45,574 bases of DNA, from the NCBI RefSeq assembly GCF_016464705.1, contig NZ_JAEHOB010000015.1:114652-160225 (forward strand). Reading direction: 5' to 3'. This stretch comes from Qaidamihabitans albus. Its GTDB lineage: Bacteria > Actinomycetota > Actinomycetes > Mycobacteriales > Pseudonocardiaceae. Both the position numbers and the translations under genes were made by a program. The notes below the pieces were generated by a model, which was given only the letters and a program-made list of their open reading frames with translations, was not told the DNA's origin and ran no database searches. Shown here in pieces: positions 1 to 45,574 of this stretch (positions are counted from its first letter, which is position 1; every line of letters starts with the position of its first letter).

Positions 1-72
1 CGACCTGCGAAAACAGGCCGCTCTGGTTCGTTCCAGCAGGTTCGAGGACAGCCTCTACGGCTACCCCGCGGG

Positions 73-91
73 CCCGCCCGCGCCAGGCGGG
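73..91 (-). terminator. Possible terminator hairpin after the PDZ protease gene
   Basis: A short GC-rich inverted repeat (arms 73-78 and 86-91, 7-nt loop) lies just past the stop codon of the PDZ protease gene. It has no U tract, so it is only a weak candidate. I see no supportable gene in bases 1-94. Confidence 0.3.
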
Positions 92-94
92 GGC

Positions 95-1234
95 TCAGCA
101 GATCGGTACCGGCTGCCCGGCTTCCAACTTCTCCAGCGCGCTGATCGCACCGTCGAGGTCGGCCACCTTCACCAGCTTCAGCCCTTCCGGCGCGGCGGAC
201 GCGGCCTCCGCACAGTTGCGCTGCGGAACGAGGAACGCCGACGCGCCGGACTCGCGGGCGGCGACCAGCTTGAACGAGATCCCCCCGATGGGGCCGACCC
301 GGCCCTTCTGGTCGATCTCGCCGGTTCCGGCCACGTGCTCGCCCCCGACCAGGTCTCCCGGGGTCATCCGGTCGACGATGGCGAGCGCGAACATGAGCCC
401 GGCCGAGGGGCCGCCGACGTCCTCGAGGGAGATGTCGACCTCGAACGGCACGTCGGCCCGGTCGATCGGCTGGAAACCCACGAAACCCTGCGGCTCGCTC
501 GGGTGCTCCGCGAGCGTGACCGACTCGGTGCGTTCCGGCCCGTCCTCGTGCCGGAACGTCAGGGACACCGTCTGGCCGGGGCGGGTGTCGGCCAGCGCCG
601 CACGCACGTCGTCCTCGTTGCCGATCTCCGTGCCGTCCACGGCGAGCAGCCGGTCGCCCGGGGAGAGCACCTGGTCGGCCGGGCTGCCCGACACCACTTC
701 CTTGACCAGCACCTTCACCGGGTAGCCGAGCGTGCGCAGCGCGGCGACCTGGGCGTTGCTCTGCGAGTCCTGGAACTGCTTGACGTTCTCCCTCCGGACC
801 TCCTCGTCGGTCTCGCCGGGCCGGAAGTAGTCCTCCCGGGGAGCCAGCGCATACCGGCCGCTGGCCCAGCGGCGGAGCCCGTCGAACAGGGTCACGTTGT
901 CGACCAGCGAGACCGTGGTCATCCGCAGCTCACCGGTGGTCGGGTAGGTCCGTTCCCCCTCGATGGTGACGACCTGCCGTCCGTCGACCTGCCCGAGCGT
1001 GTCGTACGTCGGTCCAGGGCCGAGCGCGACGTAAGGCACCCGGACGAAGGCCCCGAGCAGCCCGAACGCCAGGACGAGCAGGCCGCTGAGCACCAGCGTC
1101 CAGCCTCTCCGGCTCAGTCTCGGCCTCGACTCGTCAGGGGCATCCGAAACCGTCGCGGACTCCGGCTCCCGTTCAGGCTCGGCACCAGCCTGCCTGACTC
1201 CTCCACCTGATGCGTTGTCGCTGGACTCGCTCAC
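95..1234 (-). CDS. Membrane-anchored PDZ / Lon-like serine protease (YlbL family)
   Basis: Probable membrane-anchored, extracytoplasmic serine protease combining a PDZ domain with a Lon (S16) proteolytic domain. Seen: one hydrophobic segment near residues 45-65 after a charged N-terminus, a PDZ region in the middle (VVSGSPADQVLSPGDRLLAVDG), and a C-terminal Lon-type domain. The Ser sits in DVGGPSAGLMFALAI and the Lys in GPIGGISFKLVAA, matching the Ser-Lys dyad of the family. The protein is 379 aa. The GTG at 1234 was chosen because residues upstream of it are low-quality Pro/Ser/Gly sequence and the divergent gene begins at 1338. The homologue in M. tuberculosis is Rv3194c, with the same divergent zincin neighbour. 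Its substrates are not known from the sequence. Confidence 0.88.
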   Translation of the reverse strand: MSESSDNASGGGVRQAGAEPEREPESATVSDAPDESRPRLSRRGWTLVLSGLLVLAFGLLGAFVRVPYVALGPGPTYDTLGQVDGRQVVTIEGERTYPTTGELRMTTVSLVDNVTLFDGLRRWASGRYALAPREDYFRPGETDEEVRRENVKQFQDSQSNAQVAALRTLGYPVKVLVKEVVSGSPADQVLSPGDRLLAVDGTEIGNEDDVRAALADTRPGQTVSLTFRHEDGPERTESVTLAEHPSEPQGFVGFQPIDRADVPFEVDISLEDVGGPSAGLMFALAIVDRMTPGDLVGGEHVAGTGEIDQKGRVGPIGGISFKLVAARESGASAFLVPQRNCAEAASAAPEGLKLVKVADLDGAISALEKLEAGQPVPIC

Positions 1235-1337
1235 AGCACGACAGCGTACGGTGACGTGACCGGGCGATCGCGCAGGCCATGCCGCCACATCCGCAACGGG
1301 GCGGCCGCCCGCAGGCACGTCCGCGTACGGTGGTGAT

Positions 1338-2783
1338 ATGAGCAACCCACCGTTCGGTTTCGGAGGCCCCGATCCCGACAAGCGTCGTGACAACGAGTCC
1401 GGCGGCGAGCAGCAGCCTGGTTCGGGCGCCGACGCGTTCAACCAGTTGGGTCAGATGCTCAGCCAGCTCGGGCAGATGCTCAGCCAAGCGGGCAGCTCTT
1501 CGGGCCCGGTCAACTACGACCTGGCCAAGCAGATCGCCATGCAGCGGCTTTCCAGCGGAGGTTCGTCCCAGCTGGGCTTCACCGTCGACAACAAGCCCGC
1601 CGACGCGGCCGTCCGGGACTCCGCGCATCTCGCGGAGCTGTGGCTGGACACCGCGACGATCCTTCCCGCGGGCGCGAGCACGACCGTGTCCTGGACATCC
1701 CGGGACTGGGTCGAGAAGACGCTGCCGACGTGGCAGCGGCTCTGCGACCCGGTGGCGAAGCAGGTGTCCGGCGCATGGATGGAGGCGCTACCGGACGAGG
1801 CCAAGCAGGCGGCCGGTCCGCTGCTGTCGATGGTCGGCCAGATGGGCGGCATGGCGTTCGGCTCCCAGCTCGGCAACGCACTGGCGGAGCTGGCCTCCGA
1901 GGTGCTGACCTCCACGGATGTCGGTCTCCCCTTGGGCCCGGCCGCGACCTCGGCGCTGCTTCCCGCGAACATCGAGAAGTTCACCGAGGGCCTTGAGCGC
2001 CCGAGCAGCGAGGTGATGGTCTTCCTCGCCGCGCGGGAGGCCGCACACCAGCGGCTGTTCGCCCACGTCCCGTGGCTGCGGCAGCGGCTGCTGGCGACGG
2101 TCGAGGAGTTCGCGCACGGCATCACCGTCGACACCTCGGCGCTGGAGCAGCTCGCCGGTCAGGTCGACCCGAGCAATCCCGCGAGCATCGAGCAGGCCAT
2201 GTCGTCCGGACTGCTGGAGCCACAGACCACACCCGAGCAGCAGGTCGCCCTGAACCGGCTGGAGACGCTGCTCGCCCTGGTCGAGGGCTGGGTCGACGTC
2301 GTCGTAGCCGACGCGGTCGGTGACCGGCTGCCCGGCGCGGACGCGCTGCGGGAGACCCTGCGGCGCAGGCGCGCCACCGGCGGGCCTGCGGAGCAGACGT
2401 TCGCGACGCTCGTCGGTCTGGAGCTGCGGCCGAGGCGGATGCGGGCGGCGTCGGCGCTGTGGAAGCTGGTCGGGGACCAGCACGGCATGGAGCAGCGCGA
2501 CGGGCTGTGGTCGCATCCCGACCTCATGCCGACCGCCGAGGACCTCGACGATCCGATGGAGTTCTCCGAGCGGCTGGGGCGCTCGGGCGAGACCGGGGAC
2601 GGCCTCGACCCGATGGCCGAGCTCGAGCGCACCCAGCGGGCCGAGGCCGAGGAACGGGCCGAGGCCGACGCAGGCGATTCCGGTGAGGCCGGCGAGCGCG
2701 CCGACGACACCGGCGACGACACCGGCAAGGATGACGACACCGGCAAGGATGACGGCACCGGCAAGGGCGAGACCGGCACCTGA
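1338..2783 (+). CDS. Zincin-type metalloprotease, DUF2342 family
   Basis: A 481-aa protein of the actinobacterial zinc-dependent metalloprotease family (DUF2342/Zincin_2, Rv3195 type). Seen: a Gly/Gln-rich N-terminus with a repeated QLGQMLSQ motif, then a helical body with an EAAHQRLF segment resembling the family's metal-binding helix and a downstream EGWVDVV segment. The C-terminal 60 residues are highly acidic and end in a tandem Asp-Asp-Thr-Gly-Lys repeat encoded by near-identical DNA units (about 2700-2780). The gene diverges from the PDZ protease across 103 bp, so the two promoters may be linked. Its natural substrate is unknown. The family call is based on overall resemblance and synteny. 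Confidence 0.82.
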   Translation: MSNPPFGFGGPDPDKRRDNESGGEQQPGSGADAFNQLGQMLSQLGQMLSQAGSSSGPVNYDLAKQIAMQRLSSGGSSQLGFTVDNKPADAAVRDSAHLAELWLDTATILPAGASTTVSWTSRDWVEKTLPTWQRLCDPVAKQVSGAWMEALPDEAKQAAGPLLSMVGQMGGMAFGSQLGNALAELASEVLTSTDVGLPLGPAATSALLPANIEKFTEGLERPSSEVMVFLAAREAAHQRLFAHVPWLRQRLLATVEEFAHGITVDTSALEQLAGQVDPSNPASIEQAMSSGLLEPQTTPEQQVALNRLETLLALVEGWVDVVVADAVGDRLPGADALRETLRRRRATGGPAEQTFATLVGLELRPRRMRAASALWKLVGDQHGMEQRDGLWSHPDLMPTAEDLDDPMEFSERLGRSGETGDGLDPMAELERTQRAEAEERAEADAGDSGEAGERADDTGDDTGKDDDTGKDDGTGKGETGT

Positions 2784-2799
2784 GCACCGCGGCTCGCGG

Positions 2800-3399
2800 T
2801 CAGTCCACCGCGTCGATGTCGGTGATGCCGAGACCGGCGGCGGAGGACAGCCCTTCCAGGTAGCCGATGGCGCGCTCCGTCTTGGGGTAACGCCGGACCA
2901 GCGCCCAGAACTTGGCGTTGTGCCCGGCGACCCTGAGGTGGGCGAGCTCGTGCACGAGGACGTAGTCCAGCACCCACGACGGGACGTACCGTAACCGCTC
3001 GCTCACCCGGATCGTGCCGTCCGCCGGGGTGCACGAGGCCCAGCGCGTGCGCATGGGCGGCACCCAGCGCACGCTGGTCGGCGTCGCCGTGGCGTCGAGG
3101 TAGCGCTGCGAGAGCTCCGCGCACCTCGCCAGCAGTGCCTCGTCCGAGGCGCGCGCGGGCGAGGCCCGCCTGCTCTCGGTGCGCTGGAGCTTTCGTTGCA
3201 TCTCGACGACCCAGTGTTCCTCCTCCGCCCTGCTCATCGTCGCGGGAATGAGCACGACGAGCTTGTCGCCTTCCCGGTAGGCGGTCACCGTGCGACGCCG
3301 GCGCGCGCTTCGCCGGACCTCGACCTTGTCCTGAGGGACTGACGGCTGGCGCGCGTTTCTGTCCCGATTCCTCAACGAGGGCACCCGTGCTTCGGCCAC
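2800..3399 (-). CDS. YgjP-like (M48-related) zinc metallopeptidase
   Basis: A 199-aa DUF45/YgjP-type zinc metallopeptidase. Seen: the HExxH motif in LVHELAHLRVAGHNAKFW, where the third His follows in the usual H-N-x-x-F-W context, preceded by the RTRWASCTPADGTIRVS strand typical of the family. The Arg-rich N-terminal region lacks a signal peptide, so it is probably cytoplasmic. The GTG at 3399 is preferred to the longer upstream starts, which would run into the inverted DnaA-box repeat at 3457-3490 and the divergent gene's promoter. The gene converges on the zincin gene with a 16-bp gap. Its cellular substrate is unknown. Confidence 0.8.
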   Translation of the reverse strand: MAEARVPSLRNRDRNARQPSVPQDKVEVRRSARRRRTVTAYREGDKLVVLIPATMSRAEEEHWVVEMQRKLQRTESRRASPARASDEALLARCAELSQRYLDATATPTSVRWVPPMRTRWASCTPADGTIRVSERLRYVPSWVLDYVLVHELAHLRVAGHNAKFWALVRRYPKTERAIGYLEGLSSAAGLGITDIDAVD

Positions 3400-3456
3400 C
3401 CACCCACCGTAAGGGCAGGGACCGACATCGAGGAGGGTCGCGGCACTACCTGGCTG

Positions 3457-3490
3457 AGTTGTCCACAGTTCGATCTGCCTGTGGACAACT
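3457..3490. promoter_or_regulatory. Inverted pair of DnaA-box-type nonamers
   Basis: TTGTCCACA at 3459-3467 and its reverse complement TGTGGACAA at 3480-3488 form the core of a perfect 12-nt inverted repeat (arms 3457-3468 and 3479-3490, 10-nt spacer). TTGTCCACA is the preferred actinobacterial DnaA box. The site lies in the divergent region between the metallopeptidase and the ThiF-like gene. Binding by DnaA is inferred, not shown. Confidence 0.55.
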
Positions 3491-3538
3491 GGGATGAGGC
3501 GAATGCACGCGCAGCGATGCACCGTCACTGTGGGCTAC

Positions 3539-4573
3539 ATGAAGAACTCGCCGCCCGAGAGGGCGCTGCCCCGGCGACCGCGCCTCCTGCCGGGTCTCGA
3601 CGTGTTCGAACGCCGCACCGACGAGGTCCAGATCGGTCTCGACCCACGGCATGCCGTGGTGGCGACCGGCCTGCCACCCGTGCTGATGGACCTCCTGCGC
3701 GGGCTCGACGGAAGCCGGAGCACCACCTCGCTGCTCGCGCTCGCCGAGGGCGGGCACGCGGAGCGACTGCGTGATCTGCTGACCGGGCTGGCCGAACGGG
3801 GTCTCATCGAGGAGGCCGAGCCGGCGGCGGCGCCGGACACCCGCTCCGGCGAGCCGGAGCTGTGGTCACTCAACGTCGGCAGGCGCCGGCGCGACACGCT
3901 GTCCCGGCGGGCACGATGTGCGGTCCTCGTGCACGGCGGGGGCCGGCTGGCCGTCGCCGTGGCCACACTGCTCGCCGCGGCGGGCGTGGGGCACATCGAT
4001 GCCGTGGCGGCGGGCACGGTCGGCGCCGACGATCTCGGCTCGGGACACCTCGATGCCGATGTGGGGCTTCCCCGGCGGCGTGCGATCACCGAGGCCGTGC
4101 GAAGAACCAGCGCGGCCACCCGGACGGGCCGCCTCCGGGGTGACCGCCGTCCCGACCTGGTGCTGCTCACCGACGCGGTCGTCCCCGCCCCCGAGGTGAT
4201 CCGAGACCTCACCGCCGACGGGCTACCGCATCTCGCCGTACGGGTCCGGGACGGCATCGGCATCGTGGGGCCGCTCGTGCTGCCCGGCCGCAGCAGTTGC
4301 CTGCGCTGCGCCGACCTGCATCGAACGTCGCTGGATTCCTGCTGGCCACGCGTCGCCGGCCAGCTCGCGGGCCGCTGCCAACGCGCTGACCTCAACAATG
4401 TGCAGGCGACCGCCGCACTCGCAGCCGGGCAGGCACTGCGCTTCCTCAGCCCGGAGGACTCACCGCCGCCCACCTGGAACGGAACGCTGGAGATCGACTC
4501 CTACGCCGGCACGGTACGGAGGCGGGAGTGGCCTGCCCACCCGGACTGCCGGTGCGGCGCCAAGCGGCCGTGA
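3539..4573 (+). CDS. ThiF/E1-like protein (Rv3196-type, TOMM-associated fold), function unknown
   Basis: A 344-aa protein resembling the ThiF/E1-like and TOMM precursor-binding families. Seen: an N-terminal winged-helix-like region (residues 20-95), then a nucleotide-binding-like segment (CAVLVHGGGRLAVAVATLLAAAGVGHID). Near the end are two Cys pairs, CLRCADL and CRC, which look like the E1-type zinc site. The ATG at 3539 was chosen because the upstream in-frame ATGs lie within the inverted repeat region. No precursor peptide, dehydrogenase or YcaO gene is nearby, so a role in peptide modification is not supported. The same protein occupies this slot next to ABC1 kinase and whiB7 in mycobacteria (Rv3196). 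An ATP-dependent adenylating role is possible but unproven. Confidence 0.7.
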   Translation: MKNSPPERALPRRPRLLPGLDVFERRTDEVQIGLDPRHAVVATGLPPVLMDLLRGLDGSRSTTSLLALAEGGHAERLRDLLTGLAERGLIEEAEPAAAPDTRSGEPELWSLNVGRRRRDTLSRRARCAVLVHGGGRLAVAVATLLAAAGVGHIDAVAAGTVGADDLGSGHLDADVGLPRRRAITEAVRRTSAATRTGRLRGDRRPDLVLLTDAVVPAPEVIRDLTADGLPHLAVRVRDGIGIVGPLVLPGRSSCLRCADLHRTSLDSCWPRVAGQLAGRCQRADLNNVQATAALAAGQALRFLSPEDSPPPTWNGTLEIDSYAGTVRRREWPAHPDCRCGAKRP

Positions 4574-4646
4574 ATCCGGCCGCGGTGGCGAATGCGGTGG
4601 CGGCGGTCGCTGCGCGGATCGTGATCGGCAAGGCAGAATCGCCCAT

Positions 4647-5993
4647 GTGACAGAATTCCGCGACTCGATCGACGACCGGGCCGAATCGGCGATGCCCCGC
4701 GGCCAGGCCATGCGGACCGCCAAGCTGGCGAGCCTTCCCCTGGGGATCGCCGGCCGCGCCGTCGGGGGCTGGGGCAGGCGGCTGACCGGGCAGAGCGCGG
4801 AGGAGGTCAACGCGGCGCTGTCCGCGAGGGCCGCGGAACAGCTGTTCGAAGTGCTCGGCACGCTCAAGGGCGGTGCCATGAAGTTCGGGCAGGCGCTGAG
4901 CGTCTTCGAGGCCGCCGTACCCGACGAGCTGGCCGCCCCGTACCGCGAGGCGCTCACGAAACTGCAGACCGCGGCACCGCCGATGCCGCCGAGGCAGACC
5001 CGCCGGGTGCTCGCCGAGCAGCTCGGCCGATCCTGGGCCGACCGATTCGCCCGCTTCGACGACGAACCCGCCGCCGCCGCCAGCATCGGCCAGGTGCACC
5101 GGGCCGTCTGGCACGACGGCCGCGAGGTCGCGGTCAAGGTCCAGTACCCCGGCGCCGACGAGGCACTGCACAGCGACCTGCGGCAGCTGCAGCGGTTCAG
5201 CCGGCTGTTCCAGGCTCTCGCGCCGGGCACCGATGTCAAACCCCTGCTGTCCGAGCTCGCCGCACGGATGAACGAGGAGCTCGACTACCGGACCGAGGCG
5301 GCGAACCAGCGCGGCTTCGCCAGGGCGTTCGACGGCGACGACCAGGTCCTCATCCCGAAGGTCGTGGCCAGCGCGCCAAAGGTGATCGTCACGGAATGGG
5401 TGGACGGGACCCCGCTCGCGACGATCATCAAGGAGGGCGCCGTCGACCAGCGCAACGAGGCGGGCCGGCTGCTCGCCGAGTTCCACTACTCCTCTCCCGC
5501 TCGGGCACGCCTGCTGCACTCGGACCCGCACCCTGGCAACTTCATGCTCCTGAACGACGGCCGGATGTGCGTCATCGACTTCGGGGCGGTCGCCCGGCTG
5601 CCGCAGGGAGCACCGCCGATGTTGGGGGTCATCATGCGGCTCGCGCTCGAGGGCCGCTCCACCGAGCTGCTGGATGCGCTGCGTGCCGAGGGCTTCGTCC
5701 GGCCGGACAGCGAGCTCGACGCGGACGACGTCTACACCTACCTCCTTCCGTTGATCGCTCCGCTCACCAGCGACCGGTTCCACTTCACGCGCCGGTGGGC
5801 ACAGAAGCAGGCGCTGCGCATGGGCGATACACGCAACCAGGACTTTCACACGGGGCGGTCGCTGAACCTCCCGCCGAACTGGCTGCTGATCCACCGCGTG
5901 ACCGCCGGGGCTGTCGGGATCCTGTGCCAGCTCGACGCCGAGCTGGCACTGCGCTCCATTGTCGAACGGTGGCAGCCCGGCTTCGCGGCGTAG
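4647..5993 (+). CDS. ABC1/UbiB-family atypical kinase
   Basis: A 448-aa ABC1 (AarF/UbiB) family protein kinase-like ATPase. Seen: the family KxGQ motif as MKFGQALS (around residue 80), the Ala-rich nucleotide loop AAASIGQVHRA followed by VAVKVQYPG with the invariant Lys, the catalytic-loop-like DPHPGNFML, and the metal-binding VIDFGAVARL. The start is GTG at 4647, 73 bp after the ThiF-like gene, in the same direction. In M. tuberculosis the orthologue Rv3197 belongs to the WhiB7 regulon and contributes to macrolide tolerance. Here it lies near whiB7 but on the opposite strand. Family membership is firm; the physiological substrate is not known. Confidence 0.9.
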   Translation: MTEFRDSIDDRAESAMPRGQAMRTAKLASLPLGIAGRAVGGWGRRLTGQSAEEVNAALSARAAEQLFEVLGTLKGGAMKFGQALSVFEAAVPDELAAPYREALTKLQTAAPPMPPRQTRRVLAEQLGRSWADRFARFDDEPAAAASIGQVHRAVWHDGREVAVKVQYPGADEALHSDLRQLQRFSRLFQALAPGTDVKPLLSELAARMNEELDYRTEAANQRGFARAFDGDDQVLIPKVVASAPKVIVTEWVDGTPLATIIKEGAVDQRNEAGRLLAEFHYSSPARARLLHSDPHPGNFMLLNDGRMCVIDFGAVARLPQGAPPMLGVIMRLALEGRSTELLDALRAEGFVRPDSELDADDVYTYLLPLIAPLTSDRFHFTRRWAQKQALRMGDTRNQDFHTGRSLNLPPNWLLIHRVTAGAVGILCQLDAELALRSIVERWQPGFAA

Positions 5994-6011
5994 GGGACGG
6001 CAACCGCCCGG

Positions 6012-6072
6012 TTGTCCACAATCCGGGCCCCGGCCGCGCCGACGTGCCGTTCGCACGGCCGAGTTGTCCACA
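6012..6072 (+). promoter_or_regulatory. Two direct DnaA-box-type nonamers
   Basis: Exact TTGTCCACA copies at 6012-6020 and 6064-6072 in the same orientation, 52 nt apart. They lie in the 130-bp gap between the ABC1 kinase gene and the AbiEi-like gene. Together with the pair at 3459-3488 this makes four exact copies in 2.6 kb. A DnaA-binding function is inferred. Confidence 0.5.
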
Positions 6073-6123
6073 TTTCCCGGCGATGGCTCCCACGGACGGT
6101 GGGCCCGAGCCACTCTCGGAATC

Positions 6124-7149
6124 GTGACCACAACGACCAGCGCGGCAAGGACCGCACCCAGAACCGATCCGGCCGGTGCCGCCGGCGGCGGCCGCGACAG
6201 CGCCGACAGCAACAGCAGCGACCACAGCGCCGACCTCAACCACAGCGACCACAGCGACAACATCGTCACAGCCGCCCAGCTACGCGCGGCCGGCATGTCC
6301 GACCGGGCCATCGCGACGCGTTGCCGGCCGGGCGGGCCCTGGCGGCGGCTGTTGCCGGGAGTCGTCATGCTCGCCCCCGGCGAACCGACCCGGCGCCAGC
6401 TGCTCCGTGCGGCGACCAGCCACTACGGCAGCGAGGGCGTGCTCACGGGCATCGACGCTCTCGTCGCCCACGGCCTCGACCTGCCCAGTCCCCGGACCGT
6501 GCACGTGCTCGTGCCCGCGTACCGGCGCATCCTGCCGCCCGACTTCGTCCTCCTGGAACGGACGGCGCGGCCACCGGAGCCCACACTCATCCGGGGACTG
6601 CCCTTCGCGCCCGCGGCTCGGGCGGCACTCGACGCGGCCCGGCGGGAGAACGACCCCGACCGGCTTCGCGATCTGCTGACGCTGCCGGTCTACTACGGGC
6701 TGTGCTCTCTCGACCAGTTGCGCGCGGAGCTCGAAGCCGGCAACCAGCGAGGATCCGCCGCGGTGCGCGCGGAGCTGCGCCGCCTCGCCACGAACAGCGA
6801 CACCTACGTGCACGGTGCGGCCCGGCAACTCGTGCTGCGCTCGCCACTGCCGCCGCCGCGATGGGGCGCAACCGTTTGCGACCTGCGCGGACGGTCGATC
6901 GGCGCGGTCGATGCGTGGTGGGACGAGCTGGGGATGGGATGGCAGTTCGGGACGCCCGCGGAGGGCGAGACGGGCCGGCTGACGCATCTCGCACTGACCG
7001 CCGCCGGTGTGGTCCTGCTGCGCACCTCTCCGCAACGCCTGCGCTCCGACGGAGAGAACGTCATCCGCGAGCTCGCGAGGGCGTTCCGCACGGCCGCGCT
7101 GCGACCCCGGCCGCCGGTGCAGTGCGATGTTCCGGGAGTGGCGGCATGA
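6124..7149 (+). CDS. AbiEi-like winged-helix protein of unknown role
   Basis: A 341-aa protein resembling the actinobacterial type IV antitoxin AbiEi-like/DUF559-adjacent family. Seen: a disordered N-terminus rich in Asp, Ser, His and Asn (about residues 25-45). It is followed by a winged-helix-like segment (VTAAQLRAAGMSDRAIATRC, then GVVML) typical of AbiEi N-terminal domains, and a conserved-looking middle with the HVLVPAYRR and GLPFAPAARAALDAAR segments. No AbiEii nucleotidyltransferase toxin lies beside it, so it is not an evident toxin-antitoxin pair. The GTG at 6124 is the first good start after the DnaA-box-like repeats. It may be a stand-alone regulator; the function is not known. Confidence 0.6.
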   Translation: MTTTTSAARTAPRTDPAGAAGGGRDSADSNSSDHSADLNHSDHSDNIVTAAQLRAAGMSDRAIATRCRPGGPWRRLLPGVVMLAPGEPTRRQLLRAATSHYGSEGVLTGIDALVAHGLDLPSPRTVHVLVPAYRRILPPDFVLLERTARPPEPTLIRGLPFAPAARAALDAARRENDPDRLRDLLTLPVYYGLCSLDQLRAELEAGNQRGSAAVRAELRRLATNSDTYVHGAARQLVLRSPLPPPRWGATVCDLRGRSIGAVDAWWDELGMGWQFGTPAEGETGRLTHLALTAAGVVLLRTSPQRLRSDGENVIRELARAFRTAALRPRPPVQCDVPGVAA

Positions 7150-7189
7150 CCGGCGCGGAGCCGCCGTACCCGGCGCGGAGCCGGGAGGC

Positions 7190-7372
7190 TCACCAGTATT
7201 CGACCGGCAGCTTGCTCTCGATGTCACGCACGTGCCTGCTCGCGCAGCGCGGGCAGAGCCAACGTGCCCGGCCCTGGTCGTTCTCGCGGACCCAGGTGAG
7301 CGCCCGCATCTCGTCTTCGGGGTCCTGCCGGTCCCCGCAGACCGAGCACATGACCGCCGCCTGCCCGCTCAC
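7190..7372 (-). CDS. Small double-CxxC zinc-ribbon-like protein
   Basis: A 60-aa protein with CSVC near the N-terminus and CPRC near the C-terminus, spaced like a zinc ribbon (MCSVCGDRQDPEDEMR ... WLCPRCASRHVRDIE). The GTG at 7372 overlaps the stop of the upstream methyltransferase gene as GTGA, which argues for translational coupling; an internal ATG at 7351 would give a 53-aa form. It is the last gene of the minus-strand run that begins at whiB7. The role is unknown; such proteins often bind nucleic acid or a protein partner. Confidence 0.65.
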   Translation of the reverse strand: MSGQAAVMCSVCGDRQDPEDEMRALTWVRENDQGRARWLCPRCASRHVRDIESKLPVEYW

Positions 7373-8268
7373 GGCAGCCGCCCGTGATGAACGGTGCGCG
7401 CGAAAAGGAGGAACACGTCGTCGCGGGCCCCCAGGTACTCCGGCCACCCAGGGTCGAGCAGGCGGCGCACGGCAGCACGATCCAGGTCGCTGATCCGCTC
7501 GCCGGTGACCTCCGCCAGCCAGGCGAGCCGCTCCGCGGCGAAGTCCCGCACCGTGGAGTCTCCGGGAGCAGGATGGTCGATCAGGTAGCTGAACGAGCCG
7601 GTTTCGGTGAGACCGGCGCGGTCCAGCGCGGTTGTCCAGCCGTAGGGCATCGGTACGGCGTCCGGGATCGTGGCGCGGAGTTCGGCGAACCAGTCGTTCC
7701 GGGCAGCGTTCAGGCGCTGTTCGAGGCCGGGCTCGCCAACGCCGACGTCCCAGGGCAGGCACCGGGTTTCCAGCCCGCCCTCGGCCACGGCGAGCCGGCC
7801 ACCGGCACGGAGCACACGGGCTAGCCGCGCGATGGCAGCCTGCTGGTCAGGAAGGTGGTGCACCACGGCGGATGCCCAGATCAGGTCGGCCGGCGGCACC
7901 ATCTCGTGCAGGTCCACGGTCCCCACGTCGGCCACCACGGTCTCAACGCGCACCTCCGCTGCGGTGGGCGTCGGCATGGCAGCCGCTGCGACGGCCGCCT
8001 CGCTCGCGGCGGCGAGCAACTCGTCCACCGCGTCCACCAGGATCAGGGTGCCGCCGCCACGCCGGCGCAGAGCGGCTGCGAGCGCGGCGCTCATTCCACC
8101 GGCGCCGCAGCCGACGTCGATCACTGTGGCACTGTCCGGCAGATGCTCGGTGATGCGCGCGGCGACCGACGCCAGACACTCACGTTCGAGGAGGTCGAGC
8201 CTGCGCATGGCGGAGAGCCGCGCCGCCCAGTCAATGTCGTCGTGCGTATGTGCTGACACGACGAACAT
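7369..8268 (-). CDS. Class I SAM-dependent methyltransferase
   Basis: A 299-aa Rossmann-fold methyltransferase. Seen: motif I VIDVGCGAGGMSAALA at about residues 49-64, an acidic post-II strand (TLILVDAVDELL), motif IV-like ADLIWASAVVHHLPD and LRAGGRLAVAEGG, which are the hallmarks of small-molecule class I enzymes. The C-terminal third resembles methyltransferases that act on natural products or lipids rather than rRNA, but the substrate cannot be read from sequence. It is co-directional with whiB7 and the 85-aa gene, separated from the latter by 65 bp, and overlaps the small zinc-ribbon gene. Being downstream of whiB7 it could be part of the same stress response; this is inference. Confidence 0.8.
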   Translation of the reverse strand: MFVVSAHTHDDIDWAARLSAMRRLDLLERECLASVAARITEHLPDSATVIDVGCGAGGMSAALAAALRRRGGGTLILVDAVDELLAAASEAAVAAAAMPTPTAAEVRVETVVADVGTVDLHEMVPPADLIWASAVVHHLPDQQAAIARLARVLRAGGRLAVAEGGLETRCLPWDVGVGEPGLEQRLNAARNDWFAELRATIPDAVPMPYGWTTALDRAGLTETGSFSYLIDHPAPGDSTVRDFAAERLAWLAEVTGERISDLDRAAVRRLLDPGWPEYLGARDDVFLLFARTVHHGRLP

Positions 8269-8333
8269 TCAACACCAGCGAGCACGCGCGGATCGCGGGC
8301 GAGCGGCAATCGCCACCCGCCCGCGACCCGGGC

Positions 8334-8591
8334 TCACCGCCTGTAGTGGCCGGATCTGTTCTCCGCCCAGCGGGCGATCCGGTCCCAGCGGCGCGCGGCA
8401 CGGGCCCGGCGGGCGTGCCGCCGCCCTTCGACGGCCTGGTGCATCTCCCGTATTCGAGCTCTGGCGAGCTCTTCGTAGATCAACATTCGGGTGTTCCCCT
8501 CGAAGCTGGTCGGCACGGTGCCCGGTCGATCGAGCGGTGCCGGGATGGTGGTGTGCGGTGTGTACTGGCCGGTGCTGGTTCCCGTGGTCAT
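8334..8591 (-). CDS. Conserved-looking 85-aa basic protein coupled to whiB7
   Basis: An 85-aa protein whose ATG overlaps the whiB7 stop by 4 nt (8588-8591), so it is probably translationally coupled to whiB7. The C-terminal half is an Arg/Ala-rich amphipathic helix (YEELARARIREMHQA, then RRHARRARAARRWDRIARW). I do not recognise a named family. The tight overlap and amino-acid bias argue for a real gene. A nucleic-acid-binding or ribosome-associated role is only a guess from the charge. Confidence 0.6.
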   Translation of the reverse strand: MTTGTSTGQYTPHTTIPAPLDRPGTVPTSFEGNTRMLIYEELARARIREMHQAVEGRRHARRARAARRWDRIARWAENRSGHYRR

Positions 8592-8953
8592 GCCGCGCTC
8601 CGTTCACTCATCGATGACTCGCCGACTGGGGTCTTGCGCGGACGTCCGCGTGGTCTCTTCCTGGCCACAACGGCGCCACGTTCGAAGATCTCGCCGCCCC
8701 AGACGCCCCAGGGCTCACGCCGGTCCTGCGCGCCCGCGAGGCAGGCGGCCCGTACCGGGCAGTCGGCGCACAGCCGCTTGGCCCGTTCCAGCTCGGCCGG
8801 GCTCTCAGCGAACCAGAGGTCCGCGTCGCCCGATCGGCACGGCAGCTCGAGGTCCGGTGCGGACACCGCATCGAGCAGCTCACCGACACCTGTACTGCCG
8901 GCGAGAACGTCGGGTAACGCCCCCTCTGACGCGAAGGCGGTTGCCGATGGCAT
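8588..8953 (-). CDS. whiB7: WhiB7 iron-sulfur transcription factor
   Basis: A 121-aa WhiB-family redox-sensing regulator that binds sigma-A region 4 and activates intrinsic antibiotic resistance genes. Seen: four Cys ligands for the [4Fe-4S] cluster at 39, 62, 65 and 71 (C ... CADCPVRAAC), the GVWGG turn at 83-87, and a C-terminal AT-hook (RGRPRK, 102-107). The AT-hook distinguishes WhiB7 from other Wbl proteins. A good Shine-Dalgarno (AAGGAG) lies about 9 nt before the ATG. It sits next to uvrD2, as in mycobacteria. A long leader with a candidate upstream ORF, a hairpin and an AT-rich promoter element precedes it (separate entries), indicating attenuation plus autoregulation. Confidence 0.96.
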   Translation of the reverse strand: MPSATAFASEGALPDVLAGSTGVGELLDAVSAPDLELPCRSGDADLWFAESPAELERAKRLCADCPVRAACLAGAQDRREPWGVWGGEIFERGAVVARKRPRGRPRKTPVGESSMSERSAA

Positions 8954-9012
8954 TTCCCGTTCTCCTTAGTGTTTGTCAGGTCTTCCCTGCTGGTCTGTTC
9001 TTCCTGAGACAG

Positions 9013-9055
9013 CACAAAGGCCGCGGATCCGATGTACGGTTCCGCGGCCTTTGTG
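9013..9055 (-). terminator. Hairpin attenuator in the whiB7 leader
   Basis: A perfect 15-bp inverted repeat (arms 9013-9027 and 9041-9055, 13-nt loop) ends 59 nt before the whiB7 start codon and begins 23 nt after the stop of the candidate upstream ORF. Leader attenuation by an intrinsic terminator coupled to uORF translation is established for whiB7/wblC in mycobacteria and Streptomyces. The position here fits that model. The U tract is poor, so an alternative is a Rho-dependent or pausing element. Confidence 0.7.
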
Positions 9056-9078
9056 AGCCTGTTCTCCTGACGGGAGGG

Positions 9079-9354
9079 TCAGGGGCATCTCTCACGTGGG
9101 TACGACGGAACCAGGGACCTACGGTCCTGCTTGCGGATCGGCCGCTTGACGGCCAGCGGTCGGAGCTCCGGGTTCATGTCCACGGCATCGCCGGTGGCGC
9201 TGCCGCCGAGCGCGCGCACGCGGTGAGCGTGCACAAGGTTCTCGGCATACTGACCAACCCGGGAAACGCCGGCACCCCAGTGCCCGGCCGTAACCATTTC
9301 GGTAGCGATGAACGACGGGGTGCCGGCGACTCCGATGAACTCGTTGAGCTTCAT
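9079..9354 (-). CDS. Candidate upstream ORF (leader peptide) of whiB7
   Basis: A 91-codon ORF starting at ATG 9354 (MKLNEFIGVAGTPSFI ...) with a purine-rich ribosome site (GAGAGAGG) about 10 nt upstream. It ends 23 nt before the attenuator hairpin. It lies downstream of the predicted whiB7 promoter (9434-9471), so it would be the first translated segment of the whiB7 mRNA. The C-terminal half is basic (KRPIRKQDRRS), a composition that could make translation sensitive to ribosome-targeting drugs. An in-frame ATG at 9453 would lie within the promoter and is unlikely to be used. No protein family is recognised; its role as a regulatory uORF is inferred from position. Confidence 0.55.
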   Translation of the reverse strand: MKLNEFIGVAGTPSFIATEMVTAGHWGAGVSRVGQYAENLVHAHRVRALGGSATGDAVDMNPELRPLAVKRPIRKQDRRSLVPSYPRERCP

Positions 9355-9433
9355 CACCGACACCACCTCTCTCGCGTCCAGCGGCCAGCCGGAGATCCAG
9401 CGGCCGAAACGGATGCTTCCACCCAGTACGTGC

Positions 9434-9471
9434 AGGCTATTGTTCCTGGGCACGGCACCGCAACCGATTTT
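9434..9471 (-). promoter_or_regulatory. Predicted WhiB7-dependent autoregulatory promoter
   Basis: On the minus strand AAAAT (9471-9467), a 3-bp gap, -35 TTGCGG (9463-9458), an 18-bp spacer and -10 TAGCCT (9439-9434) are in line. An AT-rich element 3 bp upstream of the -35 is the known mark of WhiB7-activated promoters. The expected start point is near 9427, about 73 nt before the uORF ATG. Confidence 0.6.
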
Positions 9472-9475
9472 CCAG

Positions 9476-9496
9476 AAAATCGCCCCGAAGGGGGCG
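9476..9496 (-). terminator. Intrinsic terminator of uvrD2
   Basis: On the minus strand a CGCCCC/GGGGCG stem with a CUUC loop is followed by AUUUU, 47 bp after the uvrD2 stop. Its U tract overlaps the AT-rich element of the whiB7 promoter. Confidence 0.6.
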
Positions 9497-9543
9497 AAGA
9501 AGCCCTGAGCTGGGCTTATGCTGCCGGCGCGGTGGCCGCCCGG

Positions 9544-11631
9544 TTACGGGCCGTCAGCCCCGCGCACCACGGCCAGCACCTCGGCGCCGAACCGTTCGAG
9601 CTTGGTCGCTCCGATACCCGAGATCGAGACGAGCGCGCTGTCGTCGGTGGGGCGCTGCTCGGCGATGGCCACGAGCGTGGCGTCGGTGAAGACGACGTAG
9701 GCGGGCACCTTGAGCTGGCGGGCCCGCTCGACGCGCCACTCCCTGAGCCGCGCCAGCAGGTCTTCGTCCAAATCGGCCGGACAGGTGGCGCAGCGCCCGA
9801 GCTTGACCTCCATGGTCGCGGTGAGCGCGCCGCCGCACACCCGGCAGCGCGCCTTGGGCCCGGACGATTTCGGCTGGGGCCGCGCGAGCTTCGCGGCCGG
9901 ATGGTCTTCCGGCATCAGCCCGTGCAGGAAGCGGCTGCGCCTGCGGTTGGGACGGCCGCCGGGGGTTCTGGACAGCGCCCACGTCAGCGACAGGTGCTTC
10001 CTGGCCCGCGTGACACCGACGTAGAACAGCCTGCGCTCCTCCTCGACGGCGTCGCCGTCACCGCTCGCGCGCTGGATCGGCACCGTGCCCTCGGCGAGAC
10101 CGACGAGGAAGACGGCGTCCCATTCCAGCCCTTTGGCGGCGTGCAGCGAGGCCAGCGTGACGCCCTCGACGGTGGGCGGATGCTGCGCCGCGGCGCGGTG
10201 TTCCAGCTCGGCGACGTAGCGCGCCAGACCCGCGCCTTCCGTGGTGGCGGCGAGTTCCTCGGCGAGCTCCACGAGCGCGAGCAGCGCGTCCCACCGTTCC
10301 TTCGCGGCACCCCCCGCGGGCGGCGACTCCGTCAGTCCGGCACCGGCAAGGACCTGCCGGACGCGCGGCACCAGCTCCCCGTCCGGCTCGGCGGCGGCGG
10401 CCGTCCGCAACGCCGCCATGGCCTGCCGGATCTCCCGCCGGGCGAAGAACCGTTCCCCGCCGCGCACGAGGTACGGGATGCCCGCTTCGGACAGCGCCTG
10501 CTCGTAGGCCTCGGACTGCGCGTTGACGCGGTACAGCACGGCGATCTCGCTCGGAGGCACTCCGGCGTCCAGCAACTCGCGGATCCGGGCCGCCACGGCG
10601 GCGGCCTCGGCGGCCTCGTCGTCGTGCTCGCCGAACCGCGGGGGCGGCCCGTCGGGCTGCTGCCCGACGAGGCGCAGCCGCGAGCCGGCAGGCCGGCCAC
10701 GGGCGGCACCGATCACCTGGTTGGCCAGCGACACCACCTGCGGGGTCGACCGGTAGTCCCGTTCCAGGCGCACCACGGTGGCGTCCGGGAAGCGCCGGGT
10801 GAACTCCAGCAGCGGGCGTGGCGACGCGCCGCCGAAGGAGTAGATGGTCTGGTTCGCGTCGCCGACCACCGTGAGGTCGTCCCGGCCGCCGAGCCACGCG
10901 TCGAGCAGCCGCTGCTGCGCGGGCGTCACGTCCTGGTACTCGTCGACGATGAAGCAGCGGTACCGGTCGCGGAACTCCTCGGCGACCGCGCTGTGCTCCT
11001 CCAGTGCCGCCGTCGTGTGCAGGAGGAGGTCGTCGAAGTCGAGCAGCCGAGCGTCGTTCTTGAGCTTCTCGTACATCCGGTAGAGCTCGGCGAGCCGCGC
11101 GGCGGGTTCGGGAATGTCGCGGCTCAGGCGCCCGGCGACCGCCGGGTAGTCGTCCGGGCCGACGAGCGAGGCCTTCGCCCATTCGATCTCACTCGCGAGG
11201 TCGCGCAACACCTCGATCTCGGTGGGCATGCCCAGCCGGTTGGCGGCCTGCCCGACGAGCCGCAGCTTGTTCCCTTCGAGCAGGTCCCACTGCCGGTCGC
11301 CCACCACGCGAGGCCAGAAGTACCGGAGCTGGCGCAGGGCGGCCGCGTGGAACGTCCGCGCCTGCGCTCCCTCGACGCCGAGGCGACGCAGCCGTGCGCG
11401 CATCTCCCCCGCCGCGCGTGCGGTGAAGGTGACGGCGAGGACCTGGCCCGCGGCCACATGACCGGAATCGACCAGGTAGGCGATGCGATGGGTGATCGTC
11501 CTCGTCTTGCCCGTGCCCGCACCCGCGAGCACGCAGACCGGGCCGCGGGGGGCGCACGCCACGGCCCGCTGCTCGGGGTCGAGCCCCTCGAGCAGGCTCG
11601 GCCGGAGCTTCGATTGACGTGCGCTGCCCAC
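9544..11631 (-). CDS. uvrD2: UvrD2-type superfamily I DNA helicase with HRDC domain
   Basis: A 695-aa 3'-5' DNA helicase of the actinobacterial UvrD2 type. Seen: Walker A GAGTGKT at residues 37-43, motif [13 protein letters not shown], motif [18 protein letters not shown], motif [13 protein letters not shown], motif [15 protein letters not shown] and motif [13 protein letters not shown]. After the motor come a tetracysteine zinc motif (CRVCGG ... CATC) and a C-terminal HRDC domain (about residues 615-690), the architecture of mycobacterial UvrD2. GTG 11631 follows a GAGGA ribosome site; an in-frame GTG at 11676 is an alternative. It is divergent from the DUF4191 gene. In mycobacteria the orthologue Rv3198c is essential and lies beside whiB7. 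Confidence 0.95.
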
Positions 11632-11696
11632 GGCCGCATCCTCGCAGAGGGGACCGACAGGTCCACGCCTGGCCACCCGGCCGTATCCTGGTCGGC

Positions 11697-12425
11697 ATGG
11701 CGGGAAAGCAGGACAAGGAAGCTGCTAAGCAGGCCAAGAAGGAGAAGCGCGCGCAGAGCAAGGCCAAGCGCGGGCAGATCTTCCAGGCGTTCAAAATGCA
11801 GCGCAAGGAAGACAAGGCACTCATCCCCTGGATGCTGGGCTCTTTCGTGGTCGTCGCGGGCGCGGTGTTCGGGATCGGCTGGCTCTTCGCCATCCAGTGG
11901 TTGCTGCTGCCGATCGGCCTCATGCTCGGGCTGCTTGCCGCCGTGATCATCTTCGGCCGCCGGGTCCAGAAGACCGTGTACAGCAAGGCCGACGGTCAGC
12001 CGGGTGCCGCCGCGTGGGCACTGGACAACCTGCGCGGCAAGTGGCGGGTGACGCAGACCGTGGCCGCGACGACCCAGCTCGACGCGGTGCACCGCGTACT
12101 CGGCGGGCCCGGCGTCGTGCTGGTGGCCGAGGGCGCGCCGCACCGGGTGAAGGGCCTGCTCGCGCAGGAGAAGAAGCGGATCTCCAGGCTCGTCGGCGAC
12201 ACGCCGATCTACGACCTCGTCATCGGCCACGAGGAGGGCCAGGTGCCGCTGCGCAAGCTGCAGAGCCACCTGGCGAAGCTGCCGCGCAACCTCAAGCCCA
12301 AGCAGGTCGACGCGCTGGAGGCCAAGCTGGCGGCGCTGGGCAACCGAGGCGCCGCGATGCCGAAGGGGCCGACGCCGCAGGGCGCCAAGATGCGTAACGT
12401 GCAGCGCACCATCCGCCGCCGCTGA
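11697..12425 (+). CDS. DUF4191 integral membrane protein
   Basis: A 242-aa DUF4191 protein. Seen: a Lys-rich N-terminal helix (residues 1-35), two adjacent transmembrane segments (about 45-65 and 68-90), then a soluble domain with the [18 protein letters not shown] segment typical of the family and a Lys-rich tail ([12 protein letters not shown]). The ATG at 11697 directly follows the conserved start [17 protein letters not shown]. In M. tuberculosis the homologue Rv2219 is followed by an RDD protein and glnA1, as here. The function is unknown. It converges with the RDD gene over a 73-bp gap. Confidence 0.88.
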
Positions 12426-12432
12426 CCATCCT

Positions 12433-12452
12433 CCGCCGGACTTGGCCGGCGG
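12433..12452. terminator. Possible bidirectional terminator between DUF4191 and RDD genes
   Basis: A CCGCCGG/CCGGCGG 7-bp stem with a 6-nt loop lies 8 nt after the DUF4191 stop in the convergent gap. It has no U tract. Confidence 0.35.
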
Positions 12453-12498
12453 CGGCATGACGGCCCCGTCGGCATGGCCTCGCCGCCAGGGCGGACGG

Positions 12499-12984
12499 TC
12501 AGCGCATCCGGACGACGACGGTGCCGGTCGCCCGGTCGTGCCAGCCACGGTTGTCGGCGTTGCGCACCGCCGCCGGGATGATGAGGAAGGTGAGCACGGC
12601 GCGCACGAGCGCGCGCCACACGCCCACCATGCTGCGGCCGTCGAGCCTCGCCACCCGCACGCCGCACACCGCCATGCCCGGGGTGAAGCCGAAGACGGCC
12701 GCGGGAACCGCGGTGATCGCCACCCACATCACCAGTGACCAGATGTTGAACTGCTGCATCACGCCGGGGTCGGCGAACTCCGGCCGGATGAACAGGGAGG
12801 TCAGCAGCGACGCGAGCAGCAGGTCCACGACCAGGCCGAGAAAGCGGCGGCCGCTTCCGGCCACGGCGCCAACGCCGTCCTCCGGCAGCCGGAGATGCTC
12901 GCCGGGCCAGCGCGGCGGCTCGCTGTCGGCCGCGGCACGCGCGGTCGCGGGTGAGGAGAGCCACTCGCCGGTCCATCTAGCCAC
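12499..12984 (-). CDS. RDD-family membrane protein
   Basis: A 161-aa RDD-family protein with about three transmembrane segments (FLGLVVDLLLASLLTSLF, IWSLVMWVAITAVPAAVFGF, ALVRAVLTFLIIPAAV). The family Arg-Asp-Asp signature is changed to R-R-F-L-G-L-V-V-D near residue 45, keeping the Arg and one Asp. The GTG at 12984 gives a start VARWTGEWLSS with a plausible length. In mycobacteria the corresponding gene is Rv2219A, between DUF4191 and glnA1. RDD proteins are of uncertain role; some have been proposed as ion transporters. The gene diverges from glnA. Confidence 0.82.
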   Translation of the reverse strand: MARWTGEWLSSPATARAAADSEPPRWPGEHLRLPEDGVGAVAGSGRRFLGLVVDLLLASLLTSLFIRPEFADPGVMQQFNIWSLVMWVAITAVPAAVFGFTPGMAVCGVRVARLDGRSMVGVWRALVRAVLTFLIIPAAVRNADNRGWHDRATGTVVVRMR

Positions 12985-13052
12985 CCGAACAGGGTATGTG
13001 GCTGGCGCGGAGGCCGCCCGCCCTGGTCGACCAACCGGCATCCACCAACCCG

Positions 13053-13106
13053 TTAACGTCGGCGAAACATACGGGTGACGGTCGGGCAACACCGCGCTCT
13101 TAGCGT
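13053..13106 (+). promoter_or_regulatory. GlnR box and promoter of glnA
   Basis: Two a-b repeats with exact spacing: TTAAC (13053-13057), n6, GAAAC (13064-13068), n6, GTGAC (13075-13079), n6, GCAAC (13086-13090). This fits the actinomycete GlnR consensus GTnAC-n6-GAAAC repeated at 22-nt spacing. A -10-like TAGCGT follows at 13101-13106 with no good -35, as expected for an activator-dependent promoter. It indicates nitrogen control of glnA by GlnR. Confidence 0.8.
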
Positions 13107-13157
13107 TAGCCGAAGAGAGTACTGCCGCCGGCAACGAACACAAAGGAGTCACCGAGG

Positions 13158-14582
<1,425 letters not shown>

Positions 14583-14629
14583 AAAACGGCTGGCTGAGCA
14601 GCACCGATGCGGCAGATGCGCCGCCTGGC

Positions 14630-14666
14630 GAGAGAGCCGGGAGGAGTGTCACCTCCCGGCTCTCTC
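14630..14666. terminator. Strong bidirectional terminator between glnA and the island
   Basis: A perfect 15-bp stem (14630-14644 with 14652-14666) and a 7-nt loop (14645-14651) lie between the convergent glnA and amidohydrolase genes. There is no U tract, which is common in actinomycetes. Confidence 0.75.
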
Positions 14667-14668
14667 GG

Positions 14669-15682
14669 TCAGGAGATGCCGAGGAGCCGGGCCGCGTTGC
14701 CCCCGCTGACGAGGTCGACCTCGGCCTGCGGCATCCCCTCCCTGCCGAGGAACGCCAGCGGGTCGTCCTCGCCCATGTCGTAGGGATAGTCGGTACCGAG
14801 GAGGATGCGATCGGCGCCGTACTTGTCGATCAGGAATCTCAGTTGGTCGGTCTCGAACACCATCGTGTCGAAGTAGAACCGACCGAGGTAGCTACTCGGC
14901 GGATGCGGAACTCCCTCGCTGACATCCTCTCGGGCCCGCCAGCCGTGGTCGATCCTGCCCGCGTATGCCGGCAGGTATCCCCCGCCGTGCACGACCACGA
15001 TCTTCAGGTCCGGGTAGCGCTCCATGACACCGTCGAAGATCAGGTGCGCCTGGGCAAGTGTGGCTTCGAATGCGTGGCCGATGATGTTGACGAAGTTGTG
15101 ACCCTGGAGCCGATCGGGGTGGGTCGCGCCCTGGGTATGGATCACCACGACGGCACCCAGCGCTTCCACCTCGGCCCAGAACGGGTCGAGCCGCGCGGCG
15201 GAGATCTCCTCGCCCTCCACATGCGTGCCGATCTCTATACCGCGCATCCCGAGCTCATGGACCAGGTACCGCAACTCCTGCACCGCTGCGTCGACATCCT
15301 GCAGCGGCACGGAACCCAGGGGGACGAAGCGGCCCGGACGCCTGATCGTCGCCTCCACGAGCTCTTCGTTCATCAGGCGTGACACCTTCGCGCCGAGGTC
15401 CGCGTCAGCCCAGTAGTAGAACTGGTAGACGGCAGGAGCCACGGCCTGGATGTCCACGCCCATCATGTCCATGTCGGCGATCCGGACATCGAGGTCGTCC
15501 ATCTTCGGCCTGATCGCTGCAAGCTGGCGCTCGTTCACCCTGCGCGTCGTGGCGTTCCCGTGCCCGAGGGCCACCTTTCCGGCGGCGATCGACGCCTGCT
15601 GCATGAACTGGGTCGCGGGGGCGCACTCACGGTGGCAGTGGATGTCGACGACGGGGCCGTCGCTACGGCGTGGCCTGCTCAT
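14669..15682 (-). CDS. ACMSD-type amidohydrolase (decarboxylase/hydratase family)
   Basis: A 337-aa metal-dependent amidohydrolase of the amidohydrolase_2 group, which includes 2-amino-3-carboxymuconate-semialdehyde decarboxylase and 4-oxalomesaconate hydratase. Seen: the N-terminal HxH metal motif in VVDIHCH, IHTQGATHP and IGHAFEATLAQAHLIFDGVMERYPDLKIVVVHGGG with the metal His positions, and the terminal LLGTDYPYDMGEDDP Asp. The ATG at 15682 lies 3 nt after the upstream cupin stop, so the two are co-transcribed. In this cluster it may decarboxylate, hydrate or hydrolyse a ring-opened acid. The exact reaction cannot be assigned. Confidence 0.82.
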   Translation of the reverse strand: MSRPRRSDGPVVDIHCHRECAPATQFMQQASIAAGKVALGHGNATTRRVNERQLAAIRPKMDDLDVRIADMDMMGVDIQAVAPAVYQFYYWADADLGAKVSRLMNEELVEATIRRPGRFVPLGSVPLQDVDAAVQELRYLVHELGMRGIEIGTHVEGEEISAARLDPFWAEVEALGAVVVIHTQGATHPDRLQGHNFVNIIGHAFEATLAQAHLIFDGVMERYPDLKIVVVHGGGYLPAYAGRIDHGWRAREDVSEGVPHPPSSYLGRFYFDTMVFETDQLRFLIDKYGADRILLGTDYPYDMGEDDPLAFLGREGMPQAEVDLVSGGNAARLLGIS

Positions 15683-15685
15683 GCT

Positions 15686-16036
15686 CTACACCAGCTCGCC
15701 GGTCTTGTCGTAGTTCGGATCGACGAGCAGCTTGAACGACAGCGCCGTCGTGGCTTCCTTGGCCACGGCCCGGTGCGGCACGTTGGAGGGATGGTAGCTG
15801 GCCTGGCCGGGACGGACCTCGTAGACCTGCTCGCCGAGGGTGACCTCGAAGACGCCGTCGAGCACGTAGAGGATCTGTTCCTCGGGGTGCTGGTGCATCT
15901 CCGCACCCTTGCCGGCATCGAAACGGATCTTCGTCAGCTCCATCATGTCGCTGCGAAGGACCTGCCCACGCCCGGTGGAGTAATGGCCGGCGACCAGGTT
16001 GTCCGCGTCCCGCTCATCGAAAGTTACCAGCCCCAC
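15686..16036 (-). CDS. Small cupin protein 1
   Basis: A 116-aa single-domain cupin. Seen: motif 1 GAEMHQHPEEQILYVLDGVFEVTLG (two His and a Glu as metal ligands) and motif 2 PGQASYHPSNVPHRAV with the third His. The GTG at 16036 has AAAGGAG 8 nt upstream. It is first in an operon with the amidohydrolase. It resembles the second cupin at 24237-24572, so the two probably arose by duplication. Possible roles are a small dioxygenase, an isomerase, or a metabolite-binding accessory protein. Its small size argues against a classical gentisate- or homogentisate-type dioxygenase. Confidence 0.78.
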   Translation of the reverse strand: MGLVTFDERDADNLVAGHYSTGRGQVLRSDMMELTKIRFDAGKGAEMHQHPEEQILYVLDGVFEVTLGEQVYEVRPGQASYHPSNVPHRAVAKEATTALSFKLLVDPNYDKTGELV

Positions 16037-16130
16037 GTGATGACTCCTTTTCCGGTGACGACGTTGGGCGCTGCAGAAGACTGCCGGCGCTCGCCCACCT
16101 TTACGCGCGTCGAGTTTGTCGCGGATTTTA

Positions 16131-16153
16131 TACGATGCATGGTGCACCGTCAA
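16131..16153 (-). promoter_or_regulatory. Predicted promoter of the cupin-amidohydrolase operon
   Basis: On the minus strand TTGACG, a spacer of about 17 bp containing the palindrome ATGCAT, and TAAAAT (TANNNT type) lie in the divergent 272-bp gap. Coordinates are approximate by a few bases at the -10 end. Confidence 0.45.
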
Positions 16154-16231
16154 CCGCGCATCCGGTCTCTGCGACGTTCCGATCGGTCCGGCCACCAGGG
16201 CGCTTCGAAAGACACAGGTGTGCCAGTGAGA

Positions 16232-16250
16232 GTAAAGTCCTATACTTTAC
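16232..16250 (+). promoter_or_regulatory. Inverted-repeat operator over the -10 of the Gfo/Idh-molybdenum hydroxylase operon
   Basis: GTAAAGT (16232-16238), CCTAT, ACTTTAC (16244-16250) is a perfect 7-bp inverted repeat overlapping a strong -10 TATACT (16241-16246), with no good -35. It looks like a regulator-controlled promoter for the genes starting at 16309. The cognate protein is unknown; the GntR regulator at 33952-34665 is a candidate. Confidence 0.55.
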
Positions 16251-16308
16251 AGATTCGCACAGATGTAGTGCAGTAGGCACGGAAAGCTGGTCGAGGAAGG
16301 GAACAGGC

Positions 16309-17388
16309 GTGGAACGTATCAACGTAGGCGTCATCGGCACCGGCTGGTGCGGAGGGATCCGGGCCCGCACCGCCGCGGGCAGTGCTCTCGTCGGCGAGCT
16401 CCACCTGTGCGAGACGAACTCGGAGCGGTTGTCCGAAGTGGCCTCACAGACCGATGCCACGTCTGCTACCGCGGACTACGAGTCGTTGATCCGCAACCCC
16501 GACGTGCACGCGGTGATGATCTCCGCCACGCCCGAGACCACGCACTATCCGATGGCCCGCGCCGCTCTGACGGCAGGCAAGCACGTGCTGTTGGAGAAGC
16601 CACTTGCGCTCACCCTCGACGAGGCCGACGAGCTCGTGACCCTGGCGGAGAAGAACGGGTTGAAGTTCACCATCGGCTACTCGCAACGCTTCAACTCCAA
16701 GCAGGCGCTGGTGAAGAGGAGTATCGACGACGGCACTCTCGGGATACCCGTCAGTGGCCTTGTGAGCCGGCACATCACACGGAAGCTCGGCGACAAGATC
16801 GGCGGCCGGATCAAGTTGTCACCGGCCGCGATGGAGGCCACCCACGACATCGACTTCCTGCTCTGGTGCATGGAGCCGGCGAAGCCGGTGCGGGTTTACG
16901 CCCAGGCGGTCGAGCGGGTCATGAAGGACAAGTACGACGTCGCCGACTGCATGTCCATCGTCGTCACCCTGGACAACGGCGTGGTACTGACGATCGGCGC
17001 CGGCTGGGTCCTGCCGCCCGGCTACCCCAACTTCTCCTCGACCTGGATCGAGGTCGTCGGCAGCGAGGGAGCGCTCATCATCGACGACACCCACCGCGAC
17101 ACTGTCCTCAACACGATGTCGGACGGCATGATGCTGCCCCTGTCGACCATGCCCGGTGAGGAGGTGGAGCACGTTTTCGCCGGCCCGATGCACGCCGAGA
17201 CCCTGCACTTCCTCGAGGCCGTGGCCCGCGACCGGCCGGTACTCGTGACCCCGAGGCAAGCACGGCAGGCGATGGAGGTCTACATCGCCGCTGACCTCTC
17301 CGCGGAGACGAACCAGTCGGTGACGCTCCCGCTGGACACCATCCAGCAGTCGGAGGCGCTCGCCCTGGCCGGGCTCGTCACGCGCTGA
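16309..17388 (+). CDS. Gfo/Idh/MocA-family oxidoreductase 1
   Basis: A 359-aa NAD(P)-dependent dehydrogenase. Seen: N-terminal nucleotide-binding VGVIGTGWCGGIRAR, the family EKPLALTLDEADELV motif with the catalytic Lys, GYSQRFN, and the catalytic His-containing AMEATHDIDFLLWCM. The GTG at 16309 follows a GGAAGGGA ribosome site. It lies 14 nt before the molybdenum hydroxylase gene, so they are co-transcribed. It is paralogous to the second Gfo/Idh protein (30528-31661): both share a DDTHRDTVL/EDTHRDLVL block. The family oxidises hydroxyl, imine or sugar-like substrates, and LigC of protocatechuate 4,5-cleavage is a member. The substrate here is unknown. Confidence 0.85.
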   Translation: MERINVGVIGTGWCGGIRARTAAGSALVGELHLCETNSERLSEVASQTDATSATADYESLIRNPDVHAVMISATPETTHYPMARAALTAGKHVLLEKPLALTLDEADELVTLAEKNGLKFTIGYSQRFNSKQALVKRSIDDGTLGIPVSGLVSRHITRKLGDKIGGRIKLSPAAMEATHDIDFLLWCMEPAKPVRVYAQAVERVMKDKYDVADCMSIVVTLDNGVVLTIGAGWVLPPGYPNFSSTWIEVVGSEGALIIDDTHRDTVLNTMSDGMMLPLSTMPGEEVEHVFAGPMHAETLHFLEAVARDRPVLVTPRQARQAMEVYIAADLSAETNQSVTLPLDTIQQSEALALAGLVTR

Positions 17389-17402
17389 GCTGAGCGCACG
17401 CG

Positions 17403-20072
17403 ATGAGCGAAGAGCATCCAGAGATCACGCTGGAGGTCAACGGGCATCGACACCGGTTGCGGGTGCGGCCCACGACTCCGCTGATGTACGTGCTGCGCAA
17501 CGACCTCGGGCACAAGGGCGTACGAACCGGCTGCTCCATCGGCGAGTGCGGCGCGTGCCGTGTCCTCATCGACGGCGCGTCCGTCCAGTCCTGCCTGACG
17601 CCGGTCTCGGAGGTCGCCGGGTCCAGCGTCACCACGCCCGAAGGCCTCGGTGGCCCGGAGAGCCCTCATCCAGTGCAGCAGGCCTTCCTCGACGAGCAGG
17701 CGGGCCAGTGCGGCTACTGCGTCAACGGCATGATCGTGAGCGTCGCCGCCCGTATCGATCAAGAACCCGCACCCAGCGCCGAGGACCTGCGCGACACCCT
17801 TGATGAGCACTTGTGCCGCTGTGGCACCCACGCAAGGATGCTGCGGGCCGCGGCCCGGTCGGCCGGCCTTCCGTGCGACGCGGGCAGGGGTAGCGCCGAC
17901 GAGCCGGACGAGAATCCTGGCCACGGTGCCGACGGGCCGATGGATCTCGAGCTCCCGGCCGCGGTACACCGGGACCCACAGATTCGGCGTTGGGTAGAGC
18001 TGCGCGAGGACGGGGACGTGCTGTGCTATCCCGGCAAGGTTGAGCTCGGGCAGGGCACCAGGACCGCCTTCAGGCAGATAGTGGCCAGCCAGCTGGGCCT
18101 GCCCGTCGAGAAGGTCCATGCCTGTCCTACCGCGACCGACCGTTCCCCCGACCAGGGGCAGACATCAGGCAGCTTCTCGATGGAGCACGGCGGCGAGGCC
18201 CTGGCCATGGCTGCGGCCGCCTTGCGACGGGTACTCGTCGCGAGAGCCGCGCGACAGCTGGACGCTGCCCGGGAGGGGATCGAGCTCGACGCCGACGGAG
18301 TGCTCGACGCCGCCACGGGACGACGGCTCTCGCTGGCGGAGCTGGCGGCGCTGGGACCGGTGGAGGAGCCTATCGAGCCGTCCGATCGACCCGACTGGGA
18401 TGCACCCGTGCTCGGGCAACCGGTCGCGCGCGACGACCTTCGCGTCAAGCTCACCGGGGCTCCCGCCTACGTCCAGGACATGACCATGCCGGGCATGGTT
18501 CACGCGAGGACCGTCCTTCCACCCGCGTACGACGACGTACCCACCCGGTTCGACATCGACGCCTCCCGCAGCCTTTCCGGTGTGCTCGACGTCGTGCAGG
18601 ACGGGCGGCTCATCCTGGTGGTGACCGAGCGCGAGGACCAGGCCGTGCGCGCCCAGGCCCGCCTCAATGCGCAGATCAGCTGGCAGCGCGGGCGTGACAT
18701 CGACGAGCACGATACCGAACGCCTCTTGCGCAGCCTGCCCGTCGAAGAGTACGTGCACCGCCGCGACGACAACGTCCGGGAGCGACTGAGCTCGGCGCGC
18801 ATTCATCAAGCGTCATACGCCAAGCCCTACCAGGCCCACGGACCGATGGCCCCCTCTGCGGCGCTCGCGGTCATGGAGGGCGATCTCCTGACGGTGTGGA
18901 CGCACAGCCAGGGCGTGTATCCGCTGCGTCGGGAGATGGCCGCCTTTCTCGACATGGACGAGGAGCAAATCGTCGTCCGGCACGCGGACGGGCCCGGCTG
19001 CTACGGGATGAACTGCGCCGACGATGCTGCCATGTTCGCCGCCGTCGCGGCGCGTGCCGTCCCGGGTCGCCCCGTCCGCTTCCAGTTCTCCATGCCGGAA
19101 GAGTTCGGCTGGGACGCGTACGGACCCGGAATGGTCGGTGACCTCGAGGCTGCGCTCGGCGACGACGGATCCATCCAGGCATGGCACTACCGGGTGATCT
19201 CCGACTCGCACAGCACCAGGCCGAACGGTGACGGAGATCGGTTGATGGCCGCGTGGCTGAGCTCGCGGGACGCCGAGCGACCGTGGGCAGGCCTGGGTGA
19301 ACCGTCTGCCCGCAACGCCTTGCCCCTGTACGACGTCCCGGCCATGGACATCACCTCGCACGGTGTGCGCGGCCCGTTGCGTACCGGCCCGCTGCGCTCG
19401 CTGGGTGCGTTCTTCAACGTGTTCGCCACGGAGTCCTTCATCGACGAGCTGGCCGAGCGCGCAGGGGCTGACCCCGTCGCCTTTCGCCTGGCGCACCTGC
19501 GTGACGAGCGGGCGATCCGGGTGCTCGAGGCTGCCGCCGAGCGCGCCGGCTGGCAGCCGCACGTCGGGCCGAGCGGTCGAGGCCTAGGTGTCGCGTTCGC
19601 CCGGTACAAAGACACCAAGGCATACGTCGCCGAAGTCGCGGAGGTGGAAGTGGACACCGAGCGCGCCGACTTCCGTGTCACCCGCCTGGTGGCCGTGTGC
19701 GACGCAGGAACAGTCGTCAATCGCGATGGTCTTCGTAACCAGCTCGAAGGCGGGCTCATCCAGGGGCTCAGCCGCACCCTGCACGAGGAGCTGAGCCTGG
19801 CGGAGGACGGTGTTCGCGAGCGGGACTGGACGACGTACCCGACCCTGCGCTTCGCCGGGGTCCCGGAGCTCGACGTCACCGTCCTGGATCGGCCTGGCCT
19901 GCCTCCGCTGGGTGCGGGCGAGGTGAGCACTCCTCCGGTGCCGGCAGCGGTGGCCAACGCCATCGACGACGCGATCGGGGTCCGGCTGCGGAAGCTCCCC
20001 CTGACAGTCGGCAGCCTCGAGAGCCGCCTGATGGAGATGGACGAACAGGAGTCGAGTCGGGTGCTCCTCTGA
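17403..20072 (+). CDS. Fused 2Fe-2S / molybdopterin hydroxylase (xanthine dehydrogenase superfamily, IorAB-like)
   Basis: An 889-aa fusion of the usual separate small and large subunits. Residues 1-155 are the small subunit: plant-type 2Fe-2S Cys at 44, 49, 52 and 64 (CSIGECGAC ... C) and the second cluster at 103, 106, 138 and 140 (CGYC ... CRC). Residues about 180-889 are the molybdopterin subunit in the permuted order of isoquinoline 1-oxidoreductase IorB (GKVELGQGTRTAFRQI first, then the hammerhead region). The catalytic Glu is near residue 840 in GAGEVSTPPVPAAVANAI. No FAD subunit or XdhC-type maturation gene is nearby, so electrons must go to a cytochrome or another acceptor. It is likely to hydroxylate an N-heteroaromatic ring or an aldehyde. 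Confidence 0.88.
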   Translation: MSEEHPEITLEVNGHRHRLRVRPTTPLMYVLRNDLGHKGVRTGCSIGECGACRVLIDGASVQSCLTPVSEVAGSSVTTPEGLGGPESPHPVQQAFLDEQAGQCGYCVNGMIVSVAARIDQEPAPSAEDLRDTLDEHLCRCGTHARMLRAAARSAGLPCDAGRGSADEPDENPGHGADGPMDLELPAAVHRDPQIRRWVELREDGDVLCYPGKVELGQGTRTAFRQIVASQLGLPVEKVHACPTATDRSPDQGQTSGSFSMEHGGEALAMAAAALRRVLVARAARQLDAAREGIELDADGVLDAATGRRLSLAELAALGPVEEPIEPSDRPDWDAPVLGQPVARDDLRVKLTGAPAYVQDMTMPGMVHARTVLPPAYDDVPTRFDIDASRSLSGVLDVVQDGRLILVVTEREDQAVRAQARLNAQISWQRGRDIDEHDTERLLRSLPVEEYVHRRDDNVRERLSSARIHQASYAKPYQAHGPMAPSAALAVMEGDLLTVWTHSQGVYPLRREMAAFLDMDEEQIVVRHADGPGCYGMNCADDAAMFAAVAARAVPGRPVRFQFSMPEEFGWDAYGPGMVGDLEAALGDDGSIQAWHYRVISDSHSTRPNGDGDRLMAAWLSSRDAERPWAGLGEPSARNALPLYDVPAMDITSHGVRGPLRTGPLRSLGAFFNVFATESFIDELAERAGADPVAFRLAHLRDERAIRVLEAAAERAGWQPHVGPSGRGLGVAFARYKDTKAYVAEVAEVEVDTERADFRVTRLVAVCDAGTVVNRDGLRNQLEGGLIQGLSRTLHEELSLAEDGVRERDWTTYPTLRFAGVPELDVTVLDRPGLPPLGAGEVSTPPVPAAVANAIDDAIGVRLRKLPLTVGSLESRLMEMDEQESSRVLL

Positions 20073-20113
20073 GCAGTGCGAGACGTGGCTCAGCGTATGG
20101 CTCAGCGCAGTCC

Positions 20114-20704
20114 TCAGTCGCTCGCCGGTGCGCGCACGTCGGCCGCGGCGAGCACACCGGCCAGCAACTGGTAGTAGCCTACGAGCACGGCGATCTCGAC
20201 CAGCCCCTCATGGCCATGATCGGCGGAAACCTCCGCATGGACGGAGTCGTCGACGACGTGGTCCCGCAGGAGCGCGTGCGCCAACCGCAGCGCCGAGCGC
20301 TCCGCTGCCGACAGCCCTGCGAGCAACGCGCCGTTGCGCAGGCCGTCGAGTTCCGTACTACTGATGCCCACCTCGAGGGCCATCCGGCGGTGGGCGTACC
20401 ACTCGTAATCGGAGTCGACCTCAGCGGCCACCGCGCAGATGACCAGTTCGCGAGTGCGCGCCGGCAGCGTCCCCTCGAAGCGAAGCGCGACACCGAGGCG
20501 TTGCACCTGCGTCGCGAGCGCGGGAACGTACATTAGCGCGTTGAACGGCCCGGTCAGGTGACCGGCCTCGTCGACGATCGGCAAGGGTCCGCCACCGCGC
20601 GGGCCGTTCGCGATGGCCTCGTAGACGGCGCGCTGCTCGGGTGTCAGGCTCTCGGGCGCAAGCAGCGGGAACCGGTGGCGCGCGGTAGACATCGTGCGCG
20701 TCAT
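20114..20704 (-). CDS. Carboxymuconolactone decarboxylase-like (AhpD-fold) protein
   Basis: A 196-aa protein of the carboxymuconolactone decarboxylase/AhpD superfamily. Seen: FNALMYVPALATQVQRLGVALRF, then RTRELVICAVAAEVDSDYEWYAHRRMALEVG, where the EWxxH box is typical, and a second helical repeat. The AhpD CxxC redox pair is absent, so peroxidase activity is unlikely. The ATG at 20704 overlaps the TctB stop (ATGA), and an ATG at 20692 is an alternative. It is last in the tctC-tctA-tctB operon. It may act as a decarboxylase or lactonase-like enzyme on the transported acid; this is inference. Confidence 0.75.
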   Translation of the reverse strand: MTRTMSTARHRFPLLAPESLTPEQRAVYEAIANGPRGGGPLPIVDEAGHLTGPFNALMYVPALATQVQRLGVALRFEGTLPARTRELVICAVAAEVDSDYEWYAHRRMALEVGISSTELDGLRNGALLAGLSAAERSALRLAHALLRDHVVDDSVHAEVSADHGHEGLVEIAVLVGYYQLLAGVLAAADVRAPASD

Positions 20705-21180
20705 CCCTGCGGAAGGGCAACGAAGAACAACTGGGTGAACACCAGATACGCCCCCACACATGCCGCGAGCGCGATGACGGAGGACACGAGTGCCGTCCGC
20801 CAGTTCCTGGTGGCACTCAGGAAGACCGACGCCAGTGCGAGCATGAAGAAGCTGGGCACCCAGAAGCCCACCAACGCAATCGAAACGGCGTACACCACCG
20901 CTCCGGCAGCGAAGATCACCACGCCCATCGCAGCCGCCGGCATCCGCAGATCCGAGGGCCGCCCCTGAACTACCTTCCAGACACCGGATACCACCAGCAT
21001 GACGGCGACAGCGAAGAGCGTGTACGTCAGGACGCGCGGAAAGATCCAGTTCCGTATATCGTCTCCCATCTGCGAGAGGGAGACCAAGCCCAGCGTCGCC
21101 AGCACCGCGGCACCGGCGAGGTCGGCGTTGGGCCTAAACAGACGTCCCGGCATCGCCGCTGGGTGCGTTGTGGACTTCAT
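20701..21180 (-). CDS. TctB small membrane subunit of tripartite tricarboxylate transporter
   Basis: A 159-aa TctB protein with about four transmembrane segments (DLAGAAVLATLGLVSLSQ, FPRVLTYTLFAVAVMLVVSG, MGVVIFAAGAVVYAVSIALVGF, ALVSSVIALAACVGAYLVF). TctB subunits pair with TctA and are poorly conserved, so the call relies on topology plus position. The gene overlaps tctA by 47 bp. The ATG at 21180 has AAGAAGGA upstream at good spacing. Confidence 0.82.
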   Translation of the reverse strand: MKSTTHPAAMPGRLFRPNADLAGAAVLATLGLVSLSQMGDDIRNWIFPRVLTYTLFAVAVMLVVSGVWKVVQGRPSDLRMPAAAMGVVIFAAGAVVYAVSIALVGFWVPSFFMLALASVFLSATRNWRTALVSSVIALAACVGAYLVFTQLFFVALPQG

Positions 21181-22666
21181 GTGCATCCTTCTTCCTATCC
21201 CTTTGCCTCTGGTAGACAGACCAGCCCACCGAGAACGCCGTCAGCGCGATGAGCACGATGCTCACGGTGGAACCGAGGAACACGTCCGTCATGGACGACG
21301 CCTCGGAAAGGGCCAACGACTGCACCAGGGCCGGCTCGACGATCGGCCCGAGAATCAGGCCCAGTCCGATCGGCCCGGCATGGAACCCGATCTTCGAGAC
21401 CAGGTAGCAGAAGACCCCGAGGCCGATCATGAAGTAGACGTCCAGCATGTAGTTGCGAATCGCGAACGACCCGATGACCGAGAAGAAGAGGATGATAGGT
21501 GCCAGCATCCGTACGGGGATGCTGATCATCCGAACCAGACCGCGGGACAGAACCATGCCGAAGGCGAAGGTGGCGACGCCGGCCAGGATGATCGCCCAGG
21601 CGAAGCTGTAGACGAGTGTGGAGTCTGTCGCGAAGAGGGTCGGACCCGGGCGCAGGCCCTGCAACAGCAGAGCACCCAGGATGACCGCGGCCGGCGCAGA
21701 GCCGGGGACCCCGAGGATCATCATCGGCACCATCGAGCCACCGGCGGCCGCGTTCCCCGCGGTCTCCGAGGCTGTCACACCTTCGATCGCCCCTTTGCCG
21801 AAGCGCTTCCTGTCCTTGCTCCACCGGACCGCTTCGTTGTAGGAGAGCAAGGAGGCCACCGGACTTCCGGCTCCCGGAAGGATGCCGACGAACGTGCCCA
21901 GCAGGCCGGACCGCATGAGGTGCCATGGCTTGGTCATCACTGCCTTGACGGCTTCGAGTGCCTCACCACGCCGTGGCGAGTACTCGGCGACGTACTCCTT
22001 CTCCCGCCGGCGCAGGACCATGTCCAGGACCTGCGGCAGCGCGAAGACTCCGATCAGGGCCGCCACTAGGCTTACGCCACCCTCGAGCTCACCGAAGCCG
22101 AAGGTGTACCGGCTCTCAGCACCTGTCTTGCTGAGCCCGACGGTCCCGATGAGCATGCCGATCGCGCCACCCGCGATCCCCTTGATCATCGAGTTTCCAG
22201 CGATGCTCGCGATGATCGTGACGGCGAAGACGCCGACCCAGAAGAACTCCGGTGGCCCGAAGGTCAAGGCGACGTCGGCCAGCGGCCCTGACAGGAACAA
22301 GAAGCAAAAGCCGCCGATGAACGTGCCGACCATGGCACTGAAGCACGACGCGACAAGTGCGGTGCGACCCTTGCCCTGGAGGGTCATTTTGAACCCGTCC
22401 AAGGCTGTCGCCATGGCGGAGGGAGTGCCGGGGGTGTTGATCATGCAGGCCGGTACCGAGTCGGCGAACATGGCCGCGACGTACAGCGCGCCCAGCATCG
22501 CCAGAGCCGCTGTGGGCTCCATGGTGAAGGTAAACGGCAGCAGGAGGGCAGTCCCCATCGTGGCCGTGAAGCCCGGGAGGGCGCCCATGATGATGCCCCC
22601 CACCACACCGATGCATATCACCAGAAGCACGTCCGGCGAAAGCGCCGCCATGAGTCCTTCGAGCAT
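21134..22666 (-). CDS. TctA large membrane subunit of tripartite tricarboxylate transporter
   Basis: A 510-aa multispanning permease of the TctA family (usual length about 500). Seen: GGIIMGALPGFTATMGTALLLPFTF, NTPGTPSAMATALDGF, the duplicated LPGAGSPVASLLSYNEA and ILGVPGSAPAAVILGALLLQGL blocks. The paired Pro-Gly loops are the family signature. The ATG at 22666 follows GGGAG. The subunit drives secondary transport of organic acids captured by the periplasmic binding protein TctC encoded upstream. The next downstream gene is tctB (overlapping). Confidence 0.93.
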   Translation of the reverse strand: MLEGLMAALSPDVLLVICIGVVGGIIMGALPGFTATMGTALLLPFTFTMEPTAALAMLGALYVAAMFADSVPACMINTPGTPSAMATALDGFKMTLQGKGRTALVASCFSAMVGTFIGGFCFLFLSGPLADVALTFGPPEFFWVGVFAVTIIASIAGNSMIKGIAGGAIGMLIGTVGLSKTGAESRYTFGFGELEGGVSLVAALIGVFALPQVLDMVLRRREKEYVAEYSPRRGEALEAVKAVMTKPWHLMRSGLLGTFVGILPGAGSPVASLLSYNEAVRWSKDRKRFGKGAIEGVTASETAGNAAAGGSMVPMMILGVPGSAPAAVILGALLLQGLRPGPTLFATDSTLVYSFAWAIILAGVATFAFGMVLSRGLVRMISIPVRMLAPIILFFSVIGSFAIRNYMLDVYFMIGLGVFCYLVSKIGFHAGPIGLGLILGPIVEPALVQSLALSEASSMTDVFLGSTVSIVLIALTAFSVGWSVYQRQRDRKKDAHEVHNAPSGDAGTSV

Positions 22667-22754
22667 CTAGGTCTCCCATCTTGGCCAGCCCCCTCACGCC
22701 CGGCCGCTGATCTTCTCGAGTGGACGACTGTGTCGTCTTGGTCCACGTGCACGG

Positions 22755-22795
22755 AGCCATCGCCCGCGCTGATCTGTCGGCGACAGGCGATGGCT
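22755..22795 (-). other. Hairpin between tctC and tctA
   Basis: A 10-bp stem (22755-22764 with 22786-22795) enclosing a smaller TGTC/GACA stem-loop, in the 149-bp gap after the binding-protein gene. Such intercistronic hairpins can protect the upstream mRNA or partly terminate transcription, so the binding protein is made in excess over the permease. This is inference from position. Confidence 0.5.
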
Positions 22796-22815
22796 TTTCG
22801 CCTGGCTGATGGAAC

Positions 22816-23808
22816 CTACTGCTCCACCAGGTCGCGTGCCGTGTCCAGGTTCTTCTCGACGAACGCTTCCGCCTCGGCGGGCGTCTGGTGCAGGGGCGTC
22901 AGCGCGTCCTTGCGCATCTCCTCCTCGGTCGCCTTGACCGCCTCGTTGAGCGCCTTGTTGAGCTTCTGCACGATGGGTTCGGGTGTTCCCGGAGGTGCCG
23001 CTGCTCCCCATGAGGTCTGCAGCAGGATCCCCTTGTATCCCGCGGAGTCGAAGGTCGGGATGCCGGGGAGTGCCGGCGAGGGGTCGGTTCCCGAGATCGC
23101 CAGCGCCCGAAGAGTGTCGGGGTTCTCGAGGACATGGGACGCCCCGAAGAAGGCGGCGTCGACATGGCCGCCTACCAGCTGGGGGATCATGCCGCCCACA
23201 CCACCGGAGACGGGCACGAACGTGATGTCGATGTCGGCGGCCTCCGCGACCTGGCGGATCAGGGTCTTGCCCTCGTTGCCGACGCCGGCCACGGTGACGT
23301 CGCCGGGATTCTCCTTGGCCCTCGAGATCAACTGCTCGAGGTTGTCGAACTCGCTGTCCTTGGCCACGACGAGAGCGTTCGGTGTCGTCTCGGTCCAGGC
23401 GAGGTAGGACAGCTCCTGTGCCTTGAACCCGATACCGCCCTCCAGGTCGAGGACCAGAATGTTCGGGATGACGACGTTGCCGATGGTGTAGCCGTCGGGT
23501 TCCGCCTTCACCAGCTGCTGCCAGCCGACCGCTCCGTCGCCTCCGGTCTGGTAGACGACGTTGATCTTCTGGCCAAGGGCCTCCTCCACATGAGGCTGCA
23601 GGCGCCGTACCTGCGCATCAGAGCCGCCGCCAGGCTCGTAAGGCACGATCCAGGTGATCGGTTTCGACGGGAAGTCTTCCGCGCCACCGGCAGACGCGTC
23701 GTCGCTGCCGCTTCCCGCACTCCCGCAGGCCGCGGTGAGCAACGCGAAGACGGCCACCAACGCGCCCATACTCCTGGTGCCCTTGCGTGAGAACATCTCG
23801 TGCGCCAT
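22816..23808 (-). CDS. TctC substrate-binding lipoprotein 1
   Basis: A 330-aa TctC/BugT-family lipoprotein. Seen: an N-terminal signal with lipobox LTAAC (Cys about residue 28), a Ser/Gly/Asp linker, then the family start PSKPITWIVPYEPGGGSD, and in the middle TVAGVGNEGKTLIRQ and PVSGGVGGMIPQLVGGHVDAAF. It binds an extracytoplasmic organic acid and delivers it to TctAB, encoded next. Compared with the second TctC at 34856-35821 it has the same layout, and many blocks match. This protein and TctC2 are probably paralogues with different ligands. Confidence 0.93.
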   Translation of the reverse strand: MAHEMFSRKGTRSMGALVAVFALLTAACGSAGSGSDDASAGGAEDFPSKPITWIVPYEPGGGSDAQVRRLQPHVEEALGQKINVVYQTGGDGAVGWQQLVKAEPDGYTIGNVVIPNILVLDLEGGIGFKAQELSYLAWTETTPNALVVAKDSEFDNLEQLISRAKENPGDVTVAGVGNEGKTLIRQVAEAADIDITFVPVSGGVGGMIPQLVGGHVDAAFFGASHVLENPDTLRALAISGTDPSPALPGIPTFDSAGYKGILLQTSWGAAAPPGTPEPIVQKLNKALNEAVKATEEEMRKDALTPLHQTPAEAEAFVEKNLDTARDLVEQ

Positions 23809-24236
23809 CCCTTCAGCTCAGCGTCACGTTTCTGAACTTGGTGACACGGAGGCGACCCGCCGAACCGGCCGCGCAGCGCTCGGGATCCCGCGCGCTTTCC
23901 GCACGACCCACCAGCCCGCCGCCGATGCGCTGTCCGCATCAGCACGGCATGTCATAACCTGCATCCTGTAAGATGTTGGCTTTGAGTGTCAAGGGTCACA
24001 AAGCATCGAGACTGATTCGTGGTGGCGAGGAGGTGCCCGGCGTGGACCCGGGGCCACCCATGTCGACGCCGGCCATCTCGGAAGTCGGCACCGCGTCACG
24101 CAGGTGGGCCGCTCACCCACCGAGCGACCAGTTCCCGGTGGCCGGCTTACCGAGGGAACCGCGGGATCGGGTGTGCGTCGCGAATGTATTAACCGGCCTC
24201 GCGAGCGGCTTCGCGGCTACGAAGGCCCGGCACCAC
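23809..24236. promoter_or_regulatory. 428-bp intergenic region with the tctC promoter
   Basis: There is no convincing gene here. On the minus strand a perfect -35 TTGACA (23992-23987) precedes an AT-rich stretch with a 4-bp inverted repeat CATC/GATG (23962-23965 with 23972-23975). That repeat covers the likely -10, suggesting a regulated promoter for tctC. Near the other end, a stem at 24195-24227 (GGCCT-CGCGA / TCGCG ... AGGCC) may terminate the cupin 2 transcript. Confidence 0.5.
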
Positions 24237-24572
24237 TCAGATTCTGTGCCCGACGCCGCCAAGCACGCTCTTGCAGCTGAGCACCTCGGTGTCGGCGAGC
24301 GCGGTGACCCCGTGCGGCACGTTCGGCGGGGCGTGGAAGCCGGAACCGGCCTCGAGCACTGCCTCCTCGTCGCCGAGGTTCACCCGCAGCTTGCCCTTGA
24401 GGATCACCACGATCTGCTCGTGCGGGTGCTGGTGGCGCTCGGCGCCCTCGCCACTCTTGAAGCTGAGTCGGCCGACCTCAATGGACTCGCCTGTCGCCAG
24501 CTCCCCGTACGCCGTCGAGTGCTTCGGCGTGACGTACTCCTTCTCCACCTCGTCATAGTGAATGAATGGCAT
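24237..24572 (-). CDS. Small cupin protein 2
   Basis: A 111-aa cupin with motif 1 GAERHQHPHEQIVVILKGKLRVNLG and motif 2 SGFHAPPNVPHGVTA, so the metal-site His and Glu residues are present. The ATG at 24572 follows GGAG (agaGGAGtgtgcacag). It lies 94 bp downstream of the CocE-type hydrolase gene on the same strand and is probably co-transcribed with it. It is related to cupin 1. The function is unknown; it may be a small metal-dependent enzyme or a metabolite-binding protein. Confidence 0.78.
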   Translation of the reverse strand: MPFIHYDEVEKEYVTPKHSTAYGELATGESIEVGRLSFKSGEGAERHQHPHEQIVVILKGKLRVNLGDEEAVLEAGSGFHAPPNVPHGVTALADTEVLSCKSVLGGVGHRI

Positions 24573-24666
24573 CTGTGCACACTCCTCTTGTCGGTGACTC
24601 GGTCCCACTGACCGACTCAGCGCTTTGGACCGACCCGGGGCGGCCTGGTCGCCAGGAAGCCTCGCG

Positions 24667-26382
24667 TCATGACTCCTGCTGACGCGGGATCACCGGCAGC
24701 AGCAGGTAGGACTGGCGCCCTCCTCCGGTGTGCACGGTGAGGTTGCCCGCGAACGTGTCCGCTGGTCGGTCCCTCGCGTCGTCGTGCACGAAGGGCCCGC
24801 AACCGCGCAGCTCGTTGGCGAAGTGGCCCAGGCGAGCCCCCTCGAGGCCGTGGTCGTAGTCGCGGCCGGCGATGGTCAGCGCGATCCGGTACCCGGCGGG
24901 AATGACCAGACTGGTGGGCCAGATCTCGATGTCGAGGCAGTAGGGCTCACCCGGGGTGAGTGGCTGTGACTCGGCGTGCGTGTGCACAGGGCGTTCCGGC
25001 GTGCTGAGGCGCTCGTCGAGCTTGCGGTGGGACGCGCGCAACCAGCCTTGGGCGATCGGTGTGCGCGGGTCGATGGCTCCTTGGAAGTGCACCTCCTCAC
25101 CGTCTGGGTCGAAGACGCGGAGCGTGGCGAAGACGTCGGCGTCCGTCGTCGACGATGAGACGAAGACACGCGCGGCGACGGGCCCGGTCACCTCGGTCTC
25201 CTGTTCAAGCGCCGGCGCGGTGAAGGTGACCCCTTGGCCGGCCATGTCGACACTGTGGCTCGCTGGCGGCGCCGACGGATCGTCGGTGAGTGTGAGTTCC
25301 TTCGCGTCGAGGTAAGCGCGGGTCCACTGGGTGCGCGCCAGCGGCCACTCCGACTCCGCGCGGTCCTCGAACCCGTCCAAGGTACGCACACGCAGGATGA
25401 CAGGCGGTCGGCGGTCCCAGCCGTTGTCCTCGCCCTTGAGGAAGTGGTCCAGAAACTGCCGCTGCAACGTCACGCCGTACTCGGTGTAGTACTCGGTCCA
25501 GTGCTCGAGCCCGTGCAGCTCCAACCACTTGTGCTCGGACGCCGCCCGAACGAAGCCCTCGATGTTGCCGCGCAGATGGAGGCCCTGACCACCCCAGTTG
25601 CCGGCGGACAGGAAGGGCACGGTGATCCGTGACCAGTCCGGCGAGCGCTCGCGGTGGTAGGCATCGTCGAGCGGGTGAGCAAGAATCTCGTCACCGAACT
25701 CCACGCGGTTCGCGGCCAACTCCTCCTCCGAGAGGGTGGCGTCACCGCAGACCGGTTGGCCGGTGAACCGGCTCGTCGGACCGCGTTCCCCGCGACCGTG
25801 TTGCACGGACTTGACCTGGATCCGGTACCAGTGGTGGAAGAAGGTGCAGTAGATGCCCCCGTGGTAGCTCATGTCGCGATAGAAGTCGGCGGCACCCTCC
25901 CAGGGGATCATGCAGGTGAGATGGGGCGGCTGGAGAGCGGCAACGTGCCACTGATTGATGGCGTAGTACGAGATACCGCTCAACGCGACTTTTCCGCTGC
26001 TCCAGGGTTGGACGCCGGCCCACTCGACGCACTCGTAGAGGTCCCTGGTCTCACGTGCCGAGAAAGGGTCGATCACTCCGGGTGACCGACCGGCGCCGCG
26101 GGAGTCGACCCGAACACACACGTAGCCGTGGGGAACCCACTTCTCCGGGTCGGCGACCTCCCAGTTCTGGTAGCGGTTGCTCGAGCCCGCCGCTACGTCG
26201 GGGTGGTTCTCGACCATGATGTCCCATGCCGAACCGTAACCGTCCTGGAAGGCCAGACCCTTCCCGTACGGTCCGTAGCTCAGCAGGACCGGATACGGGC
26301 CGTCCCCTTCCGGCCGGAACACGTCGGCGCGCAGCGTGAGGCCGTCGTCAACGGTGATCGGCACATCCCAGTCGATCTGCAT
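24667..26382 (-). CDS. CocE/NonD-family serine hydrolase
   Basis: A 571-aa alpha/beta hydrolase with the C-terminal jelly-roll of X-Pro dipeptidyl-peptidase and cocaine-esterase-type enzymes. Seen: DGLTLRADVFRP and PYPVLLSYGPYGK at the N-terminus, the oxyanion-type VRVDSRGAGRSPG, the nucleophile elbow GKVALSGISYYAINQW (Ser), and the C-terminal beta domain (VTGPVAARVFVSSSTTDADVFATLRV). The ATG at 26382 is preferred because AGGA lies about 8 nt upstream; an ATG at 26391 is also possible. No signal peptide is seen. It likely hydrolyses an ester or acyl bond of the cluster's substrate. It is divergent from the DRE-TIM gene. Confidence 0.85.
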   Translation of the reverse strand: MQIDWDVPITVDDGLTLRADVFRPEGDGPYPVLLSYGPYGKGLAFQDGYGSAWDIMVENHPDVAAGSSNRYQNWEVADPEKWVPHGYVCVRVDSRGAGRSPGVIDPFSARETRDLYECVEWAGVQPWSSGKVALSGISYYAINQWHVAALQPPHLTCMIPWEGAADFYRDMSYHGGIYCTFFHHWYRIQVKSVQHGRGERGPTSRFTGQPVCGDATLSEEELAANRVEFGDEILAHPLDDAYHRERSPDWSRITVPFLSAGNWGGQGLHLRGNIEGFVRAASEHKWLELHGLEHWTEYYTEYGVTLQRQFLDHFLKGEDNGWDRRPPVILRVRTLDGFEDRAESEWPLARTQWTRAYLDAKELTLTDDPSAPPASHSVDMAGQGVTFTAPALEQETEVTGPVAARVFVSSSTTDADVFATLRVFDPDGEEVHFQGAIDPRTPIAQGWLRASHRKLDERLSTPERPVHTHAESQPLTPGEPYCLDIEIWPTSLVIPAGYRIALTIAGRDYDHGLEGARLGHFANELRGCGPFVHDDARDRPADTFAGNLTVHTGGGRQSYLLLPVIPRQQES

Positions 26383-26391
26383 CTGGCTCAT

Positions 26392-26662
26392 CCTGCGCGC
26401 TCCCGAATGTACGGCGATGTACGGCTCAGCGATGGGATTGCACTCTACATGATATGTGGTTTGTGTTCGGCCTCGACAAGAAGCCCTTCAGAGTAGATCG
26501 CCACCGGCGGATCATACATGTTACACTATATCTCCGCTTGTGGAGACCATTTTGGTCCGGTTGGCCGGCGCCGACAGCGCTCTGCCGCATTTGTGCGCAA
26601 GCGTGTTTCGGAGTGCGGCGATGTCGAGGTCCGGCCGGCGACCCGGGATTGAGGAGAAACGA
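26392..26662. promoter_or_regulatory. Divergent promoter region between CocE-type and DRE-TIM genes
   Basis: In a GC-rich setting the stretches 26440-26465 and 26505-26535 are AT-rich and hold promoter-like hexamers (minus strand TAGAGT, plus strand TACACT). They also hold repeat-like words such as ACAT-GAT-ATGT and ATACATGTTACAC. No gene is seen. Binding of the island's GntR regulator is possible. Confidence 0.4.
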
Positions 26663-27928
26663 ATGGCCAACCAGCAGACGCCCTGGAAGACCGACCACTG
26701 GTTCACCAGCCCGTGGAACCACGACAGCGAGGTGTCTTCGGGTTACCGGTTCCCGGAACAGATCCAGATCCACGACGTGACCCTGCGCGATGGCGAACAG
26801 CAGTCCGGGGTGGTGTTCACCCTTGACGAGAAGATCCGGATCGCCGAGTCACTCGCAGAGGCAGGAGTGCACCGCATCGAGGCGGGCTTGCCCGCGGTGT
26901 CGACGGAGGACGAGAAGGCCGTGCGGGCCATCGCCGGACGTGGTCTCCCCGCCGAGGTGTACGCGTTCTCGCGCTGCATGCTCGACGACGCGAAGCGCGC
27001 CGTCGACTGTGGCGTCAGTGGCGTCGTGATGGAGATCCCCTCCAGCCGGCACCTGATCGAGCTCGGTTACCGATGGAGCGTCGAGCGCGCGATCGAGCTC
27101 TCGGTCGAGGCCACCAACTACGCCCACGAGCAGGGCCTCAAGGTCGCCTTCTTCCCCATCGACGCCACTCGGGCCGAGCTGGGCGACTACCTGGATCTCA
27201 TGGAGCGGGTGGCCACCGACGGGCACATGGACTCCTTCGTCCTGGTCGACACCTTTGGCGTGCTTGCGCCGCACGCGGTGCAGCGCTTCGCGGAGGTGAC
27301 ACGGGAGCGCCTCCAGGTCCCGCTCGAGACACACTTCCACATGGACTACAGCCTCGGCGTGGCCAACAGCCTGCTGGCGGCAGCCTCAGGTGCCAGCGTC
27401 ATCCAGACGACGATCGCCGGTCTGGGCGAGCGGGCCGGCAACACGCCCATGGAGGAAACCGTCATGGCCCTGCTGACCCTCTACAACCGGGACATCGGCA
27501 TCAAGACCGAGCAGCTGACCTCGATCGCGCGCACGGTGGGCGAGATCTCCGGTGTTCAGCAGCCGAGCAACCGCCCGGTGACCGGCGAGCGGCTCTTCGA
27601 CATCGAGTCCGGGATCATTGCCACCTGGTTCCGCAACTCACGCGACCAGGACATGACCGAGTCGGTGCCGTTCCTACCGTCCCTGGTCGGACAGGACGGT
27701 CCGGAGATCGTCTACGGCAAGGGCAGCGGGGTGGACTCGGTCACCGAGGCCCTGGAGCAACTGGGACTCGAGGCAACCGCCGACCAGCACATGGCCATTC
27801 TCGAAGAGCTCAAGACGGTTGCGATCGCCAAGCACGGGCTGCTCGACCTCGACGAGGTCGCACAGATTGCCCGCAAGGTCCTGGACCCGCAGGCGCAGAG
27901 CCCGGTCCACGGTGCCGGACCTTCCTGA
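26663..27928 (+). CDS. DRE-TIM metallolyase (2-isopropylmalate/homocitrate synthase-like)
   Basis: A 421-aa pyruvate carboxyltransferase/HMG-CoA-lyase-like enzyme. Seen: an extra N-terminal segment of about 36 residues, then the DRE-TIM signature IHDVTLRDGEQ (38-46), the metal-ligand pair HFHMD around residue 223, and GLGERAGNTPMEETVMALL. The C-terminal Leu-binding regulatory domain of LeuA is absent, so it is closer to homocitrate- or citramalate-synthase-like or lyase members. The ATG at 26663 follows AGGAG. It is co-transcribed with an MFS gene 48 bp downstream. It may condense acetyl-CoA with a 2-oxo acid or cleave an acyl product of the pathway. Confidence 0.87.
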   Translation: MANQQTPWKTDHWFTSPWNHDSEVSSGYRFPEQIQIHDVTLRDGEQQSGVVFTLDEKIRIAESLAEAGVHRIEAGLPAVSTEDEKAVRAIAGRGLPAEVYAFSRCMLDDAKRAVDCGVSGVVMEIPSSRHLIELGYRWSVERAIELSVEATNYAHEQGLKVAFFPIDATRAELGDYLDLMERVATDGHMDSFVLVDTFGVLAPHAVQRFAEVTRERLQVPLETHFHMDYSLGVANSLLAAASGASVIQTTIAGLGERAGNTPMEETVMALLTLYNRDIGIKTEQLTSIARTVGEISGVQQPSNRPVTGERLFDIESGIIATWFRNSRDQDMTESVPFLPSLVGQDGPEIVYGKGSGVDSVTEALEQLGLEATADQHMAILEELKTVAIAKHGLLDLDEVAQIARKVLDPQAQSPVHGAGPS

Positions 27929-27976
27929 GGACCTGGACGGGCCGGACAGGCACGCCACCTACCGCCCGACATCGGG

Positions 27977-29164
27977 ATGACTCCGTCCCAGGCCTCCTCC
28001 GCAGGAGCCAGGGGAGGGGGAAAGCGGCACGCGGCCAGCGCGCTGGCATGCACCATCGTCGGCGTGCTCCCGTCCGCCCTTCTGGGCGGCCTCGCGCCGC
28101 TGATCCGTGCCGACCTGAACATCCCCGCCTGGTGGATCGGTGTCGGTGTCGCCATCGCCTTCGGCACCGCGGCACTCGCCTCGGTGCCGGGAGGCCGGCT
28201 CGCCGACCGGCTCGGTTCGCGCAGGTCGCTGTGGATCGGTGTCACGCTCAGCGCCGTCTCCCTCTTCGGCATCGGGTTCCTCGTACAGGACTGGCTCCTC
28301 CTCGGGGTGTTTCTGGGCCTGGGTGGAGTGAGCAACGCGATCATCCAGCCTGCGGCAAACCTGGCCCTCGCGCGAGGGATCCCGGCCGGCCGCCGCGGCC
28401 TCGCCTTCGGACTCAAGCAAGCGGCCATCCCGACAGCCGCCGCCCTCGGCGGCTTCGCCGTTCCGCTCGTGGGCGTCACGTTCGGCTGGCGCGCGGCGTT
28501 CCTGGGCGGTGGCCTGCTGGCCGTGTTCGCGGCCACGCTGCCGGGACCGGCCGCTTCCTCCTCGACACAGCCGCGCGGCGCACGTCCCTCGTTCACCGTG
28601 CCACCGTCGTTGCGGCTGCTCACCGGGGGGATCGGCCTCGCAAGCGCCGCCGCGAACGCGATGGCCGCCTACCTGGTCGAGTCCGCAACCGCAGCCGGAT
28701 GGGACGCGGCCGCGGCCGGCTTGTTCCTCGGCGCGGGAAGCGTCCTGGGAATCGTCAGCCGCATCGTGGTCGGCTGGCTGACCGACCTGATGACGTCCGG
28801 CTGGCTTCGGCTCGTCACGGCCATGATGCTTGTCGGTGCCGTCGGCTTCGGCTTCCTGGCCTTCCTCGAGATACCCGTGTTCCTCGCCGTCGGCGTCGCA
28901 CTGGGGTTCGCCGCCGGCTGGGGACACAACGGGCTCTTCCTGTACGCGGTCGTGCGGCTGCACCCCGAGGCACCGGCCGCCGCGACCGGAATGACACAGG
29001 TGGGCGCGTTCGGCGGCCCGGTTGTCGGGCCACCGCTTTTCGGCTTGATCGCGACGACCGTCTCATACTCCTGGGCTTGGGGCGCCACGGCGCTGATGAG
29101 TGCCCTTGCCGCGCTGTTCATCCACCTCGCGCGCCGGCAGGTCCTGCGCGAGCGAGTCCGGTGA
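27977..29164 (+). CDS. MFS transporter
   Basis: A 395-aa major facilitator superfamily permease with about 11-12 hydrophobic segments. Seen: the conserved loop GGRLADRLGSRRSLW (motif A) after TM2 and the repeat-like GWLTDLMTSGWLRLV loop in the second half, plus many Gly- and Ala-rich helices. It is co-directional with the DRE-TIM gene (48 bp gap) and converges with the CinA-like gene. It probably imports or exports the substrate or an end-product. The substrate cannot be read from the sequence. Confidence 0.85.
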   Translation: MTPSQASSAGARGGGKRHAASALACTIVGVLPSALLGGLAPLIRADLNIPAWWIGVGVAIAFGTAALASVPGGRLADRLGSRRSLWIGVTLSAVSLFGIGFLVQDWLLLGVFLGLGGVSNAIIQPAANLALARGIPAGRRGLAFGLKQAAIPTAAALGGFAVPLVGVTFGWRAAFLGGGLLAVFAATLPGPAASSSTQPRGARPSFTVPPSLRLLTGGIGLASAAANAMAAYLVESATAAGWDAAAAGLFLGAGSVLGIVSRIVVGWLTDLMTSGWLRLVTAMMLVGAVGFGFLAFLEIPVFLAVGVALGFAAGWGHNGLFLYAVVRLHPEAPAAATGMTQVGAFGGPVVGPPLFGLIATTVSYSWAWGATALMSALAALFIHLARRQVLRERVR

Positions 29165-29176
29165 ACCCGGCCGTTC

Positions 29177-30514
29177 TCACGAGCCGGCCGACGCCTGCGA
29201 GCGCCATGCCGCCAGCTGGCCGCGGAGCGATCCCAGCGCGAAGGCGACGCCTTGGGCCCGCCTCATCTCACGATCCGCGGCCGGCAGGATCCGTTCCTCG
29301 ACGTGTACCGACCCGTCCGGGCGCGCGACCCCACTCGTTGCCGTGCCGGCCGGCAGATGCCGCGTTGGCTCGCAGTCGTCACCGACACCGACAACCGCGA
29401 TCGCGAAGTCCGCGCCGGCACGTCGCTGCACCGCACGGCTCAAGGCCTCGGCCGTCTGCCGGCCGGCCGCTCCGGCCTCTGGCGACATCCGCCCGGCGTC
29501 GCCGAGGATGTCACGCCGCATCGCGGGAGTCCGGACGACGTAGCCTCCCCTCAGATGGGCGGATGCCGAGCTCACGGACGAGAGCGTGGCAGCGAGCCGC
29601 CCACCGGTGAACGTTTCCACCGTGGCGACCGATACGTCGGAAGACACGATCAACTGCCCGACTTCCTCCTCGAGCCTGCGGTCGTCGACACTCGTGACAG
29701 CTTCGCCCAGCAGCTCGGCGGCTTCCCGCAGGAGCGGCTCGGCGCGGTTGCGAGCGGTCTCCGGATCCGGTCCGGTGACGCTGAGCCGGACGAGGACCTC
29801 GTCCTCGTTCGCGAGAAGACCGAGCTCGACCCAGTGCTCCGGGGCCTCGGGACGGTTTCTCGCCTCGCTGACGCGGTCGACGACGGGTCTCAACGCCTCG
29901 CCGACGCCCGATTCCCCCAGGCCGGTCACGCGCAGAGTCCGGGTGATCCGCACCGATCCACCGGAAAGCCGCACGACCTCGGGCAGTACCACCCGCTCCG
30001 CGAGCTCCCGGTACTCCCACGGCACTCCCGGCAGGACGTGCACCCGCACCACGTCACCGCCGCAAGCGGCATCGAGTGAGAATCCCGCCGCCGTACCTCG
30101 CGGAGTGTGCACCTCGGCCGTCGCCGGCACGTCGGCCTGCCGCAGCGCTTCCACCGGCATGGTGCGGCCGAGCCGCTCGTAGACCCGCTCGAGATGCACG
30201 ACCAGCTCGTCGTGACGCTCCAGGCCGACACCGGCGAAGTCGGCCACCGCGTCGCGGGTGAGGTCGTCGAACGTGGGTCCCAACCCGCCGCCGACCACGA
30301 GGACGTCGCAGCGCTCGGCGAGCCAGCGCAGCGCCTCCACGAGCCGGTCGCGGTCGTCGCCCACCACGAGCATCGCCGACACGCTGCCATCGGTCTCGGC
30401 GACCCGGCGTGCGAGCCAGGCGGCGTTGGAGTCGGCGACATGGCCCATGACGAGCTCGGAGCCGACCGAACAGATCGCCACCCGCAAGTTCTCGCCCCTC
30501 GGCATGTCGGCCAT
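29177..30514 (-). CDS. CinA-like protein with altered PncC catalytic residues
   Basis: A 445-aa two-domain protein related to CinA (COG1058 domain plus PncC/CinA-C). Residues 1-175 hold the MoaB/CinA-N fold (GSELVMGHVADSNAAWLARR, GGLGPTFDDLTRDAVA). Residues 285-440 match CinA-C, but key residues differ. The usual ESCTGG is E300-T-F-T-G-G, so the catalytic Ser is Thr. The Tyr/Lys region after GGYVV reads R-T-P-A-M-R, so the Tyr and Lys appear to be replaced by Arg. It is therefore unlikely to be a normal nicotinamide-nucleotide amidase and may have a new role in this operon. It is last in the GntR-Ldh-D2HDH-Gfo-CinA run, 13 nt after Gfo/Idh 2. Confidence 0.75.
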   Translation of the reverse strand: MADMPRGENLRVAICSVGSELVMGHVADSNAAWLARRVAETDGSVSAMLVVGDDRDRLVEALRWLAERCDVLVVGGGLGPTFDDLTRDAVADFAGVGLERHDELVVHLERVYERLGRTMPVEALRQADVPATAEVHTPRGTAAGFSLDAACGGDVVRVHVLPGVPWEYRELAERVVLPEVVRLSGGSVRITRTLRVTGLGESGVGEALRPVVDRVSEARNRPEAPEHWVELGLLANEDEVLVRLSVTGPDPETARNRAEPLLREAAELLGEAVTSVDDRRLEEEVGQLIVSSDVSVATVETFTGGRLAATLSSVSSASAHLRGGYVVRTPAMRRDILGDAGRMSPEAGAAGRQTAEALSRAVQRRAGADFAIAVVGVGDDCEPTRHLPAGTATSGVARPDGSVHVEERILPAADREMRRAQGVAFALGSLRGQLAAWRSQASAGS

Positions 30515-30527
30515 TGTCGCGCGCTGC

Positions 30528-31661
30528 TCAGTCGATGAGCAGCGCCGCCGGGTCCGGCATGAGCTCGACCGGCTTGCCGATGCGGGCAGACTTGTCCATC
30601 GCCATCGTGACCAGGAGGTTCCGGTGACCGTCGGCCGCGGTGGCGTGGTGCGTCGGCCGGCCGGAGAGAACCCGGTTGAACCACGTCATGGTTTCCTCGC
30701 GCATGGGTCCCCAGAAGCCGATCGAAGTGTCGTCACCGAACGGTTTGCTTCCCAGGAAGTCGACATGCCGCGGAATCGGGGTGTCGTAGTCGTTCGGCGC
30801 GTAGCCCACCGACGCACTCTGCCCCACCTCGGAGGCGAGGACGAGGTCGCGGTGGGTGTCCTCGATATCGAGCGCACCAGAGGTTCCGACGATGCCGATC
30901 TGCAGGCCGTAGACGGCACCGGGCCACGTCGCGGGTAGCGCCCAGCTGATGTTCATGCTCCACAGCGAGCCGTCGGCCAGGGTGAAGATCGCGAGCGTGT
31001 TGTCCTTTGTGCCGTACTCACCGAGCACCCGGTCACCCGACTTGGCGTAGACCTCCACGGGCTGCTTGCCCTCGATACCCTCCAGGAGCCACAGGCAGGC
31101 GTCGAGGCTGTGGGTGCCCGACACCACCATCGGGGTCAGGTTCCGGTGCTCCTTGGTCCGCGCCAGTGTCGCGATCGGCACCATCCTGTTCATGAACGCG
31201 CGCGTGACGACCGTGGTCACATCGCCGATGGCACCTTCCAGGATCCGCTGGCGAGAGGTGATGAACCGACGCCGGAACCGCTGCGTGTAGCCGACGACAG
31301 CGTCGACGCCATGGTCCTCGATCGCCTTCAGCACGCGGGCTGACTCCACCGGGTCGGTGGCCAGCGGCTTCTCGATGAACAGGCGGTGTCCGTGCTCGGC
31401 GCCGGCGAGGATGGGCTCGACATGCCAGTTCTCGTCCGTCGCCACGATCACCGCGTCGACCTCGGGCCGCTCGACCAGATCGTGGAAGTCGTCCGTGTGG
31501 AAGTCGGCTGCCGTGTCCTTGGCCAGGCCCTCGCGGGCACGCTCGTCGATGTCGCAGACGCCCAGCCATCCGAGCCCTGGGTGCTCGCGTGCCAGCTCCG
31601 CCCGTACCCTGCCGATGGTGCCACACCCGATGACGGCAAGCCCGAACTCGTCCTTCGCCAT
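30528..31661 (-). CDS. Gfo/Idh/MocA-family oxidoreductase 2
   Basis: A 377-aa NAD(P)-dependent dehydrogenase. Seen: the nucleotide loop AVIGCGTIGRVRAELA, the EKPLATDPVESARVLKAI motif with the catalytic Lys, GYTQRFRRRF, and SGTHSLDACLWLLEG with the catalytic His. It has a SGALDIEDTHRDLVL block shared with Gfo/Idh 1. The ATG at 31661 follows GGAAGGGAG. Upstream is the D-2-hydroxyacid dehydrogenase gene, 36 bp away, and downstream is the CinA-like gene. The presence of two related enzymes in one cluster suggests two oxidation steps or two related substrates. Confidence 0.85.
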   Translation of the reverse strand: MAKDEFGLAVIGCGTIGRVRAELAREHPGLGWLGVCDIDERAREGLAKDTAADFHTDDFHDLVERPEVDAVIVATDENWHVEPILAGAEHGHRLFIEKPLATDPVESARVLKAIEDHGVDAVVGYTQRFRRRFITSRQRILEGAIGDVTTVVTRAFMNRMVPIATLARTKEHRNLTPMVVSGTHSLDACLWLLEGIEGKQPVEVYAKSGDRVLGEYGTKDNTLAIFTLADGSLWSMNISWALPATWPGAVYGLQIGIVGTSGALDIEDTHRDLVLASEVGQSASVGYAPNDYDTPIPRHVDFLGSKPFGDDTSIGFWGPMREETMTWFNRVLSGRPTHHATAADGHRNLLVTMAMDKSARIGKPVELMPDPAALLID

Positions 31662-31697
31662 GATCTCCCTTCCGGAGTTCGCCTCGAGCGCCCGAGG

Positions 31698-32657
31698 TCA
31701 GTTGACCCTGTAGTCCAGCGGCCGGCCGGTCAGAGTGTTGATCACCTGCGTCGTGGCCTTGAGTTGCGACTCCTGCAGGGCTTCTTCCGAGTAGAAGGCC
31801 ATGTGCGGGGTCACCAACATCCCCGGCACCATCAACCGTCCCGTGTCCTCGGGGGGCTCGGGGTCGACGACGTCGAGGCCCGCGCCGCGCAGAGTTCCGG
31901 ACTTCAGTGCGAAAATCAAGGCGTCCAGGTCGACCAGGGGCCCTCTGGAGGTGTTCACCAGAACGGCGTGCGAGGGCATGCGTTCGAGCTGCTCCCGGCC
32001 GATCAGGCCCCGAGTCTCCGGCGTCAGCGGGCAGTGCAGCGATACAGCGTCCACAGAGGACAGTAGCTCTTCGAGCCCGTCCACGAAGGACACGTGCTCG
32101 TCCGCCGTCGCCCGCGCCTGGTCGCTCAGAAAGGGATCGAAGACCACGCAGCGGACCCCCAGCGGGGGCAGCGAGCGTGCCAGTCGCTGAGCGATCCGGC
32201 CGAAGCCCACCAGACCCACCGTGACCTCGGAGAGCCGGCGGATCGGACGCGTGCGCCCGATGTTCCACTCTCCGGCCCGAACCGTCTCCACCCCCTCCGG
32301 GAGTCGGCGCAGCAGCGCGAGCAGCAACGTGAGGGTGTGCGCCGCGACCTCCTCCACCGAGTAGTCGGGGACATTGGTGACGGCGATGTCGGCCGAGGCG
32401 GCCGCCTCCAGGTCGATGTTGTCCACCCCGATCCCGTAGCGTGCGACCACCTGGCACCGCTTGAGACTGGAGACGAAATCCGCGTCGATCGGCAGGTAGG
32501 TGTTCAGCAACGCGTCCGCGTCCTGCGCGACCGTGAGGACCTCTTCGCGGCCGCCACTGGCCACGACGAGCTCGGCGTCGATCTCCGCGAGCATCTCGCG
32601 CTCGATGTCAACTGTCGGGAACACCTGGTCGGTGACCACGACTCGGTACGTGCTCAT
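31698..32657 (-). CDS. D-isomer-specific 2-hydroxyacid dehydrogenase
   Basis: A 319-aa NAD-dependent D-2-hydroxyacid dehydrogenase, related to phosphoglycerate dehydrogenase and CtBP-like members. Seen: the GFGRIAQRLARSLPPLG nucleotide-binding loop near residue 152, the substrate-binding Arg in LVNTSRGPLVD, the Glu-type position in DVVDPEPPED, and the catalytic His in VTPHMAFYSEE. The C-terminal ACT domain is absent. The ATG at 32657 follows GGAGG. It likely interconverts a 2-hydroxy- and a 2-oxo-acid of the pathway. A possible separate promoter lies in the 190-bp gap upstream. Confidence 0.87.
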   Translation of the reverse strand: MSTYRVVVTDQVFPTVDIEREMLAEIDAELVVASGGREEVLTVAQDADALLNTYLPIDADFVSSLKRCQVVARYGIGVDNIDLEAAASADIAVTNVPDYSVEEVAAHTLTLLLALLRRLPEGVETVRAGEWNIGRTRPIRRLSEVTVGLVGFGRIAQRLARSLPPLGVRCVVFDPFLSDQARATADEHVSFVDGLEELLSSVDAVSLHCPLTPETRGLIGREQLERMPSHAVLVNTSRGPLVDLDALIFALKSGTLRGAGLDVVDPEPPEDTGRLMVPGMLVTPHMAFYSEEALQESQLKATTQVINTLTGRPLDYRVN

Positions 32658-32847
32658 CCTCGCCTCCTGCCAGCCACGTCGACCCGCCGTGCCGCCCCGC
32701 TGCCGCGCTGCCCTCGAAATCTGTCGAGAGCCGACACCAGCCAGGTTTGATAGAATGCATCCTACGTGACCCTACAACGGGTCCCGCCCTATGTCACTCG
32801 TCCGGGCGCCCGTCTTCCAGACCGAGCGGGCATGCACTCCGGCGCGT
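32658..32847 (-). promoter_or_regulatory. Possible promoter for the D-2-hydroxyacid dehydrogenase operon
   Basis: The 190-bp gap after the Ldh_2 gene holds an AT-rich stretch at 32745-32762 (minus strand TTGTAG, 17 bp, TCTATC) centred on ATGCAT. That palindrome also occurs in the predicted cupin 1 promoter. The operon may start anew here as well as reading through from GntR. Confidence 0.4.
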
Positions 32848-33921
32848 TCAGGCACCATCCGATGTCGCCGCAGGAAAGGGATGGTCTGTGATGCCGAGCC
32901 GTTCGGCCAGCTCGCGAAGCCGATTCGCGGTGCCGGGCGGCAGCGTCAGACCGTGCTCGGCCGCCGCACGCTGCCGCCGGGGCATCTGGTCGCCGGGAAC
33001 ACGGACCGGCGGCTGCCCCGGCATGGGTGTCGACGAGCGCAGCTCGCGGATCCGCTCGTCCATCTCCACCTTGAACGCCTCGAGCGGCTGGAACAGGTCC
33101 GGCCGCACCATCACCAGTGTCTGCCCCGTGTTGGTCGGCGTGTCGTGATCCTGCGTGAAGTCGACGACCCGGCTTCCGAACGCGGCCCCGTTGAGCACGC
33201 CGGCGAGCATGCCGATCACCAGCCCCAGCCCGTAGCCCTTGTAGCCGCCGATCGGCACCAGAAAGCCCTCGCCGCTTCGGTTCGGATCGGTCAGCGGGGC
33301 ACCGGTCCGGTCGACCATCCAGCCTTCGGGGAGCGTTTCTCCCTGATCCCGGGCGATCTTGATGCGGCCGTACGAAACCACCGTCGTAGCCATGTCCAGC
33401 ACGATCGGCGCCTCGAGCCCCGCGGGGATCGCCACCGCCAACGGGTTTGTGCTCAGCAACGGATCGGTCCCGCCCCAAGGAGGAAGATGGTTCGAACTTC
33501 CGACCGCGAGGTAGACCCCGATCAAGTCGTGCTCCAGGGCCATCGACGCGTACACGCCCGCCGCGCCGGCATGGTTCGAACCCCGTACCCCGACCCACGC
33601 GACTCCGTGCTCCGCCGCCTTCTTGATCGCGATGTCGGCGGCCCGAGTCAGAACGACCTGCCCGATACCGTTGTCCCCCTCGACGAGCGCGCTGACCGGC
33701 GTCTCATGCGTCGCACGGATATCCGGCCGGACGTTGTACCCGCCGGCCTGGAGCCTCGCGACGTACTGGGGAAGGCGAAAGACTCCGTGCCCGCTCATAC
33801 CGCGCACGTCGGCGTCGAGCATCCGGCGAGCTGCGACCTCGGCGTCGTCGAAGGGTACGCCGTGCTGTTGCAGGACGAGCCGAACGAACGCCAGCAGCTT
33901 CGAGACCGGGTACCGGGTCAC
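32848..33921 (-). CDS. Malate/L-lactate/ureidoglycolate dehydrogenase-family (Ldh_2) oxidoreductase
   Basis: A 357-aa Ldh_2-family NAD(P)-dependent dehydrogenase (malate, sulfolactate, ureidoglycolate and hydroxyacid members). Seen: SGHGVFRLPQYV, the GVRGSNHAGAAGVYASMALEH block containing the catalytic His, STNPLAVAIPAG, LDMATTVVSYGRI and GGYKGYGLGL. The GTG at 33921 follows a GTAGGT-like site and lies 30 nt after the GntR stop, so the two are co-transcribed. It probably oxidises a 2-hydroxy acid of opposite stereochemistry to the D-specific enzyme downstream; this is inference. Confidence 0.87.
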   Translation of the reverse strand: MTRYPVSKLLAFVRLVLQQHGVPFDDAEVAARRMLDADVRGMSGHGVFRLPQYVARLQAGGYNVRPDIRATHETPVSALVEGDNGIGQVVLTRAADIAIKKAAEHGVAWVGVRGSNHAGAAGVYASMALEHDLIGVYLAVGSSNHLPPWGGTDPLLSTNPLAVAIPAGLEAPIVLDMATTVVSYGRIKIARDQGETLPEGWMVDRTGAPLTDPNRSGEGFLVPIGGYKGYGLGLVIGMLAGVLNGAAFGSRVVDFTQDHDTPTNTGQTLVMVRPDLFQPLEAFKVEMDERIRELRSSTPMPGQPPVRVPGDQMPRRQRAAAEHGLTLPPGTANRLRELAERLGITDHPFPAATSDGA

Positions 33922-33951
33922 TGTGCGACCTACTCCGCGTGTGGGCTTCTC

Positions 33952-34665
33952 CTAGACGATGTGCTCACGGGCGTCGTCGAGCACACGCAACGTCAGGTCG
34001 AGATGGGTTCGGGTCAGCTCGGCGCAACGCTCGGAGTCCCCCGCCGCGATCGCTTCGAGAATCAGCAGATGTTGCTCGTTCGCCATTTCGAACTGCTCGC
34101 GTCCCTGGCTGCGCAAGGCCATGGCGACGTACGGCGCCAAATTCCCCGACAGCGAGATCAACAGGTTGCGGAGGCGCACGGACGGGGTGGCGTCGAGAAG
34201 CTGTCGATGGAAGTCCTGATTCAGCTCCGCCCACAGCGCGGAATCGGTCTCCGTGCGCATTCGCTCTGCCAGCTCGCGTGCCCTGTCCACCACGGCACGC
34301 GAGGCCGTTGTCGCGACCTGGCGCATCGCCTCCGGCTCGACAAGCCGAGACAGCTGATGGATGTCCAACAGATCCTCGAAGGTGAGCTGGGACACCGTCC
34401 CGCCACGGTGCGCATCGAGCTGCACCAGCCCCTCGGTAGCGAGGTCACGCAGCGCCTCGCGGACCGGTGTCGTGCTGACGCCAAGGCGTTCGGCGATCTC
34501 CGACTGGACCAGGCGCGTGCCGCCCTGGAGCGTTCCCCTCAGGATCCCCTGCCGAAGCGCTTCCCGCACGTACTGGTGAGCTGTCCGACGAGGGCCACCC
34601 AAGGTCAGTGCGACATCTGGACCCAAGGCGGCGGCCAAACCTCCATCCTGAGTACCAAACGCCAT
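33952..34665 (-). CDS. GntR/FCD-family transcription regulator
   Basis: A 237-aa FadR-type regulator, the only one in the island. Seen: a winged helix-turn-helix (ILRGTLQGGTRLVQSEIAER, then LGVSTTPVREALRDLATEGLV, GGTVSQLT). The FCD domain has the metal/ligand pattern D-x-x-x-H in NQDFHRQ, H in ANEQHLLIL and H in LTRTHLDL. It senses an organic acid in the family. The ATG at 34665 follows GAAAGG. A longer form from ATG 34767 would be nearly leaderless from a TACAGT -10 at 34778-34773. It likely controls the island operons; TGTACA at 34774-34779 overlaps its own promoter and suggests autoregulation. Confidence 0.85.
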   Translation of the reverse strand: MAFGTQDGGLAAALGPDVALTLGGPRRTAHQYVREALRQGILRGTLQGGTRLVQSEIAERLGVSTTPVREALRDLATEGLVQLDAHRGGTVSQLTFEDLLDIHQLSRLVEPEAMRQVATTASRAVVDRARELAERMRTETDSALWAELNQDFHRQLLDATPSVRLRNLLISLSGNLAPYVAMALRSQGREQFEMANEQHLLILEAIAAGDSERCAELTRTHLDLTLRVLDDAREHIV

Positions 34666-34772
34666 AGGACACACCTTTCCTCGCCCACCCCCCGGGGGTC
34701 GGGACTCCCTTGTCTCGCCTCGACCGGCGCCGACTCGTGCGGCTCCAGCGCCTAGCGAAAATGCCATTACAC

Positions 34773-34790
34773 ACTGTACAACATATCGTG
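34773..34790 (-). promoter_or_regulatory. Predicted promoter and operator of the GntR operon
   Basis: An AT-rich stretch with a TANNNT-type -10 (TACAGT) overlaps the palindrome TGTACA and the word TATGTTGTACAG. It lies about 110 nt before the chosen GntR start. Autoregulation is inferred. Confidence 0.4.
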
Positions 34791-34855
34791 TCGGACAGGA
34801 CTCGACGGCCCGACGCGCCGTCGCTGGCCGGGCCTTCGCGTCCGGGCGTCGGTGG

Positions 34856-35821
34856 TCACTTCATCGCTGCCGCCGCGTCCCGAGTAGCCTTCCGCTGCTC
34901 CTCGAAGTACTTGCGGGCTTCGTCCACATTCTGGTGGAGAACGGTGAAACCGGCCCCCTCCTCGTACTTCTTCTTGACCTCAGGATCCTCCAGAGCTTGC
35001 TGCACCGCCTCGTTCCAGGTCTGGACGATCTCGTCAGGAGTCTCCGGAGGCAGGATGAAACCCCAGGTCGTCACCAGCTTGACCCCCGGGTAACCGGCCT
35101 CCCCGAAGGTGGGCACGTCTGGGAACGCGTCCGAGGGAGCCGACAGCACCAACGGCTTGAGCTGGTCGCCGTCGAGCAGCGAGAAGCCGGAGACGGCGGA
35201 GTCGATGTGGCCGCCGAAGACCTTGAAGATGATGTCGCCGACACCACCGCTCACCGGGACGTAAGACAGCTCCATCCCCGTCGCCTTGTTGATCTCGCTC
35301 ATCAGCAGTCGGCCGTTGTCACCGACCCCGGCGATCGTCATCCCGCCCGGTGCGGACTTCGCCTCGTCGATGAAGGCCTCAATCGAGTCGTACGGCGCGT
35401 TCTTGGACACGGCGATGATGTTGGGAGAGAACTCCGTCCATGCGATGTACTCGAAGTCGGCAGCTTTGAAACCGACATCTCCGCCCATGCTGAGGTTGAC
35501 GATGTTCGGCGCCACCACGTTCGAGATCGTGCACCCGTCGGGCTCGGCGTCGGCAAGCGCGTTCCAGCCGACCGCGCCGTCGCCGCCCTCCATGTAGGTG
35601 ACATTCAACCTCTTGCCGAGCGCGTCCTCCAGGGCCGGCTGCAACCGTCGAACCTGCTGGTCCGACCCGCCGCCCGGGGAGTACGGAACGATGACCCGGA
35701 TGGTCGGGCAGTCGAGGCCGCCCTGCGCGTTGGAGGTGCCGCCTCCCCCCGGCGACGAGCACGCCGCCAGGACAAGCGCCGAGACAGTGACGAGGAGCAC
35801 GATCAGTTTCCGTGTTCGCAT
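34856..35821 (-). CDS. TctC substrate-binding lipoprotein 2 (orphan)
   Basis: A 321-aa TctC-family lipoprotein with signal peptide and lipobox VLAAC (Cys near residue 21). Seen: CPTIRVIVPYSPGGGSDQQV, MTIAGVGDNGRLLMSEINK, PVSGGVGDIIFKVFGGHIDSAV and GFILPPETPDEIV. It is a paralogue of the TctC at 22816-23808, with the same block order. No TctAB genes lie beside it, so it may share the TctAB encoded at 20701-22666, or act as a sensor or scavenger. The ATG at 35821 follows AAAGG. It is divergent from the isochorismatase-type gene over a 112-bp AT-rich region. Confidence 0.92.
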   Translation of the reverse strand: MRTRKLIVLLVTVSALVLAACSSPGGGGTSNAQGGLDCPTIRVIVPYSPGGGSDQQVRRLQPALEDALGKRLNVTYMEGGDGAVGWNALADAEPDGCTISNVVAPNIVNLSMGGDVGFKAADFEYIAWTEFSPNIIAVSKNAPYDSIEAFIDEAKSAPGGMTIAGVGDNGRLLMSEINKATGMELSYVPVSGGVGDIIFKVFGGHIDSAVSGFSLLDGDQLKPLVLSAPSDAFPDVPTFGEAGYPGVKLVTTWGFILPPETPDEIVQTWNEAVQQALEDPEVKKKYEEGAGFTVLHQNVDEARKYFEEQRKATRDAAAAMK

Positions 35822-35861
35822 GCTCGCGGCCTTTCTGAAGCGAGGACGGAGGGCAGGCACG

Positions 35862-35901
35862 TACCACTGTGGTATATATTACGTCGATACATTGCACAAT
35901 A
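35862..35901. promoter_or_regulatory. Divergent promoter/operator with a perfect palindrome
   Basis: TACCAC-T-GTGGTA at 35862-35874 is a perfect inverted repeat. It is followed by AT-rich promoter-like sequence: plus-strand TATATT and TACATT, and minus-strand TTGTGC-17-TATACC. An ATTG/CAAT repeat is at 35891-35900. It lies between TctC 2 and the isochorismatase-type gene and probably drives both. A regulator is implied but not identified. Confidence 0.5.
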
Positions 35902-35933
35902 TCGCACGGCCCGGAAACTCACCAGGGAGCCGC

Positions 35934-36635
35934 ATGCACATCGACGCCGAGGACCGTAGCCAGTTCAAAGATGCGATGAAGGACCTGCTGATCATCGACC
36001 GGTCTCGTACGGTGGCGCTGACGATCGACCTGCAGCGCGAGTACCTCGACGAGTCGGTGGGCCAGTCGGTCGTCGAGCCGGACGAGGCCGAGCGGGTCCT
36101 GAAGGCCAACGAGCGCCTGCTGGACGCCTGCCGAGCCGCGAGCATTCCCGTTGTCCACGCCTACGTCGAGCGCCCCCAGCACGAGCTCGACGCCGGCTTC
36201 TACGCCGGGGGGCTGGCCTATCTCAAGGCCGCACAGGAGGCAGGGATCTCCCAGATGCCGCACCGGCCTGCCAGGACACGCATCGACCGGCAGGCCGGCG
36301 CACCGGAGGCAGAGGTGCCTGCGGGTCTGGTCGCCCCCTCGGACATCCACATCCGGGACAAGAAGAGCCTGGACAGCTTCGCCCACACCGAGCTGGAGTT
36401 CCTGTTCTCCCGGATCTTGCGCCCCACGTTCGTCGTCATGACCGGCATCAACACCGACACCTGCGTCTATGCGACGACCTTCACTGCTGCGAACCTCGGC
36501 TACTCGCCCATCGTCGTGACCGACTGCGTGGCGAGCATGCGAGGGAAGGACTCGCACCGGATGGCGCTCGAACTGATGTCTCGCAGCATCGCGTGGGTGC
36601 TGACCCTCGACGAACTTCTGGAACGGCTCGGCTGA
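35934..36635 (+). CDS. Isochorismatase-family cysteine hydrolase
   Basis: A 233-aa cysteine hydrolase of the isochorismatase/nicotinamidase superfamily. Seen: the catalytic triad Asp32 (ALTIDLQREYL), Lys143/144 (DIHIRDKKSLDSF) and Cys177 (INTDTCVYATTFTA). Amidases with this set include N-carbamoylsarcosine amidase, maleamate amidase and biuret hydrolase. Here the insertion RPARTRIDRQAGAPEAEVPA near residues 111-130 is an extra loop. The ATG at 35934 follows AGGGAG. It likely cleaves an amide or carbamoyl group, releasing ammonia close to the GS system; the substrate is unknown. Confidence 0.87.
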   Translation: MHIDAEDRSQFKDAMKDLLIIDRSRTVALTIDLQREYLDESVGQSVVEPDEAERVLKANERLLDACRAASIPVVHAYVERPQHELDAGFYAGGLAYLKAAQEAGISQMPHRPARTRIDRQAGAPEAEVPAGLVAPSDIHIRDKKSLDSFAHTELEFLFSRILRPTFVVMTGINTDTCVYATTFTAANLGYSPIVVTDCVASMRGKDSHRMALELMSRSIAWVLTLDELLERLG

Positions 36636-36653
36636 ACCTCCCCGGGCGCGGCT

Positions 36654-36684
36654 GTCGCGTGCCCGGCCGAGCCGGGCACGCGAC
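36654..36684. terminator. Bidirectional terminator between convergent genes
   Basis: A perfect 13-bp stem (36654-36666 with 36672-36684) and a 5-nt loop lie in the 54-bp gap between the isochorismatase-type and PEP-utilising genes. Confidence 0.75.
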
Positions 36685-36689
36685 GTCGC

Positions 36690-38372
36690 TTACGCGGTCT
36701 CCCGTAGTGGGTCACCGACCGGCAGAACCGACACCCTTCCGTTGTCTCCGTCGACCGCGATCAGCGGTTCGCTCCCGTCATCAGGGATCACGAGGTTGCA
36801 GCCGACCACGGTGGGGACCCCGATGGAGTGGGCGAACTCGATCAAGTGGGCCGACGTACTACCCGCCCGTGTCACCATGCCCGCCGCGTTCCACAACAAC
36901 GGCGCCAACGCGGGGACCGGCTGGCCGGCGACGATGACGTAGCGCCCCTCCGGCGAGGGCGATCGCGACTCGCTGGTGAAGATGTACGCCCTTCCGGCGC
37001 CCGCTCCCGGCGCCGCCGCCCTGCCGTGATGGCACTCGCCCGCTGCCCGCACCACCCCGTGCACGAACGGTTCCCACCGGTCTGCGCCGAGCCGGGTCTC
37101 CGCCCAGGCCAGTCCCTCGGCGAGCACCCGCTCGAGCTCGTCCGCACCCAGCCGCCAGAATGACGCGTCCGAATCGAGTACTCCCGTGGAGCGCAAGTAC
37201 CGCCGGACGGTTTCCAGATGGCCCAGGATCGACGCCGCTCGGTCCGGGCTGAAACTCGGCAGACCGGCCAGCACGTCGATGGCCGCGGCCGGGGCGCTGC
37301 CACGAAGGTTGCGCAGCACGCGCTCGGCCTCCGCCCTGGCGCTGCGCGGCGACCCACCCCACAGCTGCGCGACCAGTGCGTTCGCCTCGGCGCGGGCAGC
37401 CGCCAACGCAGCAGTCGGCGAGGTGTCGGAGGGCACGACGTCGGGCACCCGCCCTCCGAGCGCCGCCGCCCACGGCAGGACGAGCTCGTGTCCCAGCCGC
37501 CCGGGGCAGCGCTGAGTCCAGGCGGCTACCCGCACGGCGACGTCCGACAACAGGGTGGGCTCGACCGTCGCGGGGTGGGTCTCCCCCGGCGGGGACGCCA
37601 CGGACGACCGCAAACTCTGCAGGAGGTACACGCGCCCCTCGGCGGCGGCCCACTCGATCAGTTGGTGTTCGAGCACCTCGTGGACCCGGCGGACCAGCCC
37701 CGCGACGCGCCGCGCCAGGTGCTCGTGGACATCCCCATGCTCACGGACGGAGTCGTCCGGCCCGACGGCCGATACGGAGCCCTCGACATGACCCTCCATC
37801 AGGGGGAACAGCGGGCCGGTTGTCGACGTGATCTCGACGCTGCCGTCGGCTCTGAGCGCAGCGGTGCCGCCGACATCAGGCTGCAGCTCGGGCTGCACCA
37901 GCACCGCCAGGCCGAGATCTTCCGGCGATGTGCCGGTGTTACTCGCCCTGTCGAGGACGCCGGCCGAAAATGCCGACCCCCAGCAGCCCCGGACCGCGGT
38001 GCCCAGGTCGTCGACCGTGATCCCGTGGAAGCTGGAGAACGCGCCCGACCATGTGCCGTCGGCCTCGAGGGGGCTCGAGGAGCGCACGATCAATGGCTCC
38101 GAGAAGCCGCTCAGTCGCGCGCACAGCTCGCCGAGCAGCTCTGCCTCAGGTTCCGTCTTCATGACCGCGAGCCGGGCGCGACCGGCGCTCCCGTGGGAGC
38201 CCAGCGCACCCGTCGCTGCGCTGACCACGTCGGCGGACTCCACAACGGGTACGACCACTCCGGGAAGCACCGGGAGACCGGCCGCGGACGCCACGGCCAG
38301 ACCGGCGGCCTTGGCGCCCGCGACGGCGGCGTCGCGCGCTGCCTCGTCGGACAACGTCAATACGCGCGGCAC
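36690..38372 (-). CDS. PEP/pyruvate-utilising-like protein (ATP-grasp plus phosphohistidine domain)
   Basis: A 560-aa protein shorter than PEP synthase (about 790) and rifampin phosphotransferase (about 860). The N-terminal half has the PPDK/PEPS ATP-grasp-like stretch LIVRSSSPLEADGTWSGAF. The C-terminal end has the swivelling phosphohistidine-like block GMVTRAGSTSAHLIEFAHSI, followed by GVPTVVGCNLVIPDD. The usual TSHAA sequence is changed, although a His remains in the aligned position. The central PEP/pyruvate-binding TIM barrel is missing. The GTG at 38372 lies 2 nt after the M24 stop with a GAGG site, so the two are co-transcribed. The reaction is unknown; an ATP-driven phosphotransfer to a small substrate is possible. 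Confidence 0.7.
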   Translation of the reverse strand: MPRVLTLSDEAARDAAVAGAKAAGLAVASAAGLPVLPGVVVPVVESADVVSAATGALGSHGSAGRARLAVMKTEPEAELLGELCARLSGFSEPLIVRSSSPLEADGTWSGAFSSFHGITVDDLGTAVRGCWGSAFSAGVLDRASNTGTSPEDLGLAVLVQPELQPDVGGTAALRADGSVEITSTTGPLFPLMEGHVEGSVSAVGPDDSVREHGDVHEHLARRVAGLVRRVHEVLEHQLIEWAAAEGRVYLLQSLRSSVASPPGETHPATVEPTLLSDVAVRVAAWTQRCPGRLGHELVLPWAAALGGRVPDVVPSDTSPTAALAAARAEANALVAQLWGGSPRSARAEAERVLRNLRGSAPAAAIDVLAGLPSFSPDRAASILGHLETVRRYLRSTGVLDSDASFWRLGADELERVLAEGLAWAETRLGADRWEPFVHGVVRAAGECHHGRAAAPGAGAGRAYIFTSESRSPSPEGRYVIVAGQPVPALAPLLWNAAGMVTRAGSTSAHLIEFAHSIGVPTVVGCNLVIPDDGSEPLIAVDGDNGRVSVLPVGDPLRETA

Positions 38373-38374
38373 GT

Positions 38375-39613
38375 TCAGCCTGCCTCGATGATCTCGTGCG
38401 ACTTGTAAGTCGACACCATGTCGGCGCCGTCGTCGGTGACGATGAGCATCTCCTCGAGCCGCACGCCGTGATCGAACTTCTTTCCGTGCTGGGTCTCCAG
38501 CGCGAAGACCATTCCGGGCTGGATCTCCTGGGGATGGTCCAGGGACCAGATACGCGAGATGACCGGCTGGTCGTACTGGGCGAGCCCGAGTCCGTGGCCC
38601 CACAGGTTGGCGGCGGCCTGGTCCTCGTCGACGTAGCCCCATGCCTCGGCGGCCGAAGGCCACTTGCTGGCGATGTCTGCGGTCGTCACACCGGGACGAA
38701 CCGTCTCGATCGAGTCCCACAGCCACTTGTGGGCGGTGTCGTAGGTTTGCCGGTGCTCGTCCGTGGGCTTGCCTCCCACACAGTAGGTGCGGTACACGCA
38801 CGACTTGAAACCGTTCCAGGTCAGCGCCGCGAGGTCGATGATGACGAGCTCACCGGGACGGATGATGCGGTCGGAGAAGTTGCGCCAGTTCGGCCACGCG
38901 TTGGGCCCCGAGGACACGATGACGTCCTCGACGTCCTCCATGCCCGGGATCGAGTACAGGTACTCGAAGCCGAAGGCGGCGACCTCGTTCTCGGTCAGCC
39001 CGGGCTTCAGGAACTGGCTGAACTCGTAGTGCAACGCGTCACAGATGGCGCCCACAATGCGGACCGCCTTCTGCTCGTCCGGACTCTTGATGGCGCGTGC
39101 CTCCATCATCGGCGTCATGCCGTCGGTCCAGGTGATGCCCGCGCGCTCGAAGGAGCGGATCATGTTGATGTCGATGAAGTCCACGCCGAGTGGCTTGTCC
39201 CGCACGCCCGCGTCCTCGAGATCACCAAGGATGGCTTCGGTGAACTTGTCGACCTGCTGCGTGGACGCCGGCCCGGCCGCACCCTTGATCCAGGCGAAGG
39301 AGTGGCGGATGTTCTCCTTGGGGATCCACGGGTTGTGCACCTCGAGGTGGAAGCCGATGTCACCCTGCTCGTATACGATCGGCGCCTTGCCCTCGACGAG
39401 CAGGACATAGCGCAGACCCGGCTTCAACCGGTTCCAGCCCGGGGTGTACGTCGAGGAGACGTAGCGCATGTTCTCGTCGTACATGCACAGGATGGCACCC
39501 AGCCCGTGCCGCGCCATCGCCTCGCGTGCCCGTGACAGCCGCCACTCGCGGACCTTCGCCCAGTTGATGCCCTCCTTCCAGTCGCTGCTCAGGACGCCGA
39601 ACGCTTCCTTCAT
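38375..39613 (-). CDS. M24/creatinase-fold protein with an altered metal site
   Basis: A 412-aa pita-bread-fold protein (Xaa-Pro aminopeptidase/creatinase family). Seen: an N-terminal domain, then the first metal Asp in VIIDLAALTWNGF. The second metal Asp is replaced by Cys in the aligned KSCVYRTY segment (canonical SDxTRT). The metal His sits in LWGHGLGLAQYDQP, but the later His of that motif is Tyr. The two Glu positions are kept (GMVFALET, VRLEEMLIVTDDG). Creatinase members are metal-independent, so a hydrolase of an amidino or amide substrate is possible. The ATG at 39613 follows GGAGGAG. It is first in a two-gene operon with the PEP-utilising-like gene. Confidence 0.83.
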   Translation of the reverse strand: MKEAFGVLSSDWKEGINWAKVREWRLSRAREAMARHGLGAILCMYDENMRYVSSTYTPGWNRLKPGLRYVLLVEGKAPIVYEQGDIGFHLEVHNPWIPKENIRHSFAWIKGAAGPASTQQVDKFTEAILGDLEDAGVRDKPLGVDFIDINMIRSFERAGITWTDGMTPMMEARAIKSPDEQKAVRIVGAICDALHYEFSQFLKPGLTENEVAAFGFEYLYSIPGMEDVEDVIVSSGPNAWPNWRNFSDRIIRPGELVIIDLAALTWNGFKSCVYRTYCVGGKPTDEHRQTYDTAHKWLWDSIETVRPGVTTADIASKWPSAAEAWGYVDEDQAAANLWGHGLGLAQYDQPVISRIWSLDHPQEIQPGMVFALETQHGKKFDHGVRLEEMLIVTDDGADMVSTYKSHEIIEAG

Positions 39614-39696
39614 GCTCGCTCCTCCAGATCCAATGCACCCACCCCGCACGCGCAGAGCCATGACAGTTTGCAAAATGTAGCATATCTCAAAGTGTT

Positions 39697-39930
39697 CGTC
39701 CGGGGCTTCGAGGCGCCGGTCAGCCTCGTGTACTCACGGCCGCTCGGCTTCCCCTGCCCGGACGCGTCCGGGAACCGGGGCCGATCGACAAGGACGTCTA
39801 CGAGGTGCCACCCAGGAGGCGACGGGCGCCAAGCTCTTCACACCGGACGTGATCGGGACGGGGATCGCGTTCGAGCGGAGCACCAGATCGACCCGCTGCG
39901 GCTGTGCCCGCACCTTCACCCGAGCCTGCG
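39697..39930 (+). pseudogene. glnA: Decayed 3' remnant of glnA
   Basis: Four collinear blocks match the intact glnA in the same orientation. These are glnA 14134-14193 (the [11 protein letters not shown] region), about 14248-14276 (the CPDSSGNP region), 14342-14390 ([10 protein letters not shown] region) and about 14472-14575 ([12 protein letters not shown] ... [10 protein letters not shown]). The segments between them are deleted, so roughly 440 bp is reduced to 235 bp, with frameshifts. This is a remnant of the last third of a glnA-type gene, not a functional enzyme. It lies between the island and glnE, where intact glnA would sit in the ancestral order. Confidence 0.85.
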
Positions 39931-40175
39931 TCAGTCGCTATAAGAAAGATGTAGTACCTGGTACGGGCGAACTGGTGGTTTGGTACCGGGAGTGCGGACG
40001 ATGCGCGACAGGGTCCCACCCGAACACCGAGCCGAGGCCGGCCGACGTTCGCATATGTTCTTGCGGCCCACGACACCGCTGCCGCGGGAGCGCTCTCCCC
40101 TGGCACCCAGCGGGTCCGGGAATGCACGCATGTGGAAGCCAGGTGTTGCCGACTGGTGAGGGCTGTTGATCCCCA

Positions 40176-40216
40176 CATACAGCAACGTCCCATACAGCAA
40201 CGTCACACAATGTGAC
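40176..40216. repeat. Tandem 14-bp repeats beside a palindrome
   Basis: CATACAGCAACGTC occurs at 40176-40189 and 40191-40204 with 1 bp between them. It is followed by GTCACA-CAA-TGTGAC (40202-40216), a perfect 6-bp inverted repeat overlapping the second copy. It could be a regulator site or a scar. It lies downstream of the thioesterase gene and far upstream of the M24 gene. Confidence 0.6.
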
Positions 40217-40236
40217 ATCATGTATGGCACAGCGAG

Positions 40237-40264
40237 GAGCCCCGCCGCGAGCGCGGCGGGGCTC
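40237..40264 (-). terminator. Terminator after the thioesterase gene
   Basis: A perfect 12-bp GC-rich stem (40237-40248 with 40253-40264) and a 4-nt loop lie 26 bp beyond the thioesterase stop. Confidence 0.7.
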
Positions 40265-40290
40265 GACGACGTATCGACAGCCGCGCTGGA

Positions 40291-40725
40291 TCACTCCTCG
40301 CCACAGAGCAGGCGGGTGTTCACCCCGGCCTGCTCGAAGCGGCCTCGCGGGTCCACGACGAGCTTGCGGCGGTCGAGGTCCATCAGCCCGAGCGTGCAGG
40401 TGATCTCGGCGGCGAGCGTGCCGTCGGCACGGTAGATGTCGGAGTCCATCCGGAACGTCTTGCCGCTGCCGAACTTCACCACGCACGTCACGTCGATCTC
40501 GTCGCCCGCCCGCAGCTCCCGCCGGAAACTGATGGTCGACTCGAGCATGACCGAGGCGAGCCGCTGGTCCTGGAGCCCGCCGTCGAGGCCGCCGGCCCGC
40601 TCCAGCAGTTCGAGCCTGGCCACCTCGCCGTAGGAGTGGTAGACGGCATGGTTGACGTGGCCCAGTGTGTCGAGCTCGTAGTGCCGCACCTTGATCCGGA
40701 CCCGGAATGGTTCTCGTTCGGTCAC
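40291..40725 (-). CDS. 4-hydroxybenzoyl-CoA thioesterase-like (hotdog) protein
   Basis: A 144-aa hotdog-fold acyl-CoA thioesterase of the YbgC/4HBT type. Seen: RIKVRHYELDTLGHVNHAVYHSYGE, which carries the Asp and the turn of the 4HBT active site. This is followed by the long helix and strands SVMLESTISFRRELRAGDEIDV and DSDIYRADGTLAAEITCTLGLMD. The GTG at 40725 gives a start VTEREPFRVRIKV. It lies 61 bp downstream of glnE on the same strand, so it may be co-transcribed with it. Its acyl-CoA is unknown. It belongs to the core side, not clearly to the island. Confidence 0.85.
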   Translation of the reverse strand: MTEREPFRVRIKVRHYELDTLGHVNHAVYHSYGEVARLELLERAGGLDGGLQDQRLASVMLESTISFRRELRAGDEIDVTCVVKFGSGKTFRMDSDIYRADGTLAAEITCTLGLMDLDRRKLVVDPRGRFEQAGVNTRLLCGEE

Positions 40726-40786
40726 GGTCCACACCCTAGGTTCGCCGCGCCCACCCGTCCCGCGAAGGTGAGCAAGAGCTGGGCGG

Positions 40787-43759
40787 TCAGCTCTCGTAGA
40801 AGAGACGCTCCACGACGGCGTGTCCGCGCCGCGTCGTGCGCCGGTAGGCGTCGAGGAACTCGCCGGGGTCGTCGTCGGCCGAGTAACCGAGCACGCGCGC
40901 GACCGCCGCCAGGCCCCGGCCCGACGGGGGCAGCTGGTCGACCGGCTTGCCCCGTACCAGCGTCGCCGCGTTCCTGGCCTTCGTGGCCAGCGTCCACGCG
41001 TCGATGAGCGAGCGGACGTCCGCGGCCTCGGCCAGCCCGGCGTCCGCCATCGCGTGCAAGGCCCCTGGTGTCGAGGTCGTCCGCAGCTCGGGCACCTCGT
41101 GCGCGTACCGCAGCTGGAGCAGCTGCGCGGTCCACTCGACGTCGGCGAGGCCGCCCCTGCCGAGTTTGGTGTGTGTGGTGGGGTCCGCGCCCTTCGGCAT
41201 CCGCTCGGTGTCGACCCGTGCCTTGATGCGGCGGACCTCGCGCACCCGGATGGCGTCGAGGCCACCCTCGGGGTAGCGGAACGGATCGATGATGGCCGTG
41301 AACCGGTCGCCGAGCTCTTCGTCGCCCGCGATGAACCGTGCCCGTAGCAGCGCCTGTGCCTCCCAGACCTCGCTCCACCGTTCGTAGTACACCCGGTAGG
41401 ACTCGAGGGTCCGCACGAGTGGACCGCTGCGACCCTCCGGCCGCAGGTTCGCGTCCACTTCGAGGGCGGGGTCCTGACTCGGTGCGCCGAGCGAGCGGCG
41501 CACCGTCTCGGCGACCGAGGCCGCGAACTTCAGTGCCTCGGAGTCGGCCGCGCCCTCCGCCGCCTGGCACACGAACAGCACGTCGGCGTCGGAGCCGTAA
41601 CCGAGCTCCGCGCCGCCGAGCCGCCCCATGCCGATGACCGCGATCCGCGCGGGCTCACCACCGATCTCGGCGGCCTTGTACCGGATGGCCGCAGCGAGAG
41701 CGCTCTGGAGGACCGCGGCCCACACCGACGACAGGGCCCCGCACACGGCGGGCACGTCCAGCAGGCCGAGCAGGTCGGCGCAGGCGACTCGCAGCAGCTC
41801 GTGCCGCCGTAGCGACCGGGCCGCCGTGACGGACGCGCGGAGCCCGGGCTGCCTGCGGGCGGCTGCGCGCAACGACGTCGCCACCTCTTCCGGTGAACGT
41901 CCGGCGAGGCGCTCCGGATGTCCGAGCAGCTGCAGGACCTCGGGCGCCCGCACGAGCAGGTCGGGCACCAGCCGGGAGGTGCCGAGCACCGTCGCGAGCC
42001 GCTCCACGACCGCGGCCTCGTCCCGCAGCACGCGCAGGTACCAGGGGGTGTCCGCGAGCGCCTCCGAAACGCGCCGGTAGGCGAGCAGGCCGCCGTCCGG
42101 GTCCGGGGTGTCCGCGAGCAGGTCGAGCAGCACCGGCAGCAGGGCCTGCTGGATCGAGGCCCTGCGGGAGACGCCGGAGGTGAGCGCCTTGATGTGCTGC
42201 AGCGCGCCGTCGGGAGCCGCATAGCCGAGCGCGGCGAGCCTGCTGGCGGCCTGCTCGGTGGTGAGCCGCAGCGCGGCGGTCGGCACCCGTGCCACCGATT
42301 CCAGCAGCGGGCGGTAGAACAGCTTTTCGTGCAGGCGGCGGATGCGCTGCACGTTCCGGCGGAACTCGGCCGCCAGCAGTTCGCTCACCGAGCGGCCCCG
42401 TGCCGGCCGCATCCCGCAGGCCCGGGCGAGCCAGCGCAGTTCCGTGGTGTCGTCGAAGTCGGGGAAGAGATGCGTGCGGCGGAGCCTGCGCAGCTGCAGC
42501 CGGTGTTCCACCATGCGCAGGAACTCGTACGAAGACGCGAGCTCCGCGGCGTCGGCCCGGCCGACGTAACCAGCCGCACCCAGCGCTTCGAGTGCCTCCA
42601 TGGTGGATCCGGACCGCAGGTCGGGGTCCACCCGGCCGTGCACGAGCTGCAGCAGTTGCACGGCGAACTCGACGTCCCGCAGGCCCCCTCGGCCGAGCTT
42701 GAGTTCACGGTCGGCGATCTCGGCAGGCACGTGCCGCTCCACGCGCCTGCGCATCTGCTGCACGTCGGGCACGAAGTTCTCCCGCTCCGACGCCGACCAC
42801 ACCATCGGCGCGACGAGTTCGGCGTAGCGCTGCCCGAGCTCGGCGTCCCCGGCGACAGGGCGAGCCTTGAGCAGCGCCTGGAACTCCCACGTCCGCGCCC
42901 ATTTGCGGTAGTAGGCCTCGTGCCCGTCGAGTGTGCGCACCAGCGCGCCGGCCTTGCCTTCCGGGCGCAGGGCGGCATCGACCTCGAAACAGGCCGTGCC
43001 GACGATGCGCATCATCGTGGTGGCGAGGCGGGTGGCCGCCTGGATGTCCCCGTCCCCGACGAACACCACGTCGACGTCGCTGACGTAGTTCAGCTCCCGG
43101 CCGCCGCACTTGCCCATCGCGATGACGGCGAGCGTGGCGTCCGCGGCGCCGGGGACGTCGTGCCCGGCCACGGTGAGCCCGGCCCGCAGCGCCGCCTCGG
43201 CGAGTGCGGTGAGCGCGCTCGCCGTCGCGACGTAGGACGGCTCCGTCAGCTCCGGCTCCACCAGGTGTCCCAGGTCGACGGCGGCGATCTCCAGGAGCAG
43301 CCCGCGGTATCCGGTCCGCAGCGCCAGGGCCGCGTCGTTGCCGGTGAGCACATCGCCGTCGCGCCGGATCGCCTGATCGAGGGCCGCGCTGTAGTCGTCG
43401 GCGGCCGTGCACGCCACTCCGGCGAGACGCCGCCACTGCTCCGGCGTACTGACCAGGAAGTCGGCGAGGGCGCTCGAGGACCCGATCACGGCGAGCAGGC
43501 GTCCGCGCAGGACGGCGTCCACCCGCAGTGCCTCGGAAAGCTCCGGCCAGCCGGCGGGGTCGGCCTCGCGGATGCGGTCGATCGCACGGAGCGCGAGATC
43601 GGGGTCGGGGGTCCGGGACAGGGCCGCGAGTACGGGTTCGCCGCCGTTCGCCGGCCCCGACTCGCCCCACCAGCCGGCAGCACGAAGATCCGCCTCGGCG
43701 CGGTCTTCGGTGAACCCGAACCTCGCCGCGGACGCGGTCGGCCTGGCACGCTCTACCAT
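40787..43759 (-). CDS. glnE: Bifunctional glutamine synthetase adenylyltransferase/deadenylase
   Basis: A 990-aa GlnE. It adenylylates and deadenylylates the GlnA Tyr in response to nitrogen state. Seen: two nucleotidyltransferase domains, GKCGGRELNYVSDVDVVFVG at about residue 215 and GMGRLGGAELGYGSDADVLF at about residue 710. Each has the G-S/D-x-D catalytic pattern, and each is followed by an alpha-helical regulatory region (REFEFAVQLLQL-like blocks). The length matches actinobacterial GlnE. The start is GTG or ATG near 43759 (MVERARPT). In mycobacteria it follows glnA1 directly. Here 26 kb, including the island, lies between them. Confidence 0.97.
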   Translation of the reverse strand: MVERARPTASAARFGFTEDRAEADLRAAGWWGESGPANGGEPVLAALSRTPDPDLALRAIDRIREADPAGWPELSEALRVDAVLRGRLLAVIGSSSALADFLVSTPEQWRRLAGVACTAADDYSAALDQAIRRDGDVLTGNDAALALRTGYRGLLLEIAAVDLGHLVEPELTEPSYVATASALTALAEAALRAGLTVAGHDVPGAADATLAVIAMGKCGGRELNYVSDVDVVFVGDGDIQAATRLATTMMRIVGTACFEVDAALRPEGKAGALVRTLDGHEAYYRKWARTWEFQALLKARPVAGDAELGQRYAELVAPMVWSASERENFVPDVQQMRRRVERHVPAEIADRELKLGRGGLRDVEFAVQLLQLVHGRVDPDLRSGSTMEALEALGAAGYVGRADAAELASSYEFLRMVEHRLQLRRLRRTHLFPDFDDTTELRWLARACGMRPARGRSVSELLAAEFRRNVQRIRRLHEKLFYRPLLESVARVPTAALRLTTEQAASRLAALGYAAPDGALQHIKALTSGVSRRASIQQALLPVLLDLLADTPDPDGGLLAYRRVSEALADTPWYLRVLRDEAAVVERLATVLGTSRLVPDLLVRAPEVLQLLGHPERLAGRSPEEVATSLRAAARRQPGLRASVTAARSLRRHELLRVACADLLGLLDVPAVCGALSSVWAAVLQSALAAAIRYKAAEIGGEPARIAVIGMGRLGGAELGYGSDADVLFVCQAAEGAADSEALKFAASVAETVRRSLGAPSQDPALEVDANLRPEGRSGPLVRTLESYRVYYERWSEVWEAQALLRARFIAGDEELGDRFTAIIDPFRYPEGGLDAIRVREVRRIKARVDTERMPKGADPTTHTKLGRGGLADVEWTAQLLQLRYAHEVPELRTTSTPGALHAMADAGLAEAADVRSLIDAWTLATKARNAATLVRGKPVDQLPPSGRGLAAVARVLGYSADDDPGEFLDAYRRTTRRGHAVVERLFYES

Positions 43760-43797
43760 CGGCTACCACCGTAGCCGCAGGCGCTCCCGGTTCGGCG

Positions 43798-44553
43798 TCA
43801 GGCGAGGGGAAGGGTGCGGGGGCGGGAGCCGGCGGGTTCCAGCTCGCCCGCGGCGAGGCGGACGAAGCGGTGGGCGAACGGCCGCCAGGTCTCGGCGAGG
43901 TCGGTGTGCGTCTCGGCGAGCGCGCCGGGCTCCAGGGATCCGGTACGTGCGGTTTCGGCGATCTCCGGCGCGTTCCCGGCCCAGTCCCGGACGGTCTCGG
44001 GGGTCGTCTCGATGTGGAACTGGAGGCCGTAGGCGAAGCGGCCCACGCGGAACGCCTGGTGCGGATATCGCGGTGCGGAGGCGAGCAGCTCCGCGTTCGG
44101 CGGCAGCTGGACGACGGCGTCCCGGTGGAACTGCAGCACGTCCTGCACAAGGGGCAGCTCGGCGCAGAGCGGATCCTTCCACGCGGCGTCCTTCTTCGAG
44201 ACCAGCGCGGGACCGGCCTCGGGGCCGTCGGTGCCACGGTCGACCCGGCCGCCGGTGGCGACGGCGAGCAGCTGCGCCCCCAGGCAGACCGCCAGCGTCG
44301 GCGATCCGGTGCCCGCGGCCCTGGCGAGGAGCCTGCGTATGTCGGCGAGCCACGGATGGTCCCGGTCGTCCTCCGCCCCCATGCCGCCGCCCAGGCACAC
44401 GACGCCCTGGTACTCGGCGGCATCCTGCGGGAGAACGTCGCCCGGTGGCCGCCGCACGTCGAGCTCCGCTCCGGCCTCGACGAGCCAGTCACCCAACGGG
44501 CCGGGCGGGTCGGCCGCATCGGGCTGGATGATCAGCAGTCGTGGGGTGCTCAC
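43798..44553 (-). CDS. Class I glutamine amidotransferase-like protein
   Basis: A 251-aa type 1 glutamine amidotransferase (GMP synthase-like, stand-alone). Seen: the nucleophile Cys90 in AVCLGAQLLA and His180/Glu182 in YGLQFHIETTPE, so the triad is complete. It has the expected N-terminal VVCLGGGMGAEDD region. The GTG at 44553 overlaps the stop of the GNAT gene (GTGA), so the two are translationally coupled. It hydrolyses glutamine to release ammonia for an unknown partner, or acts as a stand-alone amidase. Its position beside glnE is consistent with nitrogen metabolism, but no partner enzyme is encoded next to it. Confidence 0.87.
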   Translation of the reverse strand: MSTPRLLIIQPDAADPPGPLGDWLVEAGAELDVRRPPGDVLPQDAAEYQGVVCLGGGMGAEDDRDHPWLADIRRLLARAAGTGSPTLAVCLGAQLLAVATGGRVDRGTDGPEAGPALVSKKDAAWKDPLCAELPLVQDVLQFHRDAVVQLPPNAELLASAPRYPHQAFRVGRFAYGLQFHIETTPETVRDWAGNAPEIAETARTGSLEPGALAETHTDLAETWRPFAHRFVRLAAGELEPAGSRPRTLPLA

Positions 44554-45416
44554 ACCGTCCAGGGTACGGACGCCTCCCCGGCCGGGCGGAGGGCCAGTTC
44601 GGCGGTCTCCAGTATCGGGCGGTAGCCCAGCCGCCGGTAAACCCTGTTCGACACCGGGTTGGTGGTGTCGGCGAACAGGACCACGTGCCGGACGCCGGCT
44701 TCCCGCAGCCGCCGGGACGCGGCCGCCGTGACCGCTGCCGCGTAGCCGTGGCCACGCAGTTCGGGCGGTGTGTAGACGTAGCCGATTCTCGACATCCCGC
44801 ACTGCGGTTTCCTCGCGAGCGCCATGGCGACGGGCTCGCCGTCCACGCACCAGAGGCCGTACGTTTCACCGCCGTCGATCACCCGCGCCACGGCACCGGC
44901 CGGATCGGCCTCCGGCGGTGCCAGTGGCAGCGCCTCGCGCGTGAAGGCCTGCCGCCAGCGCGTGAGCAGGCCGGTGTCGGCCGCGGTGGCGAGGCGCGGT
45001 TCTCCGCGCACACCTACCGGTTCGGCCAGCTCACCGAGTTCGTAGAGGCGGTTGGAGTGTTCCCCGCTCACCGTCGCGCCGGTGAGCGCGCACCACTCGC
45101 GGGCGAACGCCTCCGCCTCGCGGCGTGGCCCGGTGACGCCGCCCAGGTGGGAGTGCGAGGAGGCCAGTGCGCCCGCGACCACGGGGGCCGCCTCGGCCGG
45201 CACGCCGCTCACCACCGCCGGGAACGGGGCGTGCCAGCTCAGGACGGCGCCGAGCCCATCACGATCATCGGCGCTGATCAGCGCGGTAGCCCCACCGGCG
45301 CGCTCGATGTCGCGCAGCGCGGTGAGCGCGCCGGTGTGCCGGACCGGATCGGCCGCGTAGAAGGGCCGCGCCAGCTCGGCGAACGCGCCGACATCGGTGT
45401 GCAGCGTGACATCCAC
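44550..45416 (-). CDS. GNAT-family N-acetyltransferase
   Basis: A 288-aa protein with a C-terminal GNAT fold. Seen: the acetyl-CoA loop YTPPELRGHGYAAAVTAAAS (R-G-x-G type), then VVLFADTTNPVSNRVYRRLGYRP, the typical beta5/helix end. The N-terminal part lacks a recognised catalytic domain and may be a degenerate second GNAT. The GTG at 45416 starts VDVTLHTDVGAF. It is coupled to the downstream amidotransferase gene by GTGA. The acceptor (amine, peptide or antibiotic) is unknown. Confidence 0.82.
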   Translation of the reverse strand: MDVTLHTDVGAFAELARPFYAADPVRHTGALTALRDIERAGGATALISADDRDGLGAVLSWHAPFPAVVSGVPAEAAPVVAGALASSHSHLGGVTGPRREAEAFAREWCALTGATVSGEHSNRLYELGELAEPVGVRGEPRLATAADTGLLTRWRQAFTREALPLAPPEADPAGAVARVIDGGETYGLWCVDGEPVAMALARKPQCGMSRIGYVYTPPELRGHGYAAAVTAAASRRLREAGVRHVVLFADTTNPVSNRVYRRLGYRPILETAELALRPAGEASVPWTV

Positions 45417-45473
45417 CCGGCCAGCTTCGCAGCCACCCGGGCGACGGTCCAACGAAATACGCCGACATAAAGA

Positions 45474-45529
45474 AAACCCCGGGAACGATCGAGAGAATTC
45501 ACATTCTCAACCGATCGTTCCCGGGGTTT
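45474..45529. terminator. Strong terminator downstream of the 5S rRNA gene
   Basis: A perfect 18-bp inverted repeat (45474-45491 with 45512-45529) flanks a 20-nt region that itself folds (GAGAAT/ATTCTC). It lies between the rRNA operon end and the GNAT gene, which both read on the minus strand. It is probably the rRNA operon terminator. Confidence 0.85.
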
Positions 45530-45540
45530 CTAATTTGTGT

Positions 45541-45574
45541 ACGGCGGTGTCCTACTCTCCCACACCCCTTCGGG
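45541..45574 (-). rRNA. rrf: 5S rRNA, 3' end (partial)
   Basis: The reverse complement of the last bases reads as the conserved 3' end of actinobacterial 5S rRNA (GTGTGGGAGAGTAGGACACC then GCCG). The gene continues beyond the window, and the rRNA operon would lie to the right on the minus strand. The exact mature end is uncertain by a few bases. Confidence 0.9.

Follow-up and report, generated by a model that had tools for sequence, protein, structure and literature searches.

A probably acquired catabolic island behind glnA in Qaidamihabitans albus, carrying genes that recur together elsewhere

Background

The locus described here recalls several known systems. M24 metallopeptidases have five metal ligands, D-D-H-E-E, and isochorismatase-type hydrolases have a triad of Asp, Lys, and Cys. 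In DRE-TIM enzymes, a GERAGN lid motif is typical of synthases, not lyases. The enzyme types of pyridine-carboxylate (nicotinate or picolinate) degradation include a molybdenum (Mo) hydroxylase, an ACMSD-like decarboxylase, and an isochorismatase-type amidase. The use of sulfolactate involves paired dehydrogenases that invert a 2-hydroxyacid, together with a TTT importer. As for gene order, glnA and glnE are adjacent in M. tuberculosis (Rv2220-Rv2221c). In one survey, tyrosine-integrase AICEs were seen to insert mainly into tRNA genes (PMC3218068).

We analysed a 45,574-nt stretch of the Qaidamihabitans albus genome (hereafter the window). The reading we favour, at a probability of about 0.72, is that a catabolic island arrived by horizontal transfer and inserted at the 3' end of glnA, a hotspot for insertions throughout the family, and that its cargo is largely a recurring pathway module. 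In the open-licence PMC literature, we found no paper naming such an enzyme combination, nor was glnA found named there as an attachment site. The locus is a clean example of a catabolic island whose insertion left a scar, the glnA relic, and which lies behind a core gene at a hotspot shared across the family; its synteny with other genomes defines a recurring gene module with a testable substrate question.

An insertion between glnA and glnE

The left border of the island is an intact glutamine synthetase gene, glnA (13158-14582, + strand; PF00120 at 457.5 bits, PF03951; 94% to the congener), with the insertion site at its 3' end, and the right anchor is glnE (40787-43759, - strand; PF03710). 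In all 94 Pseudonocardiaceae genomes where their arrangement could be tested, these genes are convergent. The gap between them is 26.2 kb in the window versus 635 bp in the congener, and the four empty-site relatives examined have a thioesterase gene alone between glnA and glnE. This comparison bears out the initial annotation, which had proposed an insertion here: the 25-kb stretch behind glnA is an insertion, not an ancestral arrangement. Because a thioesterase is present in all four empty-site relatives, the window's own 4HBT thioesterase gene (40291-40734, - strand; PF13279) is regarded as an ancestral neighbour outside the insert. Between glnA and glnE, a codon-bias gene caller placed 21 genes, the number given in the initial annotation, spanning 14669-39613 in seven strand runs. 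Their composition deviates in the manner of a genomic island, with a GC content of 67.4% versus 71.3% in the flanks. GC3 is 0.865 in the 21 island genes versus 0.898 in all 16 flank genes (p=0.005), the two sets overlapping and five flank genes having island-like values of 0.80-0.88.

At the right border, blastn revealed a decayed direct copy of the 3' part of glnA (39696-39914, + strand), which begins almost where the island had been proposed to end (39700). This 219-bp relic matches glnA nt 977-1393 with deletions, in pieces with E values of 2e-25, 5e-15, 3e-12, and 4e-4. It is 90.0% identical to the window's own glnA versus 84.2% to that of the congener (190 sites), and it carries its own lineage's substitutions at 12 of 13 informative sites. 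The island is thus bracketed by glnA sequence in direct orientation, as expected of a genomic island, one of the two copies being decayed. No short exact att repeat was seen: any other match in the window to the last 18 nt of glnA has at least 4 mismatches. The 376 bp between the relic and the thioesterase gene (39915-40290) matched nothing in the other loci compared (E<=0.01). A search for relics in the glnA-glnE intervals of 14 other genomes returned only glnA ends and short matches; a few of the stretches searched contained little or no glnA. A chimeric glnA with a donor 3' end was considered separately and is unsupported, as its percent identity with the congener shows no step from one end to the other.

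A hotspot behind glnA

Across the family genomes, gaps larger than 5 kb were observed on the glnA-glnE side in 25 of 94 cases versus 1 of 99 on the DUF4191-glnA side (Fisher p=4e-8). An insertion hotspot shared by the family accounts for the island's place next to glnA better than a tie to nitrogen metabolism would. In one relative (G066), an integrase-bearing element lies at the glnA stop codon with a 20-bp exact repeat of the glnA end. The resemblance to AICEs comes from two others (G055 and G034) with AICE-type genes between glnA and glnE; the G055 element (integrase, RepSA, FtsK) lies at the glnA stop codon, between the end of glnA and an exact 15-bp repeat. The island in the window differs in that no integrase, transposase, replication, or transfer gene was found among its 21 genes, and its border repeat is the long decayed glnA copy. 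G066 and G055 have short repeats that do not resemble this relic, so the mechanism of insertion may not be the same. Under the favoured reading, a circular molecule would have entered by a single crossover in or at the 3' part of glnA, either homologous or integrase-driven. With its arrival, glnA would have stayed intact on the left, and a copy truncated at the 5' end, decaying since, would have come to lie on the right.

The same interval in other family members holds different content, including a CLC channel, AICE-type genes, an SNF2 helicase, a biotin carboxylase, and a PPDK_N protein. This variety favours another explanation, that the interval between convergent genes tolerates any DNA and that the island is wholly or largely a mosaic of unrelated arrivals. 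We hold this to be a real possibility, though short of an even chance; GC3 is alike in the left and right halves of the island (0.861 and 0.869; p=0.50), which argues against it, as does the gene order described below.

Genes of the island

The protein families named in the initial annotation agree with both Pfam and NCBIfam. Three island genes had gone unnamed in it, namely those for the carboxymuconolactone decarboxylase-family (CMD) protein, the MFS transporter, and the CinA protein. The leftmost gene (14669-15682, - strand; PF04909 at 154 bits) encodes an ACMSD/decarboxylase-like amidohydrolase_2 protein of predicted function, with ACMSD chains as its best solved relatives and no NCBIfam match. 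It is followed by a small single-domain cupin (15686-16036, - strand; PF07883) and a first Gfo/Idh/MocA dehydrogenase, Gfo1 (16309-17388, + strand; PF01408), whose nearest solved relative is DgpA. The next gene encodes a fused FAD-less Mo hydroxylase (17484-20072, + strand; PF00111, PF01799, PF02738, PF20256; alternative ORF start 17403) with two [2Fe-2S] domains, permuted Mo-binding domains, and the Fe-S cysteine and GAGE motifs. Residues 158-848 are collinear with 8gy3_C, while residues 171-287, N-terminal to the MoCoBD_1 match, correspond to canonical residues 425-541 (4zoh_A). The N-terminal Mo segment therefore matches the canonical C-terminal half, as in the permuted IorB/AldH-type Mo hydroxylases; the protein differs from them in having the Fe-S and Mo parts in a single fused chain. 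Relatives within the order are 33-47% identical and occur in 14 of 297 other genomes (E<=1e-80).

On the - strand follow the CMD protein (20114-20704; PF02627), TctB (20701-21153; PF07331), TctA (21134-22666; PF01970 at 443 bits), and a first TctC-type binding protein (22816-23808; PF03401). The three Tct families all score above cut-off, as in a TTT (TctABC) transporter; a TctA match at E<=1e-100 was found in 1 of 248 other family genomes, at 43% identity. A second small single-domain cupin (24237-24572; PF07883) and a CocE/NonD hydrolase (24667-26391; TIGR00976 at 260 bits, cut-off 66.3) lie on the same strand. The DRE-TIM enzyme (26663-27928, + strand; PF00682 at 216 bits), HMGL-like or 2-isopropylmalate-synthase-like, served as the module marker. 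With its LRDGEQ, HFHMD (HxH), and GERAG motifs it resembles 2-isopropylmalate and homocitrate synthases, and its closest solved relative is homocitrate synthase 6ktq. It differs from them in its catabolic gene context, in a conserved WFTSPWN stretch near the N-terminus, and in falling below every curated NCBIfam cut-off among the best 25 of 28 matches (301.7 bits versus 517 and 284.3 versus 462.9 for 2-isopropylmalate/homocitrate synthase equivalogs).

The MFS transporter (28064-29164, + strand; PF07690; alternative ORF start 27977) is followed by six - strand genes. These encode a CinA-like protein (29177-30514; MoCF_biosynth, KH, and CinA domains; PF00994, PF18146, PF02464), a second Gfo/Idh/MocA dehydrogenase, Gfo2 (30528-31661; PF01408), a D-isomer 2-hydroxyacid dehydrogenase, 2HADH (31698-32639; PF02826, PF00389), an Ldh_2 malate/L-lactate-type dehydrogenase (32848-33921; PF02615 at 366 bits), a GntR/FCD regulator (33952-34767; PF00392, PF07729; the gene caller favours an internal start at 34569), and a second TctC-type binding protein, TctC2 (34856-35860; PF03401). 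An isochorismatase-type cysteine hydrolase (35934-36635, + strand; PF00857) retains the Asp, Lys, and Cys motif residues. The PEP-synthase-like protein, PEPS (36690-38354, - strand; PF01326, PF00391), has ATP-binding and His swivel domains. The last protein (38375-39613, - strand; PF00557) aligns nearly full length to 4s00, of the M24 fold (DddP, prolidase), and retains the Asp, His, Glu, and Glu ligand positions, but the second shared Asp is Cys272, giving D-C-H-E-E. Eight close orthologues adjoining DRE-TIM genes have the same five residues, while a distant DRE-TIM-linked M24 protein (L057) retains Asp. No 9-mer with at least five A/T was common to three of the 13 intergenic regions searched for a shared operator motif.

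Recurrence in other genomes

At E<=1e-90, the DRE-TIM gene was found in 1 of 390 family genomes, namely the window's own, and in 9 of 395 other genomes of the phylum. One Chloroflexota MAG also carries it. The nearest relative found, at 82%, lies amid eight further island genes in Phytoactinopolyspora halophila, and an 18-row tree places the two as sisters (support 100/100). This 21-kb locus (L028, NZ_QMIG01000011.1) has DRE-TIM, CinA, Gfo2, 2HADH, Ldh_2, GntR, and TctC2 in the window's order, with M24-PEPS flanking DRE-TIM on the opposite side. Besides DRE-TIM, likeness is highest for M24 (90%) and Gfo2 (80%), followed by 2HADH (71%), Ldh_2 (65%), and TctC2 (64%), and the histidine of the PEPS GSTxAHLIEF stretch is also present. 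It differs in having an extra FrsA-like hydrolase, a second GntR gene, and an ABC importer, and it contains neither glnA nor glnE nor the island's left half.

Matches above 100 bits in 19 DRE-TIM loci were found for M24 (9), GntR (10), 2HADH (7), and PEPS (4), versus none in 30 control loci. These counts come from partly dependent loci (the DRE-TIM tree shows L030-L032 as near-identical, L033/L034 lie on one contig, and L052/L053 are from one genome), many of which end at contig ends, the control loci being partly short; several GntR and Gfo matches are distant (26-43%) or are one gene matched by two queries. The 19 loci gave no match above 100 bits to TctA, TctB, CMD, either cupin, the isochorismatase, or the fused Mo enzyme, and TctA matched one control locus. 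These absences fit a mosaic island, and the cargo may accordingly stem from more than one pathway or arrival; some of the island could be accretion. The long gene order common to the window and P. halophila argues against a wholesale mosaic, as does a further genome (G538) which has DRE-TIM, CocE, Gfo1, Gfo2, Ldh_2, and a fused Mo enzyme, though on separate contigs; there the fused Mo enzyme (54%), on another contig than DRE-TIM, adjoins CocE, and Gfo2 lies within the same 10.3-kb stretch. Of 295 other genomes, 3 have CocE relatives (E<=1e-120), and two of these, G538 among them, carry the DRE-TIM gene too. Given the recurrence in P. halophila and G538, the genes appear to form a pathway module that can be transferred, with possible accretions. 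The plasmid search returned no DRE-TIM gene at E<=1e-50 and 45 M24 records, every one below 60% identity; three neighbourhoods examined gave no substrate clue.

Within the favoured reading, the module would occur mainly in Actinomycetota and be centred on the DRE-TIM carboligase/lyase and the Cys-variant M24 protein. Its partners would be the His-swivel ATP phosphotransferase, 2-hydroxyacid and Gfo/Idh dehydrogenases, CocE, and the Mo enzyme, under GntR control.

Possible route and substrates

The island enzymes probably consume an organic acid. A carboxylated compound could be taken up by the TTT and MFS carriers and released from ester, amide, or C-N links by the CocE, isochorismatase, and M24 proteins. 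Mo and NAD enzymes would then convert it by oxidation to a 2-oxo acid, which the DRE-TIM enzyme would join to, or cleave from, an acyl-CoA unit on its way into central metabolism. The initial annotation had proposed a complete degradation route feeding ammonia and 2-oxo acids into central metabolism. This is supported in part: many of the genes recur together in other genomes, whereas the completeness of the route and the ammonia and 2-oxo acid feed stand as conjectures. The synthase-like GERAGN lid of the DRE-TIM enzyme fits catabolism less simply. It is one point in favour of a biosynthetic cluster that would use a Claisen-type synthase, a phosphotransferase, and dehydrogenases to build a specialised metabolite, with the MFS protein exporting it; another is the weak similarity of PEPS to prodigiosin ligases (44 and 41 bits). 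We consider this very improbable: two TctC proteins with TctA/TctB, the GntR-FCD regulator, and the many hydrolases point to uptake and breakdown, and relatives' loci contain ABC-type and DctP-type importer genes.

An N-heterocycle had also been suggested as substrate, an idea which gained no special support and is weakened by the fact that the best solved relative of the Mo enzyme, 8gy3, is the large subunit of an aldehyde dehydrogenase. The same observation counts against a variant of pyridine-carboxylate degradation, in which M24 perhaps replaces a metal-dependent ring-opening step. The island does hold Mo hydroxylase, ACMSD-like, and isochorismatase-type families, but the isochorismatase is outside the recurring module. 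No hydroxypyridine dioxygenase or other ring-cleaving oxygenase family matched any of the 21 genes at E<=0.001, as the initial annotation had also noted, and we judge this variant improbable. A similarly low probability is given to sulfonate or 2-hydroxyacid catabolism, with Ldh_2 and the adjoining 2HADH inverting a 2-hydroxyacid via the oxo acid. The top NCBIfam match of Ldh_2 is indeed L-sulfolactate dehydrogenase (NF040650), and a TauE-family gene adjoins GntR-DRE-TIM-M24 in L030, but the 259.2-bit score is far under the curated cut-off of 500, and no recognised C-S bond-cleaving family is among the 21 genes, unless the M24 protein acts so.

A more far-reaching conjunction seems to us rather unlikely, namely that the genes encode a new oxygenase-independent pathway scattered in Actinomycetota and marked by the DRE-TIM enzyme together with a Cys-variant M24 protein, the latter having lost the peptidase metal site and taken on a new C-N or C-C cleaving role, and that the glnA 3' end is a protein-gene attachment site reused by Pseudonocardiaceae elements, delivering cargo without harm to nitrogen control. 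Cys-for-Asp M24 proteins carry an Xaa-Pro peptidase annotation in public plasmid records, a label that may be a misnomer.

Insertion of the island between glnA and glnE

Gene calling by codon bias confirmed the 21-gene set (14669-39613) that the initial annotation had reported between glnA (13158-14582, forward strand) and glnE (40787-43759, reverse strand) in the window (G000:C7:114652-160225; genome of 6.5 Mb in 63 contigs). The named families were borne out by Pfam and NCBIfam, through which a carboxymuconolactone decarboxylase-family (CMD) protein, an MFS carrier, and a CinA protein were added. Neither a tRNA nor an Rfam match at the gathering score was found in the window.

Both genes were located in the same 100 family genomes: on one contig in 94, on separate contigs in five, and with no glnE match in one. 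The gap between them ranged from 196 bp to 39.4 kb, with a median of 2.4 kb across the 94 genomes (figures for G060 and G069 derive from the glnE C-terminal match only). At 26.2 kb, the gap in our genome is the third largest of the 94, compared with 635 bp in the congener, G020. In four relatives with empty sites, a 4HBT thioesterase is the sole gene between glnA and glnE, so the ancestral order was glnA, thioesterase, glnE, and the insert position therefore lies between glnA and the thioesterase. The island is an insertion at this point. The gene-order comparison across relatives that had been proposed earlier found the pair convergent in 94/94 genomes and the insert outside the ancestral order; the empty sites, the short congener interval, and a glnA scar missed earlier uphold the insertion claim. 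In G069, the glnE match falls into two pieces (query 33-576 and 674-989) on one strand, more than 11 kb apart (G069:C26:163566-177744), as if glnE itself were interrupted.

The scar emerged from a BLASTN comparison of the island with empty-site loci, in which glnA itself was matched at window positions 39696-39914. It comprises four collinear pieces in direct orientation, corresponding with deletions to glnA nucleotides 977-1393. Over 190 sites (blocks of at least 20 nt, with shorter blocks left out), the relic is 90.0% identical to our intact glnA, whereas identity is 84.2% with the glnA of G020 and 81.6-83.2% with four others. Given that it sides with our own glnA at 12 of the 13 sites where this gene differs from that of the congener, the relic is most simply read as a copy that arose once this lineage had separated from G020. 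The border layout is a full glnA on the left, a 5'-truncated glnA on the right, and native downstream DNA beyond; such a layout would be left by the single-crossover entry of a circle carrying the 3' part of glnA, which is the putative mechanism. The 376 bp at 39915-40290 had no match at E ≤ 0.01 in the other fetched loci, and contain near-palindromes such as ACGTCACACAATGTGACAT.

An insertion hotspot at the glnA end

As a control, we used the interval on the opposite side of glnA (DUF4191-glnA), present on one contig in 99/100 genomes. Gaps above 5 kb were found in 25/94 glnA-glnE intervals versus 1/99 control intervals (Fisher p = 4e-8), the lone control case being 40 kb in G067:C22. Intervals were fetched from 14 other genomes (all 13 with other islands above 10 kb, plus G094 at 8.3 kb; that of G034 without the last 0.7 kb adjoining glnA) and from four empty sites. 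Their cargo was mostly unrelated to that of the window, with TctA and TctC in G008 being 32% and 29% identical. For the protein scan of the intervals, 10 of 200 called genes were chosen and searched with Pfam. The G010 interval encodes an 821-aa protein (L074:8176-10641) with a weak Pertussis_S1/Scabin-like ADP-ribosyltransferase match, and three genomes of one genus (G034, G067, G095; loci L069, L078, L079) have a different block in common, including a 666-aa PPDK_N-domain protein.

Integrases were identified in 3/14 of these genomes; after the first two, further ones were sought solely through their similarity to that pair. In G066, a tyrosine integrase adjoins glnA, and 20 bp across the glnA stop codon are repeated exactly 8.6 kb on (L065:128-8708). 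The G055 element carries integrase, RepSA, and FtsK genes and extends from the glnA stop codon over 10.6 kb, where an exact 15-bp repeat marks its far side (L067:5139-15770); G016 has the same repeat 10.7 kb on, and the G034 integrase is 68% identical. With the integrative elements of G066 and G055 inserted there, the glnA end looks like a protein-gene attachment site used by AICE-type elements. According to a survey of 144 AICEs, such elements mostly integrate into tRNA genes, apart from those of one integrase subfamily; the string "glutamine synth" is absent from its main text (PMC3218068). Catabolic islands lodged in insertion hotspots are an already known kind; a limited literature search found no published description of the glnA end as an attachment site, or of the gene module described below.

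GC content is 67.4% in the island versus 71.3% in the flanks. GC3 is 0.865 for the island genes against 0.898 for all 16 flank genes (p = 0.005), with overlapping ranges, and the island halves are alike (left 0.861, right 0.869).

A recurring module around the DRE-TIM gene

At E ≤ 1e-90, the DRE-TIM gene (26663-27928, forward strand) was found in 1/390 family genomes, our own, and in 10/396 phylum genomes with ours counted. Nine loci came from the scan of named genomes, with Phytoactinopolyspora halophila at 82%; the others are MAGs labelled Actinomycetes (4), Propionibacteriales (2, one contig), Acidothermales (1), and Chloroflexi (1). In P. halophila (L028), nine island genes lie together: M24, PEP-synthase-like (PEPS), and DRE-TIM, then CinA, Gfo2, 2HADH, Ldh_2, GntR, and TctC2. 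The last seven follow the window order, save for an MFS gene in the window and an FrsA-like gene and extra GntR gene in P. halophila. Three genomes of another family (L049, L050, L051) have DRE-TIM, M24, and PEPS in one run with 2HADH; an ACMSD-like amidohydrolase lies inside the run in L049 and L050, and a fragment of one upstream in L051. In L054, DRE-TIM is accompanied by a three-subunit Mo enzyme, an amidohydrolase, and a zinc alcohol dehydrogenase-like gene, and the contig ends in an M24 fragment. The CinA protein (29177-30514) sits within a catabolic gene run, in the same place in L028, with a distant relative in L048.

Co-occurrence above 100 bits was compared between 19 DRE-TIM loci (291 kb) and 30 control loci (308 kb). 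Matches were seen for GntR (10 loci), M24 (9), 2HADH (7), PEPS (4), the amidohydrolase (3), Gfo1, Gfo2, and Ldh_2 (3 each), CocE and CinA (2), and MFS, TctC1, and TctC2 (1), all with none in controls. TctB, CMD, both cupins, and the isochorismatase matched in neither set, TctA in no DRE-TIM locus and one control, and the fused Mo enzyme in no DRE-TIM locus and 14 controls, 14 of the 30 having been picked for their Mo enzyme and being only 3-6 kb long. One gene was matched by both Gfo queries in L028 and L048, and one by both TctC queries in L028. Some of the loci are related to one another and many are truncated at the ends of contigs, so the counts are not independent.

Some of the left half of the island can be linked to this module. 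At E ≤ 1e-120, relatives of CocE occurred in 3/295 other phylum genomes, two of which (G405, G538) also have the DRE-TIM gene. A 10.3-kb stretch of G538 holds CocE (67%) next to a fused Mo enzyme of 888 aa (54%), together with a relative of Gfo2 (66%); another contig of this genome carries DRE-TIM, Gfo1 (63%), Ldh_2 (51%), MFS, and a distant CinA. CocE follows DRE-TIM-M24 in L030 and L032. For TctA, one distant match (43%) was found among 248 other family genomes.

Enzyme features and a candidate route

By sequence, the TctABC set is complete, with a second TctC. The Mo enzyme has its Fe-S cysteine and GAGE motifs, the isochorismatase and DRE-TIM motifs are present, and PEPS has a swivel-type histidine that is kept in L028. 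The permuted Mo enzyme lines up collinearly with the large subunit of an aldehyde dehydrogenase, which makes aldehyde oxidation no less likely than hydroxylation of an N-heterocycle. An N-heterocycle as substrate, one of the initial suggestions, is not specially supported, nor is the nitrogen link. A single complete route is plausible. In the candidate sequence of steps, the substrate would be imported, freed from ester or amide links, and oxidized to a 2-oxo acid, which would then be joined to, or split from, an acyl-CoA unit. Rival readings are not mutually exclusive with that of a catabolic island.

The M24 protein (38375-39613) can be aligned over nearly its whole length with 4s00, a DddP-type DMSP lyase. 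At the position of the second Asp ligand of M24 enzymes, however, it carries Cys, as do its eight close orthologues and three plasmid relatives compared (of 45 records). Asp is kept in two paralogues (L030, L057) and in a distant DRE-TIM-linked L057 protein, so the Cys form tracks the closer clade rather than every DRE-TIM neighbor. The Cys variants are possibly a broad misannotated subfamily. The plasmid proteins with the Asp-to-Cys change (L058:8980-10362, L059:8986-10365, L060:8923-10221) are publicly annotated as Xaa-Pro peptidases.
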